Assembly (NCBI GenBank): GCA_900618425.1
Contig: UZAN01040209.1
Coordinates: 1 to 64,000, forward strand
DNA from: Echinostoma caproni
Taxonomy: Eukaryota > Platyhelminthes > Trematoda > Plagiorchiida > Echinostomatidae
Direction of reading: 5' to 3'
DNA: 64,000 nt
In this document: positions 1-64,000 of the stretch, piece by piece
Layout: each line of letters starts with the position of its first letter
Position numbering within the stretch: position 1 is the first letter of the stretch
The notes under the pieces: generated by a model
What the model was told of the DNA's origin: nothing
What the model saw: the letters and a program-made list of their open reading frames with translations, nothing else
The model's database searches: none
Program-made: the position numbers and the translations under genes

Positions 1-304
1 TCCGGAGTCCTATCGCCGAGTACGGGGTGATATCATCTGTGTGAGACGTATTCTTCGCGGCGACATGGGTCCTGAGTTGATGGAGTATTTCCCTCTGAGC
101 GAGCAGACCAGGACTCGTGGACATGGACTTACGCTGTTGAAGCGTTCGTCCGTAGGATTACCTCTTCGGTTCTGGCTATCGCGAAGGGTAACCAATCTTT
201 AAAACTCCCTTCCAGCTGACGTGGTGGAAGTGGTCAATGATAAGATGTTCAAGAGGAAGCTCGACAGCGTCCTGCGAACAATGTGGTACGCAGATCTATC
301 ATGA
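1..304 (+). mobile_element. 3' end of a CR1/Jockey-like LINE reverse transcriptase ORF
   Basis: Frame 2 reads from the window edge to a TGA at 302-304 with one internal stop at 200-202. It contains the usual C-terminal blocks of such LINE proteins: YRRVRGDII, then RTRGHGLTLLK, then NSLPADVVEVVNDKMFKRKLD. The internal TAA sits where these proteins normally have Trp before NSLP, so the copy is dead but well preserved. The rest of the element is outside the window. Confidence 0.75.
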
Positions 305-1844
305 ATGAGATCTTCGAGTCTGTGGTGATTGAGGCTCATACGGGAAATTACCCTCTGCCTCTAACTGAAGAACATTGAAGAACACTGAACATTGAAGGAT
401 CCAGGTGGATCGGAGTGTGAAGGATATACAGCACGGTTTAGGCGCATGTTGCAAAGATAGAGATCGTTGGTCTCAAGGGGTTGCTTCTCACCTTTACAGT
501 AGGGCCAGTTGGAAAAATCAAGATTATTGGGGCAAAGGAACCGACATATGTTTTGTTTGGGAGAAATAAAATGACACTGCTGGGTATATACTTCTCATAA
601 TGCCATTTTGCCATTGAGAATTGGTTAATTTATTAGTTACACACTATTTGCCGCTGTTTTATAGGCTGGTAAATACGTATGTTCAAATATTGGACCCAGA
701 GGACATCAATGCACTCACTGATCCATCACCCATTTTTTTCTGACCATGGTATTCCTAGTGAATCCTACAAAAAGAGGCTTTTACATAACTCTTTCGCATC
801 ACCTTTGATGGCCCCACTAAAACGATAATTTCTGCGTTGAAATTCGCTGGGTATCTTATTTAGCAATCTGACTCAGAAATTATGAGGTTCACCTTTAGAA
901 CGATATCTTCTCTATGGTTCCTTCATACGTATCTACAGGTAAGCCAATACAAGGCGTCATTCAATTGACCGCAGTAAAATTTCCTTACCTCCCCGATAAA
1001 CCGGAAAAACACTGAGTTTATTGACCCATGAGAACTGATGGAACTGAGAGTCAGTTATGTAACCGAGCAGAGCACCATATGAGTGCAGCGCGATATCAGC
1101 ACAGTGGATGATACGAAATAAACACAGAGTAATAATCGAATTTATCAAACTTTTTCGTCATCATTTGCGAGGTTTCCTTTCACAGCACACCATCAAGTGG
1201 ATTGCGATAACTCATTCCGAATTCCTTAACTGATCAGAAACTTACGATTGCGGGTGGTGAAGATGACGGCCAATAGTCGATGGACAACTACAATGTGCTG
1301 TCAGGAAAACGTAGTTTCCTTAACTCCTCCCTGGGAACGTGTCAGACTATTTCCCTCTCCCTCTTATTATGACTCAGGGTACACGGATACAGAACATCAT
1401 TTTCTGCAGTCAGCAGCAGTTGGGATGCAAGGAAGTGATGCCGCAGATACATCGTGCAATTTCGCAAATTTCTCTTCATTGTCCGAATTTCTATTTAGAG
1501 AAGAATATTTCAAGTTTCAAATACATTTTATGGTTGATTTATCTATCCGGTGCACAAGAATGATGCTTCCTTTGTTTCTTTCCTGAAACCGATGCCTATT
1601 TGACCTTCAATTTCCTTTGCAATGGTCCTTTTTACAGGACGGCTACCGAACACAAATTTGTTATATTGCGGTTTTAAGTATGATAAGATAATTTGAGTGC
1701 CCCCAAGGGAATTCTACTGGACAGTATCTGTGGGGACACACAAAATTTACCAAAAGCAACATTTTCTATCTGAATGGTGATAACACAATTAGATTGGATT
1801 ATTCGGATGAGCCAGTCAAACAACAGACACTGCATATCGTTTCA
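305..1844. other. Non-coding stretch, nothing recognised
   Basis: AT-rich DNA with scattered stops in all frames. A short direct duplication of a GAAGAACATT-like unit lies at about 367-397. Overlapping ORFs at about 1248-1586 show no known motif and look like chance. Confidence 0.5.
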
Positions 1845-2012
1845 CTGGCTAAGTGCACAGAACAAATGATGTGAAAACTGAAACGTTAGATGGAACTGGA
1901 CCGCTGTTTCAGTTTAGTCGGGCTTCATCAGTAGTACGAATCCATCAACCCAAATAAGACTCTAACGCGATAAAATGCAAGCATACTACCCAATTGACCA
2001 CTGATCAACAGA
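1845..2012 (-). mobile_element. Hammerhead-carrying short interspersed repeat, copy 1 (degenerate ribozyme)
   Basis: On the minus strand this copy shows a degraded tRNA-like head (about 2012-1950) and then a hammerhead region (1937-1892). CTGATGA and GAAA are both present, and a TC is found at the cleavage position, but stem II keeps only about two pairs and stem III is no longer self-complementary. It aligns with copies at 31.1 and 41.7 kb through the TAGTATGC and GGATTCG blocks. Probably inactive. Confidence 0.7.
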
Positions 2013-2175
2013 TCAAAGCCTCCACTACTCTCACGCAACCATTAGTTAGCTTTGGAATGCTCCTAACGAAGTTATAACTCCAGTGTTTAGTGATGAAGTG
2101 TGAGAGCTATGATGCCTGCCTTAAGCTCGCTAAGTTGGCTTGCGATATATCGTGCAAAGGCAAATTAAAATAAAT

Positions 2176-2336
2176 GGGTTGATCAGCTGTTCTGTGATTA
2201 AATGGTAAGGTGTGCTGTGAGCTGCCGGGTTCGACCCGGTTCAGTTGATGAATTCTCACTGCTAATGCGACCCACCTAGGTCTGAGCAGCTGTCCAGTGC
2301 TTTCTTTTCATGTTTCATTTACTGCGTACATAACGA
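2176..2336 (+). mobile_element. Hammerhead-carrying short interspersed repeat, copy 2 (broken ribozyme)
   Basis: Head at about 2176-2250 with a B-box-like GGGTTCGACCC (2227-2237). Hammerhead region 2255-2300: stem I CACTG/CAGTG and stem II GACC/GGTC are intact, as is the CAGCTG of stem III and the TC cleavage dinucleotide, but CTGATGA has become CTAATGC and GAAA has become TGAG, so cleavage should be abolished. The tail ends near 2336. It lies head to head with copy 1. Confidence 0.75.
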
Positions 2337-3524
2337 AAGTAACAGTCTACTCAAATCGAATTCTTCAATACTCTCATGCAAAATTGTGGTTTATAGTTGT
2401 GGATTGCTTTCCATGGGAATTCACTCATTCCTCATTTGCGACAGGCAGCGATTTACGGTGACCATCAAGGAGCGCTGGACAGACTTTTGGTGTTGAAAAT
2501 TGTAGCAAGCGTATACATTTTTCAATTAGGAACGATTGGTTTAACTACAGTATGATCGATTCACATGAACCCCTGGGGAGGCGAAAACCAAAACTGTGTA
2601 CTTCACACAAATATATCATTATCAATTCATTGTACTTTCTCTCCGTATCTCTTTCACTTTCATTCTCCACGTATATTCGAAAGAATTATTTGTAAGCGAT
2701 GAATTAAGGAAAAAAGCTATTCGCAGGTAGGAAGAGGCTCGGACATGCTGCTGGCATGTGTATTTTTGTATGTGCCCGTATGTGTGTCCGGTACATTGTA
2801 TCCAAGCTTGGGCGTGTGTGTGTGTGTGTGCTGGTATATGAGCGGACTTGTGCACGCGGTACGAGAGCAAGTGCTGGCTTGCACGGACGCACGTATGTGA
2901 TAAACACACCTCTGTCGAACTTGAAAGTCACTTTTATACCGGACGGTGGAACCAGGTCAGATTGTATGACCGGTTAGTTCGACTTGAGCGCATTTCGGTG
3001 TGGCTGCGGGGTCTGGAGGGGGGGGGGCACTTGGCGGGTCAGACTGGAGGAGTCGGGCAGTGAATGAGTGACTGGACAAATGAATGAGTGAACGAATGAA
3101 TGAATGAATAGAAATGATATTATAGAAAAATACGGACCGTTGGCCAAGTTTGTGTTTTCAGTTGAAAGACTGTTTGCGCGACCGAAACGCGGTTTGTGGA
3201 GACAGAAATTCCTTTGCCGTAGGTAGTTATAACTGTCATTAACATTTGATAAGGCCACAAAGTCGATCGAGCATGAAACGTGCCCTAGGACAAAGATCGA
3301 CGGAATACAAGGCGACCTCATATGAATGTACCCAAAGGGACATTGTAGCAAATTAAAGAAGTATAAGGTTTGAAGCGAGTACATATGATGAGATAATACA
3401 TATAAATTGATACAAACATAAGATAACAATTTAAATCTGTTTTTCACATTTTTGGATTAACCAGTTACATAGAGTTTTGTTTGAGGTAAACAGCCTGAAA
3501 AAGGAAGAGCTGGGTGATATAAAA
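2337..3524. other. Intergenic DNA 3' of the DYRK gene, with simple repeats
   Basis: Holds a (GT)n tract at 2814-2830, a G run at about 3018-3027 and a GAAT/GAGT tetranucleotide tract at 3061-3111. ORFs over 2622-3063 come from the GT-rich stretch. No gene seen. Confidence 0.55.
3061..3111. repeat. Tetranucleotide microsatellite (GAAT/GAGT)n
   Basis: Imperfect GAAT and GAGT units ending in five nearly perfect GAAT repeats. Confidence 0.85.
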
Positions 3525-3530
3525 TTTAAT
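3525..3530 (-). terminator. Candidate polyadenylation signal of the DYRK gene
   Basis: The minus strand reads ATTAAA here, the commonest variant of AATAAA, about 186 nt past the stop codon. No canonical AATAAA occurs on the minus strand between the stop and this site. This is inference from position only. Confidence 0.3.
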
Positions 3531-3715
3531 ACCGGACAAATTTGAGTCCAAGATAAGGCAGAAGTGGTTTGGGAGAGGTGTGGTTAAATGAGACATTGTA
3601 ATGGACTCAGAAGTTTCCCTATTTGCAGGTAATAAAAATATTTGAGAGTATATAAGTCAACAAATCCTATACATGGAACGCGGTGGTAACCATAATTGAA
3701 CAAAGCCATTCGTTA

Positions 3716-5922
3716 CTAATAGTCGGGAAAATGAGAGTAAGGTTGAATTTCGATTGTTGGGCCACGGTGATAAGAGCCACTCACACGTCGATAGACCACA
3801 TTATTCAGATGAGAAGGTTGATAATATGGTTGCGGAGCCCATACACTGGTGTAGGCATTGAGATTAGTCATACTATCTGATCGCCCAGTAGTATGAGACG
3901 GATTCANCACAAGGACGACATCATGCGTTGCCGGTTTGGATACGATGTCGGGAGCCAGGGGATCCAGTCGGGCGATGGATTTGTACGAACTGGACGACTT
4001 TTCGGAATCCCAGGAGCTGTTGTTTCCATCATGTGCTTCAACGTCATCAGTTATCTGAATCATATTTGCCTGGCGTGCATTACTGATTCGAATTAGACGG
4101 GGCTCATTTGAATTCAGTTGGTGATGATGATGCTGGTGATGTCCGTTAGTTGAAGGAGGACTGGACTTGTGTGCATTAATTGGACGAATTACATGCAAAA
4201 GTCGTGAGCAGTTTGTGGACGTCGAAGGTGTGCTTGTCACAGTTGAATAGAGCGGTTGTTCTGTCAGTTTCTTGATCAGTACTTGCTGTGCGTGATTTGA
4301 TTGGTTTGTACTGTATCCGGATGTGTTATACTCTTGTGTGTACGGTGGAGCTTGACGATAGGTTTGTCTACTGATCACAGGTTTCTCAATAGTTGTGGTA
4401 GAGTTTAAATAAGGTACAGAACCGCTCAGTTTTGCCGACTGATCTTGACTGCACCCGTCCTGATTCGTAGACTCGGCTTCCGTCTTGTTATAGTACTCGG
4501 AGAACGGGCGCATTCCAGTGGAACTGTGAAAGATCACCTGTGAGTTTCGGGCACTTTGAGTGGCAGGACCATTTGTCTCATTTTTGTTTGCGTAGCGACT
4601 GGATGCACCAAGTGACTCGTTGTGTCCAAATGAATAGTTCACACCAACCGTATTCAATGGCATGCTACCACGGGAGCGAAGAACCGGCTTGGTTTGCGTC
4701 GTTTTCATAGATAAATTCTCCATGGACTGATTAATTTGATGCCTGTCATCTGGTCGATTATCATAAACATTTGGTTCTGGGGGATAAATCAACGTTACTC
4801 GCTTGCTGGATGAATTAGATTGTGGGTCATCAGGAAAATGACTCGATGGTTCAGAGGTTTTTAGAGATTTATTTGGGGAAATTGATATGGTATTAATTGT
4901 TAAACCTCCTCCTGTACTACCGCCAAGAGCACCTGCACCACCTCCAGAAATACCCGTACTAACACCCTCAAAGCCTCCTGCGGAGAAGTGTCCAGGGGAA
5001 ATAATCTTGGTGAACCTAGGTGGCGAACGGGACATTTTCCCAGATGGGTCAGCTTCCGGATTCCCTTTGGTTTCACCTGTGGTTGTATTTGGTGCATTAG
5101 TACTTAGTGTCGTTCTGTCTATATCCAAATTAATTGTTGGCCGAAAAAGAAGACTTTCGGAAAACAAATTGCCCAGGCGTTTACGTCGACGGGGTACAAG
5201 AACTGGAAGTTCCTTGGGAGCGGTATTTCGGCTTTCCAAATTTCCATTGTGCACGTCGTTCGGTTTAATCGAGATAAATTGAGACACTTCCATGCTGCGA
5301 ATTCTAGCACTGGACATTGAATCCGATGGGTTTGCCACTGAGCTAGAATGTGCAACAGACGTAGTTTTCTTGGAGAAATTACGTAACCACATATTTTGAA
5401 TTGCTCTGCATGGTTTAACGCGCTCGGATGGGGACCAGGTGAGACATGACAACATAAATCCCAGGAGCAATTCGTTGTCTTTCATTAGGGCAGCTTCTTC
5501 CTCAGGTGATTTACAAAAGTTTGAAGTACTGGTCAAATTAGCCATACTCTGTGGATCTTTACGACGAAAACGCCGATGTCGTGGCTCTAATATAGCTTTA
5601 AGCAGCGGCATACTGCCGGGAACACCTCGGACATTTCCGGTTCGTTTTGAAACACCCGGCAACAGTTCGGGTGAGCCTCCACCTTCTGGATAGCGAATAA
5701 AACAATATCTGGGCAAATAGGTCACGTCCGACCGTACTCCGTTGTTCATTCTATCGACGAAGTTTAGGATATCGCTAGATTTTGATCTCTCAGATCGATA
5801 TTTCACGAAAAATCGATCAATATGTGGACTGTTCTGGATTAGATCTATCGGTGGGGGTCCCAAGATTTCCATAATACAGGCCAGTTGATCTGCTTCATCC
5901 TCGCCCGGAAACAGGGGAAGCC
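3716..5922 (-). CDS. DYRK kinase terminal exon: C-lobe and long low-complexity tail
   Basis: The acceptor TTTTTAG lies at 5929-5923 and two bases complete the Gly codon begun in the previous exon, giving the DYRK signature GLPLFPGEDEADQLACIMEILG. The C-lobe continues through LPRYC and the WSPSERVKP motif to MWLRN. A 25-residue insertion sits before LPRYC. The tail of about 550 residues has a Gly-rich stretch (coding at about 4900-4980), a His-rich stretch (about 4115-4140) and many Ser/Thr/Asn runs, without a recognisable domain, and ends at a TAG (3718-3716). Base 3906 is N, so one codon is undetermined. The whole tail is one open frame of over 1.6 kb, which argues that it is truly coding. 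Confidence 0.93.
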
Positions 5923-8900
5923 CTAAAAATATATAAAAAACAAAACCAAATGAAACCATTGAACACAAACGATATATCGTACGAGGAGGAATTAAATATA
6001 CCATTTAAAAAAACGTAGTTACATTATTCAGAACTCAGAAAACCTATCAGGTTCTACCTGTTAAGAGTTTTCTCTCGAATTTCGGTTTTACTTTCCATCC
6101 ACAAGCTGATGACTGTGTCCTTCATTTTGCTGATGATAACGATGATGATCCAGATGATGATAATGATGGTGATAATGATGGTGATAATAAGGCTGATGAT
6201 GACTCGGATGATGATGAAAGTAACGCTAGTAGAGATATGTGTTGACGACTGTTGTTTTTTGTATATGACAGTCAGGCTGGTATGTGGTGGGTAAGCGCGA
6301 ATACCTTTAACCAAAAGTTTGGTTACGTAACTTATACCAAACTTCCCATTTGGGCATTTCGGAATCAGCCTAAACAGTGTCTGTGTTATGTGGAGGTGTG
6401 TCAATCATGCAACAGCTCATTCTTTTACACACAATGGTTTTCTACATCATTCAAATCTGTTCCAAACTTTGAATTCGTTTTACTCTAACTTTTCTGCAAT
6501 GCCAACCGAAACCGGATCAGTAGTCGTACCGATTAAAACTCATTGAACTGAAGATGAATTTTCTACTGAAGTCAATACCACTTGAGAACAGAGATAAAAG
6601 TGATTATTCAACAGTTTGAACGCTTTTTGGAAACACACTTCTACAAATGTGCAGTATTGCAGCGTAAAACTCACTCATCCAGTATGAAACAGGAGCTCTT
6701 CTAACGTCTGTCATATTATCGAGAAATCAACATAGACAGGGGTTGGCTAAAATGATCCATTAAAATTATTCATTACTTGTTTCGGAAATCTACTGATAAT
6801 CTGACCGATGCCAAATACCAATACCGCATTAGGCACCCTTTTCTCCTGATCTGATTAAGCAGCTAGTTATCAAGATGAAAAGAATTGCATCACATCAGAG
6901 GTCTTATCGACTTGTTTTGCTGTTCCCGAATCGCATTTATAGTTAGCATCAAGCAGTGCATTGGAGCGCTAGAAAGAACGTATGCCAATCAAACGTGTTG
7001 AAGTCAACCATGTGAATCTCGTAATAAACACGTGAGTTCGTAATCACTTAGCAGGTTTGACGATTTCCAGTTAATAAATCAACCAAAAGAGAGAAGGAAT
7101 ATTGTCTATCGATAGCCATCCCTTTCTGGTATTTTTTTAATTGTTGAGTAATTTTCATAGAAGCGGTTTTGTCCAAAAAGAACATTCTACCGATTAAGGA
7201 AGAAATAATTTTGGGTTGTTATACTGCATTTGAAATATCCAGCCTTTGAGGACACAAAAATGTTTACAGTTTTTATACAATATGTAGATAAAAGCTAAAT
7301 GCGGTGAGTCTGTTACCTAAAAACAGATACCTCTCTTGTTTTTCCTGATCAAAATTCTAAATAATAGCTCTCAGACGCGGAGGATCGGTCGAATTATTGG
7401 TAAAATCAAGTGTATTCCATAACCAACCATATAACGAGATTCTCCAAGTGAAATATATGCTGACGAGCAGGCACTACCGTTGCATTTTCGCTAACAAAAA
7501 ACCGATAACTGTGGTGATGTAACATTCAATAGCTGAGTGTGCTTCAACAACATGTCACTCAATTTTGACTAGCCATCCCAGAGAAGATATTGATAGAGGC
7601 CTCCCGGAACAACGGAAACGCAACCGACTACTGCGCTAGAATTAAGTCTCCATAAATGATGAACTTCGTCACTTTTCTGAAATCATCGAGTAACTACTAT
7701 CAAACAGTCAAAAAACCTATCGAGTGCGGCACGTTCAACAAGGGCCACCTGGTTGAAAGTGCTAGTGGAAAACCATTAAAAGACGTGCATAAAGTTCCGG
7801 CTGTTTTCACTTCTTCGTACAACCTGAGGTTTGATACAAGGTATATTCACTCTCTAACACACGCAACATCCTATTTTTCCATCGGTCAGTTTCGCACTGT
7901 AGCCCTTTTGATCAGGGCATTATGGCCACTTATTTCTTATGATGCCAAAATGTAATAGCATCTCGGCTGATGCACTACAGAGGGAGCTCTGCTAAAGAAA
8001 GTGATAACTGTCGTGAACCCGTATCTTCTTGCAAAAAATACCCGGGTCAATTGGCGCATGAAGTACGAGATTAACCTGGGTGCGTGGGGTGAAGGAATAA
8101 CGATGATAACAATCGCATGTTATCCGGTAAGTCTGAGCAATTGGTGGTATTGTGTGTTGCTGGTCTCAGCCGGTGAACCTTTCTATTTGCAGTCACACCA
8201 TTTCCGAGAGCACGACGCGAGTTAGAGCAGCAGTTGCGAACACGGTGAGTGCATGAGACTGGATCTTAGGTAGTCTATTGCACGAGTGTTCTTTTCTGGA
8301 AAATTTACTGAATGAAAATGTTTGATTTATCCAGTTATTCCTGTACAGCGTTCAAAGTCTGCTTCAGTTTGACAACAAAACTCTGATCCGTGGGACAGCC
8401 AATACGGTGGAACCAGGCTTTGTTTTGTTTACGAATATAAATTTGTTGCCGCAACAACTCTATCGAGGAAGGGGGAGTAACACAAATATTTATAACTGTT
8501 TGCTTTTCCAGAATAAACTTGTTGTTCTTTTATCATTTCAAGTAAGGAACATGAATATATCTGTTGAGCAATAAAACACTTGGCCATCAGAATTTTATCA
8601 TTAGTTTCCACAAGAAACCTTATCTTGTATGTTGCCCTCATAAACCACAAACGGAAGAATGCTTACACTACAGATGTTGTTCAACTAACTAACAAGCATT
8701 TGATCTGCATGGAAATTTCGGCGTTTGTATAAGTTGGTAATCTAAATAAACTTTCAGTTGTCTATTTACCACGGGAGATACCATCAGTCCTTAAACAATC
8801 GCCATCTTTCTCGGAAGGATGTACGCAGTATCTGATGGATCCTTTCTTTAACAATTAGTACAAAATAGCTCTCTGAAATCCCAGCATCGCTTCACTGCAA

Positions 8901-11900
8901 AGTGTCGTCTCGCCAACGAAAAAAACAATGAGCGTTCGATTATTCTCGACGATCACTAAGGCTGCGTGCGTTCTAGTGGGGCCGTATTCTCACGCATGTA
9001 TTTGTGTATACAGGCACGCACACCCATGGTGCACAGCGGCACATTTTTGCACCAAGTACAAAATCGATTCTGCCGGTGTCCTCAAACAAACGAGTAGCAA
9101 GCTGAATATAGACCGAAAATATTTTGAAAAGACAACACGCGGTGGAAATTCGTTCATTCATTCATTCATTCTGATCTCGTAGACCAAATCTATGAAAAAC
9201 GTTTGTTGTAACGCAGAAAAAGCATATCTGAATGGAATTCAATTAGGTGACTTGTGAGTTTGCTGTTCAGGTTTAATATTATATCACTATTTATTCTGTT
9301 ATTGGCTTGTATACAATCAAAAAATTAACCAATAAATCTGATTGTTCCAAATCATTTTGATTCCACGAAGAATGAAAATATCTTTGACGTTTAGTAATTT
9401 ACAAATGGTCTTCGATGTGGAAAAAGTATTTTGGTGGAATAGTTTTTTATTTGGATAAATACTAACATGCTGAGTAACATTCATAAAACTAACCATACTT
9501 TGAATGGAAAGAAATACGTGTGTATATGGACAGTGCATAGCGAGGTGCATGGTGCATACAGTTCAATCCAATGTCAAAGGTGCACGTGGGGTTGGTGGGG
9601 CGTTTCCCTCATCAAATAACGCATTTTATTCGTTCAACTAATACCCTCTGGATTTGATAATGACAAACAGTTGAACCCGCATATATCGATTCGAGGGGTA
9701 CATACCCCATGAACAAGCGTAAACCTTCCAGAAGTCAGAACTGAAAAAGCACGAACACTTACATTGAATGATTTAAGAATTTTTTATCTGTTCTTCTCAA
9801 CTTGGTGCTACAACACCAATGAAAAATATCAAGCCCGTTTGAATTTGGATGATCTGAAGGGAAACTGGGACGTAAATGAAATTGATATGCCGCTCAAAAC
9901 ATGCACATGAAATGATGCACACACAATATTCGGTCTGCTGCACAAACATGTGCACTGTCTTTCTCGGCTGAGGAGGCGACTTCCAAACCACCCAGTGTGA
10001 ACACATTTCAATCGGATCACAATATGTAGAGAAGTTTAACAGGGGGTGGAGGACAGACTATGCAAGTTTACCATACCCAAAATGGAGCTTTTTATTCGGC
10101 CATTCGCGTTAGTCTCAAAGAAGGCCTTTGCATTTATTCCATAATTAACAATTGCCTATTCCGAGTTTCAACTTTTACTGAAACACGGTATGCAACGTGC
10201 ACGGTCTAATTGTTCCTCTTCACCAGAGATTATTGAAGCCGAGCGCGTGTTCTAAACATTCCCAGAGATATTTTACGACTCCTGTTCGAATAGATTGAGT
10301 TCAGTCTCAGAATTTTCACAATATTTGCTCTTAGACGTACTGATTGTTCACCAGGAATGGAATGTTTGAGGAGTGCATTGTGACTGAAAAAGGCTTTTTA
10401 ACATTAATAGCGATTTTTTGAAATTCAAATCTGAACTCAGATATCTATAGTGAATTTCACAAAATTGTATGATTCGCCAATAATAAAGCAGTAAAATAAC
10501 ATCACACTCCCCATAGAGGTGCATAGTATTCGTGCAATACATCTGCATTTGAAATTTTCAAAATGTATATCTAGGAATAAACTGAATCTTATTAGTGGCT
10601 GATGAATTTCATCTTTTCACTGCATTTCCTGACATTTATGCTATGAAAGTAAAATCTATTACCTAGACCGCATCAGCTTGGAAATATGACGAACCTATTC
10701 AGTGCAAATACATGTTAAGCATTAACCTTTTACAGGAGTTGTGGGCCAATAAATATCTACTGCTGGTTTGTTGCCTTTCCGTAGATTTAACCTAAATCTG
10801 ATTTCCTTGAAATCCCCTAACCCTTTATAGGAAAATGATACACTCCCCTTCCCCCAGTTGCGGAGCAGCGGTTTATCAATTAGACATTTTTCGCAACTGG
10901 TCACTCACATGATCGAAGCACGTTCGCAATCTATTCACTGCAGTCAGCATAATTTCTTTTCCGGCCCTCCGCCTAATACTTCAATGCACCAAGTTCATTT
11001 CGGTCTAACTATTTGTAAATGGTTACATTCATCCACACACCGGCCTCATACATCACCGATGAGGCATTTTAATCGGTTACCAAATGAACACTGTAGGCTC
11101 CACATATAACTACAAAATTTGTGTGTCGTGGCTTATTCAGGACTCCAGTTATCCATTCACTACTTTATCTGGCCCAAAAGCTGAACCATGGGTTGCAAGA
11201 TGAAAATTATTTTGGCGATTTGCCGACGCATGATAAACATCTAACCGTGAACCACTTCTATTATTAATTGTGTTAAGTAAGCATACCCGGTATACGCAAC
11301 TACGTACCAAAGTAAGTATACGTAAAGACAAAGATGATGAGCTATACCTTCTGACTACTTTGATATCTCTATCGTGGAATCGGATTAACAGCCTAAATAT
11401 AAGTTACCTAAATTCTTCTGAAAGCTGTTTCTCGAACAAACTGAAATGATCGCATAACCAAAGTAAGAGCATAATTTATTTCCACTTAAGTATGTCCCTC
11501 AATATGCGTTTACGTGTACCAAGTCATACACGTCATTCATTTATGCATTCATTCATTCATTCATTCATTCATTCATTCATTCAGTCAGTCAGTCGGTCAG
11601 TCAGTCAGTCAGTCAGTCAGTCAGTCAGTCAGTCAGTCAGTCAGTCAGTTAGTCAGTCAGTCAGTCAATCAGTTAGCCAGTTAATCTGTCTCGGTCTGTC
11701 TATCTTTGTGCCTGTCTATCTGTGCGTCTGTCTGTCTGCCTATGTGTGTGTTTGTCTGCCTACCTGCTTGTCCTTCTTTCAGGTTGGTACATATTTTACA
11801 GATCCTGAACTTTGGTTGGAACAGTTTATACGTCCGTGCGGTACAGGAATGCAGGCGGGTGTTTACGATTTTCTTACAGCACAGTTTGTGACCGGCGTGA

Positions 11901-14900
11901 GTCATTCGTAAAATGATCAACCGGTATCTCAATTCGGTTAACCATAAAACCGAGCATCAGTGTCATCTGTATGTAAGAGCTCAGCTCACAGAATGTGATA
12001 CATTTACGCATACAAGCACACACATTGTCAAGGTAACTAACGAAACAATGGAATCGGAAACCGCACATATTCGTCTGATGTGGATTGTGCTGGTATGCTG
12101 CAATGTATCAATATGGCGTACTAGTCAGCTTACACACACACACGCACACACACACGCACACAGACAACCTAAACTTTCTTGTTGGTATGCGTCCTNTACA
12201 CACATAAGTAGCTGTTATAGAACAAGTGTCTTCCGCAGACTGTTGGTATCAAGCCAGACTCTTCGGTGAGACATTATAACTATCAGCAAAATGAAAATCG
12301 TAGCCAATAAGGTTTAGTTGTACTTTTAAACAATAACGATAATCCCTGTGATGTTACATCTTTTGTTGATATATTTAAAGGGTCGAATACTAAGTTAATT
12401 GCTTCCTACTCGAGTATTGTTTTGGCCGTAATAGCACTGATATATCATTAAATTCTTTTTGAGATGAATCGATTGACTACTATTATAACATGCTGGATCC
12501 ATGAATAGAGGATCCAAATACACGGGGTGATTTAGCTATGCAGGTATAATTATCATAGAGAAAGTAATATTATGATTCAGTCAGAGGTAAATACGTTTTT
12601 AGGGCAGTAGAGAATTCAAATTCAATTATCATTCCACTAGTAAACTTATTGCTCGAAGGACGACGAGAATAAAACCTATGCATGCCTAACCGTCACTGGT
12701 AAACCCTAACGATGAATGAACCAAGAATNNNNGTTGATGACCAGAAGCTTTGAAATCGCCAGTCGTTGATACATTGTAATGAAGTGGGGAAAGAGCCAGC
12801 ACCGGAGAAATTTATTGCATTCAATATCCCCGTTGTTTCGGTGCGTAAGGAAGAAGGAAAATTTATCCTAAGCTCAAAAGTGGCGTATTTTTTTGAGAGG
12901 TTTTCAATTTACTAAAAATAGGAAGCAAGAACAATGTTCTACAACCATTTGGGTGAAAAGAAGCGACAAATGCATGCAGCCTATTCAGATGCTACGAATA
13001 GAAAACTGCTCATTAGACTGCCGCTTAAAGGAGAAGATTGTTCTGAGCTATGGTATAATTGAATAAATGACATTGATCACCAAAAGTCCGATTACTCAAT
13101 AGTGGTTTGAAAGAGAAAGCAGTATCAGTCTTAGTCTGATTGTCATAAAATATTTTGCCACAGAGGACTCAGGGTTCCTTTCGTCCAGCTGGCTATTTAG
13201 TGTGGGTTGTATCATCGAATTTGAAATTCATTTAACCATTAATTGTTATGGTTGGCAGTTTGTTCTGTTTATGTATGAATCACCTTACCCGCAGGTGAAC
13301 TGGTACACGAAGGTGAGGTACAACTGACAAGCTGTACATTTTATGTTTTTNGTGAAGCAGAACTGATGCCCACATCTGATGCAATCGTTCCTCAAGGTGA
13401 TCGTTCTTAAAAGCTCCCTTGAGACAGCGGGTTTTGAGGCATAGTTTGGTCTGCGATACCTTTTGCGATTGCTAACTCTATAGCTTATTAGGAAAATAAT
13501 CAGCACGTGGTGTGATGAGCGTTCAATGCAGCCAATCTGTCATCCTTACGCAAAAGATAAACAGCAATCAGAATAACCAATAGAGTTTGTCTACTTTAGC
13601 GTCGTCTATAGTTACTCAGTCATTTGTCTGCTTTAGTAGTGCAAGGTACATCGACTAAATAGCAAGGCAGTTGTCCCGAAAGACTAAAACATAATGTGCA
13701 TACTGGATGCAACACGAATACAATGTTGTCACAAGTTATGCGGTTCCCGCTCATTTTAGTAGTCCCGGGTTATCAAGGCAAACCTGAATCGGCCATCAGA
13801 ATATATCATAAAAGTACCAATTCACCGATCTAAACTATCGCGTCTTCACACGGCAGCAACCGCAAAGGATATCGATGCACCTTTGTTCACCATGAACTTG
13901 TGTGCGAAAAAAGCGCTACCCCACGGCATTCAAAAACCGCGATCGTGTGGCCCGTTGATGCATGCAATGCACTCTACTACTCATCATAACAATCGCAACC
14001 AAACACGGTATTCTTTAACTGGATGAAAAGCCATCTTCTAAGCATGTCAATGCATTTACGTGATCCTTAAAAGCTGTTGAAATCAATAACGAAAAAGGAA
14101 AACAATCTGCTAGGAGCTGCATTGCGGTGCTCGGAAAATTTATCCCATTGGTGTGCTCAATGAGTTTCTTTCTTCTTTCAGACCCTTTCGCAACTGACTG
14201 TCAATGTTTGAGCTTGGCGGAATACACAATTTGATTACAAAAGTAAGGACGCTTCGAGAGTTAATATAAATAACAAGTTACAAGAGCATTCCAGTGCGGG
14301 AAAATATAGCGAACCAAGTGTTGTTGTCTTCAAACTGAATGCGAAGGAATAGGATGAGACAAATAAGACCATAAAGTTCTCCCTCAATTTACATCACAAT
14401 GTGTGTGCTACAAAAACATCTTCGGTAACTAACTTTGGAAAATGCGATCGATTTTAGACATGCATCATCACTGTGGTCGTAGAATAAGCTCGCATAGGAG
14501 ATCTAATAACACGCATGGTGGCAGCCTATCTGGACAAGGCAGTTGCTTGCCTGCTTACGTCATTTGAGGCTGCTGCTGTACATAAATTATTCCGGCTGCA
14601 ACTTACTCATTTTTAGGTCACAAGGGGGAGACAAACGATCTGGAATTAGAGTGGATCAATTTACCGCATTCCACAGTCTGGTTAGCATTGCCAGGTGTCA
14701 ATCTAAAAGCAACCAGACGGTATGTAACAAGACACTAGATGAATTCCAAATCGAAATATTCCGGAAGTTCACATTAGTGTTAAAGCCATAGTTAGACAGT
14801 GACAAGAGGATGGATGTCTGAACGTTCTCGGTGACGACTTTGAATAAAACATGGTTTGGTACCTGAAAGTCCACTTTCTTGATAATTTATTTCACAACTT

Positions 14901-17900
14901 TTTGTACACCAATCAAACGACTTCTCATACAGACAAGTAGAGAATAAACCAGTTTGGGTTCACTTTCTTTGAATGCAATAGCGTTCTTTTCTAAACGTTT
15001 TTCAACCATACCAGGGTATGCAGACTGATTACCTGTGATGATAGAAACGCTGTGTACTTTTTATAGTTTGTTCATTTACGGAGAATGACGTTCAACATCA
15101 TACAGGCCGGCATACAGCCGAGTCGAACGACTGATGAACCACCAGTCGCTTCAAACGCATTGTTCATCGCGTGTGTGAACGTGTGACCGGACGGGCGATC
15201 GGCGAAACCTGTTAACTTTGATCACAACTCGAGCGGGAGGCAATCCATCATTATTTTGGACACAACGGAAGCCTGAGAAAGTGGTTCACTTTATGATCCG
15301 GGGAAATCCACCGAGGAGGACCTTGATCTATACTTTAACAATACTGTTTATTGTCAGTTTTTTCCATCTTTAATCAGCGTTGGCCTCTGTGCGACAGTCT
15401 TAAATGTTCCGTGATAATTTAGAATGGATGACCACATATATATCACTTGCTTATCTGTGAAAAGGTATCACATCAATAGCTCGATATTCAATCGGCCTTT
15501 ATTGGTGTACGTATAGCCTTGAGATCGATCAGTGCGTGCATACTTTCGATGCAACATATAAACAGATCTGTTCGGAACTAGGGAGATGTTGCTTTGCATA
15601 TGAATTATTCACTTCACGAGGTAAAATTACACCATGATAGGAAGCGATTTGTGCTTGGTACGATTATGCCCCCGAAATTACCAGTTGCACGACAATTGGA
15701 GTTTTTCTTGTAAACAGTTAGGAAAAAGAGACAGTTACTTGAACAATATTGGTGGCATTTAACTCAGTCATGAAATAACCCAAGTTCCTTTCTAGATTTA
15801 TGTTATGCAAACGGTAAACGTGTGGTGTAATGCGCATGAGGTGATCCGATGTTGGATCAATAATCTATGTATTCTTAACGGATTTTCTAACATCTCCATT
15901 GCATCAAGTTCGTGGACCCTGCTAATATGGTTTTTCCTTGCGTATAGGAAAATGGCACTTGGTGTAAGAACAAATGTGAATCAATTCACTTCTATTTGGA
16001 GCAATAAAGATTGATTTTAAAGTACCTTGATATGAGAACTATTGAGTGGTGCTTGTTCAAATCACACTTAGAAATTTACCGAAAATATTGAGGTGCAGTG
16101 ATAGACGAGTAATAATAAACTATGGTTCCAGAAGAGAAGTTTACAAACCATGTGTGCAAGACACGTGAGACATGACATCATGTTTGAAAAGAATGACGTC
16201 CGGTTTAGTTATCACAAGTTTAGCACCAGTAAATTTGTCTTTGTTGGAATTCTATCAACATAGCTACTGTTAGTTGGTTGCTGAAAGAGCACTTATGCAA
16301 ATGTTTTTACTAGCCGGATAAACAAATTAGAAAAGCTTCTACCTCATTTATGTCCAATTTTGCGGGGTTACCTGAGCCCGAAAAGTCGAAAGAAACTGAA
16401 GAGGGTTTTTATGATTTACCGGAACTCCAAGCAAAAGGTGATGAACAAAATGTGCGCATTCATGATTATGTGGTTTGCAGGGGGTCTCAGATGACTGACG
16501 ACATCTCCGCGCCACTCCATTTCGGTAATTCCCTCTACGAAGCTTCGTAAGCTTACTCAGCGTTGCTGAAAGTGGGAGTTCACACAAAGTGCTCTCTATA
16601 TAAAAGAGATCTGATGACAAAGTTCTTTGCGTTTATAGAAACACCTACAGAGAAACGGCCGACAAATGACTTCATGCATTCGGGGGTGCGCGTACCGGGG
16701 GATACCTTGTACCACGCCGAGATAGGGTACGCATAATAATAGTGGTAATCTTGTATTGATCGCTCGTAGTGATATCCTTTGCCATCGTTTGGAAACGTAT
16801 ACCCATCAAGAAAAGGGAGTTAACACTGCAATATTACATGAAGCCAACAAGTCATGGCCATTGTACTTTGGCTGCAGACCGTTTCAATCATGCATTTTTT
16901 ACTGTATGTGATTAGGCTTCACATCATCGTACGCCGGAATTCCCTTAAACACTTATCCGGATAGTGCTCCGTTTTGTGTGTTGCACTGCAACCCTGTGTA
17001 CATGGTTTGAGAACAGTCAGATTCTACCACTTATAGAAACCAGTGACCGCGAAGTTCTCAAAATTCATTGAATCATTGAATATATGAGGGGTGAACTAAA
17101 GGGTGAGCGTGTGACATACCTTCTGAGGACAGGAGTTAGAAGTAACTTTTATGAAATGAGAACCCACTGATTTATTTGATACTGTAAGAGATAGGGCATT
17201 ATGCGAGATGGATTAGAACTTCTGAAGAACAGGTTTGATCCAACAAAAAGGAAACAGCCCCATATAAGAGGATTCTCCTGCTTCTATAGGGAGCACCTTT
17301 GGAATGCTTCGTCGACGTAAACGAGCGTTGCACATTTGCATATCTAATGGAACAGGTTTTGAAGTATATTGGAGTATCGGAAACCTGCTTACATCTATCG
17401 ACCAAGAGGATAGACAAACAAATAGGAGAGATGGGTAACCGACTGCATCTCAGCACCCAATAGGCTCTGTGCGTACCTCAAAATGAACAAGAGGTAAACC
17501 CAATATACCTACAATTGTGGAGAATGAACTTGGCGCCAACACAGACGTTGGAAACGTAGAGGTGTTTGTTGATTTGATTCATAAACCCCTTACTTCCCCA
17601 TAGGACTTTATAAAACCCCTTCCGTGATTTGTGTACTAAAATACCACTGCGTCATACAGAATTCAGGCCCAAGTCTTGAAGTAGCTGCAAAAGGCGAAAG
17701 TTCTTTTACTCACCAAACTGATCGGTTTTCCACCGAGGAACGGAAAATTACCGCGTGACTGGAAGTGGAGTGGCGTTATTCAAGGGAAAGTGCAAAAAAT
17801 ACGGTTATTACGCATCGTCCAGTGATCTGGAATGATATGACTTACAGAATGATGAAAAAGGCTTTGGTTGATTAAATGGGTACTCACACGAAAGTTAGGA

Positions 17901-20900
17901 AGCATATGTCAGCACGGGTTTCGGGGAAAAGAGGTATCTGCCCGGCCTTCTACTATCATTTCAGTCAGTGGGGAAGCGAAATCTGAGGTTCACCCAGATA
18001 AAGTCATGTTCTTTGACTTCAGCGAAGCCTTTGGGAAGGTATCGCATGAATGGATATTGAAGAAGCTCTGTGCCATCAGGGTCCGAAACTCGCTCTTGAG
18101 CTGTATCATTGGATTCCTAAAGACTAAAGTCTCTCCTGTCAAAGTAAAACTGGAGTTATCACATTGGCATAAAATATATAGTGGGATCCTCCAGAGATCA
18201 GTAACAGAGCTACTATCGTCATCAGCTTTTGCCAAAGATTTTCAGCAAAACTCCAGTCTAATTGTTTGATGTGTACAGACAACTTAAGGGCTTCATGCAC
18301 ACAATTCCATTAGGGAATTTCATTAGAGTTAGCGCAAGCATCATGGTTCACAGTATCTCTTTAGCGGTGTACAAAAAATTCTCTGAAAGTACAGTCAGAA
18401 CAATGGCAAATCAATAAACGCCGTTGGCTATTGACAAGTATGGTTGTGCATCTTTTGAACACAACCGTTTAGTTTCAACATGATTACATCTGAAAGTGAA
18501 GGACGTGATCAGAAACGCGTTGAAAAACTAATTATTCGTAGAACATTCCCGCAGCACATACAGGATTTCATATATGCGTCCGCTCTCACCCTACTCCTTT
18601 ATTATTCCCCCCACTTTGAATGCATAGTTTACACAGTTCTTTGTTTCATACTCTCTATGGATGAGGTACCGCATCAGACACTGGCACCTTGGTTGGACAG
18701 ATTCATACATCTGACCAGACGCAGTATTTCAGTACATGGTTTAAAGGTCTCTTCTACAGTTGCGGATGAAATGGTGCGCCAAACTATTCCGAGAAGCAAG
18801 TGGGATGGGGTGATCTGCTCCTACTATTGCGTACAGAAGGTGTTCGGTTCTGATTCATTGGGAATTTAAATCAGCTGGCTGACAGTTTGGCGATGGGAAG
18901 CCCAATATTTGGTTTATTTACAGGAAAGTTAAATAAAAAACTACATCGCTCAATAGAAGAGACAGATTTCTGTAGGCGTTGTGTTGATGACAAATTTGCT
19001 GTAGTCATGTACAAAGCATGATTAAAACTTTGAGTTCTTGTAATCCGAACACAAGATTTACCGTAGAACGTGCGTCTCGTGGGCTTTATTATCGTGGGAA
19101 AGACCAGTATCTCATCAGGTCTACATTCAAAAAATCAACTTTGATGAAACAGTATTTTAGAAGTCTCTGTCTAATACATTATAAACGAGCCGAATTTCAT
19201 CGCAAAATATTGCGATATGATGAATAGTAGAGCTAGGAGATATGATGTACCAAATAAATGCGTTCTCGTGTAATTACCACTCAAAGGTGATGATAAAGAG
19301 AAACTGACATAACATCCTTTAAAGCAAGATCTGTCAAAGATTAACTACACCGTTTTGTTAACTATTCTCCATAAACGAAAACAAATCATCACTGAATCTA
19401 ACTTGGAAAAGCTGGACTACCAAGCTAATCCCATATATTTGTCTTTTTAAATATACTTGAGCTGGCAGGTATTTCGGAAGGACTGAGAGACGATTGCCTA
19501 TTAGGATTTCAAAAAGGGCCACAATAAATTTAGCGTCAAATTGTGTGGAGATTCCCTTTATTTCAACTGGCAGTCTTCTAATGGATTGTAAAAGTTGCAT
19601 CAACCGGAAGCGTGTGTTATGGGTGTTAGGCAGAAAGAAGATTGGATTATCCATGAGGTTACCTATGACTCTGACAATTCCGTGTTATGAACTAGACCTA
19701 TGTAAAGAACTAGACGTTGTTACATGAAAGTATTGGGGGACTCAATTTGATCAGATGGTGAATTTTATCTTGCACAAAGCAAATGAAAAGTGAACTGAAA
19801 ATTCTAAAAGCACCGGATAGCCTATTCAACCTGGCTGAGCCTCATCAGCAGTGCGAATCTATCTACTCAGCTTAGGATCGAATCTGTGACCCCACCGGTA
19901 GAGAGCAGGCGTGCTTCCTACTTGAGTTAAAGATAGGTAATACGACTATTCCTAATTTTTCCCATGCACAATATCGCACTATCTTTGCAAGCCTAATACT
20001 AGTAGCACTCCTCGTACAGTACTAGCATTGATTGAAACCACCCCAATCTACCTTCCTTCTAAACGAGAGTAGGGGAGAATCCGATCAGTTGCTCGGTAGT
20101 TAGGTATGTGCTTGCGTTCTACCTGTGAGGTCTCGAGCTCAATTCTCTACACGATTGTTTGTACGCAGCTAAAACGATAGTGCAAAGCAGTTGCATTCAA
20201 TCCTGTTTCTTGATGATCCTCGCTCTGGCTCTCATGATCTTTCCTTAAAGATTCTCCGGAGGACTCATAATCAAGTTGATCTAGATTTTAGGGTTTCTTC
20301 CTTGATCAGCATACAGAAGACCCCTGACAATCTTTTGAATCCACCTTAAATATTTTAATGGTAATTTGTCTATTATTCGGGAGATTCTCATGCGATTTGT
20401 ACCCTGTTTTGTTTCTCTTATGCTTATCCTTTACCATTCTTCTGAAATACTGATGCGTACACTTGCATGATAGAGGGAATGGACACGATGAAGAGAGTCC
20501 AACGTTCCCCTGACATATCCCATAACGAGGTGGCGTGAAACCAGGTATGAAGGATGCCTAAAGGCAAGTGGCGGGTTTCCGGAGCCCTATAGCAGAGTTT
20601 GATGAGCCTCATATGCATGAGGTAAATCTTTCGTGGTCCATATGGGACGGGAGCTCCAGGTCGCTTTTCATCTGCGGGATCACTCAAATTCTCAAAGTCA
20701 TTCATTGACCTTGGTAAAAGTTTCAACCGTACAGTATTCGTTTAGGTTTCTAAGTTCGAGACAGATCGTCAATTTATGAAATGGAGAATGTACAAAGTGT
20801 TGGAGGAGATGACAAGGTGTTCAAGAGAAAGTTCGAAGCTGTTTTGTTCAGAGAAAGCAAAGAACCCTGGAGTGAAGTCCAAAACAGTGGAGCGAAAATA

Positions 20901-23900
20901 AAAGGCGGACATAGGAGCTCTTCAATAACCTCAAATAAAGCTGACTGAAAAGGGCCAGATACATGAATAGTTTAGAATCCGTGAAGTACAGTGGAACTGT
21001 TTTTCTGTATCATAACTAATAGTATTTTATTCAATTTGACAGTTTGCGGTACTCAGATTACTGGAACAGGTGGTCTCACCCTTTTAGTCAATAGGTGGGA
21101 CCTTAATTACTTGAACACATTGTTCTCCTATTCATGCAGATTTGATTTTATATAAGGATCTGTTAATTGACATTCCGTTGAATCATCAACGCAAACTGCA
21201 GAAAACAGGTACGAGGAAGTGCTCACATTTTATAACCAGATCACGATAGCCTATGCACACAGGTTGTTTCAATACCATTAAGTAATCATCAAGCTGACGC
21301 TTGATGATGCACTGGCAATCATTGCTTTTCAACACCCAACTACATAATATATTCTCCTGTGCACGTAAAAAACATTACCTTACTACTGTAATTTCATGAA
21401 TGTACTGTGTGTGACATTGTGAATCGTGTTCCGAACCAAAGTGTAAACACCCTATGGGATTTGAAAAAGCGAAGTCTTTGTAAGTTATATCCCATAATAA
21501 ATTTGAATCTATTTCTGCCCTTCTCAGAATAACATTGGTGACTCTTCTCTGATCATTTTGTCACCCACTTTTCCTTATTGTAAGCTGAAAGCCAGTGCGT
21601 TTGTTGGCGAATCGAGAACCAGCGATAACTTCCATTTGTTAATGAGTAAATCCTCAATCTTCTCCACATTAATTGCTTATTTTCTTTACTCATGCAAAAC
21701 ATTTTAGACCTATTGACTGTTCTTCACATCCTTCAACTCATCTCAAACACAGTTACCTGGTCTTACTTGAAATTACCTGTCAGGCCGTACTGCTTAAGGC
21801 ATTTAGGTATACACGTAACAATTTCGCCATAAAGCTAGACTTATTAAGTAGGACATGGATTATCCTATAAGATAGAAAACATATCGAGTTTCACCTGACG
21901 GTCCTGCAAAACACTCAGTATCAAAAATATCGAAAAGGAAAAGTAAAAGAAGCATCGTTTCAGTATTCATTTTTCAAGCCACCATTGTGTCATCCTAGCT
22001 ACTTACAGATGATTGACAGACTCGTTTTGTTCCATGCAACAACAACAAATGAACAGTGCTTTCAGACTGAGTATGCTTCGGAACAACCAAATGAACTTTG
22101 AGCGCAAGATGGCACAATGTTCCCCATTCTTGAGTCTATTCATGAAGAACATCGAGTCTTGAAATTAGGTTTTTATTCACCGTGCAATGCAATCTCTGTT
22201 TCACAGCGTGCCGGAGAGCCAATTTAATACCGATTACCTGTGGAGTGTGAGGTTTTGGTTGTCCATCAAAATTGTCTGATCAGGCGAAGGTTGCCTAAGA
22301 CTACGCGGGATGTACTGCACAATGTACCGAAGCGAATGAAAAGTACGAACGCCAGACACAAATACATGTGGTGTTGAGGTTTTGTAGACACCCACGGGTT
22401 GTCACTCAATAATTGGCTGACTGAAATTATTAGGCTTCACAAAACCAACGGTGAACAGACTATCCCGCCTTCAAAGTGATATGTGTTATTTCTTTTGACT
22501 ACTATAAAGGCAGTAAGTGACGGCATTATTCGGTTCCGTCAGCCAGCAAAATGCTCTCGATAGAGGTGTCTAATTAGTGTACAGCGTGACGACAAATTTG
22601 TTTTTCTGTCACGTGACGACTGTCAAAAGGTTACTAATGTATTTTTTGTTTGAAGGAGTTTTTGCGATCAGTTTAAAGACCGAGATCTGTAGAAATCCAT
22701 AGCAATAATTTTAGAAGTGGGAACAAACTCAGAATGTCTTCGATGAAATAGTTTCTGTTGAGTATTTTTTGGGTTATGGAACCACTGCTGTTTCAACCAA
22801 CCTCCAAAATTAAAGCTTGACAAATAAGCCACCAAAATATCTAGCATTGTGAATTTATAGCTGAACTCGATTTTTAAGGGATCTCTTACATCGTAAACAC
22901 GATAGACGAACAAATATCTTTGAAGAACTTTCGGGAAGGAGATTCCCTGAGCTGATTAATTAGCCATTTTTCCTAAAAAGATCAAGCAAGCGAATTCAGA
23001 AAACTTCGCAGACTCACGAAAATAAATCCAGCTAGAGAAAACCCTTGCATACGGTCTATTATTGCTGTAACAAGCAAAGTAAGCATAAGAGACACTTCCA
23101 GCAACAATGAAAATAGTGTGCGGAGTTTTGTGCATTTTAGACTCATAGAAGGACTGCCTGTAATAAAGAACATGCATTTGGTGGCCTAACTTTGTTTGAT
23201 ATGCTATTCAGTAATTGAATGCGCAAATGTATCTCTTTTGTTGCTTTTTGTTGGTGCGCTTGTGTACCAGCACACATTTTTTCACAAACCAGAATTTTCG
23301 ACAATGATTAATACAGATAATGGATTAACATTGATGACTTTCAATTTGAAAAAAGAACAAAATGAACGAATGAAATCAACGGTTGACAAACTTCATGTGA
23401 TGAAAAGGGTTTATGCAGGACAAACAAAACAGGGTATGATCGGTTCAGACATCCATTTATTGTGTGCAAACTATGCCTCTTTGTTGTTTGAATGGTATTG
23501 GAAATCACCGTTAAAGAATGAATAGCGGGGCCTTCGGGGCATGTGAAATATGCACTTTCAAATTTCCACCCCCAAAATGCATCCGTTTTCAAAAACTCTG
23601 GAAAAGTGTGCGTGTGTGTTTGTGAGTAAAATATAGAGGGAGACAGAAAGCCGGAGATCACGTCTCACAGACGAGTACGCGTGTAAAAGCATACACATGC
23701 ACACATGCATCATGGAAACAGCAACTGGTAAACAATTCACATTTCACACGTGCTCAATTTGCAGCGAATAAGAATCGTTTGAGGACCCCCAATATCTGGA
23801 TCAGTGACTCTTTAACCACCCGCTGTTAATCTTTCAAAGCGTCACTGTTATGAACATGGTAAAAACTAGTAGTTCGTAGTGACGTTCCTAACTGTAATTC

Positions 23901-26900
23901 ATTACATGAATTGGCTTTTTGGGTACTTGGTTGACAAACTTATTTTCGTTCCACGACAAGTAAAACGGTAATACGGTTCATAACTAGAATCCAGTTAACA
24001 ATAACCGTTGCAAAGATTCTCTTGTAGTTGATCTCACAGCACTTACCCATTCACTATACGGATCTTACGTGTAAAGTAAAAACTGAACAATGTGAACCAA
24101 ATAAGTCGTTTGATGATCGTTGTACGAGAACAATGTGGTGAGTGTGATGACCAGTCATTTGGAAAATCATTGGTTATTCGATTGATCTTAAGTGAAACAG
24201 TGTCTTCATAAAATGTATGCGAACTACTATGAGACATTTGCTTCATGGAATATATCTAATGTTTACCAACAAGCAGCGATTTTAGATCACTAAACACTCC
24301 TTGGAGGTTGTGTATTCGACCCTCTGCATTATCGTTTTTTGAATCGGTCGAGCTCACAGATCTTAATTAAAGCACTCTCGCCATCTTCTTACTTAAATTC
24401 TCATGATAATCCATTGAAAACTAGTCGTATCGATATGAAGTTGGTTCCATTTGGTGCGACAGTGGAACCAAGGACAATACCTTTTTGTGCCTTCCAGACA
24501 TTCCTAGGAGCTTAATATGATGTATTCAATAGGGTTGAGGGGGGGCGTATGGGTTGAAATATGATGCTGGAGCAAAAATAGGCCGATTACGGCAATGCAT
24601 GGACAATGTAATCTCTTTCTTCTTTCATTTATCCTTTCTATTTCATTGAAAAATGTAAATTTAATTAGAAACATGTCAGAAAAGGTAACATGCATTAATT
24701 GAAAACACAATACGTAAAAGGAAGAAATGAATTTGCTCCTATCTATGTTTCTCGGCGTTATTATCGAGACCAAATTTGACACTTTTAAACAGACACATTC
24801 TGTGATATCCTTTGTGTATTCTACCTTTTAACAGAAAAGTGCACGCCAAACGTTGTCGATAACTGGGACTCTAATTTTTTGCTCTAGACAACTGATAGCC
24901 TCTGTATACGACCATTGCACTATCAAAGACTTTCAAAACAGGCGTCCATGGTTATACCACGATAGACGTTTCGTTCTTTGACGGTGATTATAAACAAACC
25001 TGTTATTGAGTGTTTACGGATAATTCAGAATATTCGTGTAGCTTTCCTCAAGAAAATAGCAGCATAGGTAAATGCTTCTATTTCAATTTATGATTTAATT
25101 GTTACGCTCAAATGGTACGTAAAAATGTGATGTATCTTATTAAGTCGACGATTATGAGGTCCTTTACAGTTGTGGATGGTCTTTTGCGTCCAATTTTTGG
25201 TGTGAAACTCAATTTCTTAGGATCTGATCACATTCTCAGATCTTTAATTTTCAGACATAAAACTCAGAATGTCCACATTTCTCTTAACGCAATTCATTCT
25301 TTAGAGTTTACCTAAAATATTATTTATGTGTTCATTTCACTTTTATAAAACCTTCCAATCATGTGATACATGAATTTATTCAAATTGTGATATCGGATAG
25401 TCAAACTTACCATTGATCAGTTCTGCCACAAGACACCCGAAACTCCAGATATCGATCGGTTGTGAGTAGCCCAATCGAAGAATAACCTCTGGGGCTCGAT
25501 AAAATCGAGATTGTATGTACGGATAGGTTGTTCCTTTCTGAAAGCAACTTGAACCAAAATCGATCAGTTTGATGAAATCTTGTTGGTGGTCGAAAGGTGG
25601 CAAAGTGTCTTTGGAATTCGCCTGATTCACGGATGTATCTGCACCATTGGTATTGTGCATCGCATGCGATGAATCTTTCTCCGGAGGCCAGATAAGCAGA
25701 ACATTTTCCGGTTTCAGGTCACAATGTATGATACCCGCCTTGCTGACAAAACACAGTGCTTTAAGGACTTGAAAACTGATCCGACGCACTCGATCCCGTG
25801 GTAAACCGGCAAATTTGTTTAACTTGAGTAAATCGTACAGATTGATACTCAACAATTCAAATGTCATGCATATGTGCTTGCGGAATGTGAAATGCTCATA
25901 CATTTGAACAATAGGAAAATCCAGACCATCGGGATCCTTGGAATTGTTACTGCGTAGTTTGCGTAACTCTTCCAGAATACGAATCTCTTCACGTGCCTGT
26001 GTACAAAATTCAAATGCCAGAGTAGTTGGCGTTGAAACGGACATATTTCACAGTTCAAAAGCATTCGAATATCAACACAAAAGAAACAATACGATATATA
26101 TGTGAATTGCGCGGGAATAAAGGGTCTTTTATTGCTAGAACTGCTGCTCATTATGGATACGGTAATTCAATACACATGCATTGCCTATTGATTCGCGTTC
26201 TCTCTTTGCAGTGAATAGGCGTTGTTGTTTCAGAATAATATTGGGCTACCTGCATGCCAAGAATGGATAATCGGTTCTAAAAATCTGTTCCTTCTTGTGT
26301 GTTAAAACTTGGAAAATCAACCGATCCTATTTGTAAAGCCTTGGATAAATGTGTTATTTCTACCGAAATAAGTTTGTTCAAGATCACATCACTAAGCTAA
26401 TTAGTCAATCATTGATGTAATCTGCAGCGATTATCAGTTTACAAGAAACGTTATGAGAACCGACAGTAGAAATGAAATATGAACAAGTAGCATACATAAG
26501 TGTCAGGTTTATCTTCCTAAGCAAACTGGCATTCCACCACATTCCGCACAAATGCAATGAACTAACATCAGTCTTCTTTCGTAGAATACACATCGTTTTG
26601 CTCATGTCGAAAATAATTATAATTGTACAGAGAAGCAAAAGAATTACTTCAAACCTTGAACCATCATCATGCACGTGCTAAGAGTTGCCACGCTTTTCTC
26701 AATTCTTATTGCGTTAAGTTTACTGCACTATTTCTCTCATTCAGTCGAATGACTTTAAAGTTGAGTAAAACGGCTAACCATTTTGAAATTCAGCCTGACC
26801 GAAGGACAAATCTTGTTTTTTTAGTGATGCGCAAACAACCGAAAGGGAAACTGGAAAATTGGTTTGAGCTTTTAGATTCATTTCGGTTCCTTAGGATTTC

Positions 26901-29900
26901 GATGAAGTCCTGTTGGCGTAAGCCGCGGAGAACGTTGAAGTGCATTAGAAAAAAGTGGAACTGAATGGAACCATGTATCGGACTCGCGATGCGAAAATTG
27001 CCTTGCTGTAGTACACTTCGGTAAAGTAGCGAGTTTCCGCGGAATTATGCATCCGAGGAACTATTGTAGTTGTCAAAGTGCCGTTCAGCCCGAAAGACAA
27101 ATCTTCGGGATACCGCAAAAGCGTGACTTTCGCGTGCGCGCGCACACACAAGCAGTGCTTCGAGTTCTTTAATTGATTGCGATTTTCAAATCCTATAATC
27201 AGTACTTCATGCCCGCTGGAATTGTTTCACTTGATAAGATAAATTTCTGTCCCCGAAAATTCAGTTCTCATCTGACATAACGGTGCAGTATCAGGAATTG
27301 TTTAGTTAGTCAGGTGCAATTTTCAACACTCAAAGAATATTCCTATATGTGTTGGAAAGTGTTACTGCATCAATCGTGTTTTTATGATTGGTCCGTAGAA
27401 GACTTCATTTTGCAAACCGGACAATCTGATTGGTTCACGCTTATATATAAACACCTGTGATTCCCTGCCAAATGAGATTAGTGTCCAGTTGACTAACAAA
27501 ATATGTATCGAGAGCATTTCTTGAAGAACCGACTTTTCACACTATAGAACTGAAGAAGAGTTTATTCGTTGCCTCATAATCCAACAAATAGGCTAAAATG
27601 CGAAAGTCTGCGTTACGTTTGCCACACGCGGTGGGATAGAAAAAGAAATTTTCGATTTTTCATGTAAATTTTTCAGTTTTTAGTTGAGTTTTTGCAACTA
27701 AAATCTGCAAAAGAGAGCACGAGGAGGATTCGGATGTTGCGAGCAGAGTCAATCAGTAACATGACAGTCAACTACAGAACTCAAAGAAACTTCGTGGATA
27801 ATGTGTAGGTTGCTGGAGAAAATTGTTATCGAAACGTATAATCAGCTTTGCGTAACATTTACCGTTATTATATTTTTGGTAGGATTCTTTGGATTACATA
27901 TTTCTTTTTACATCGGAGTCGTTTATATATGCAAGCGCTGATTTCCCCTCGGCTGGTGATGAAACGTTTGCAAGCAAACTGCCAAGCTCGGCGAACAGGC
28001 AAAATGGAAAATGCATCTGAGGTTAATCCCCAGAATATCTTGAGGTAATCTGAATTATAAACAAAACGTCAACGGTTGAACTCTTCTTTTCATATGGTTC
28101 ACATTATCAACATGTATGAAGAACAAAGTTATTATTCATCAAACGCGTTGGCCAAAAAGATGATTATTATAAGGCCAAAAAGACATTGGCAATACATTTG
28201 AGACTAGGAATTTTCGAATGTGATTGATTTGCATCCCAATGAAACCCCGACAGATTGGAACTGCTTGGCAGCGTTTCCAAACTTTTCTGTTCGTTTGTTT
28301 GTTTGCTTGTTTTGTACATCGTGAAATTCACTACCTTCTATTTCTGGTCACAGTTTCCTCAGATAGTCAGATAGTGTCTTCAGTGCTGCATCCATACTCC
28401 ACAAAAAACATGTAAATTTCAACCACTGAGTGGTTTTCCATATGTAAAAAGAGTTTTTTTTCATTGACATAAACGAAAACCATTAGATTTAAACTCTGAC
28501 TGGGCCCTTTTTACTACTATCTCTATGTACTTACTTGAAAAGGATTATTATGTTTATAAAGCGCTTGATTTTTATCATATTATCACTGGTACTAGAAATT
28601 GAAGGTTGCCCGAATGTCAACCTCTCATTCAGCCACTAGTTTCGTGTCTTTGTTGCACTTAAGAAGAAAAGAATCAGTTAAGTGATGGAAGAAAAATAAG
28701 TTGATTGGTGCACATGTCACGTTTTTAAACTAATTTGCACGTTTTTGGAGATGAACAGAAAAGGCACGTAGCAAGGTAAAAATATTAGGCTTGGAAAAAT
28801 CAAACATCGTTCATATCGTTATATGGGAACAGATATTGATGGAGTAAATTTGATAAAATTATGGCTGGTTGATTGAATGTTAACACGGTACACATCAAAT
28901 CTCTCGTGGTCTCATTAGGGAGTAGAGAAGCTGAAATACTTGCTTTAAGAATCCATGCATGTACCTGCTTTCAGATTCTTTTGGTGTTCAACGTTTGTGG
29001 GGTTATAGGGGAAATACATAAATGCATTTGATCAATGCATTTTTTGATGGCCAAACAAGAACACGAAAAATTTGTTTACTACCCTTTAGGACTCCATAGA
29101 TGTTTTGTTACTTTTTGTGTCCCAGCTGGAACACAGTTCATGAACCTTGCATTGCGATGCCAACGGCCTCAACCTCTTACCAAATGGTCAATAGCTAACC
29201 CCTTGAACAGATACTTCAGCATGTTCATATGTTTTGTTAAAGAAATCGTCTAAGCGCAACATTCTAAATGAATACAGCAAGTTGCTCAAACTCTTGATCT
29301 TCCACTGTGCAGCTCAGGGTGATGCCAAGTGTGAGCTTTCAGCCCGAGCGTCTGCGGTTCAAGTCCATTCGAGGACAACGTAAACATGCATATCTCGTAA
29401 GCCTCATATCCGGTACTCTTTTGTGGTCAGCATAAGCAGATGCTCATTACAGATGTAGTGCAGGTGGTTTTCGAAGAATAGGTGTTCTCTGAAGGAGTGA
29501 AAACCATGCATACCAAAATACTGAAGATAACAGTGAGCAGCGCCTCATCCAAGTGAGAATCGAATAGACTAGTCACGCATGAGACATGATGTGAGTGACC
29601 GTTGATTTGGAGTGGGAATCGGATCAACAGTGACTGACGACTTGTTTAGCATGGTTTTCTGTTCAGACAAATGTTCAACCGGTTAAAGTGCCTGATTACT
29701 AGTGAACTGAATATCTCTTCGTAGTTCATCTATACACAAACGGAACGCAACGCAGCCCACTTTCTAATTTTGAGATTAGGAGAATTGAAACGCATCGGAC
29801 TAGAAGAAAAATGTGCTACTTTCCGAGCTTCAAGTAGCTGGCAAGCACGTTTCAATTTTGAACATCAAAAATCGGTTGATTGCTAAGACAATTTGGTATC

Positions 29901-32900
29901 GACAGTGATTGACTTCATCTAGCGTCAACTTTTTATCCCCGTCACCAAAGATGGAGGCCTCTGTGATCTGGTAAGAACAACTTTTCTAGTGCCGGATTTC
30001 AATGAACTATTTTGAAATAGGGAGAAAACACCCACATTTCCAACGATGGCGCAACAGTAACATTTACAGTTCTATCAGTCAATAGTCTGGAAATTCAAAA
30101 AATACACGAACAGTGTTTCGCACTTCACCCTTGGAATTCTAATTTTCATTATTTCTCTTTCTCTAATTGTTTATGTTATTATGCAATAAATTGTTCGGAC
30201 AGGGAAAGTGCCCAATGAAAATAATCCCAAAAAGGAATGATCGAAGACACGCAAATGAGCACAATCCTTCAATGGAGTAATCGTGATTAGGGACTGTCTC
30301 AGGTTCATTCTCTTTTTGGTTTATTAAACTAAATCACCTGGGGGCAATTTGTCCTAGTCAGGCATGCTCTTCTGTCGTCTATCTTATTCATGAAATTGGT
30401 CTTCAAAAACAATGCACACATCGGATTCACTCCTGGGATCTACTCGGTCATTTAGAAAGAAGCAGCGTGCATGATTGTTGGCATATTAGTTATTTTGGTG
30501 AATTTCGGGGACATATGAAACTATGTTTCCTATGGCATTGTTTGCTTCAAATTCGAGCGTGATGATAGTCGGATAGATTTAAATACTGGAATTTCAAACA
30601 TCAGGATGTTTACCTGTGAATCAGATGATGCGAAATTAAAATTCCATTTTAAGCATTTCATCTTTAACTCATCTCAATGACGGACAGGTAAACAAGCTCA
30701 TAAATAATTAGTTACATTAATGAACAGAAAGGTAGTGGAAACAAAAAATACATTCATCAAATCATGAAGTCGATAATAATTTGTTCATAGACTATCACTT
30801 ATATATTTTTTAATCACGGGTTTTATGCCAACCCTGCCGGTCGACGACGTCGATGAGTGACAAACCCCCCCACACAAAATTTCCTCTCTATTATTCAGCA
30901 CCAACTAAAGCCTCAGACATAGAACGAATGATCAACTATCTGTTCCAAGATAGTCATGTTTTAGTCAAAGGGTTTCGGAGGATGATCCCAGGGTGGATAA
31001 GTAAAATATTACAGGAGAACTAGAGCTATTCGTTGGGATATCCAACAAATGTTTGAAAAAAAACAATAAATCAAATTGAAATGGTACCAAATGTCAGAAA
31101 TTCATCTTTTTTGATTATATGATGGATTCATCATGTAAATGAGGCGTGAGTTGAAAAGCTAGGACGCACTGGACAGCTGTTTCGACCTGGTTGGGTCTCA
31201 TCAGCGGTGCAACTCCATCGACCCAGCCGAGAATCGAACCCGTGACCTCACAGGTAAAACGCAAGCATACTACTCACTTGCCTACCGGGTAGTTTATCGG
31301 ACCGTTTATCATTTTGCTTGGATGAGCGAGGACCGATACTCACAAAAAGCTCGCATTGATGGGTTGTGCTTTATCATCTCTATCCACATGCACGCACACA
31401 CGCACACTGTCCTTCGAAGCTTCAAAAAATCGAATGATGCTGATTTTTGTTCACGTTTGTGAAAACGACCTGGAATCACATCGTGTACCAAATCACACCA
31501 TACCAAAATCTGTGACTTTGTGACGTCAGGCGCTCTGGTGCACATCAGTTTGGAAATATGATCACAGATTGTCCCATTTCAGCGGAGACCCAATGTCACC
31601 ATGGTTGACCAGACCGAATACTTCGTTTGAGTAATGTCTGCCGTAAGGAATGTACTTCCCTACACAAGCGATGGTTCCTGTGCGTGTGCGTGTGTGTGTG
31701 TGAAGTGATTTCCGTTGCCGGAAGGTACTGAGATGATGTAGTCTTGTTCAGTGCTTCATTCACTATAGCTGTGTGCCCACATATACCGACAAACATGATC
31801 ACACGCAGCGACATAGAAACATGATTATGCACACTACAGAACAATGGAATTCACAAATCCACGAGCACAGTGAAACAACGACAAAAGAACCATCCAGCAG
31901 TGTTATTCGCACCCTCCCTCGCTCGCACGCACGCGTGCCTTCCCTCTTCCATTGTTAGTCGTTCACTTTCGCTGCCTGACTTGTCTCACATGCATACCAC
32001 TGTAATAACTATGCACACTTCGTAGCAAGAACGATGCTCAAATAATGATTTCTTCTTACCGGGTTTAGTATACCTTGAAAAACGGACTGCACTGTGATCC
32101 GTGAACTTGCGTAACAAGCAATAATTCAGCGTAACAGTTGAACAATCCTATCCAGTCCAATTCTACCCACCCCGTAACTAAGTCTTGTTCAAACATGTGA
32201 TCATTCGTTTGTATTGCAATCATAATAGTTCAAACGATAGTTTGATCAAGGATGTCTTTCCAAAAATGTCTGTACCAAAGTGTATCACCCGAAATTATCG
32301 AATTTCAATAAACTGAAAAGTTGGGAACAGTGGCGGCAATCAATGGATTAAACGAGCGCATAGCTGTGTGTTAATGAGCGTGTTGATTGATGTTGGTCAA
32401 TGTGGGGAATTCCAACCACGATTGAGTAGTATGTATCAAATAGCTGGATATGATGCTATGCAACAACAAATACACTGTATCCATTCTGGAATGAGACGAA
32501 ACCGGTATAGATATAAAGGATGATTTGAGACTTTTTCCGGAAGGGAGAATTGATCATTCAACCGGCTTCCATGTGGTACTGCGAAATAGGGAAAGTTAGA
32601 CTGTGATGGTAAAGGTAGGGCGTCGGCGCCGAAAACGCAATCTCCGGAGTGACAAGTTGGTGGCACTAACCGCTTGGCCAGAGCCACGAAATGTATACAC
32701 TCACATAGAGGAAAAAGTTGTGAAAATAATATACACTGGCACTGGAAAGTTGTTGCCCTTGATCCAGGATGAGTCATTCTCCTACTTTGTGCACGGTCAT
32801 GAAAATATATAACAATCAGTTCCAGATTAAATGCCGAACAAGCAGTATTTTAAATCTGACACGCACAATAGAGGTGCTGAATGAAGCGGTTCGTCTACTT

Positions 32901-35900
32901 CACAAAATACGGTGCAACTTCATTTGACATATGTCATAAAAAAGTTCTGAAGTTGTGAAAAGTTCAGTAACCTTGGTGGGACGCCGCCCATGCTTTTGCG
33001 ATGAACTTAACCTTAGAAGTTCATTCGGTAGACTCCCATGAATTCTAAGGAAAACCTGTAATAGCAGTCAGATTACATGCGACCTAATGGATGCCATATG
33101 CGTCTGTAAGTTGGTTGGGTGATTCAAATGTGAAATGATCAGTGCTATCCGTGTGGTCTCGTAGCTCAGATGGTAGAGTGTGCGTTGTACAAAAGCGAAG
33201 GCGGTGTCCATACGTTGGTTCGGATCCCACTTAGGTTACTGGACTTTTCACAATTCAAACACAAGACTTCAATCTGCCAAACAAAAACTTAAACAATAGA
33301 GTAACTTTTTGTCCAATCACATATACAATAAAGCTTCATATGAAATTTACACGAATTAAATGTAGGGCAAATGTGTAAGTGATCCAACGAGTTGCTAGTG
33401 GATGCCAAACTGAAAACGTGTAACAATGCGTTCGATATATGCGACATTTACCTGGATCTAACCTCCGGACTCAATTTCCAACTGTTCTCTAATGTACATA
33501 CCAGATGTAAGGAAACCAGTACTGATAAAATCTTTTCAAAACTATGAATTAAGCAATGTAGAGAAGGTTTGATTCAGTGAAACCATTTTAAGCATTAAAT
33601 AATTGACATACTACTCTTCAATAGAAATATCACACGGTAATATGGGAGAATGAAGAAACTATTTTACTGTGTTAACCAAAGCTGGATTTAAAATATCAGA
33701 TCCATTAACCACTCTCTCTGTTGCGATGAAAGCTTTTCCTGTTGGCCTGGAAAATGTTCTGATCAATTCCTTTCTTCTACTCAAGACTCAACCACAGTCT
33801 GAGCCCCGGTTGACACCCAAGCCGAAAACCACTGTACTCCAGTTCGTATTATTTAATTCAACAAAATAAGAAGTTCTGTTGTGAAAAATGATTACTATTT
33901 GGGTAAAATATGAGCCGCTTTGGAAGATTTAAGCCAAAACAATATAAGTGAATCCCCTAGACTAAGCCGTAGAACATAAATGTGCAGTAGTCTCTCCCAA
34001 TGTTCACTTATAGCAACATTTATAGTTGACAATACCGCTGACTGAACCATTACTTCTGCTCAGTCAGGTTATAAAACACATTGAACAGTTCAGTTAGCAT
34101 ATTACCATTCTGTCACGCAAGAGCATTTCAGCCTGAAAGTTAGCCGAACCAGAAAACTGAAAACCTAAGGCCTCACCCAATGCATATGTTGTGGAATTCT
34201 GCACCAATTATGATCTATATGAAGATTTTCCCCAGTTTAGAACCATTAGCTCTAATTCGTCTTCTATTTTGTCGATACGCTATATCAAAAGATTTTAGCA
34301 ACCATACGTAACATAAAACGAGCACCGATCAGTTAGTCCTACATGGGTCGACACATCACGTGACTCGGTACGTGAAAGACCAGAGGCGGTCATGCAGACG
34401 ATCAACAACACTTCACCTGGCCCTTTTTACTTTGTTTTTTGTGGTGATGTGAGTAGAACCAACCGCATTCCTGATGTGTTCATATATGACAGATTCTGAG
34501 TTGCACTATGTAATAAAATCTCAAGACTGTCGGTTTAAGGTCGGAAGTCAACCATTTTTTTATTCAACCAGTTGCGTAGTGTGCACGATTGCGCCTGATC
34601 ACGCAAACAAACACACATTGTTAACAATTACCGATTCAAAATCTGAGTGTTTACTTCAAAGTGGCCACAACACTCGGATAGCGCTAGTTCGTGATCAGGC
34701 AGCAGCATGCGAACACAGTCTAACTGGATACTGACTCGAAATACGTATTGTATCACTTTGGAATTTGTGCGTAGTAGAGACACTGAGTGAGTTGGGGTAC
34801 ATACCAGCTGATCAAAACGCTACACTTTGTACAACTGCCAACCCTTTTTAGATGGCCTCAGTAACCAGCTGATTGTCTACCGACGTTTGGCTGTACCAAT
34901 CTTCTACACAGCGACAATGCTAGGTATCCAGTTAGGCACGCGCGCATAAAGTTTTGATGACGGAAATTGCCAAAAGTGAGAATAAAATTATATTATGGTA
35001 TCTCGAAAGATAACTTTAAGTATCCAGTGATTCATGATGGCAGTGTGTGATTTGTGGTCTTCAGACTCAACTTAAAAACAAAGGAAAGCACTATAATTAA
35101 CAGACGGTAGCACACCATGCACAGTCAACATAAAAACATACCAACAACTAATTCATTCTCGAAATACGGAACATGTCACGGACTGGAAGAAGTGTCTGTC
35201 ACATAAGCGAGATGTCTATATATATTTCTTAATCTGAATACCTATGAACTTTCGTAATTGAATAACAGTACCATGTTATAGTTATCCACTCCGAATATTT
35301 GTCGATTATGCCAAACGATAGCAGACTCGTTTCACTTGTGAAGATCGACACGGTTGGTCAATCTAGTTGTGTTTTCGGTCATCGTATGGACAAACTCACA
35401 AGCACTCGTCACTTTTTCACCGGTGTTTATCGTGAAAAATACATACATACGTACATATATATGTGAAATTGACGTCAAATGTATCCATAGCGCACACAAA
35501 CGCCGTTTGGGGAACGAAACACGTGTGTATGCAATCGAACGAAACTCTGCCTGAATTCCATACTCACCTGTCGTGTGAACCGGGATTCCGTTCGAATTAT
35601 TTTTATCGCCACCTGCATGCCTTTCATATGATCCATGGCCAATACAACCTGACCGAAGCTGCCTTTGCCCAAGACGGAAAGTACTTCGAAACGATAGGCA
35701 ATATGGTCATGCTTGATAACTCGATAAAAGTTCTCTGAATCATCGAACACCGGTGTGAGGTCACCTGATGAACAAGAGAGAAGAAGAGAAGGAGAATAGG
35801 ATCTGTTTCTCGTCGGTTAGCAAGCAACCTACTGTTCGAGTTTCTTCGCTCCAGAGCGCCGGAGGTTGATTGATGCTGAGCTGGATGAGGTTGGATGGTG

Positions 35901-36034
35901 GACGGAAGTTGTTGAGAACGATGCTTTTGGGGAATATTCAGCAAAGAATTGGATTTGTTCACCCCGTTTCCATTCCGATCACTGACACCATTGGGCAACG
36001 GGTGTTTATCGGCTACTCGCCCGGCATAGTAAAC
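3716..36034 (-). CDS. Class II DYRK (DYRK2/3/4-like) dual-specificity protein kinase, 5' end missing; join of four exons
   Basis: Dual-specificity Ser/Thr/Tyr kinase of the DYRK family (CMGC group). Exons on the minus strand are 36034-35833, 35764-35568, 25996-25411 and 5922-3716; phases 1, 0 and 1 match at the three joins, giving about 1063 residues. Counting from the first visible residue, a DYRK-type pre-kinase motif (VYYAGRVADKH) opens the fragment, the Gly-rich loop GKGSFGQV lies near 100-107, the ATP lysine (AIK) near 122, the catalytic loop HCDLKPEN near 224, DFG with the DYRK-typical SSC near 279, and the activation loop YPYIQSRFYRAPE with its YxY near 291-293. The C-lobe ends near 507 and a tail of about 556 residues follows. 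By family knowledge the second Tyr of YxY is autophosphorylated during translation. Insertions lie before the kinase (about 55 residues), before DFG (about 35-45) and in the C-lobe (about 25). The start codon and N-terminal exons were not found. DYRK family certain; the exact paralogue is inference. Confidence 0.93.
6129..6221. repeat. Degenerate trinucleotide (GAT/ATG)n tract
   Basis: About 90 nt built from GATGAT, AATGATG and GGTGAT units. It lies 200-300 nt upstream of the acceptor of the last DYRK exon. Open frames on both strands are by-products of the repeat. Confidence 0.75.
9149..9172. repeat. Short (CATT)n microsatellite
   Basis: Five or so consecutive CATT units after TTCG. Confidence 0.7.
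11538..11770. repeat. Compound tetranucleotide satellite: (ATTC)n, (AGTC)n, then TGTC-like units
   Basis: Three successive arrays abut: about ten ATTC units (about 11545-11582), then about 25 AGTC units with few interruptions (about 11583-11690), then a diffuse TGTC/TGTG array (about 11690-11770). Neighbouring arrays differ by one base per unit, which suggests one array arose from another by point change and slippage. The long His-Ser-Phe-Ile and Ser-Val-Ser-Gln frame at 11492-11911 is only the translation of the array. Confidence 0.93.
12131..12162. repeat. (CA)n microsatellite
   Basis: CA dinucleotides interrupted twice by CG. Confidence 0.85.
17868..18450 (+). mobile_element. CR1/Jockey-like LINE reverse transcriptase fragment
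   Basis: An open frame at 17868-18269 carries successive RT blocks: CQHGFRGKEVS, then VMFFDFSEAFGKVSHEWILKKL with the first catalytic Asp, then the FLKTKV block, then SGILQRSVTELL in place of SGVPQGSVLGPLLF. After a frame break the FADD region is degraded (CTDNL at about 18270) and a WQIN block follows at about 18400. No complete YADD box and no 5' or 3' end are visible. It runs directly into a Penelope-like fragment, suggesting nested or adjacent insertion inside the kinase intron. Confidence 0.8.
18481..19650 (+). mobile_element. Penelope-like element (PLE) reverse transcriptase fragment
   Basis: The frame at 18481-18869 aligns by eye with the N-terminal half of PLE RTs: CFILSMDEVPHQTLAPWLDRFI matches the PIVSxxGTPYHxLAKWL block and ADEMVRQTIPRSKWDGVIC matches the EFVxxIRxxxxxxDxMVSFD block. 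After a short gap, DSLAMGSPI (about 18885) matches the PLE GxAMGSPLGP box and RRCVDDKFAVV (about 18970) is the RYVDDIF catalytic box with CVDD instead of YVDD. The frame at 19018-19227 then matches the HPSLKFTxE to STWTGQYxHFxSxxPLxYKR region. Weak similarity (AGISEGLRD) continues to about 19500-19650. Many frameshifts; no endonuclease domain attached. Inactive. Confidence 0.75.
19785..19940 (-). mobile_element. Hammerhead-carrying short interspersed repeat, copy 3 (near-intact ribozyme)
   Basis: Hammerhead region 19854-19810 on the minus strand: stem I GCACTG/CGGTGC pairs fully with one wobble, CTGATGA is intact, stem II GGCT/GGTT can form with wobbles, but GAAA reads GAAT and stem III is AGGCTA. 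B-box-like sequence lies at about 19900-19890. The final A of GAAA is needed in the core, so this copy is probably dead. Confidence 0.75.
20083..20150 (+). repeat. Isolated tRNA-like head of the hammerhead repeat
   Basis: Begins GATCAGTTGCTCGGTAG and continues through GCTTGCGTTCTACCTGTGAGG, the same head as in the 41.7 kb copy, but the hammerhead body is absent downstream. It is head to head with the copy at 19785-19940, 140 bp away. Confidence 0.65.
20440..20860 (+). mobile_element. Degenerate LINE 3' fragment
   Basis: On the plus strand KRVQRSP and MPKGKWRVSG resemble the ERVQRRAT and LxLPSLxYRR blocks downstream of LINE RT domains, and GDDKVFKRKFEAV (about 20805-20850) matches the DKMFKRKLDSV end seen at 240-270. 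Several stops and shifts. It is related to the 1-304 copy. Confidence 0.5.
25411..25996 (-). CDS. DYRK kinase exon: catalytic core
   Basis: This 586-nt exon has the acceptor TACACAG at 26003-25997 and the donor GTAAGT at 25410-25405. It begins AREEIRILEEL, continuing RQ of the previous exon as in other DYRKs (QAAEEIRILE), and covers the alpha-C helix, the hinge (MTFELLSINLYDLL), the catalytic loop HCDLKPEN, DFG and the YPYIQSRFYRAPE activation loop through the DIWSFGC motif to AELIN. An acidic, Asn-rich insertion of about 40 residues separates ENVLL from IKLIDFG; human DYRK2 has only a few residues there. All catalytic residues are present. Confidence 0.96.
29318..29368 (+). repeat. tRNA-like sequence with Pol III boxes
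   Basis: A-box-like TGATGCCAAGT at about 29319-29329 and a perfect B box GGTTCAAGTCC at 29356-29366. No paired acceptor stem, so a SINE head or tRNA relic. Confidence 0.4.
31128..31302 (-). mobile_element. Hammerhead-carrying short interspersed repeat, copy 4 (intact core)
   Basis: About 175 bp on the minus strand: an A-box-like TAGGCAAGTGA (31284-31274), a perfect B box GGTTCGATTC (31240-31231), then the hammerhead (31210-31166) and a 3' tail ending in the shared ACTCACGCCTCATTTAC block. The tRNA-like head suggests Pol III transcription and non-autonomous mobilisation. The repeat is in the same sense as the kinase gene, so it is also present in the kinase pre-mRNA. Confidence 0.88.
31166..31210 (-). 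ncRNA. Hammerhead self-cleaving ribozyme, intact core
   Basis: Read on the minus strand: stem I GCACCG with CAGTGC (one C-A mismatch), core CTGATGA, stem II GACC/GGTC with loop CAACCA, core GAAA, stem III CAGCTG (self-complementary, no loop), then TC at the cleavage site, predicted between 31172 and 31171. All invariant hammerhead positions are present. Because stem III has no loop, efficient cleavage would need a dimer or extended pairing, as known for other minimal retroelement hammerheads. Activity is inference. Confidence 0.88.
31679..31702. repeat. (GT)n microsatellite
   Basis: GT dinucleotides with two GC interruptions. Confidence 0.75.
32640..32685 (-). repeat. tRNA-like 5' half with perfect A box
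   Basis: The minus strand has TGGCCAAGCGG (32680-32670), an exact A-box match as in Ser/Leu tRNAs, followed by GTTAGTGCC. No B box or 3' half follows, so a tRNA-derived repeat head. Confidence 0.4.
33155..33237 (+). tRNA. tRNA-like cloverleaf, probably a pseudogene or SINE head
   Basis: D stem GCTC/GAGT (33164-33167, 33176-33179), a possible anticodon stem CGTT/AGCG around a 7-nt loop with T33 and ACA at the anticodon positions, a long variable region, and a T arm GTTGG/CCCAC around TTCGGAT (33214-33230). The acceptor strands GGTCTCG and TTAGGTT pair mostly by wobble with one mismatch, and an ACA anticodon is unusual. A functional tRNA is unlikely. Confidence 0.4.
35568..35764 (-). CDS. DYRK kinase exon: N-lobe with glycine-rich loop
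   Basis: This 197-nt exon lies between a TTCATCAG acceptor preceded by a long pyrimidine tract (35765 upward) and a perfect GTGAGT donor at 35567-35562. It encodes the run-in to the kinase domain (HDHIAYRFEVL), the Gly-rich loop GKGSFGQV and the ATP-anchoring lysine in VAIKIIR, ending at RFTRQ exactly where vertebrate DYRK2 has FHRQ. The intron separating it from the previous exon is only 68 nt (35765-35832), against 9.6 kb for the next one. Confidence 0.93.
35833..36034 (-). CDS. DYRK kinase exon: pre-kinase segment with insertion
   Basis: This 202-nt exon starts after a CACACAG acceptor at 36041-36035 and reads phase 0. Its first residues, VYYAGRVADKH, align with the IYFVGPNAKKR stretch of the DYRK N-terminal autophosphorylation-accessory region. 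The following 55 or so residues (Asn, Gln, His and Ser rich) replace the short GVIGGPNN stretch of animal DYRK2 and look like a lineage insertion. The donor is GTAGGT at 35832-35827; it leaves one base that joins GT of the next exon to make a Ser codon. The preceding exon should end just before VYY with a donor in phase 0; I could not locate it. Confidence 0.72.
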
Positions 36035-36799
36035 CTGTGTGATAGAGAATCGATAGAACAGAAGCGTTGTACCGTAATCTAATAACTATAGTGCCGAAGC
36101 ATAATCCATCTTTACAATCGAAGTAAACCAAAGTGGAAATAGTGCTATTCGTAATGGCAATCTTTTAAACATTTTCTTTTCTTTTCGACCAATCAGTAAT
36201 CCGATCGTGAGTTGTATGTTCCACCTTTTGAACTTTTCCCGGTCACAAATGGAAGGTATAAAATCTCAAACATATGAGTGTTATACGCTTTCAAGGTCAA
36301 GTAGTCACTTCTTTCGCCAGAAGCTTATTTAAACACAGTTGCCTGAGTTCGACAGTGGCTTCAGTGGTAAGGTGCTATGAAGTATTTCCCACCCACAAAC
36401 TAAATACGACTTTCAACATCATTACGACTATAAATAACTGCGGAAAATTTGTGCAATTCACACTGGTTGGATAGTACCAGTGAAATGTTGAACGGTATTT
36501 TGACCACTGCAATACATTACTACAGATAAGTGCTGCTAAGTGAAAACAATGGGAAACCGAACTGAATTAACTTAAGTGCAAAGTAATCCATAGTTACAAT
36601 ATATCATGATGGAAGAAGGCGGGGAAAAAGGTGTTTTTTAGACCACACTGCATCTTAATCCGAACTTGACCTATCACAGACAAATTCTCCGTCACACGCA
36701 CATTTTGGTTCCTCTCCGAATAAATCGTGAGTGTACGTTGACAGTGTTCTGTTCTGACTGAGATCTGCCATCGTACATGAATGATTTAACCCAAGAATG

Positions 36800-36871
36800 A
36801 GTAGCGGTGCTCGAGTGGTGATTGTCGAACTAACCGCCTAGGAGTCCGGAGTTCAAACTCTGCCATCACTT
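36800..36871 (+). repeat. tRNA-like repeat head
   Basis: A box TGCTCGAGTGG (36808-36818) and a B-box-like GTTCAAACTC (36851-36860). The sequence after it (TGCCATCACTTCTC) resembles that following the 38.34 kb copy, so both belong to one tRNA-derived repeat family. An AATAAA-containing AT-rich end lies near 36960. Confidence 0.5.
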
Positions 36872-38337
36872 CTCATATTTTCATTCTCTCTATTTCCCCA
36901 AACAGCGTTGTACGGCCACCTGTTCCCTTCCTGAAGGTCTTTTGTATATTAAATAATCAATAAACAAAAAGAATTACAACCTTCATTACTTTAGCCAAAT
37001 GATTCCACTTTGCTAGTTCCATCTGTTGCCACTGCTATTACTTTCTTTTTCTCCTGAAAGTTGAAAAAACTTCTCGATCTGATAGTTCAGAGGAAGCGGA
37101 TCAGAAGAGAGGACTTTCCCATGAGGAGAGGGACCTTTTGGAAAGACAGTTCAAATGGTTTTCTGACTTCATCAGCGTTCAATGGGAACGAGCAACTTCC
37201 TTCACCGAAAACACATGAAACTGTGAATAATAATATTATTCGTGCAGTGTTTGAATCCGGTTAGTTTTAATTTCTTTCGTTCATTGTGCAATTACTAAAG
37301 GCATACCCTTGGATATAGGAGAAACAATCATTCATGAAGCTTATTTGCAACCTTGAAGATTAATGTACACTATACACTAAACTTAATAAGACTAATTTAG
37401 TTTGTAGAATATCTTAGAGTAGTTTCGCATCAAACCAATCAATGAAATGGGTTGCTTTTCACTGTGATGTGGTGGTTCTAAACGCAGCACCACATCATCG
37501 CCTTTGGTGTCGTCAGAAATATGTGTTCTGAATGACATCTCAAGCATCGTTTGACACAATCGTTGGCTCACAGTTTTATTTTTCACAGACAAGTGTTAGA
37601 GCATTTCCAAAGCGTTTTCAAATACAGATTGGCAAAGGATTTGGTTGATCCAGGTTGATTGTTCTATCGCTAAATAAGAAACAAGATGTTATTATTCGAA
37701 AACACTGAATATATCTTCCATGAGAAAAGACTATCCTTGATGCAGCCCTCTTCTACTGGGTTTGGGTAGAATCCTGAAAACTTGCCTACCACTGTTTTTC
37801 AACTTTTATTCGTATAGAAGAATGAAACAAGTACCAGTTATTGATCCAACTTGATTATCCATTGTATGGTGCAGTATTATTATTACTTCATTATTATTAC
37901 TTCTGCGAGAATCGTTCTTGGTGCGAGACTATCGGGTCGAAAACTAGAGGTGTAGATTTGTCATTCCGAAATTTGTGGTTAGATGCGCGACCGAAATGGT
38001 CAGTTTCTGTGAAACGGCAACTGAAGATTGACTTTCATCGTTAGGGAAGAAACTGTCTGTGGATTACGTTTTGTTAGTCAACGGCAGCAGGCTATGGTCA
38101 TTGCCCCCAATTGACGAAATGTTTTCGTTGTTTTATATTTCATCTTCTGGAGCTTATTTTGAAACTCCTCCTTCCCTGATAACTTGTTTTCATACACTCT
38201 GTTGCGGAATTCCAGCTTGTTGTCTCCGCTTGACAAAAGCATTTCGGGGAATTGAATGGATAACAAGCCGATACCCGCGGATACACCCTATCACACCAGC
38301 CACTGGTAACTGGCTTATCTCAGAGGGAGTGTGAGAA

Positions 38338-38412
38338 GTGTGATGGTCAAGTGGTTAGGTCACCAAATTGTGACCCGAAATTCCCGGGTTTGAACCGCTC
38401 TACCGCCACCCG
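38338..38412 (+). repeat. tRNA-like repeat head, second copy
   Basis: Perfect A box TGGTCAAGTGG (38344-38354) and B-box-like GGTTTGAACC (38387-38396), followed by a pyrimidine-rich CGTCTTCCTT block. No paired acceptor stem. Confidence 0.5.
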
Positions 38413-40600
38413 TCTTCCTTATTTCTGTATTTCTCCAGTTAGCTATTTTATGGCCGGAGCCCTTTTCATGAATGTTGACTGTACATTTGTATATTCAGTA
38501 AATAAAAAGGAAGCAAAGAGACATTTTAAAACTCAAACCGTCTATGAAACAGGCATGGGATTCTTTCCAGGAATTGTTGCACAGTCACAGGACCAAGTAG
38601 ACAACGAGGTGTACTGCGTACCTGATTCATGACATCCTACTCAATATCCTCTCTCAAATGACTATGAGACCACTTATTTAATATATATATCATTCTTCAA
38701 TCATCTTCAATCAAGGCCCAAGACTATAACAGACGACCAAATAATACAAACTTCATAATACCAACAGTGCCACGGAAAAGTGTACAAATCTCATATAAGC
38801 ATCCCCATTTTGTTTTTCACTGTTGCTAGCGTGTACAGTTTGTTCTCAAACATTTAACACAAAGCACAAGTTTTGAATGAATTTTTACCCATACGGGGAT
38901 TGCAGACTCCAAATAAACGAAACATTCTCTGTCACGTGACGCGCCAAATTATTTTCCTGTTAATCGTGTCTAATAAGTTCATTGTTGAAAAGATCCCTGT
39001 GCGCTTCCGATAGTTAACTTTGTGAGTGAAAACTACGTGTTCAGAGTACGGTTCCGTGAATGGCGTTCTCTATCTGAACGACCGGCGGGAGAGAGGAGGA
39101 GATGCAATTTCTTTCGAGTGGTTGCCGTTTAATAACGATGTGTATTCCACGTCAACCAGTTTCCTCATGCTCGCAAAAATGTACACCATTTTTCTTAATC
39201 CGGCGAGATGTGTGCCGCGTTGAATAGTTCTTCTACCAAGTTGATAGAAACTGAATTTTCCAATCAAACTACATTTTGAAAACATCTGGATAACTTTGCC
39301 AGGCTTACAGATAGTCTGTATATGTATAAACTAATGTTCCTCTGTTTTCATCAATATCACCACGATCTCGCATTCATTCAAACCACTCCCTCACCACTCA
39401 GTGATTGTCGCCGGGATACTGCGAATGGATGTTAAGTTACGGGGATGAGAGCCAAACTCATCAATACCTTCGACATAAGCAGACTACGAACCAAACCGTT
39501 CCTTCCTACAAACGAGGTTTATTCTAGCACTTTTTTTAACCTATTTTTAAGTTTTCAGGTTGATGTAACAGCAGACATTGAAACGACCTGTTGCTTTCCA
39601 ATTGCAATTGGACTGGGAACTAGTATTGTTTGTTCGATTTGGCGGAATGAAAGTAAGTGCATTTTGACATGAGAATTATTTGTTAATCATTCGCATTTGA
39701 ACATTTTTAATCTCATCAGGAGCATTTTCTCGGATTGATTAAAGCTATTTTCAAAATTTGTTGACCATATCGTATTATCCTCATTTAATTCAGATTGCTT
39801 ACCAATAGCCAGGATTGAAGCCAAAGCATGCTCAGTAGATATCCACCGCACATAGTTGCAAGACTGTTAAACTCCGAAAAAGCTTTGCGGTGCCAGGCGT
39901 GACACATCAACTGTGCGCCATAAACCAATGTGGCACCATTAGGGTTAACTCTGTCTCGCACTGTATTTCATTCTTATCCACACCAACCGAACTCCCATTT
40001 TATTTTATCTCAAAATCTTGTATTTCTACACGCCGTTTTCCTCATTTTCCTCCCCATGTCTACTACAAACATTCACACCCGGGGGACACAATACCACCAA
40101 CGCACTCACACTAGTTACTGAAAAGTATATATTTTCAGAGGTATCACACGTGAAACGGGCTATGAAGTTCACCAATTAAACTTATTCGACTGTCTAATAA
40201 TTCACTCCTGCGGAATAAAATAATTCATTTACGGAGTTTATTTTCGTTTTCCATGAGCCGAATGAACCTCATAAAAGGTTTGACTGAAACTCTGGCAATT
40301 CAGTTACGTTCTTGTTTCTAAGTGCAGATTAGCTAGAGCTATGCGAAGAATGCTGTGGCCCATTATTCTAAAGTATATTTTTATTCTCTCAGTAGTTCAT
40401 TGTTCTTGATAGATTTGGAAAAATATGTTCATTCGAAGACAAAGTTGAAACGCCTCAAACTAGCATTAGGACATAATCTATCGGTGGTAGTTCTATATTT
40501 GGTAATCGTTCGACAACCCCTCCGGGAGCAAGACTATTGAAAGTCAAAAAAATGTCCGGAGGAAATGAAAGTTCACCGTAACACACCGCAACACCTTTGA

Positions 40601-40770
40601 AGTTACGATGGTCATGGTTTGATGGTGGTTAATATAATATCGCGGTTCGAGTCCGGACAGGGACAGAAAACGTACGCACGGCTGACGAGTCCCAAACAGG
40701 ACGAAACAGATGTCCAGTGCTCTTTGTCGGTTATCACAAATATTTCCAACGCATTTAAATGTAATCAAAT
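40601..40770 (+). mobile_element. Hammerhead-carrying short interspersed repeat, copy 5 (second subfamily, intact core)
   Basis: Head with A-box-like TGGTCATGGTTTGATGG and B box CGGTTCGAGTCC (40642-40653), then the CCGGACAGGGACAG block, the hammerhead (40676-40720) and a short tail. The stem II sequence GTCC/GGAC differs from the GACC/GGTC of the 31.1 and 41.7 kb copies and is closer to what is known of schistosome Sm-alpha hammerheads. This marks a second subfamily, shared with the 50.4 kb copy. Confidence 0.85.
40676..40720 (+). ncRNA. Hammerhead self-cleaving ribozyme, intact core
   Basis: Stem I GCACGG with CAGTGC (one G-A mismatch), core CTGACGA (position 7 is C, a tolerated position), stem II GTCC/GGAC perfectly paired around CAAACA, core GAAA, short stem III CAGATG, then TC with predicted cleavage after 40714. 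All required core bases are present. Confidence 0.87.
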
Positions 40771-41693
40771 AGTGGGGAATTAATGAGTTTTCAAGGAGTG
40801 AAACCCATCTCGAACATCAACAACAGTAACTCGTGCTTGTGAAAAACCGAGTGGGCCAATCCAAGCATTCACTATCTAAACTAAATATCACTTTATTCGG
40901 ATTAAAAAGTAAACTTAATTATGTACCGCCTGAAAAGTTTGCATTTGACTGAATTTTTGCTTGGTCTGTTCGATAAATCGAAATACGTGCTTGGTTGAAA
41001 ATGCATTAATATGTTGAACTGCAGACTGCTTCTTCTGCTGCTGCTACCAGGCCTAACCTAGTGACCTTACATAAACAGGGTCATCGCTTTCACAAGCTTC
41101 ACTCATCACAGGCTCCTGAATCGATCACATCCACTCAGTCGCACACGAACCGTACAATAAAAGCAGAGACGATAATAAATGTGGTATATCAGAGTTACTC
41201 ATAATCCCATTCTCAATAGGTTGCGAGTTGATTTGTTATGAATATGTACCCAGTACCAAGTCTGTTTGGGTCAATAGTATTACATCCTCGGGCCACAGGC
41301 GTACAGCCAGGTGGCCTGAGGTCATGTAAACAAACGTGCGATCAATAACAACACAGAGGAACAGGCAACTCAATGAAGGGAAACTGTAAACCCACCGATG
41401 CATTAAATTCTAATTTTAATGTTACTTTTGAAACTTTTGTGGAATATGTTCATACTTACCTAATTATGGGGGACAGCTTTTGTTTAACCATAAATCACCA
41501 GGGCAGTTTAGGATCGATCTAGAATGCTTGCTAACTCTAAACCGGTTTACTTTATCTCCTTCTAAAGGTAAATTCACCGATAAATCAATGTTAAGTCATA
41601 GAGGATGGGTGTTGTGGGAAAACCACTATGAATCACATCGGCTCTGGTACTGGTCATTCGTATGAAAGTAACGGAAAATTTCATTGGTTTATA

Positions 41694-41882
41694 AGATGAG
41701 TTCGTTGTGTAAATGAGACGTGAGCTGAAAAACTGGAAGGTGCTGGACAGCTGTTTCGACCTGGTGGGTCTCATCAGCAAGGCGAATCCATGGACCCAAA
41801 TGTGGATCGAACTAGGAATCTCACAGGTAGAACGCAGGCATACTATCCACTCGACCACCGGGCGACTGATCAGACAGTATCT
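41694..41882 (-). mobile_element. Hammerhead-carrying short interspersed repeat, copy 6 (best-preserved head)
   Basis: On the minus strand the head has a perfect A box TGGTCGAGTGG (41857-41847) and a perfect B box GTTCGATCC (41812-41804), 35 nt apart as in a tRNA. The hammerhead (41783-41740) and a tail ending near 41694 follow. The longer open frame at 41713-42048 on the other strand is a by-product. This is the clearest evidence that the family is tRNA-derived. Confidence 0.9.
41740..41783 (-). ncRNA. Hammerhead self-cleaving ribozyme, intact core
   Basis: Core CTGATGA, stem II GACC/GGTC around CACCA, core GAAA, stem III CAGCTG (self-complementary), TC with predicted cleavage between 41746 and 41745. 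Stem I is weak: GCCTTG against CAGCAC forms only about three pairs next to the core. The core is complete; activity may be reduced. Confidence 0.85.
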
Positions 41883-43194
41883 CATTATGAATATACACGA
41901 TATAGCAAAATTCATCTATGTGGGCTTTTTGCAAGTATTGGTCCTCGCTGATATCAGCACTAGACTCCAAGGTTATGACTCGGTTTCCTCACCAGCAATT
42001 GATGATGACTTCACTTATTTGCTTTATTTTGGACGCGGAATAATGTAAAAGGACTCCAATGGTGTCTAGCATGGTTATAAACATCGGTTTCTAAAGTATT
42101 ACTTCACTCACCTGCATGCTCATAGAGAAAATCATCACTAGGAGTCAATTATCACTAACACAGAGCGTTCTCCACAAGCTCCTGCCAACATCATTTATAT
42201 GAGTATTATTCGAGTCCGCTATCAAACAAACCAATGATCATGTCTGTTTAGTTTCAGGCATGTTTACAGCGACTGGGTAGAGAATAAAGCGAAGTCACAA
42301 ACTTCTGTCACACTTACATGCCTATCCTATTTTACTTTAGGGTAAAATCAATTCGACTGTAGTCTGCTGTCCTGGCTAATGGACACGCACTATTTGATTT
42401 CCCCCCAATCTGAGACCAATCTCATCAGATAGAACTTTGTAGAACGCGTGATAACCATTTGCTTAGAAAAGCCTCAATCCATGGTGCGAGGTTCAACTTT
42501 ACCACAGACGCAAGCATATGACTGGAATTCGTTAATATGTTCCTACGGAATGTGAACTAATCGTTTTATTGTTGCAGTTACAGCAGAATGAATCTATGCA
42601 TCAAAGACAAGTGTTTCAGTGAACAAGTCACAGNGTAGCGCCGAGTGGAGGTGATAGAGCTGATGCACGCACACGCATACACACACCCGCGCGCGCATGG
42701 GCTTCACATGAAAGTAGATTACAAAGCCACTTCAATCTATTTGAGGAGATGCACGTGATTCTGAAGTAGTTCTTCTATTATGTGAGCATCTCGTACCGAT
42801 GCCTATTGCAAGAAGTTGTACTCGTTAAACATGCATCAGTGATAACCTCATATACAAGTATATTTATAAAACATAATGTGCGGAAGTTAAATGAACGAAA
42901 CAGTTGATGAAATCCGGACAACCAGTTCCCCATAGAAGACGGAGATTAGCTAGTCAGAATTAATCTGGTATAGTCCGTGCGATTATTCGACATACCCTAA
43001 TTGTGTTAATGTTCAATCAATGTTCACTGTTCAATCAATGCATAGCTTTGTTTACCGAAACGGTAGCTGACTAATCGACTTCCCTCTGAATTCGACCAAA
43101 AGAGACCATCGTTCTGCATAGCACAGTTTCAAATATTTGGTCGATCCATCAGTTTTCACTTATTCATCGCTCTCTCTCTTCCTGATGCTCAAAG

Positions 43195-43520
43195 TCATTG
43201 CTCGATGAAATCGACGGTTGACCCCCGCGCCGTCCCGCCGGCCGTAACTACTTTGCAATTCACGAACCGCAAGGGTGAGGGCGGACGAGTGTAGGTCATC
43301 ATCGATCGAATTCGTGAGCTGACCTGAGAAAACCCAGCCTGGTCAGTGCGAACCGATCACGTTTATGCTGTACGTGCGTGAGCGCTCGCTCGCTCGCTCG
43401 CTGGTGTGCGTCTATGGTTGTATAGATAAGTGACTGTCTGACCTGGTGGACTACGCACATCGTCACATGGACGGGAGCAGACGCGCATGGTACAATAACC
43501 TCCACCACGTTATAGAGTCC
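43195..43520. promoter_or_regulatory. CpG-rich patch, possible promoter or first-exon region
   Basis: Much richer in C, G and CpG than its surroundings, with a CGCGCCGTCCCGCCGG block (43227-43242) and a (GCTC)n tract at 43382-43402. It lies 7 kb upstream of the first located DYRK exon, so it could be that gene's promoter or 5' UTR. No start codon or TATA element can be assigned. Inference only. Confidence 0.25.
43382..43402. repeat. (CGCT)n microsatellite
   Basis: Five consecutive CGCT units. Confidence 0.8.
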
Positions 43521-45794
43521 CTAATTCACGTTCGCGACCGGGAAGGCTTTTAAACTCATGACAATCAATATGAACAGACAATTAGTCGAAAGAGGAACAT
43601 GATATGGGCGGCGTCGGTGGCAGCGGAGGTGGTGATGGAGACAAAATATCACATTGATTCTTGAAACGTTTGACTCATCGAGACTATTTCAACCTATCGA
43701 CGATAATAAGAGCGGCACAGAATGCAGTGGCACCGGTGTACGGAGGTCATCCATGCACTCATTGCTAGAGCTACGTCAATGGTTCCGGGTCAAATAATTG
43801 TTACTTTCTGTGCGGTCGATAGAATTTAGTTGGTTGTACGTTTATTTACTGGGTTCGTGCAGACTGTCGTGGAAGACTGCTTCCGAAAATTATATGCTTT
43901 CAGTGGTAAAACCTTCGACTTTCGCCTGAAAATTCTTTTCCCACATAAATTTGAAGAAAGAACTCGAAATTGTGATTTTCACGTCTATGCCACTAAACGC
44001 TTCACAGCCTTCGCAGTCCGTACTCTATTTGTANNNNNNAAAAAGGTGAACTTTTAAATTACTAGAATAACAAAATAATTTATTATCCGAGGTTAAGATG
44101 GAGTTCATTTGTTGTTCTTCGTGTATATTGGAGAGTCCACTTACTAGATGAGAAGGTCCGAAGAATTTCTGTTTACTGTTTCACTAGATATAAATTTCTT
44201 GGAAGGTTACAACGTGTAAATGAATGAAAAAAGCAAAATGATACCCACACAGTGTGCTCCTGATGATACTGAGAGTTTTAGAATCAGATAGCTCGCAAAA
44301 ATACTATAGACGACACTACGAATCGTCAGACATAAGCTTATAACCTTAAAATTTTCTCAAATTAAGCCTTATTCATTCATGTGGAGCACAAAAGTGTAAA
44401 ATATGAAAAGCACTCTGCTGTACATAGTTGAAAACTCATTGAGAAGTTCACAACCATCTTAACGTTTAACTTTTAAATGCTAGATAAGGCAGTTCAACCA
44501 TGTACTAATTGATGTGAATCAATCAGATAGCGTGGTTGTCTATAGCTACTCCATGGCCTCATATCAAGCTCATTCTTTGGATAAACAGTTGTTCTTTAGG
44601 AAGCTACGGATTGGTAGCAAGTGAACGCGTGAAACATATAGAAAAACTCGAAATATTTGATTGAATTTTAACCTAAGCCCAATTCGAAGGAAGGTGAAGT
44701 AGGTAGTTTGAGCTGGAGGAAGGCGCTGATACGTCGGCACATCGGCTGCAGCAAAAGGCCAAACAACTGAGAGATAAAACAACAAGAAAATAGCAAGTCG
44801 AACTGAAAATTAGGTACAAGGAGAGAAGAGTTCAGTGACGCACTCTGGATTTGTCCAGTAAGGCCTTGGGTGAAATCAATCAAATGCAAGTACCTCGTAA
44901 ACTTTCGGAGAAATCGTTGGATAGATAACCAAGTTAGTACGTGTTTCGTGTATGCAAAAGATTCAGGTTTTATAAAATCGACCGATGTGAATGCAGTCGA
45001 CTCTTGAAGAATAGTCAAGAAGCAGCAAAGTGAACGATCCAAGAAAGGCATTCATTTAATAACAGAGGCTACACCTAACAAAGATCTAGTGGTCAAGTAA
45101 TATATTCGTAGCCTTATGTGTGCGTATGAGAACACCATTTTCGATCAATCTGAGAGCAGCATGTATCAAGGTTATTTAAAAGAAGCCTTTGGAGGAGGAG
45201 GAAACAGAGAAATTGACTACTTTGGAATTGACATGATTTTGGTGAGCTTTAAATAGATTGGAGTGGTGAAAGGGATGGAGAATTCTTTTCCAATGGAGGT
45301 GATTCTTTTCGTATAGTGAGCTGACTCCAAGCTAAACTAGAGCAGAAGGTAAATAGGGGAACGGTTCCAAATCACATTTGTTGTATTTGATGCGTAGAAG
45401 GAAAGATAGACTGGCCATCTGCAACAGGCTTGATTACAATAAGAAATGTCTCATTTAGTCAACAACAGATGGCCAGGTGAGGGTTGGGTGCTGTAAGAGA
45501 CTCTCGTATGATCAAAATGGTTCTGGTCATTATTGCACTAGCAATATCTCATTTCAAGTATCAAAGAAAAAACAACAATAACCATTCAAAAAGAGTGTGT
45601 TTCATGAGCAGAGTCAATCCTCCACTCCTCAAATGTTAGGAGTAGTCAGGTTTGGATGGTGTTCAACCTAGTCACAACCCTGGCGGCCAGTACTGATTTG
45701 ATCGAAGTGTGTGATATCTACAACACGCTTGCAAAGTCATATATTTTACTACATCGTGTATGGGCAAAAGGCAGCCTAAAAAACTTCCTGGTTA

Positions 45795-45960
45795 ACTAGA
45801 GGATTGTATGTCTTCGTTCTACCTGTGAGTTGGTGGGTTTACTATTCACACTGATACGACCCATTCAGATCAAAACAGCTGTTCAGTGCTTTCTAGCTTT
45901 TAAGTTCACATTTTACTTACTCTGTACACGATGAAGTTTACTTCATTAATATTTTTATCA
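45795..45960 (+). mobile_element. Hammerhead-carrying short interspersed repeat, copy 7 (broken ribozyme)
   Basis: Head block CGTTCTACCTGTGAG (45814-45828) is shared with the 20.1 and 41.7 kb copies. In the hammerhead region (45845-45888) CTGATGA has become CTGATAC, GAAA has become AAAA and the cleavage TC is TT, while CAGCTG and CAGTGC remain. Inactive. Confidence 0.72.
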
Positions 45961-46328
45961 TTTGTTTTTCAATCCACCATATTGCAATGCTTTGAATTTG
46001 CTTTTCAACAGTTGATGAAATGATTGTTGTCAGAAAATGTGCGGTGGCGTACTTTATTCAATGATTGAAGTGTTTTATAAAACCTGTTGTCACCAAATGA
46101 TCGAGACTGACTCAAGCTATGTGACCTAATAAAAGGGACCATTCCACCAGAGCCCCTAACTCAGGTATAAACAGTTTAAGGAATACCAAGTTGAAAGGTA
46201 AGTGATAAAAGGGATTACCCATGAAGAAATAAACGCTGTTTTCGGTTCCTGATGTAAACAGTTACATATAATTGGAAAATGTGCCATAACATATGAACCG
46301 GGAGTTATGAAAAGGGTTTAAATATAAA

Positions 46329-48480
46329 TCAACGAATAAGGGTCTCGCAACAGGTGCACCATCGACGCCGATTAGTGTTTTCTGCTATTGTGTCAAGCCA
46401 TAGATGTTCGCTTTCCTTGGAACCCCAACCTGCGAGTTTAGATCGTCCAACCACTACGGGTTTTGAGGTTGACACGTTCGAACCCCGGTAATAGTTGTTC
46501 ACCTTGTCGACTCTACCATTCAGTGTCAGCTTGCGCAAACATAACACGATGGGGCAGTCTTTGAGCCGGCATCCACAACACATTTCCCAGCCACCGAAGT
46601 CTCTTGAGCGACATGACGGCACTGAGAGGACGTCTGAGATTGCCCGAGGTGAAAATTCTTCGATGAACCTCGTCGTTAGTGATTTGCTTTTGCCAACTTA
46701 TTCTGATGATACAATGAAGGTAACAGTGATCAAAGACGCTTAATCCCCTTACATCTTCTGTGCGGAAGGGACAACTCTCCCAGCCATACAGTAAGGCATT
46801 GCGTTAAGTGGTATTGTAAACTCTACCTTTCAAGGAGAGACTGTGATCACGTCGGCACCATAAATGACGTAGGTTTGCGAGTCACCCGAGCCTTGCGGAT
46901 ACGCGGAAGTGTTTCTTCTGTCAGTCCTCTTAAGCTGAAGCAACTATCGAGAGAAATAAAGTCACCGACAATCTCCACATAGGGTATAACCTCTTGTCAG
47001 TCTTGTAGTAAGGCTCCACATTTCTACAGAGAAAAGGTCACACCAAACTTGGTGACGGACAACGTTAACATGCAAAGGACGTTTTCTGAGTCTTCAGAGG
47101 AGTATCAGAGTATAACAATGTCATCAGAATATTCTGTCACAAAGTTGATCATCTGGAAGAAGCTCCACACGGAAAGCTCAGTATTTCTCTAGAGCGCTGC
47201 TTCGAACTTTGTCCATTGTGAAATTAAAGGGGGTGGATGAAACCGAAAACCCTTGTCGGACTCTGATTGTGATAGTAAATGATTGGAAGATGTGACCATA
47301 GAACTTGACGCAGCTCGATGTTTCTGAGTAGATGGCTTTGAGAAGGTTCACGTGCTTCCCAGCCATATCGCTTTCCAGCAGACAGGTCTAGAGAGCTGTT
47401 CTATCAACTGAGTTAAAAGCAGCATGTATGTCAAAAGGACAATGATGGTCGTTCTACGCAGCTTTAGCTGGAGCGGAATTCAGCCTAATCTTTGCCGATA
47501 TCATGCGCTATTATCCAACTGAGCCTGCGAAGGATAAACGATTTTACCGTCTTGGATGTTAATGAGATGAGATTATTCCTTGGGTGATTAGAGAAATCAT
47601 GGCAGGGCTCTTCTTAAAAACAGATACGACGTCTGCCAAACGCAATTTGGATGGAATGGATTAAGTATTCCAAATTGTTTGGAATAAGATAGTTAATTTT
47701 TAAACAAAGCTTGTACCAACGTCTTTCAAAGAGCCAGAGGAACCTCATCTGGGCCCGGAGATTTGTGGAGTTTGAAAAGTCTGAGCTCTCGTGAGATCAT
47801 GGAGCATTGAGTACATCAGGAGATGATTACTTCAATGGCCAACTGAATTATTGATGTAATTGCTCCTCCCAGCTACCAAACGGACGTCGTAGGTTGTGAA
47901 TACATTCGCTATTATGTTCACGTATGGTTTCACTAACGCGTGGTTTTCATTACCGGCCACTCGGTTTAGTTAAGAATTTTTGTAAGGCTTATGGGAAGCG
48001 GAGGCTAGTACCATCTCGGAAACGCGTTGTGTCCACCAGATCTCTCGGTCTTCTTTTTAGAACTGTTTAAGTTCCGCATTGAGATTCCTGCAAACTGTGT
48101 TGTATTCGTTGCCTGGAGTGCTGTTTCGAGGAGTATCATGCAGTTTGAGAGAACGTTGACGGTTGACGGTGAAACCACATTCTGTGGTGGCAGACTTATG
48201 CATGGTGTTATGAATGTGAGAGCACTGGCTATCAACATTCGAGGATGCCGAGATCAGCAGTTGAAGTGTTTTGGTAGGCGGTTCAGTTTCATCAAATCGA
48301 GTCTTCTCGCAGGGGACGTTGCTGTTTACCACCAAAGCAGGGAGAGATTTATTCGCGCGCAGGAGTGCATAATCAGAGCTGCCACATGCTCCAAATGGAT
48401 TAGTAGTCCGTTATGCAATTTCTCCATTGATAGCTGATGACAATATGATCTATTTGAGTTCAGAGCTGATTATACTGTGG
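46329..48480 (-). mobile_element. RTE-like non-LTR retrotransposon, decayed, minus strand
   Basis: Read 5' to 3' on the minus strand: an endonuclease end and linker (about 48480-48020, with NEYNTVCRNLNAELKQF then REIWWTQR), RT blocks LKSPGPDEVPLAL-like (about 47770) and VFKK (about 47620), then FDIHAAFNSVDRTAL (about 47430) carrying the first catalytic Asp, then VNLLKAIYSETSSCVKFYG and VRQGFSVSSTPFNF (47350-47220), and the C-terminal RTE block KLAGWGSKESEHLWLDTI to RRRWCTCC (46460-46340). These blocks and their order are typical of RTE elements of trematodes. Many stops and frameshifts, and the FADD box region is not seen; inactive. Confidence 0.83.
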
Positions 48481-48484
48481 GAGT

Positions 48485-50395
48485 CGCCAGGTAGTAGTTT
48501 TATTGAGTCAATACAGCTCAGTGCAAATCGATTTTAAGTGTGACATCAAAAGATTTCATTAAGGTGAATAGGCGAACTAAACTGCACAAGAATACGGTGA
48601 GAGTATGAAGGCGGAACATGTTTTCGCACTTGGAGGAAGCGGAATGGATAGAAAGGTAATGAGTCAAAATTTATCATGTTTAGCAACCGGGAAACATACT
48701 TGAATTGACAATCCTCTTGTCGCATTAAGATATAAAAGGTGGGCATAAAAATATTAACGAGATGATAAATACTGAAATTAATTATTTAATATATGGAGTA
48801 AAAGTTGGTAAGGTTCAGTAACCATTTCGTGGTACACGATGTATCGAACGACTTTCTTTGAGTGACCTCGATAGGCTTAATTATCAATCAATGCCAAGCT
48901 ATCAAATACTGCGACTGTGCATAGCTGTTCTAAAATTTTTGAACATCTGGAAAAACGTCTCACCTAAAAGCCTTGAACCCAATGAATTGGACTTTTTCAA
49001 AACAATCTGATCTTTCTAAATCTGTCTTTGGGTGGTGAAATTCCGCGGGTCATTGGAAACCAAAAATCAGTGTTTCCGGGTTGGTTGTAAAGGCGAATAA
49101 GAGTTACTATTACAACTGTTAAACTATTCCTATAACTATGGCTCGGGTTTTAGCTTACCACAGAGCGCGTGTACGGGCGAGAGAGTATTGCATGACCCCA
49201 TTCTCGTGTTGTGACATTAATGTCTGGAACAGAATATTTTGTCTGTGATCGCGTTCAAAACTATTGTGATAAACAAGTCGAAGCTTGTTCACTCATCACA
49301 GATTTACAAAACCATTGACCTTTTCGAACGATTGTGAATGCAGTTTTACTTAGTAAGACCGATGTACCACGAGCGCATCACCTAGGATCTGTCTGTCTGA
49401 GGGGAAACTACAACCGAAAATTGGACAAACAAACAAACAATGAAATCCCGTGTTAGGAAGTTATTCAGCTCTGAAGCGACCAGTTTAGTCTCTTCAATGA
49501 GGCTCCCGGTCGCAGCAGAACATACAAACTTCATCTAGTTCATGCGGATACTACTTAAGCTCCATCGATCGGTACTGTCTAAAGCTGTGTGAGCGAACTT
49601 TTTAATTTCATTATTCTTGATCAAAATAAAATCCAATTCAGAGTATAGACGTTTCTACTGAATACTTGCGTCTCACAGATAACCTATGCAATCGCCCCTC
49701 ACTCGTCAGAGCGACCATGATACTCGTCAGGTACCTAGCTTGTCACCTAGGTGGGCAAGCCTGATTAGCGGTTGATTACATATAATATCAAATAAAATTA
49801 ACTCAAGTTTACGCTTACGCCAAACAATTAATCTTCATAACTGATTTGTTTTATTCGGGTAAAAGTAGATGTGATGACAGTTTCGGGGCTATACACCCTA
49901 ATCCTTTTTGTACCATTTAATGATTATCAGAGTACACTACTAGTGTTTTTACCATGAGCTCTATCGAAGAAATACCACAAATCTACGGTCGAAATAAAAG
50001 CTTTTGGCAAGAACCAAAAATTATTGAATTGCCTTCCAGCATACGTTGTCACATTAACGACATGCTACACTGATCCCTATCAACGTCCATTTTCATTTGC
50101 TGTTGATTTTGTAGTAAATCTGACTGTATATTTCTTTATTTTTTAGATTTCCCGAGAACACAACACAGATAATCCACATGTATGAAAATACTTTTTTCTT
50201 CGATTCCACTTTAAGGATACAGTTTGAGATCGAGCAACGAAAAGCGGTTTGCGTAGCAAAGCTTCATAATCTTAAGGAAATCGGAAAACTGGAGGAAAAC
50301 ACCGTTGAACAGACAGAAGCACAATGCTTTTACATGACAGACACGTGGGCATCAACTGGTTTGAGAAATATTTCCAAACCAACTGCCTACTTCGA
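48485..50395. other. Non-coding region, nothing recognised
   Basis: AT-rich; short frames only. An open frame at 50178-50540 (plus) runs into the antisense of a hammerhead repeat and has no known motif. Confidence 0.5.
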
Positions 50396-50530
50396 TGAAA
50401 AGGTGTTAATGAATGTTTTCAATCCGTTTAAAAGCATTGGACAACCATTTCGTCAGGTTGAGACTCATCAGCAATACGAACTAAGTTCTGCCTCTGCCGG
50501 GACTACGAATGCGAAATTTTGGGTTATGAG
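50396..50530 (-). mobile_element. Hammerhead-carrying short interspersed repeat, copy 8 (second subfamily, intact core)
   Basis: On the minus strand a degraded B-box region (CATTCGTAGTCCC, about 50510-50500) is followed by CGGCAGAGGCAGAAC, equivalent to CGGACAGGGACAG in the 40.6 kb copy, and then the hammerhead (50477-50434). The A-box part is not clear. Confidence 0.78.
50434..50477 (-). ncRNA. Hammerhead self-cleaving ribozyme, intact core and fully paired stem I
   Basis: Stem I GTATTG/CAATGC pairs at all six positions (one wobble), core CTGATGA is intact, stem II GTC/GAC closes a TCAACCT loop, core GAAA is intact, and TC is at the cleavage site, predicted between 50440 and 50439. Stem III TGGTTG can form only wobble pairs. 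The compensated stem I suggests it is either young or under constraint. Confidence 0.82.
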
Positions 50531-53500
50531 CAAAAACTGATCTACGCTGAGCCGCACGATTTGTGGAGAATAAACGAGCTACCAGTGAGTGCTACTCGCA
50601 CACGAGAAAACAGAGCACAGATCATGGTACCCATGGCTGAGAATTGAATTAATGAAAACCGTTTAACTTACACACTTTCCACTGAAATAGAGTCTACACA
50701 TTCAGCAACGATAGGTCATTTTGAAGGTTTGAGCGGTCTTCACAACTTGCCCAAAATAATTACAGAGCCTTTATTTGCGCATAAAATGTAACATGAAACC
50801 TATCTCTTCACGTCAATCAGACCATAGGTAAAGGCCATGATAAACACGTATCCAACAACCATTTCAATCTCACGCAAAAGAAACACAAATCTCTCAGGTC
50901 CTCTATGACTTGGAGTCCGAATTTCATTAATTATCTAGTGGTTCTGTTCAATATCTGACCCGATCAAGGTCACTTCAAGCATGTTTACAGACATTTAAAT
51001 CTAATTACAATTACAATTTATCGATTATCATAGCCGTTTTAAGGGCTATGGATCCATCCATCAGCTGTTTTGTAAGCTGCTTAGAACTCAAGATGCGTCA
51101 TTCCCGTCCATATATAGTCAGTTTTGTTGAGTCGATCGAAGGACTGCGAACACTGATCGGTCGTTCCTTATGCACTTTCAACATAGTGCTAAAACTGAAC
51201 ACCGGATCACGGAAGAAGCAGGGATAATGTATTGCATTCAGGTGGAATAAATGGAAAGAAATCAGCTCTGGAACAAATTTGTTCAAGTGAGCAAGATTTT
51301 AAACTTGTTCAGTCTGCCGTACATTGCTAACACTACACAGGTACGTCCAGAGGTGTACACCTCATTTTTTGAGTTTGGTTGGTAAAGTCAGTAAAAAAAA
51401 GTAAAAATATTTCCTTCAAGACAAGCGTGCCTCAGGGCAAAGGACCATTACCCTTTGTTGCATATGGGTTCGCTTATCTTAAGGTAAATGTATACTCAAA
51501 CACAAAAGCCCGCTGAATGGACTGTGTATAATAAAATAAACAAATGCAACCTAACTGTTGCATAACGGCTGTCAAAAAACACCTAATAGGAATCGTCAAC
51601 AGTGTGCACTTCTTCCTATTCAATCGTGACTCGCACCACGAACACCCTGCGATGAGGATCGAAAAATATCGAAATCGTTGTGCCATCCTGCAAACGTTCA
51701 TCAGTAATCCACCTCAAACAATGGTAGCAACTATCTTGGGCTTCTCCTCTTCACTTGGCCATCTATGTGATTATTTTGACCTGTGAGTTCAATAAATCTA
51801 GCGCTATTTAGCTGAACTGGAATGGCACATTGAGGGAGGTCGTCCAAAATTCGCAACTAAGTCATGATTTCCTAATAGCACTAAAGTTGTCTAGATGTAA
51901 CGTATATCTCTATAGAGCTTAATCATCATTACATCTGGTCCGCAAACGTACTTCCAGAATAACCCGAATTTCGAAAGGTTCTGACTATCAAATAATGAAA
52001 CAAAAGTAGCCTGTCCGATTGATCATATTCACTAAATTATAGTAGTGGCTTGGAAGTGGTCTGAACTTTTCCAGATTGACAGAGATCTGGCTCTTGAACA
52101 GAAGCACTACATGGTGATCCTGTAGAGACTGGGTTTTCTATTCACTCGACAATGTTACTTATCCATAGTTTGGGCTTTTGTTAGCGTCATATCCGTAAGA
52201 AATTTAGGGCTCGCCTACTTAGGAACGCTTATCTTTGGTTCATTTCAAATCAAAAAATGTTTTAAAACAAAAGATTGGTTTTATGTATAGCGTATCTTGG
52301 ATGTTCGTATTTTGGGACTGTGGGTTTTCTTGTTTAGAAAAATTAAAAAATGTTTCCTAATATTTTCGTCCCCTGTCTTTAAATATTAATTGACGTATAA
52401 AATCATGAGTTTCCGGTCGATTGTGAAAACATCGAAATCAAGTCTGTGTTTTATTTGCACCTACTGTGATTGCCGATGTGTTCGATTTTGTGACAAAACA
52501 CGTCACCTCCAGAGAGAAATAGAGAGAGTATGCAAATAAAACAGCCATTTTTAAATAAATTGATTTTTTGCCATAATGTGAGCTCAAATAATCAGGCGGG
52601 TTACACAACCCAGTCCTAAACGTTGTAGTCTACGAATTACCTCGTGAGTGAAAAAGCAAATATGAGAGTTTTTCTTCCAGAGCAGCAGCTACCTTATCCA
52701 ATCAGCTCAAACGATTAGGTGCTCTTAAAATATATAGAGTGCGGATGGCGTACACACTGCTACTTCAAGTAAAACGTTATTAAACCTAGCATGATGGCGA
52801 CCAAAGTTGTCGCATACTGTCAGCACAATCCATCGCACCACAATGTCGAAATCGACGGGGTGACGTCAGTCAACCCCGTGCGTCTTCCTTTTAGTCAACA
52901 TGCTCTCGAGTTCAGGTGCACTCGATAGCCAATCATTGCCTTGTATGTGTCACGTGATAGAAAATATGAAGATAAATGAATATTGGTATTGTCAAACCTA
53001 GCAAACTATTCCATTTTAAAAGCCACTAGTTAATCTCAGCCACACACGTTCGCTTGTCTTCTTCCAATCACTATCTAGTCCGAATCATAGGATTCATACG
53101 ATTGCAAATGTTCCACTTCTGTCTGAAACGAACGGAGATGTACGAATGAAATAATTACCGAAGCGAACGGAAACTCTTATTTCATATGGTCGTGAGTGCG
53201 GAATTTCAAGCGAAGCTCAAAAGTCAATGCGATTTGTTTGTTAGAGGAGAGTGAAAGCCACACGTGACCATACAAGGGTGTGATTAGACTCAAGTATGAA
53301 TGCAGTGCGATGTTATAACCCACAGTTTTACACCACAATCCACTCAGAACCCTTCTATTGTTCACAGTGCGTCATTTGTCGTCTTGTCGCTCTTGTGTGA
53401 TAGACAAACATGTTCCCATTACCGGAGGGACCCAGTCAGTACTGCATTTATTCTCTAATAATTTTACCCAATTGAACCACGATTTATAGACTACTTTCCA

Positions 53501-54350
53501 TTCCAGAGAGTTAGCTTAGGTGAGAGAAACTCATTTATAAATGCGTATTGAGCAAAGCATTTGCGTTTCAGCATATGGACACAACATTGCATGAGATTCA
53601 CATTGGGATTTATATGCGTCTCTTCTTGCTACACTGTCTATCGCCTTTATAAATAGTTTGGTTGAACCGTAAGCAATACCGGCTCTATGGCCAACTCGTC
53701 CTCTACGGTTAAAAAAATATTGGTGATACGAATTCGGTCCAGATTGTGAGTTTTTTCTAGAACCATACACATTTTGTGGTCAATTGTTCGTTTTAAGGGT
53801 TAATATTAAATGTGTAGAATCATGTTTAAAAATTAAATCTGATAACTGAAGCTCCTTTACCGATTGAATAAATCAAATGATTACAACAGTTTGTGGTGAA
53901 CACTACGGGAAAAAGCTTTCACTAATACAACGTTAGTTTCAAACTTCAGATTTTGTGGTTTATGAACAATCTATCGTTTTTTCATACCATTTATGTTTGC
54001 AGCTTGAAGAAAATAGGGTCTGCACCTGATCTCCATCATTTCATCCTTCCTAAAGCGTTAATTCATATTTAACCAACTGTTTTATTGTTACATATGTTTT
54101 CAGAATGGCACATTCACAAACATCCTCGTTCGTGCCCGGGGTTGATTGGTAAACCTAAATTGACAGACATCCATGGCGCGAATTGGCATTAAGCGATAAG
54201 AATCGACATAATCCCTTGAAAATATATATGAAACCATTAACAGAAGTAAATGAGGGAGTTCCTGTTGTCAAACAGTGTAACTTATTCTGAAAGAGCGGAA
54301 ATAATAATAATTAATATTGGTATTGCAAATCTAATTGTGTTATTGTATTG
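50531..54350. other. Non-coding region, nothing recognised
   Basis: No protein motif or RNA gene seen. A vague resemblance to the hammerhead repeat body at about 52070-52170 is too weak to call. Confidence 0.5.
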
Positions 54351-54359
54351 TATATAGAT

Positions 54360-54690
54360 GACTTCTGCAGGCAACTGTGCCTACATTTTACTGAAAAATC
54401 TTTTCACCATTACAGTGGGATAAATCGAAATAAAACCTGCAGCAGATTACGTAATCATGTGGAAAAATGACAAAACAACCCGTTCTGTTTCACACTGTAT
54501 ACTATTTCACTTGCAGTTGCTGTCACGCATATATGGGCAGAACAAACCGTCAATTATCACAAAGAATGATCAAACACATTCCGAAGTGTTTGGTGAAATT
54601 GTTGACGCAACCCACGCTTGATAGTCAGGCGGTCACAAGGAATTCGGGGTTATCATTTGCAAACNAACTTCATGACAATCAAACATAATT
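54360..54690 (+). mobile_element. Penelope-like element C-terminal GIY-YIG endonuclease fragment
   Basis: The open frame 54467-54688 reads VYYFTCSCCHAYMGRTNRQLSQRMIKHIPK, matching the PLE endonuclease: VYxFTCSC with the GIY-equivalent, YMGRT as YIGRT, the conserved Arg, then R(L)S.R..EHIPKWL. The upstream residues FHHYSGINRNKTCSRLRNHV lie in a different frame, so there is a frameshift. An N at 54665 spoils one codon. No RT is attached; the RT fragment at 18.5-19.65 kb is too far away to be the same copy. Confidence 0.8.
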
Positions 54691-55309
54691 GAGCCCTCTT
54701 CCTCCTTCTAACCCTAATTACCGTACGGCAAAATTCTTAACAATTAATAAGGTAAGGATCTGATTACATCATCCCACTGATGTAACCGGTCCACTTGCCA
54801 TGGAGTCAACCTCTTGTGTTTGATTTTAATAACCCCTGTCTGTACACGTCCACCCACTGGGATTCGCCAACCCAATGTGCCTATTTGTTTTACGTCAGTA
54901 ATTGAGGGGATAAAAAAATGTTAAAAACTCGGGATACCGCTGTCTTAATTACGTCTTGGTACAACGAAAATCAACTAGTTAGTCATTGAATAATGCCTCG
55001 GAACCACAGGCAATTGTTAGTAGATGTACTGACTAAGTATGACAGGATAAGGCAAATATTTCATGCGATGCTCAGTTTGATATTTGATCAATGCGGTTTA
55101 ACAAAAGATGAAAAGTAGCATCCTATACGATGTCACTACTCACGTGATATATTTCCGTTTCGGTCCGGATCTGATCACGCCATCCGGGAACTATTGATTC
55201 ATGAAATGGCAAACGCGGCGAACATGTACATCTCATCTAATCTTACACCAAAACCAAGTGTATATCGTTATCTTTCATGTGACCTTGTCAGATCAGAGTT
55301 GCTCATCGT

Positions 55310-55510
55310 ATAGTTTGACGTTATTCGTGAATTTTCCCCGAAGTGGATGAGCAGAACACCACCGGAGGAGCTCATGCGATGAGCCAGAACATTTACAAAA
55401 ATAACCGATCGTTTAAAATCTCATCACGATAGAATCATGGATCATCAAATTATCATAGAGACCTTAACCGTTGCACTCAGATAATATTGGGCGCCAATTC
55501 AAATCAGTTT
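55310..55510 (+). mobile_element. Possible Ty3/Gypsy pol relic
   Basis: IFPEVDEQNTTGG, then MSQNIYKNNRSFKISSR, then an LGANSNQ-like end resemble the region of Gypsy pol between protease and RT (EFPEV, HxIxTxGxPxxxRPRRL, LGIIxPSxSxW). No catalytic box follows, so this is tentative. Confidence 0.33.
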
Positions 55511-56461
55511 TATTGTTTAAAATCGGTGCTTCGTATCATAGTGTTATATGTACCATTTCTCTTTTGTGAGACATATATACTGACGGGTTTTCTCTAGGGA
55601 ATCAATCATATAAAGTATGCTTCTGAGCACAAATAGTCAACATGCTATTGTCGAGAATTTTGGAAATAATTTTCTTAACACTGGAGCTTTTATATTTCAG
55701 TAGATGACCAAGCTTCTATAATTTGTCAACTATAAACATAAGTGAATACGACATATAGTATAGACCTATAGGTTTTGGAATTTACTAACGCACGTGTATT
55801 CTTCTTTTGTGTCTGCCCGCGCTAAACAGTTTTTGATCCTTGGTAAAAACTGCGTTCTGTTCATTCAAATAGGACCAAGGAAAAAACAAGATCACGTACT
55901 ATATATACTCTATGGTCTAGTCAATATTTCTGTGTTTACTTAATGTCTATTTTTTTAATAATCCTGGTAACTCATATTTCCCATGTCTTTGAATACAGTT
56001 TGGTGGAACGCTAGTGCTTCAGACAGAACTTTTTCTGAAAGACGTTGGACGGTTTCAAACAGAGACCTTCCGGGACCGGAAAGTCCCAGATCATTTTAAA
56101 TTTGAAGTAACTTGTAGTCTGCCCAATATCCCATCATAAATGCCCTAGGAATAACCAAACATATCATGCACTATTATGAATGCAGAACCTACTGATTGTG
56201 TCAAATGGCGTCAGCAAAAGTACAGTAACGTACACTGATCATTCTATAATAATGTGTACAAGGAGAACTTTTTCACCTACATAGCACAAGAAATGCTATG
56301 TGATAAATTGATAAGCTCTGTTTCGCTATTTCAGTAACCAAGTTCGGAATGTTGCCAAATGAATCTTAACCGTAAAAGCTTAATCTGAGGAGAGTGAGCC
56401 CGCTACAAGCTTGCCAAAAAGGGTTATGTTATAATACGTAGGGAAACAGCATACCAGTTTG

Positions 56462-56625
56462 ATATGCTGCCCGACAGCCAGTTGATTAGTATCCGTGCGC
56501 TCTGTCTGTAAGAACCCGGGGCCGATCCTCAGTTCAGTGAAAGGACTCGCAAGGCTGATGAGACTTCACCAGGTTAAAACAGTCGCATGGTTCTTCCGAG
56601 GTTCTTATTTCACGTAATCTTGCCT
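56462..56625 (+). mobile_element. Hammerhead-carrying short interspersed repeat, copy 9 (broken ribozyme)
   Basis: Head about 56465-56530 with a degraded B box. Hammerhead region 56553-56590: CTGATGA is intact and stem II GACT/GGTT can form, but GAAA is AAAA and the CAGCTG-TC block is CAGTCGCATGG, so there is no proper cleavage site. Confidence 0.7.
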
Positions 56626-57879
56626 GTATGAATGACGAACCGCATCCGTTAATCGAATTCATTCCTCTGCTAGTAAATTACATGACCATATTATGATTTC
56701 GCCTGGCTTTAAACTTCACTGTTGCATCCAACATTGGACATACTGTTTGATCAAAGCTTAATTTCTTTATCACTCACTCGCTGTATTCTTTTGAACGACT
56801 TCTGTCACAAAGCCTTATACAATGTAAATAATAATACACGTCAGTGAGATTCTTTGAACCAGTCAGTTGAAAACGGAGACATCAACCACCTAACGAGCAT
56901 GTGCACAAATCAGGTGAGTTGTACTCATGCAAAGCACAAAATGATCGAAATGAAACGGTTCACAATCACGTTGAACTTTATCGTAAATGTGTACTTGAAG
57001 GCTGTAAGAAGATGAACTTATTTTGAGGTGAACAGCACAAATCTGTTTGAAGTTTTTCCCATCACTCTACTCCTATTTTCCTGATTGAATTACTTCGCTT
57101 GATTTCGGTTGATTTGGTGACAACAGACGGTTGGTGGTATTGTGTAGTATTGTGAAAACCTCCCCCAGTGATGTTTTACTGAAACGTTACGTTATGTTGC
57201 TTTTTTTATAAGGTACGTTGTATTCATTTTGCAATTTTTTTCTTTCCGCGACATGATTGTACGCGTATAAGACCTGGAATCTTGTGGGAAGCGTGGCATA
57301 GCATTAGGTTGCAAGACTATTTCGGCCCATGAGATTATTTTATTCTTCATTCCTCTATTGTTCATTGTGATTATTAACCTGGAAAACCCTATTGTGCTAA
57401 AGAATTTTCCCTTATCGTTCGGTAGATCAACTGAATGTACTAATGTGGTGATCTGTGGTTTTCGCTTCTTGTTACTCCAATCCCTTGCCTGTTATTTCAA
57501 AACCCTAGTTTCTTTCGTCTACATATATCCTTTTTATTCTCAGCACAATAATTCATGCACAGCATCTCCAGAATTGATATCAGTAGATGTGAATAACTAA
57601 AATGAACATTCTAGTCTCCCTAAGAACTGCTAAGCTGAATTGTTACTGTACGCGGTTCGGCTATCTTACCTGGCATTTAAACCCCGAACTAAACTTGTTT
57701 TTCTCCTGCTTTCATACCGAGTCAAATTTGAACCATTACACCAAGCATCACAAGCGTGAAAGAAAGCGACAGAGCAGTTTATGAATCAATCATAACACAA
57801 CAGTTTGTCTTCGAGTCTGTTTTGAATGATTCTTCGTAGACTGTACAAAAATGGTGGGAAGGAGACCAGCGAGGAGCCA

Positions 57880-58790
57880 TCTGGCGTTCGCGCCTGTACT
57901 GGATACATCAATTGAATCTTCACCCTCCAACATTTTCTAGACCACCGCCATGTTTATCAACGACCAACGATCATTATGTTCTTAGGCATTCACGCTACCT
58001 TTCACTTCATCGATGGGACCGCACTATGGGACTGATTGTTTAGAAANNNNAATGAAGCACATAAAAAGTAAGTATCGATCCTCAACGAGCTATATCGACA
58101 CACCTTAGATCTAACTGTGGCCTACGAAAACATTTCAACAACCTTCACCGTCTCTAGGTGAGTGTAGCAAAGCCGCTCTATATTACTATTCCTCACCATT
58201 GGCAGGAACCTTGGCTTGCACTCACCATTTCTGGTGATCAGATAAAAGTATTCAGGGGCTTTAAATACCTTGATAGCTTGGTTATATCTGGATGTGATGC
58301 TGGGGCAAATATCAAGAATAGTAAAAGCGTTAGCAGCTTTTGCCGAACTGCGATACCTGTGGAGCTGCCATGACATCGACCCTCTTAAGCAAAAGGTGTA
58401 CATCACCGTGGTTCACGGTGTTCTACTTTACGGTTGCAAAACCCGATCTTTCCGAGCTGAGGATGCAAATTGAATTTCTGAATTTGCCCAACGAAGATTT
58501 CGAAGCATTGCTCGGGTTTGTTGGGAACATCACGTGAGCAATGATGGGNNNNNCTGATAGTCGTTTTCCCATAGAAGTAATCGCTCTACACCACCTCGTA
58601 AGCGTATGCCTGTCCATCATCTACCTCTTACTGCTCTCTTTGTTCATTCTTGGCAAGGCCGAAAGAAGCACCTTGATGGTCAGCCCATGACCCGGCGTAA
58701 AGAAGTTAGCCTCGGCATTGGCTTCGGTTAGGGAAACTCGCCTTCCAGACTGAAGCCGAAGGGATGAGAGCGATGTAATTGTCTCTGAGT
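57880..58790 (+). mobile_element. RTE-like non-LTR retrotransposon relic, plus strand
   Basis: RT block GVRACTGYIN then IFTLQHFLDHRHVYQRPTI and FLGIHATFHFIDGTALWD (57885-58030; GFRPGRGCID and FLDIRAAFDSVDRTALWD in active relatives), then LNELYRHTLDLTVAYENIS (about 58090-58140). After an internal deletion of the catalytic FADD part, VFRGFKYLDSLVISG (about 58245-58290) and VLLYGCKTRSFRAEDA (58410-58470), RRFRSIARVCWEHHVSN (about 58490-58545), and RMPVHHLPLTALF (about 58600-58650) give the C-terminal RTE blocks in order. Two N runs (58047-58050, 58549-58553) fall inside. Inactive; opposite in orientation to the 46-48 kb copy. Confidence 0.83.
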
Positions 58791-59622
58791 AACAGTTAAT
58801 GTCCGTGAAAAGTTTTTGTGCGTTTTACAACCAACCGTCATTTTTTTCCATTTGTTGCATCAATGACATTTTTGTGCACTACCAGACAAGTATTTGATGC
58901 GTCCCAGACCAGTTTGGCAACCATATTCTTCTTCCCCTGTATATTCATGCAAAGCACACATGGAGTTGAACACCGAGGTGTGTGTGCGCTTCTATTATTC
59001 CGTTGTTAATCGCTCACAACACCGTTTTTCACACCGCCATACTGTCACCCTTCAGGTTTATCTTGTCACACTGTTACCACAGAGAGACCTGATAAATTTT
59101 TCGCTAAGGAAATCGAATCGGTTTTAACCCTCATTGAAGTAGAAATTTGCAAGACAAGAAAAGTGAGATCGTCAAAGACACTACCCTGGAGAGACTTTCG
59201 CATCGGTCTTTCAAGCTTCTGCACTTGCAAGTCCGCTACGATCTCAAACCGCATATACCGTACCCCTGTCTTTAGCTGAGCGTTCCTTAGGATTTGTATG
59301 GTTAACGATTTGTGACCCAAGCAAGTAATCTTCACAACACACTGAATTCTCGTGTTTTTGCGTTTCGCTATATCTAGCCCAAGATGCGTTATGGAATGTC
59401 GTGATAAAGTGGACCCATTAGGGCTGCAATTGTTCAGCACATCACTTTAGTATTGATTTTTTCAGGTATGTATTAGAACAACAATTTTGTTCACCTCGTT
59501 GCAGCAGATGCTTTTTATCAAGACCATAAAACATGGAGTAAACGAATTGTAAGGCGATCTAGATGTGAACCGGATCACCCGATGAGGTATTACTATTGTC
59601 AAATACTGTTGGTGGTGGTGTG

Positions 59623-59727
59623 TTCTCCGAGCTGGAAGTGTTGTGCGCAAACGTTTCGTAGGCAACAGCATCAGTACAATTAGTCTGGCTACGCAACGTC
59701 TGCGCACAACACTTCTAGCTCGGAGAA
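59623..59727. repeat. Inverted repeat with 38-bp arms and 29-nt spacer
   Basis: Left arm 59623-59660 and right arm 59690-59727 are reverse complements at 35 of 38 positions, each starting TTCTCCGAGCT from its outer end. The spacer contains ACAGCATCAGTACAATTAG. It would form a stable hairpin in DNA or RNA. It could be a fold-back element, a pair of colliding repeat ends, or a structured RNA. Confidence 0.9.
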
Positions 59728-60695
59728 TATGCCATCAGGAACATCCACACCCAGAGCTCCAGTCGTTCCACATTGCTGTGGAATACTAATCGACAAAGAC
59801 TTCTGAAGAGAAGAATTCTCAACAGGATTAAGGAAGCTTAATATTATCCGTTAAACGGATAAATCTATCTTCATCAGAAATTGGCAGGAACCTTCCATTT
59901 GTTTCTAATGCAGTCCTAAATTCGGAACTGCTTTCAGGATATGTTAAAGAGAATGCATCAATTTCAAACTCTTTAGATAGTTTATATCCTCCATAAACCC
60001 AGTAAGCCAAGGATGAAACATCTTCGACAAAAGGTCATCCAAAATTGAGATTTCCAACTCTTCTCGTTCAGTCAGATCGAAAACCAAAGCAATAATGATC
60101 AGTTGTTTTGGCCAATTCTCCTTTCGATTCTTAGTGAAATCAAACTTTGAACCCTAACTGTTTGAGTGTACCTGTGTTCCGAGAAGACCGGATGGANATA
60201 TGTCATGTGTTTCCCCGAGCGGTGGATCTTGTTTACAACAGGTACTTATAGACGACCTTTACACCTGTCGCGGATATCTCATATGTGAGAAACTTGAGCA
60301 AATCGATAAATTCCGATAATAGCAAAAATGCAATTGTGCTTCGAAAATATTGTCACAAGATGATACTTAATGAGTGAAATGTCCTTCAAACATATCGATT
60401 ACGCTCGTGTCAGCACCGCAACTCAACAACAAAGCTAACCAACCGATCGATTTTTATGACCGCTTTCTTTATTCATCGTTTTTTGTTGTTGTTAAATGTT
60501 AGTGTGCATGTGGGTGTAAATTCTTCCGAGAATATGCATGATCTGATACACTCTCAGTTTACGACAGATGTTGAGCTCACAGATACTAAAAGGGCGGCTG
60601 TATATTGTTTTCATTTTTGTCAATTCTGGTTAACTGCCAAATTTGGTATGGAAATACTTGGGTGATTTAGTTCACATTAGACACAATTGGATCCG

Positions 60696-60729
60696 TTGGT
60701 GGTGGTGGTGGTCGTGGTTGTGGTGGTGA
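60696..60729. repeat. (GGT)n trinucleotide tract
   Basis: Imperfect GGT/GTG units, 34 nt. Confidence 0.75.
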
Positions 60730-63700
60730 GCGTGGCAATGTGTAGGTCTCCGTGTACTGTCTGTCTGACCACATTGCATCTTACTGTGAATGTAACGATC
60801 ATAGATCAGTCTAGCCTTGGACGAATGTGCAGCCAAATAGTTTGGGTTTATTCCAGCCAATGAATACAAACCAAATGGTTTTAGTGTTCGACAGAGCAGA
60901 GGAATTCGTTTTACTCACACCTATTGGTAGTGGTGGGGACATCCGCACCCAAGCGAGCACGCACGCAGGCGATCACACACGCACTTACGGGTGTTAGACT
61001 GTAGTTCACCTCAGGAAACATTTTCAGCATGTTTAGGACGAAAGATAACAGAGGCCAAATTTACAGTTTGTCACAAAGATTGTCCCTTTTCAATCGTGCT
61101 TTTAAGAAACGAATCAAATAAAGCTAATTATTCTTGTCATTCTGTCCATTAACTTATCTATCCGTCCGACTATGATGTTGACACATAAGCCTCTGATTCT
61201 CACATGCTTATGTCTCTGTGTAATCCAGCGAGCATGAGACCAATGCCATTGTAAACTACACTTGAAGGTCACCAAAAGTTTCTAGTCGTATGTATCTCAT
61301 AAAGACGTACTGACCAAAATCGCGCTGACTTTGATAAAACCCATTCGAATTCGGCAAGGAGATTGTAAATTCCGTTTATTTGCCTACTCATCTCAGTGAC
61401 TAGTCGGTTTGAGAATATTTCATCACCAAATCGAGATGACATCATCCGTGGCTGGGGTACGGTGGTACCTGACTTCACTTTTGGTTCAGGATCTCTCTTT
61501 TACTCAAACCAGATCACCAGTATACTTTCCATCTTTTAGCCTGGTGACACCACCTACTTTAGTTTCCTGGCTGTTTACCAATCAAATGATACTGAAAAAT
61601 CATAGGAATAGAGCCGAATAAAATCATATCAGAAGATTTCTTGACGGTTGGCAATTCACGGGCTGCTTCGGCACTTTGAAAGTAGCCAATTTTACATATG
61701 AATGCTCATTACGGGTTGCATGCGCAAAGGGCACTACCACATGTCTGAACAACGGATCGGAAAAATGCACGTTGGAGAACAAACTCGTTCATTAATTCAC
61801 TGACTAATGCAACACAACGTATATATCGTAATGTTCGGTGGAAGAAAACACTCATAAAAGAATGAGAGAGAGAAAAGTATCGTTTCACTTCCCTGACCGG
61901 ATGTTGATCACACTTTGGTCAGCGCGTATACGCATTGGTTTGATTATAAAAGAAGTGGACGATCGTGAGTGGTAATAGCCAATAAAGATCGAATGTTCTT
62001 ACGATTGCTTTTTGTAAATATATGCATATATGCATCATTCTCCAAATATTTTACTGGCACTTAACAACCTTACCTATTATGCATGCCCCTAACTTTAAAC
62101 TAGGAGATACTGGCTATTAGCCTTTATTCCGTCGAGGTTTACACCTACTCTCATACGTTTTTAAGGTAACATATGTGACTCATATCAATATCCTTATTCT
62201 CCTGATCTGCGTGAACAGCACATTCCACAATTACACATTATGAAACCGAATGTAAACAATAAGCCAAACCTTGATGAGTTACAAAAATATTAAAAGTTTA
62301 AGCCCTTTCAATTTTTTTCCAAAAAATGTACTGCATACTTGTAAGTTTCATTTGTGGTTGTCGTGACGTTGTGCCTGGATCACGTGAACAGCTAAGTCAT
62401 TCCATTTCACTCCCGGTGCGCATTTCTTCAAAAGTCATTTCAGTTCATTTAATCAGTTGATTCCTTTTTAAGTTTCACATCGACGTCTCTCTTGTTGTGG
62501 ATAAACGAGAATAACCCCATAACTTCACTCGGTGATTAAATAGTACCTTGATGCAGAAACAGCGTTTCACTTGGTAAACGCGTGTTTCGTTCCGTCTAGT
62601 TCCTCAGGACTTGTTTTTGCATCATACACATACTACCTCTCTTCACATTGATAACTGCATGATGCAAGGCAAAGAAATGCGGTATTTCAAAGATTGGGGC
62701 TTTGAGCACTAACGGAAAAAAACATCAGTTTGGTCATTTGATGGCAATAGCTAGTTTGTCACAACCAGTCATAGGGACACTCATAGGTGTTACTCCGGAG
62801 CAAAGTCGAGTGCAGTATTTCTGTTCCCACATGCTTCTAGGTTTCAGATATCTTACATACCATTGCATCATTCGACCTCATGTGGGTTAGACGAATGCTT
62901 TTTACGTCTTTGAGACTAAACTATGACTAAAAGGTTACCCTAGCGTAATTTTAATCGAGTTTCCCATTTTTCTCCCTTTGTTATTTTAAATTTTCCCACA
63001 CTTTCAGCAAGACATACCCACTGCTAGATGTAACGTCACAGGACGAGAAATTGGGAAAACAAATACAACCAATATTTTCATCTTTTTCATCCATACACAA
63101 CCGTTACGTTTGTACTTCTTGCCGAATTTCATTCAATCTCAAGATTCCTGTACATTTGCAAGTTTCGCCCAGACCAAACTATATACGACACAATAAAAAT
63201 ACCAACTAATGGACGCTTATCTCATACTTCGACGATAAATTTCATGATGTGCTTAATTTCTCATCATAAAACTTTTCAAATATAGCCTTTCGTCGTATAA
63301 AATAAGCCACCTATGGGGAAAATTGTACGCTTGATCATCCATCAATAAATAAGCTCTAATATTCTTTGAGGTAAAATCATTTAACGACATGATCTAACGT
63401 TGAACTGGTTTAGCCGACTTATGTAGTAATTCAACAATCACATATCTTCACGTCTTAATTTGAATTACTACAAACCTGAGGAATTACCATCCCTGTTGGG
63501 GATCACAAACCATCACTAGTAACAACAAATTCGTTTACAAATATCTACCAACATTTCAAGGTGGCTCATACGCCTTAAATAGCTATTTGGCTTGGATGAA
63601 CCAGTCGGTAGTTTGTTTGAATCATTGTGTTGCACGATGAACTTACAAGACACGTTTTGTCCGGAATATTCCCTATCGGAGAAAGAAATTCGTGACATAC

Positions 63701-64000
63701 AGATATACAAAATTATGATAATCCACTATTAAACTTTCGTATTCATCTACTCAACAAAATATATTGTTCCATTTTTTTTACCCAAAACAGCTTAAATAGT
63801 TGTTTTCACTGTGGGGGTGAGAGGAGGGGTATTTTTTCCAAGCTGAGCGATCTAACTGCACCGAAAAATACTAAACTTCTGATCGTTGGTGACATCTCCC
63901 GCAACGGTATTATCAGTTAGATCACTAAGGTTGAACGTCGGGTGATTCACTACATGAAACATCATTTGCATCTTACAGTGAGTTATTTATTATGAAAAAC

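What the first reader, a model, noticed from the sequence alone, without database searches (positions are those of the whole stretch)
1845..56625. A family of nine tRNA-headed short repeats that carry hammerhead ribozymes
Seen directly: nine copies on both strands share a tRNA-like head (A and B boxes), a hammerhead region and a short 3' tail. Four have every core base. Known: Sm-alpha SINE-like repeats of schistosomes and Penelope-like elements carry hammerheads. Inferred: this is a Pol III-driven, self-processing, non-autonomous retroelement that could release unit-length RNAs or circles. In 64 kb this means about one copy per 7 kb, a large genomic load.
Basis: partly seen in the sequence, partly recalled or inferred. 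Interest (0 to 1): 0.88.

Follow-up and report, generated by a model that had tools for sequence, protein, structure and literature searches.

The report
Fluke ribozyme repeats in mirror-image pairs
A stretch of parasitic-fluke DNA carries old copies of a small mobile repeat with a tRNA-like start and a self-cutting RNA motif, a kind known from blood flukes, but here the repeat appears to have spread as two mirror-image halves around a shared middle piece, which would put a self-cutting RNA on each DNA strand.

Summary
Eleven related copies lie in nine places. Seven share tRNA-like head, type I hammerhead and tail, and 7 of 7 are refound when left out of the profile (E 7.7e-17 or better). Two (40.7, 50.5 kb) share mainly the B-box region and hammerhead; two more are decayed. 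Four hammerheads look intact.

The host gene is DYRK2-like, best matches Fasciola and Fasciolopsis (62%): a digenean fluke. tRNA-headed hammerhead SINE-like elements are known in schistosomes.

At 1.8-2.35 and 19.7-20.1 kb two heads diverge from a 140-167 bp spacer. The same spacer adjoins arms at two further places clearly, a third (31 kb) with support resting partly on one copy, and a fourth marginally. The arms testable on either side look alike at the time of spread. Junk ORFs from unnamed ENA sources read through the same mirror arrangement.

Transcription, cleavage and mobilisation are inferred. No tandem copies were found, so release of unit-length RNAs or circles is unsupported; no target-site duplications were found. 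The genome could not be searched.

The parts
1837..2013 (-). Unit 1, arm A: head, hammerhead, tail
   Evidence: Profile hit; E 4e-19 when left out
1893..1937 (-). Hammerhead of arm 1-; core letters present, stem II broken
2014..2180 (.). Unit 1 spacer between the two divergent heads
   Evidence: Spacer profile, E 4.5e-8 when left out
2181..2350 (+). Unit 1, arm B: head, hammerhead, tail
   Evidence: E 6.9e-19 when left out
2256..2300 (+). Hammerhead of arm 2+; core altered
19746..19941 (-). Unit 2, arm B: head, hammerhead, tail
   Evidence: E 7.2e-25 when left out
19810..19854 (-). Hammerhead of arm 19-; altered (A15.1 lost)
19942..20081 (.). Unit 2 spacer
   Evidence: E 5e-4 when left out, over its B-side half; A-side half resembles that of unit 1 (1 of 500 random stretches as good) but not that of unit 5 (136 of 500)
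20082..20147 (+). Unit 2, arm A: only the head is detected by the profile
   Evidence: Found without being in the seed, E 4e-6
28142..28338 (+). Strongly decayed arm, no partner or spacer found
   Evidence: Independent hit 28222-28333, E 2.1e-5; wider limits from a profile that includes it
31110..31298 (-). Unit 3, arm A with intact hammerhead core; lies between two DYRK2-like exons, same strand as the gene
31166..31210 (-). Type I hammerhead, intact core, palindromic stem III ACAGCTGT
   Evidence: Rfam 45.6 bits
31299..31402 (.). Unit 3 spacer remnant, orientation opposite to that beside B arms; about 60 bp next to the head missing
   Evidence: Independent hit 31316-31375, E 4.7e-6, but 0.075 when copy 41- is left out; BLAST to the 41- spacer, 65 bp, 77%; wider limits from a profile that includes it
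40597..40789 (+). Second subfamily copy: perfect B box plus hammerhead
40676..40720 (+). Type I hammerhead, intact core; best Rfam hit
   Evidence: 52.1 bits
41684..41871 (-). Unit 4, arm B with intact hammerhead core
   Evidence: E 2.5e-37 when left out
41740..41783 (-). Type I hammerhead, intact core, weak stem I
   Evidence: 40.8 bits
41872..42021 (.). Unit 4 spacer
   Evidence: E 2e-11 when left out
45616..45779 (.). Unit 5 spacer
   Evidence: E 1.3e-15 when left out
45780..45949 (+). Unit 5, arm B
   Evidence: E 7.7e-17 when left out
45845..45889 (+). Hammerhead of arm 45+; core altered
50372..50559 (-). Second subfamily copy
50434..50477 (-). Hammerhead with intact core letters, 6 bp stem I
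   Evidence: Rfam 25.9 bits, below the cut-off
56325..56440 (.). Unit 6 spacer remnant (marginal)
   Evidence: E 0.011 with the four-spacer profile; 0.003 to 20 across profiles
56461..56655 (+). Unit 6, arm B
   Evidence: E 6e-20 when left out
56549..56593 (+). Hammerhead of arm 56+; core altered (G12 lost)

Best explanation
This is an old, now mostly decayed family of short non-autonomous retroposons in a digenean fluke, of the same kind as the schistosome Sm-alpha/Sj-alpha elements. Each arm (about 190 bp) is a tRNA-like Pol III promoter head, a type I hammerhead with a tiny palindromic stem III, and a short tail. The mobile unit was a head-to-head pair of such arms around an asymmetric spacer of about 155 bp, so each strand carries one ribozyme. 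Shown by sequence: arms, hammerhead cores, spacer homology and orientation, shared B-side junction, likeness of the testable A and B arms. Inferred: each head drives Pol III transcription outward through its hammerhead; because stem III is only about two pairs plus a palindromic loop, cleavage runs best when two RNAs pair through stem III; cleavage separates head from tail; the unit moves in trans by a LINE- or Penelope-type reverse transcriptase, with frequent loss of one arm.
For: Arm family: 7 of 7 refound when left out. Hammerhead: three Rfam hits above the gathering score. The two subfamilies differ outside the ribozyme and B-box stretch, yet 31- and 40+ agree at 39 of 45 hammerhead bases, and two of the six differences form an A-U to U-A swap in stem II. 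Hammerhead core columns are kept at 0.87 against 0.76 elsewhere (208 of 20,000 random column sets as high). Head: consensus A box 11/11, cloverleaf at threshold 90 against 1 of 400 shuffles. Unit: two divergent head pairs, probability of two or more within 200 bp 0.002 for 11 random copies (limit set after seeing the data). Spacers refound when left out: 41- 2e-11, 45+ 1.3e-15, 2+ 4.5e-8, 19- 5e-4. B-arm heads begin at the same spacer end in 2+, 19-, 41-, 45+. The A-side half matches between units 1 and 5 and units 1 and 2 (1 of 500 random stretches as good each). Two A arms and five B arms do not form separate groups; 21 pairwise identities fit one star-like burst. Four unnamed proteins read an antisense and then a sense hammerhead; in two the inner distance, brought to the same edges, is about 322 and 325 nt (my arithmetic) against 318 in unit 1. 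Host: DYRK2-like gene of a fluke.
Against: Only 2 of 9 places keep both heads, and one keeps two recognisable hammerheads; three (28+, 40+, 50-) show no spacer. The 31 kb spacer falls to E 0.075 when 41- is left out, and the 56 kb one is marginal. The A sides of units 5 and 2 do not match each other beyond chance (136 of 500). The likeness of arms rests on two A arms and on a consensus made from the same seven arms. No target-site duplications. Stem I is not favoured in any of four whole-arm folds (probability at most 0.15) and stem II only in 31- (0.98-0.99; 0.31-0.32 in 40+, 0.07 or less in 41- and 50-). Covariation is modest: double changes 3 against 2.6 in shuffles. A seven-base linker (0.857) is kept better than the whole hammerhead (0.816), and the A box (0.701) worse than average. 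T4 runs lie 1-16 nt after the hammerhead in 7 of 9 copies and could stop Pol III before the tail. The query held sense and antisense frames, which favours proteins with both.
Confidence: 0.55

Rival explanations
1. An ordinary single-arm tRNA/hammerhead SINE. The inverted pairs are independent insertions, perhaps because the spacer is another repeat that attracts insertion at its ends.
For: Three of nine places have no detectable spacer and four show one arm only with it; known Sm-alpha/Sj-alpha elements are described as SINE-like. SINE hotspots exist (recalled).
Against: The B-side junction is the same in the four best spacer copies, and no spacer hit above control level lies away from an arm; probability of two pairs 0.002; two of four unnamed proteins show nearly the same inner distance.
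Confidence: 0.22
2. A non-autonomous DNA transposon (long-TIR foldback element or MITE) whose terminal inverted repeats contain a captured tRNA/hammerhead sequence, moved by a transposase.
For: Arms are inverted around an asymmetric centre and look alike at the time of spread.
Against: No target-site duplication, no sharp common outer end in the alignment, and one arm missing in most places.
Confidence: 0.12
3. The hammerhead is passive: it came with an ancestral sequence, does not cleave in a monomeric arm, and plays no part in spread.
For: Five of nine hammerheads are broken (counting 1-); stem III is minimal; whole-arm folds do not favour stem I.
Against: The hammerhead is the best-kept part between the two subfamilies; three hammerhead candidates of Schistosoma W-elements cleave in vitro (PMC8490949, section read), and their stem III is extremely short (passage).
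Confidence: 0.25

Closest known systems
Sm-alpha / Sj-alpha SINE-like elements of Schistosoma (passages read in PMC2770079, PMC8490949, PMC2576457, PMC5993326; Ferbeyre 1998 not held, Laha 2000 not looked up, both known here through citing papers)
   Same: Fluke host; Pol III boxes A and B with a type I hammerhead; high copy number; also seen in introns; in S. haematobium, small-RNA clusters with hammerheads overlap SINE/tRNA repeats.
   Different: No Sm-alpha DNA was in hand for alignment. Sm-alpha transcripts are recalled to be multimeric precursors cut to unit length; here copies are dispersed arms, some in head-to-head units with a spacer. S. mansoni elements were traced to tRNA-Gln-TTG; here no parent tRNA is clear.
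Schistosoma W-elements with hammerheads (W25.2, W26.2, W27.2, W36.2; PMC8490949, one section and passages read)
   Same: [quoted passage not shown] three candidates shown to cleave in vitro.
   Different: Satellite-like; the word head-to-head does not occur in the main text. [quoted passage not shown]
Metazoan non-LTR retrozymes (PMC7229834, sections 14 and 17 and passages read)
   Same: Type I hammerhead in a short non-coding element thought to be moved by LINE or Penelope machinery; weak monomers may act as dimers.
   Different: Described as tandem units giving circular RNAs; no tandem units here.
Penelope-like elements with hammerheads (recalled; the 2014 paper is not held)
   Same: Minimal type I hammerheads; terminal repeats can be inverted (recalled).
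   Different: They encode a reverse transcriptase and are not known to me for tRNA heads (recalled).

Membership tests
Type I hammerhead ribozyme (Rfam RF00163) | CUGANGA, GAA and A15.1-U16.1 core with three stems, open at stem I | tested here: met
   Met by 4 of 9 copies (31-, 40+, 41-, 50-); three above the Rfam cut-off, 50- below it
Type I hammerhead ribozyme (Rfam RF00163) | Self-cleavage | not testable with these tools
   Needs an in vitro assay
Sm-alpha/Sj-alpha SINE-like elements | Pol III boxes A and B with a hammerhead, in a fluke | tested here: met
   Consensus A box 11/11 and B box 33 bases on; B box of 9 or more in 3 of 11 single copies; host gene of a fluke
Sm-alpha/Sj-alpha SINE-like elements | Sequence homology outside the hammerhead | not testable with these tools
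   No Sm-alpha or Sj-alpha DNA was in hand; the genome search tool did not complete
tRNA-derived SINE | Head that folds as a tRNA | tested here: met
   Consensus only: ARAGORN at threshold 90, 1 of 400 shuffles; not at 100, not in single copies at default settings, no RF00005 match
tRNA-derived SINE | Target-site duplications | tested here: not met
   0 of 7 arms and 0 of 6 units beyond chance; best case unit 5, 37 of 300 random pairs as good; decay of old copies could hide them
Metazoan non-LTR retrozyme | Tandem units with hammerheads | tested here: not met
   0 of 10 arms has a second arm within 700 bp downstream; upstream partners found are inverted
Metazoan non-LTR retrozyme | Circular RNA | not testable with these tools
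   No RNA data
Long-TIR DNA transposon / MITE | Inverted terminal arms with a duplicated target site | tested here: not met
   Inverted arms in 2 of 9 places; no duplication beyond chance
Penelope-like element | Encoded reverse transcriptase with the repeat | not tested
   No ORF was tied to a unit; one RT-like ORF seen by eye (17856-18269 +) had no Pfam hit at 1e-3

The most novel reading that the evidence does not exclude
A new architecture of ribozyme retroelement, apparently present in more than one place of the public record: a mirror-image unit with an outward Pol III promoter and a hammerhead of opposite polarity in each arm. A full-length transcript would fold as one long hairpin in which each ribozyme is paired to its own complement and cannot cut, so the template is protected, while single-arm Pol III transcripts cut themselves. 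The unit would thus carry its own switch between genome RNA and processed RNA.
Probability: 0.25. Interest if true: 0.75.

Novelty: new variant of a known kind. Interest (0 to 1): 0.5.

Why it matters
Hammerhead-bearing short repeats occur in many animals, but why they keep a ribozyme is still open: in a lone copy, cutting should destroy the template. A unit with one ribozyme on each strand in inverted arms suggests a way out (the template hides its ribozymes by pairing with itself) that can be tested directly. It also points to tRNA-headed hammerhead elements outside schistosomes, in a fluke nearest Fasciolidae among what was found, and places an intact copy on the sense strand between two kinase exons. 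None of the papers listed by ten literature searches (open-licence PMC only; some lists capped, such as 30 of 937 and 5 of 1,913) is titled or abstracted as describing a head-to-head hammerhead element, as far as the titles and abstract starts shown go; I opened nine of them (passages or sections) and saw none there.

Tried and rejected
External DNA relatives: a hammerhead pattern in viral contigs gave three contigs, in which Rfam finds no hammerhead above its cut-off; set aside as unrelated. A stricter pattern gave 0 matches in viral contigs and 0 in genome contigs. A protein search with an ORF antisense to arm 41- found no candidate.

Target-site duplications: sought for 7 arms and 6 units, none beyond chance.

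Partner arms for 28+, 31-, 40+, 41-, 45+, 50-, 56+: none above control scores within 700 bp; inverted repeats found near 28+, 40+, 50-, 56+ are short or absent and look like chance.

Covariation as proof of a working ribozyme: too few sequences, and it mostly tracks the consensus.

A boxes of single copies: weak evidence, since 10% of random stretches score 10 or more.

Faults of mine: an invalid option in the nhmmer part, which printed an old table; redone (its tblastn part did run). One search was a badly built query, and one search also matched 'sinensis'. One search had wrong coordinates for copy 19-; redone.

One search was run for this check.
Full report
WHAT WAS CLAIMED.

IS IT THERE. 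Yes. Rfam's type I hammerhead model hits three places above its cut-off and a fourth below it. BLAST with three of these copies brought in the rest, and an alignment shows shared head, hammerhead and tail. Profiles built from six of the seven full arms refind the seventh in 7 of 7 cases, E 7.9e-45 to 7.7e-17; the best in one reversed and ten Markov-shuffled windows was 0.25. Four copies outside the seven-arm seed are found as well: 40+ (4.4e-6 or better) and 50- (0.02 or better), both over the hammerhead only, 20+ (head, 7.5e-5 or better) and 28+ (decayed arm, 0.0056 or better). In all there are 11 arms in 9 places.

HEAD. The seven-arm majority consensus has a perfect A box and a B box 33 bases on, and ARAGORN still calls a cloverleaf at threshold 90, as in 1 of 400 dinucleotide shuffles; at 80 it is 28 of 400, and at 100 neither has a call. 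The window has no tRNA at default settings, RF00005 is not among the matches for 31- or 40+, and single-copy boxes are weak: A box of 10 or more in 5 of 11 (10% of random stretches), B box of 9 or more in 3 of 11 (1.5%). So 'tRNA-like head' rests on the family. I could not name the parent tRNA.

HAMMERHEAD. 31- and 40+ belong to different subfamilies that share little outside the ribozyme and B-box stretch, yet agree at 39 of 45 hammerhead bases, and two of the six differences swap a stem II pair from A-U to U-A. Among the seven arms core columns are kept at 0.87 against 0.76 elsewhere (208 of 20,000 random sets as high); the whole hammerhead (0.816) ranks 9 of 194 circular shifts, a seven-base linker is kept better (0.857), and the A box worse (0.701). 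Covariation counts are weak with nine sequences: 80.0% of cells paired against 77.3% in shuffles (18 of 500 as high), double changes at chance, 20.6-37.4% when slid, where a consensus-derived structure is favoured. Stem III is ACAGCTGT, self-complementary, as is ACGCGCGU in Rfam's consensus. In one molecule it can give about two pairs; between two molecules, eight. Whole-arm folds favour stem II only in 31- (0.98-0.99; 0.31-0.32 in 40+, 0.07 or less in 41- and 50-) and stem I in none (0.15 at most); forcing the hammerhead pairs costs 3-9 kcal/mol. Dimer action is my inference; PMC7229834 reports that weak axolotl monomers work better as dimers (passage), and PMC8490949 shows in vitro cleavage by three W-element candidates (section) and calls their stem III extremely short (passage).

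1- and 2+ point away from each other with 167 bp between their heads, and 19- and 20+ do the same with 140 bp. For 11 copies placed at random, one or more such pairs within 200 bp has probability 0.08 and two or more 0.002; the 200 bp limit was chosen after seeing the data. The stretch between the heads is itself shared: profiles of three spacers refind the fourth at E 2e-11 (41-), 1.3e-15 (45+), 4.5e-8 (2+) and 5e-4 (19-). The four-spacer profile finds a fifth beside 31- (4.7e-6), on the side and in the orientation expected of an A arm, with about 60 bp next to the head missing; this falls to 0.075 when 41-, its closest relative, is left out (65 bp at 77%). A sixth beside 56+ is marginal (0.003 to 20 by profile). 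Other window hits are at control level. B arms (2+, 19-, 41-, 45+, 56+) start at one end of the spacer; the junction is the same in the first four. A arms (1-, 20+, 31-) lie at the other end. The A-side half matches between units 1 and 5 and between units 1 and 2 (1 of 500 random stretches as good each) but not between units 5 and 2 (136 of 500). No partner arm was found within 700 bp at 28+, 31-, 40+, 41-, 45+, 50-, 56+, and no spacer at 28+, 40+, 50-. So 2 of 9 places keep both heads, four keep one arm with spacer (56+ marginally), three show an arm only.

ARMS LOOK ALIKE AT THE TIME OF SPREAD. Seven arms are 0.69 to 0.87 identical to their consensus. Their 21 pairwise identities depart from those expected for independent decay of one sequence by -0.007 (A-A, one pair), -0.003 (B-B) and +0.010 (A-B) on average. 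The test has two A arms, and the consensus comes from the same arms. It fits one old burst from a progenitor with two similar arms.

OUTSIDE SUPPORT. A protein search with three translated frames of the consensus gave four proteins at E 10 or better among seven candidates (6.9e-8 to 9.8e-3), all with an 'ena' source and no name. They look like junk ORFs. 4 of 4 hold an antisense hammerhead (KHWTAVST is the complement of GGTCGAAACAGCTGTCCAGTGCTT) and later a sense one (LMRPN-VETAV); B-box-like peptides on the inner sides were seen by eye. P0030 aligns with arm 31- from the B box through the hammerhead (tblastn E 3.5e-6). The measured inner distances are 327, 330, 216 and 147 nt; brought to the hammerhead edges the first two are about 322 and 325 (my arithmetic), against 318 in unit 1. 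The query held both frames, so it favoured proteins with both; it did not favour a given spacing. P0032 alignments run weakly into the tails of several window arms (E 0.075 and above); no protein matched a window spacer at E 5 or better. Whether the sources are one or several genomes, or even relatives of the window's own species, is unknown.

HOST. The 762-residue ORF at 3716-6004 - matches Fasciola gigantica and Fasciolopsis kinases at 62%, Paragonimus at 38-39%, Clonorchis at 35%. Kinase-like exons follow at 25376-26047 (Pfam Pkinase, 100.8 bits) and 35475-35816 (25.5 bits, below Pfam's cut-off) on the same strand. The window is thus from a digenean nearest Fasciolidae among what was found. 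The intact copy 31- lies between two of these exons, in the gene's sense.

HOW IT LIKELY WORKS. Shown: anatomy as above. From known pathways: A and B boxes recruit Pol III; a type I hammerhead cuts after GUC. Inferred: each head transcribes outward through its hammerhead; cutting leaves head plus most of the ribozyme upstream and the tail downstream. In a lone arm this would destroy the template, and a T4 run 1-16 nt after the hammerhead in 7 of 9 copies could stop Pol III before the tail; 1- and 31- also have a T4 inside the head. A full-length transcript of the mirror unit would pair its arms and hide the ribozyme, which could explain why the double unit spread. This step has no direct evidence. 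Which reverse transcriptase moved it is unknown. No target-site duplications were found in 7 arms or 6 units.

COMPARISON AND NOVELTY. Hammerhead SINE-like elements with boxes A and B are known in Schistosoma: PMC2770079 counts more than 38,000 hammerhead hits in S. mansoni and traces the element to tRNA-Gln-TTG (passages); PMC2576457 describes intronic hammerheads with boxes A and B (passages); PMC5993326 finds small-RNA clusters with hammerheads overlapping SINE/tRNA repeats and suggests that self-cleavage limits spread (passages); PMC8490949 covers W-elements and mentions intra-element inverted repeats around miRNA and snoRNA parts (section and passages). Retrozymes are described as tandem units (PMC7229834), not met here. 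I file this as the same kind as Sm-alpha, with membership untested for lack of Sm-alpha DNA, and as a new variant by its mirror-pair unit. Ten literature searches showed no such unit in the titles and abstract starts listed or the nine papers opened; the founding Sm-alpha paper was not held and the Sj-alpha paper was not looked up.

Noticed in passing
3716-6004, 25376-26047, 35475-35816 (all -): Exons of a DYRK2-like kinase gene of a fluke with very long introns; best named matches Fasciola gigantica and Fasciolopsis (62% for the first ORF).
   Followed up: partly
17856-18269 (+): ORF that by eye resembles a decayed LINE reverse transcriptase (FSEAFGKVSHEWILKKL, recalled motif); no Pfam hit at 1e-3.
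   Followed up: partly
59607-59743: An imperfect palindrome of about 137 bp, 75% identical to its own reverse complement; no link to the repeat family in the all-against-all BLAST at 1e-6.
   Followed up: no
L001:9152-9177, L002:5823-5848, L003:747-772: Hammerhead-like motifs, by eye shortly before a start codon, in three viral contigs; none reaches Rfam's hammerhead cut-off. L002 also holds a Twister-P5 ribozyme (41.9 bits) about 700 bp away.
   Followed up: partly
31340-31514 (-): Sub-threshold SCARNA7 match (20.3 bits, cut-off 65) on a TG-rich stretch beside unit 3; probably low complexity.
   Followed up: no
11533-11765: TCAT, TCAG and related microsatellite arrays.
   Followed up: no
1 to 16 bases after the hammerhead in 7 of 9 copies: A T4 run, a possible Pol III stop before the conserved tail; 40+ and 56+ lack it.
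   Followed up: partly
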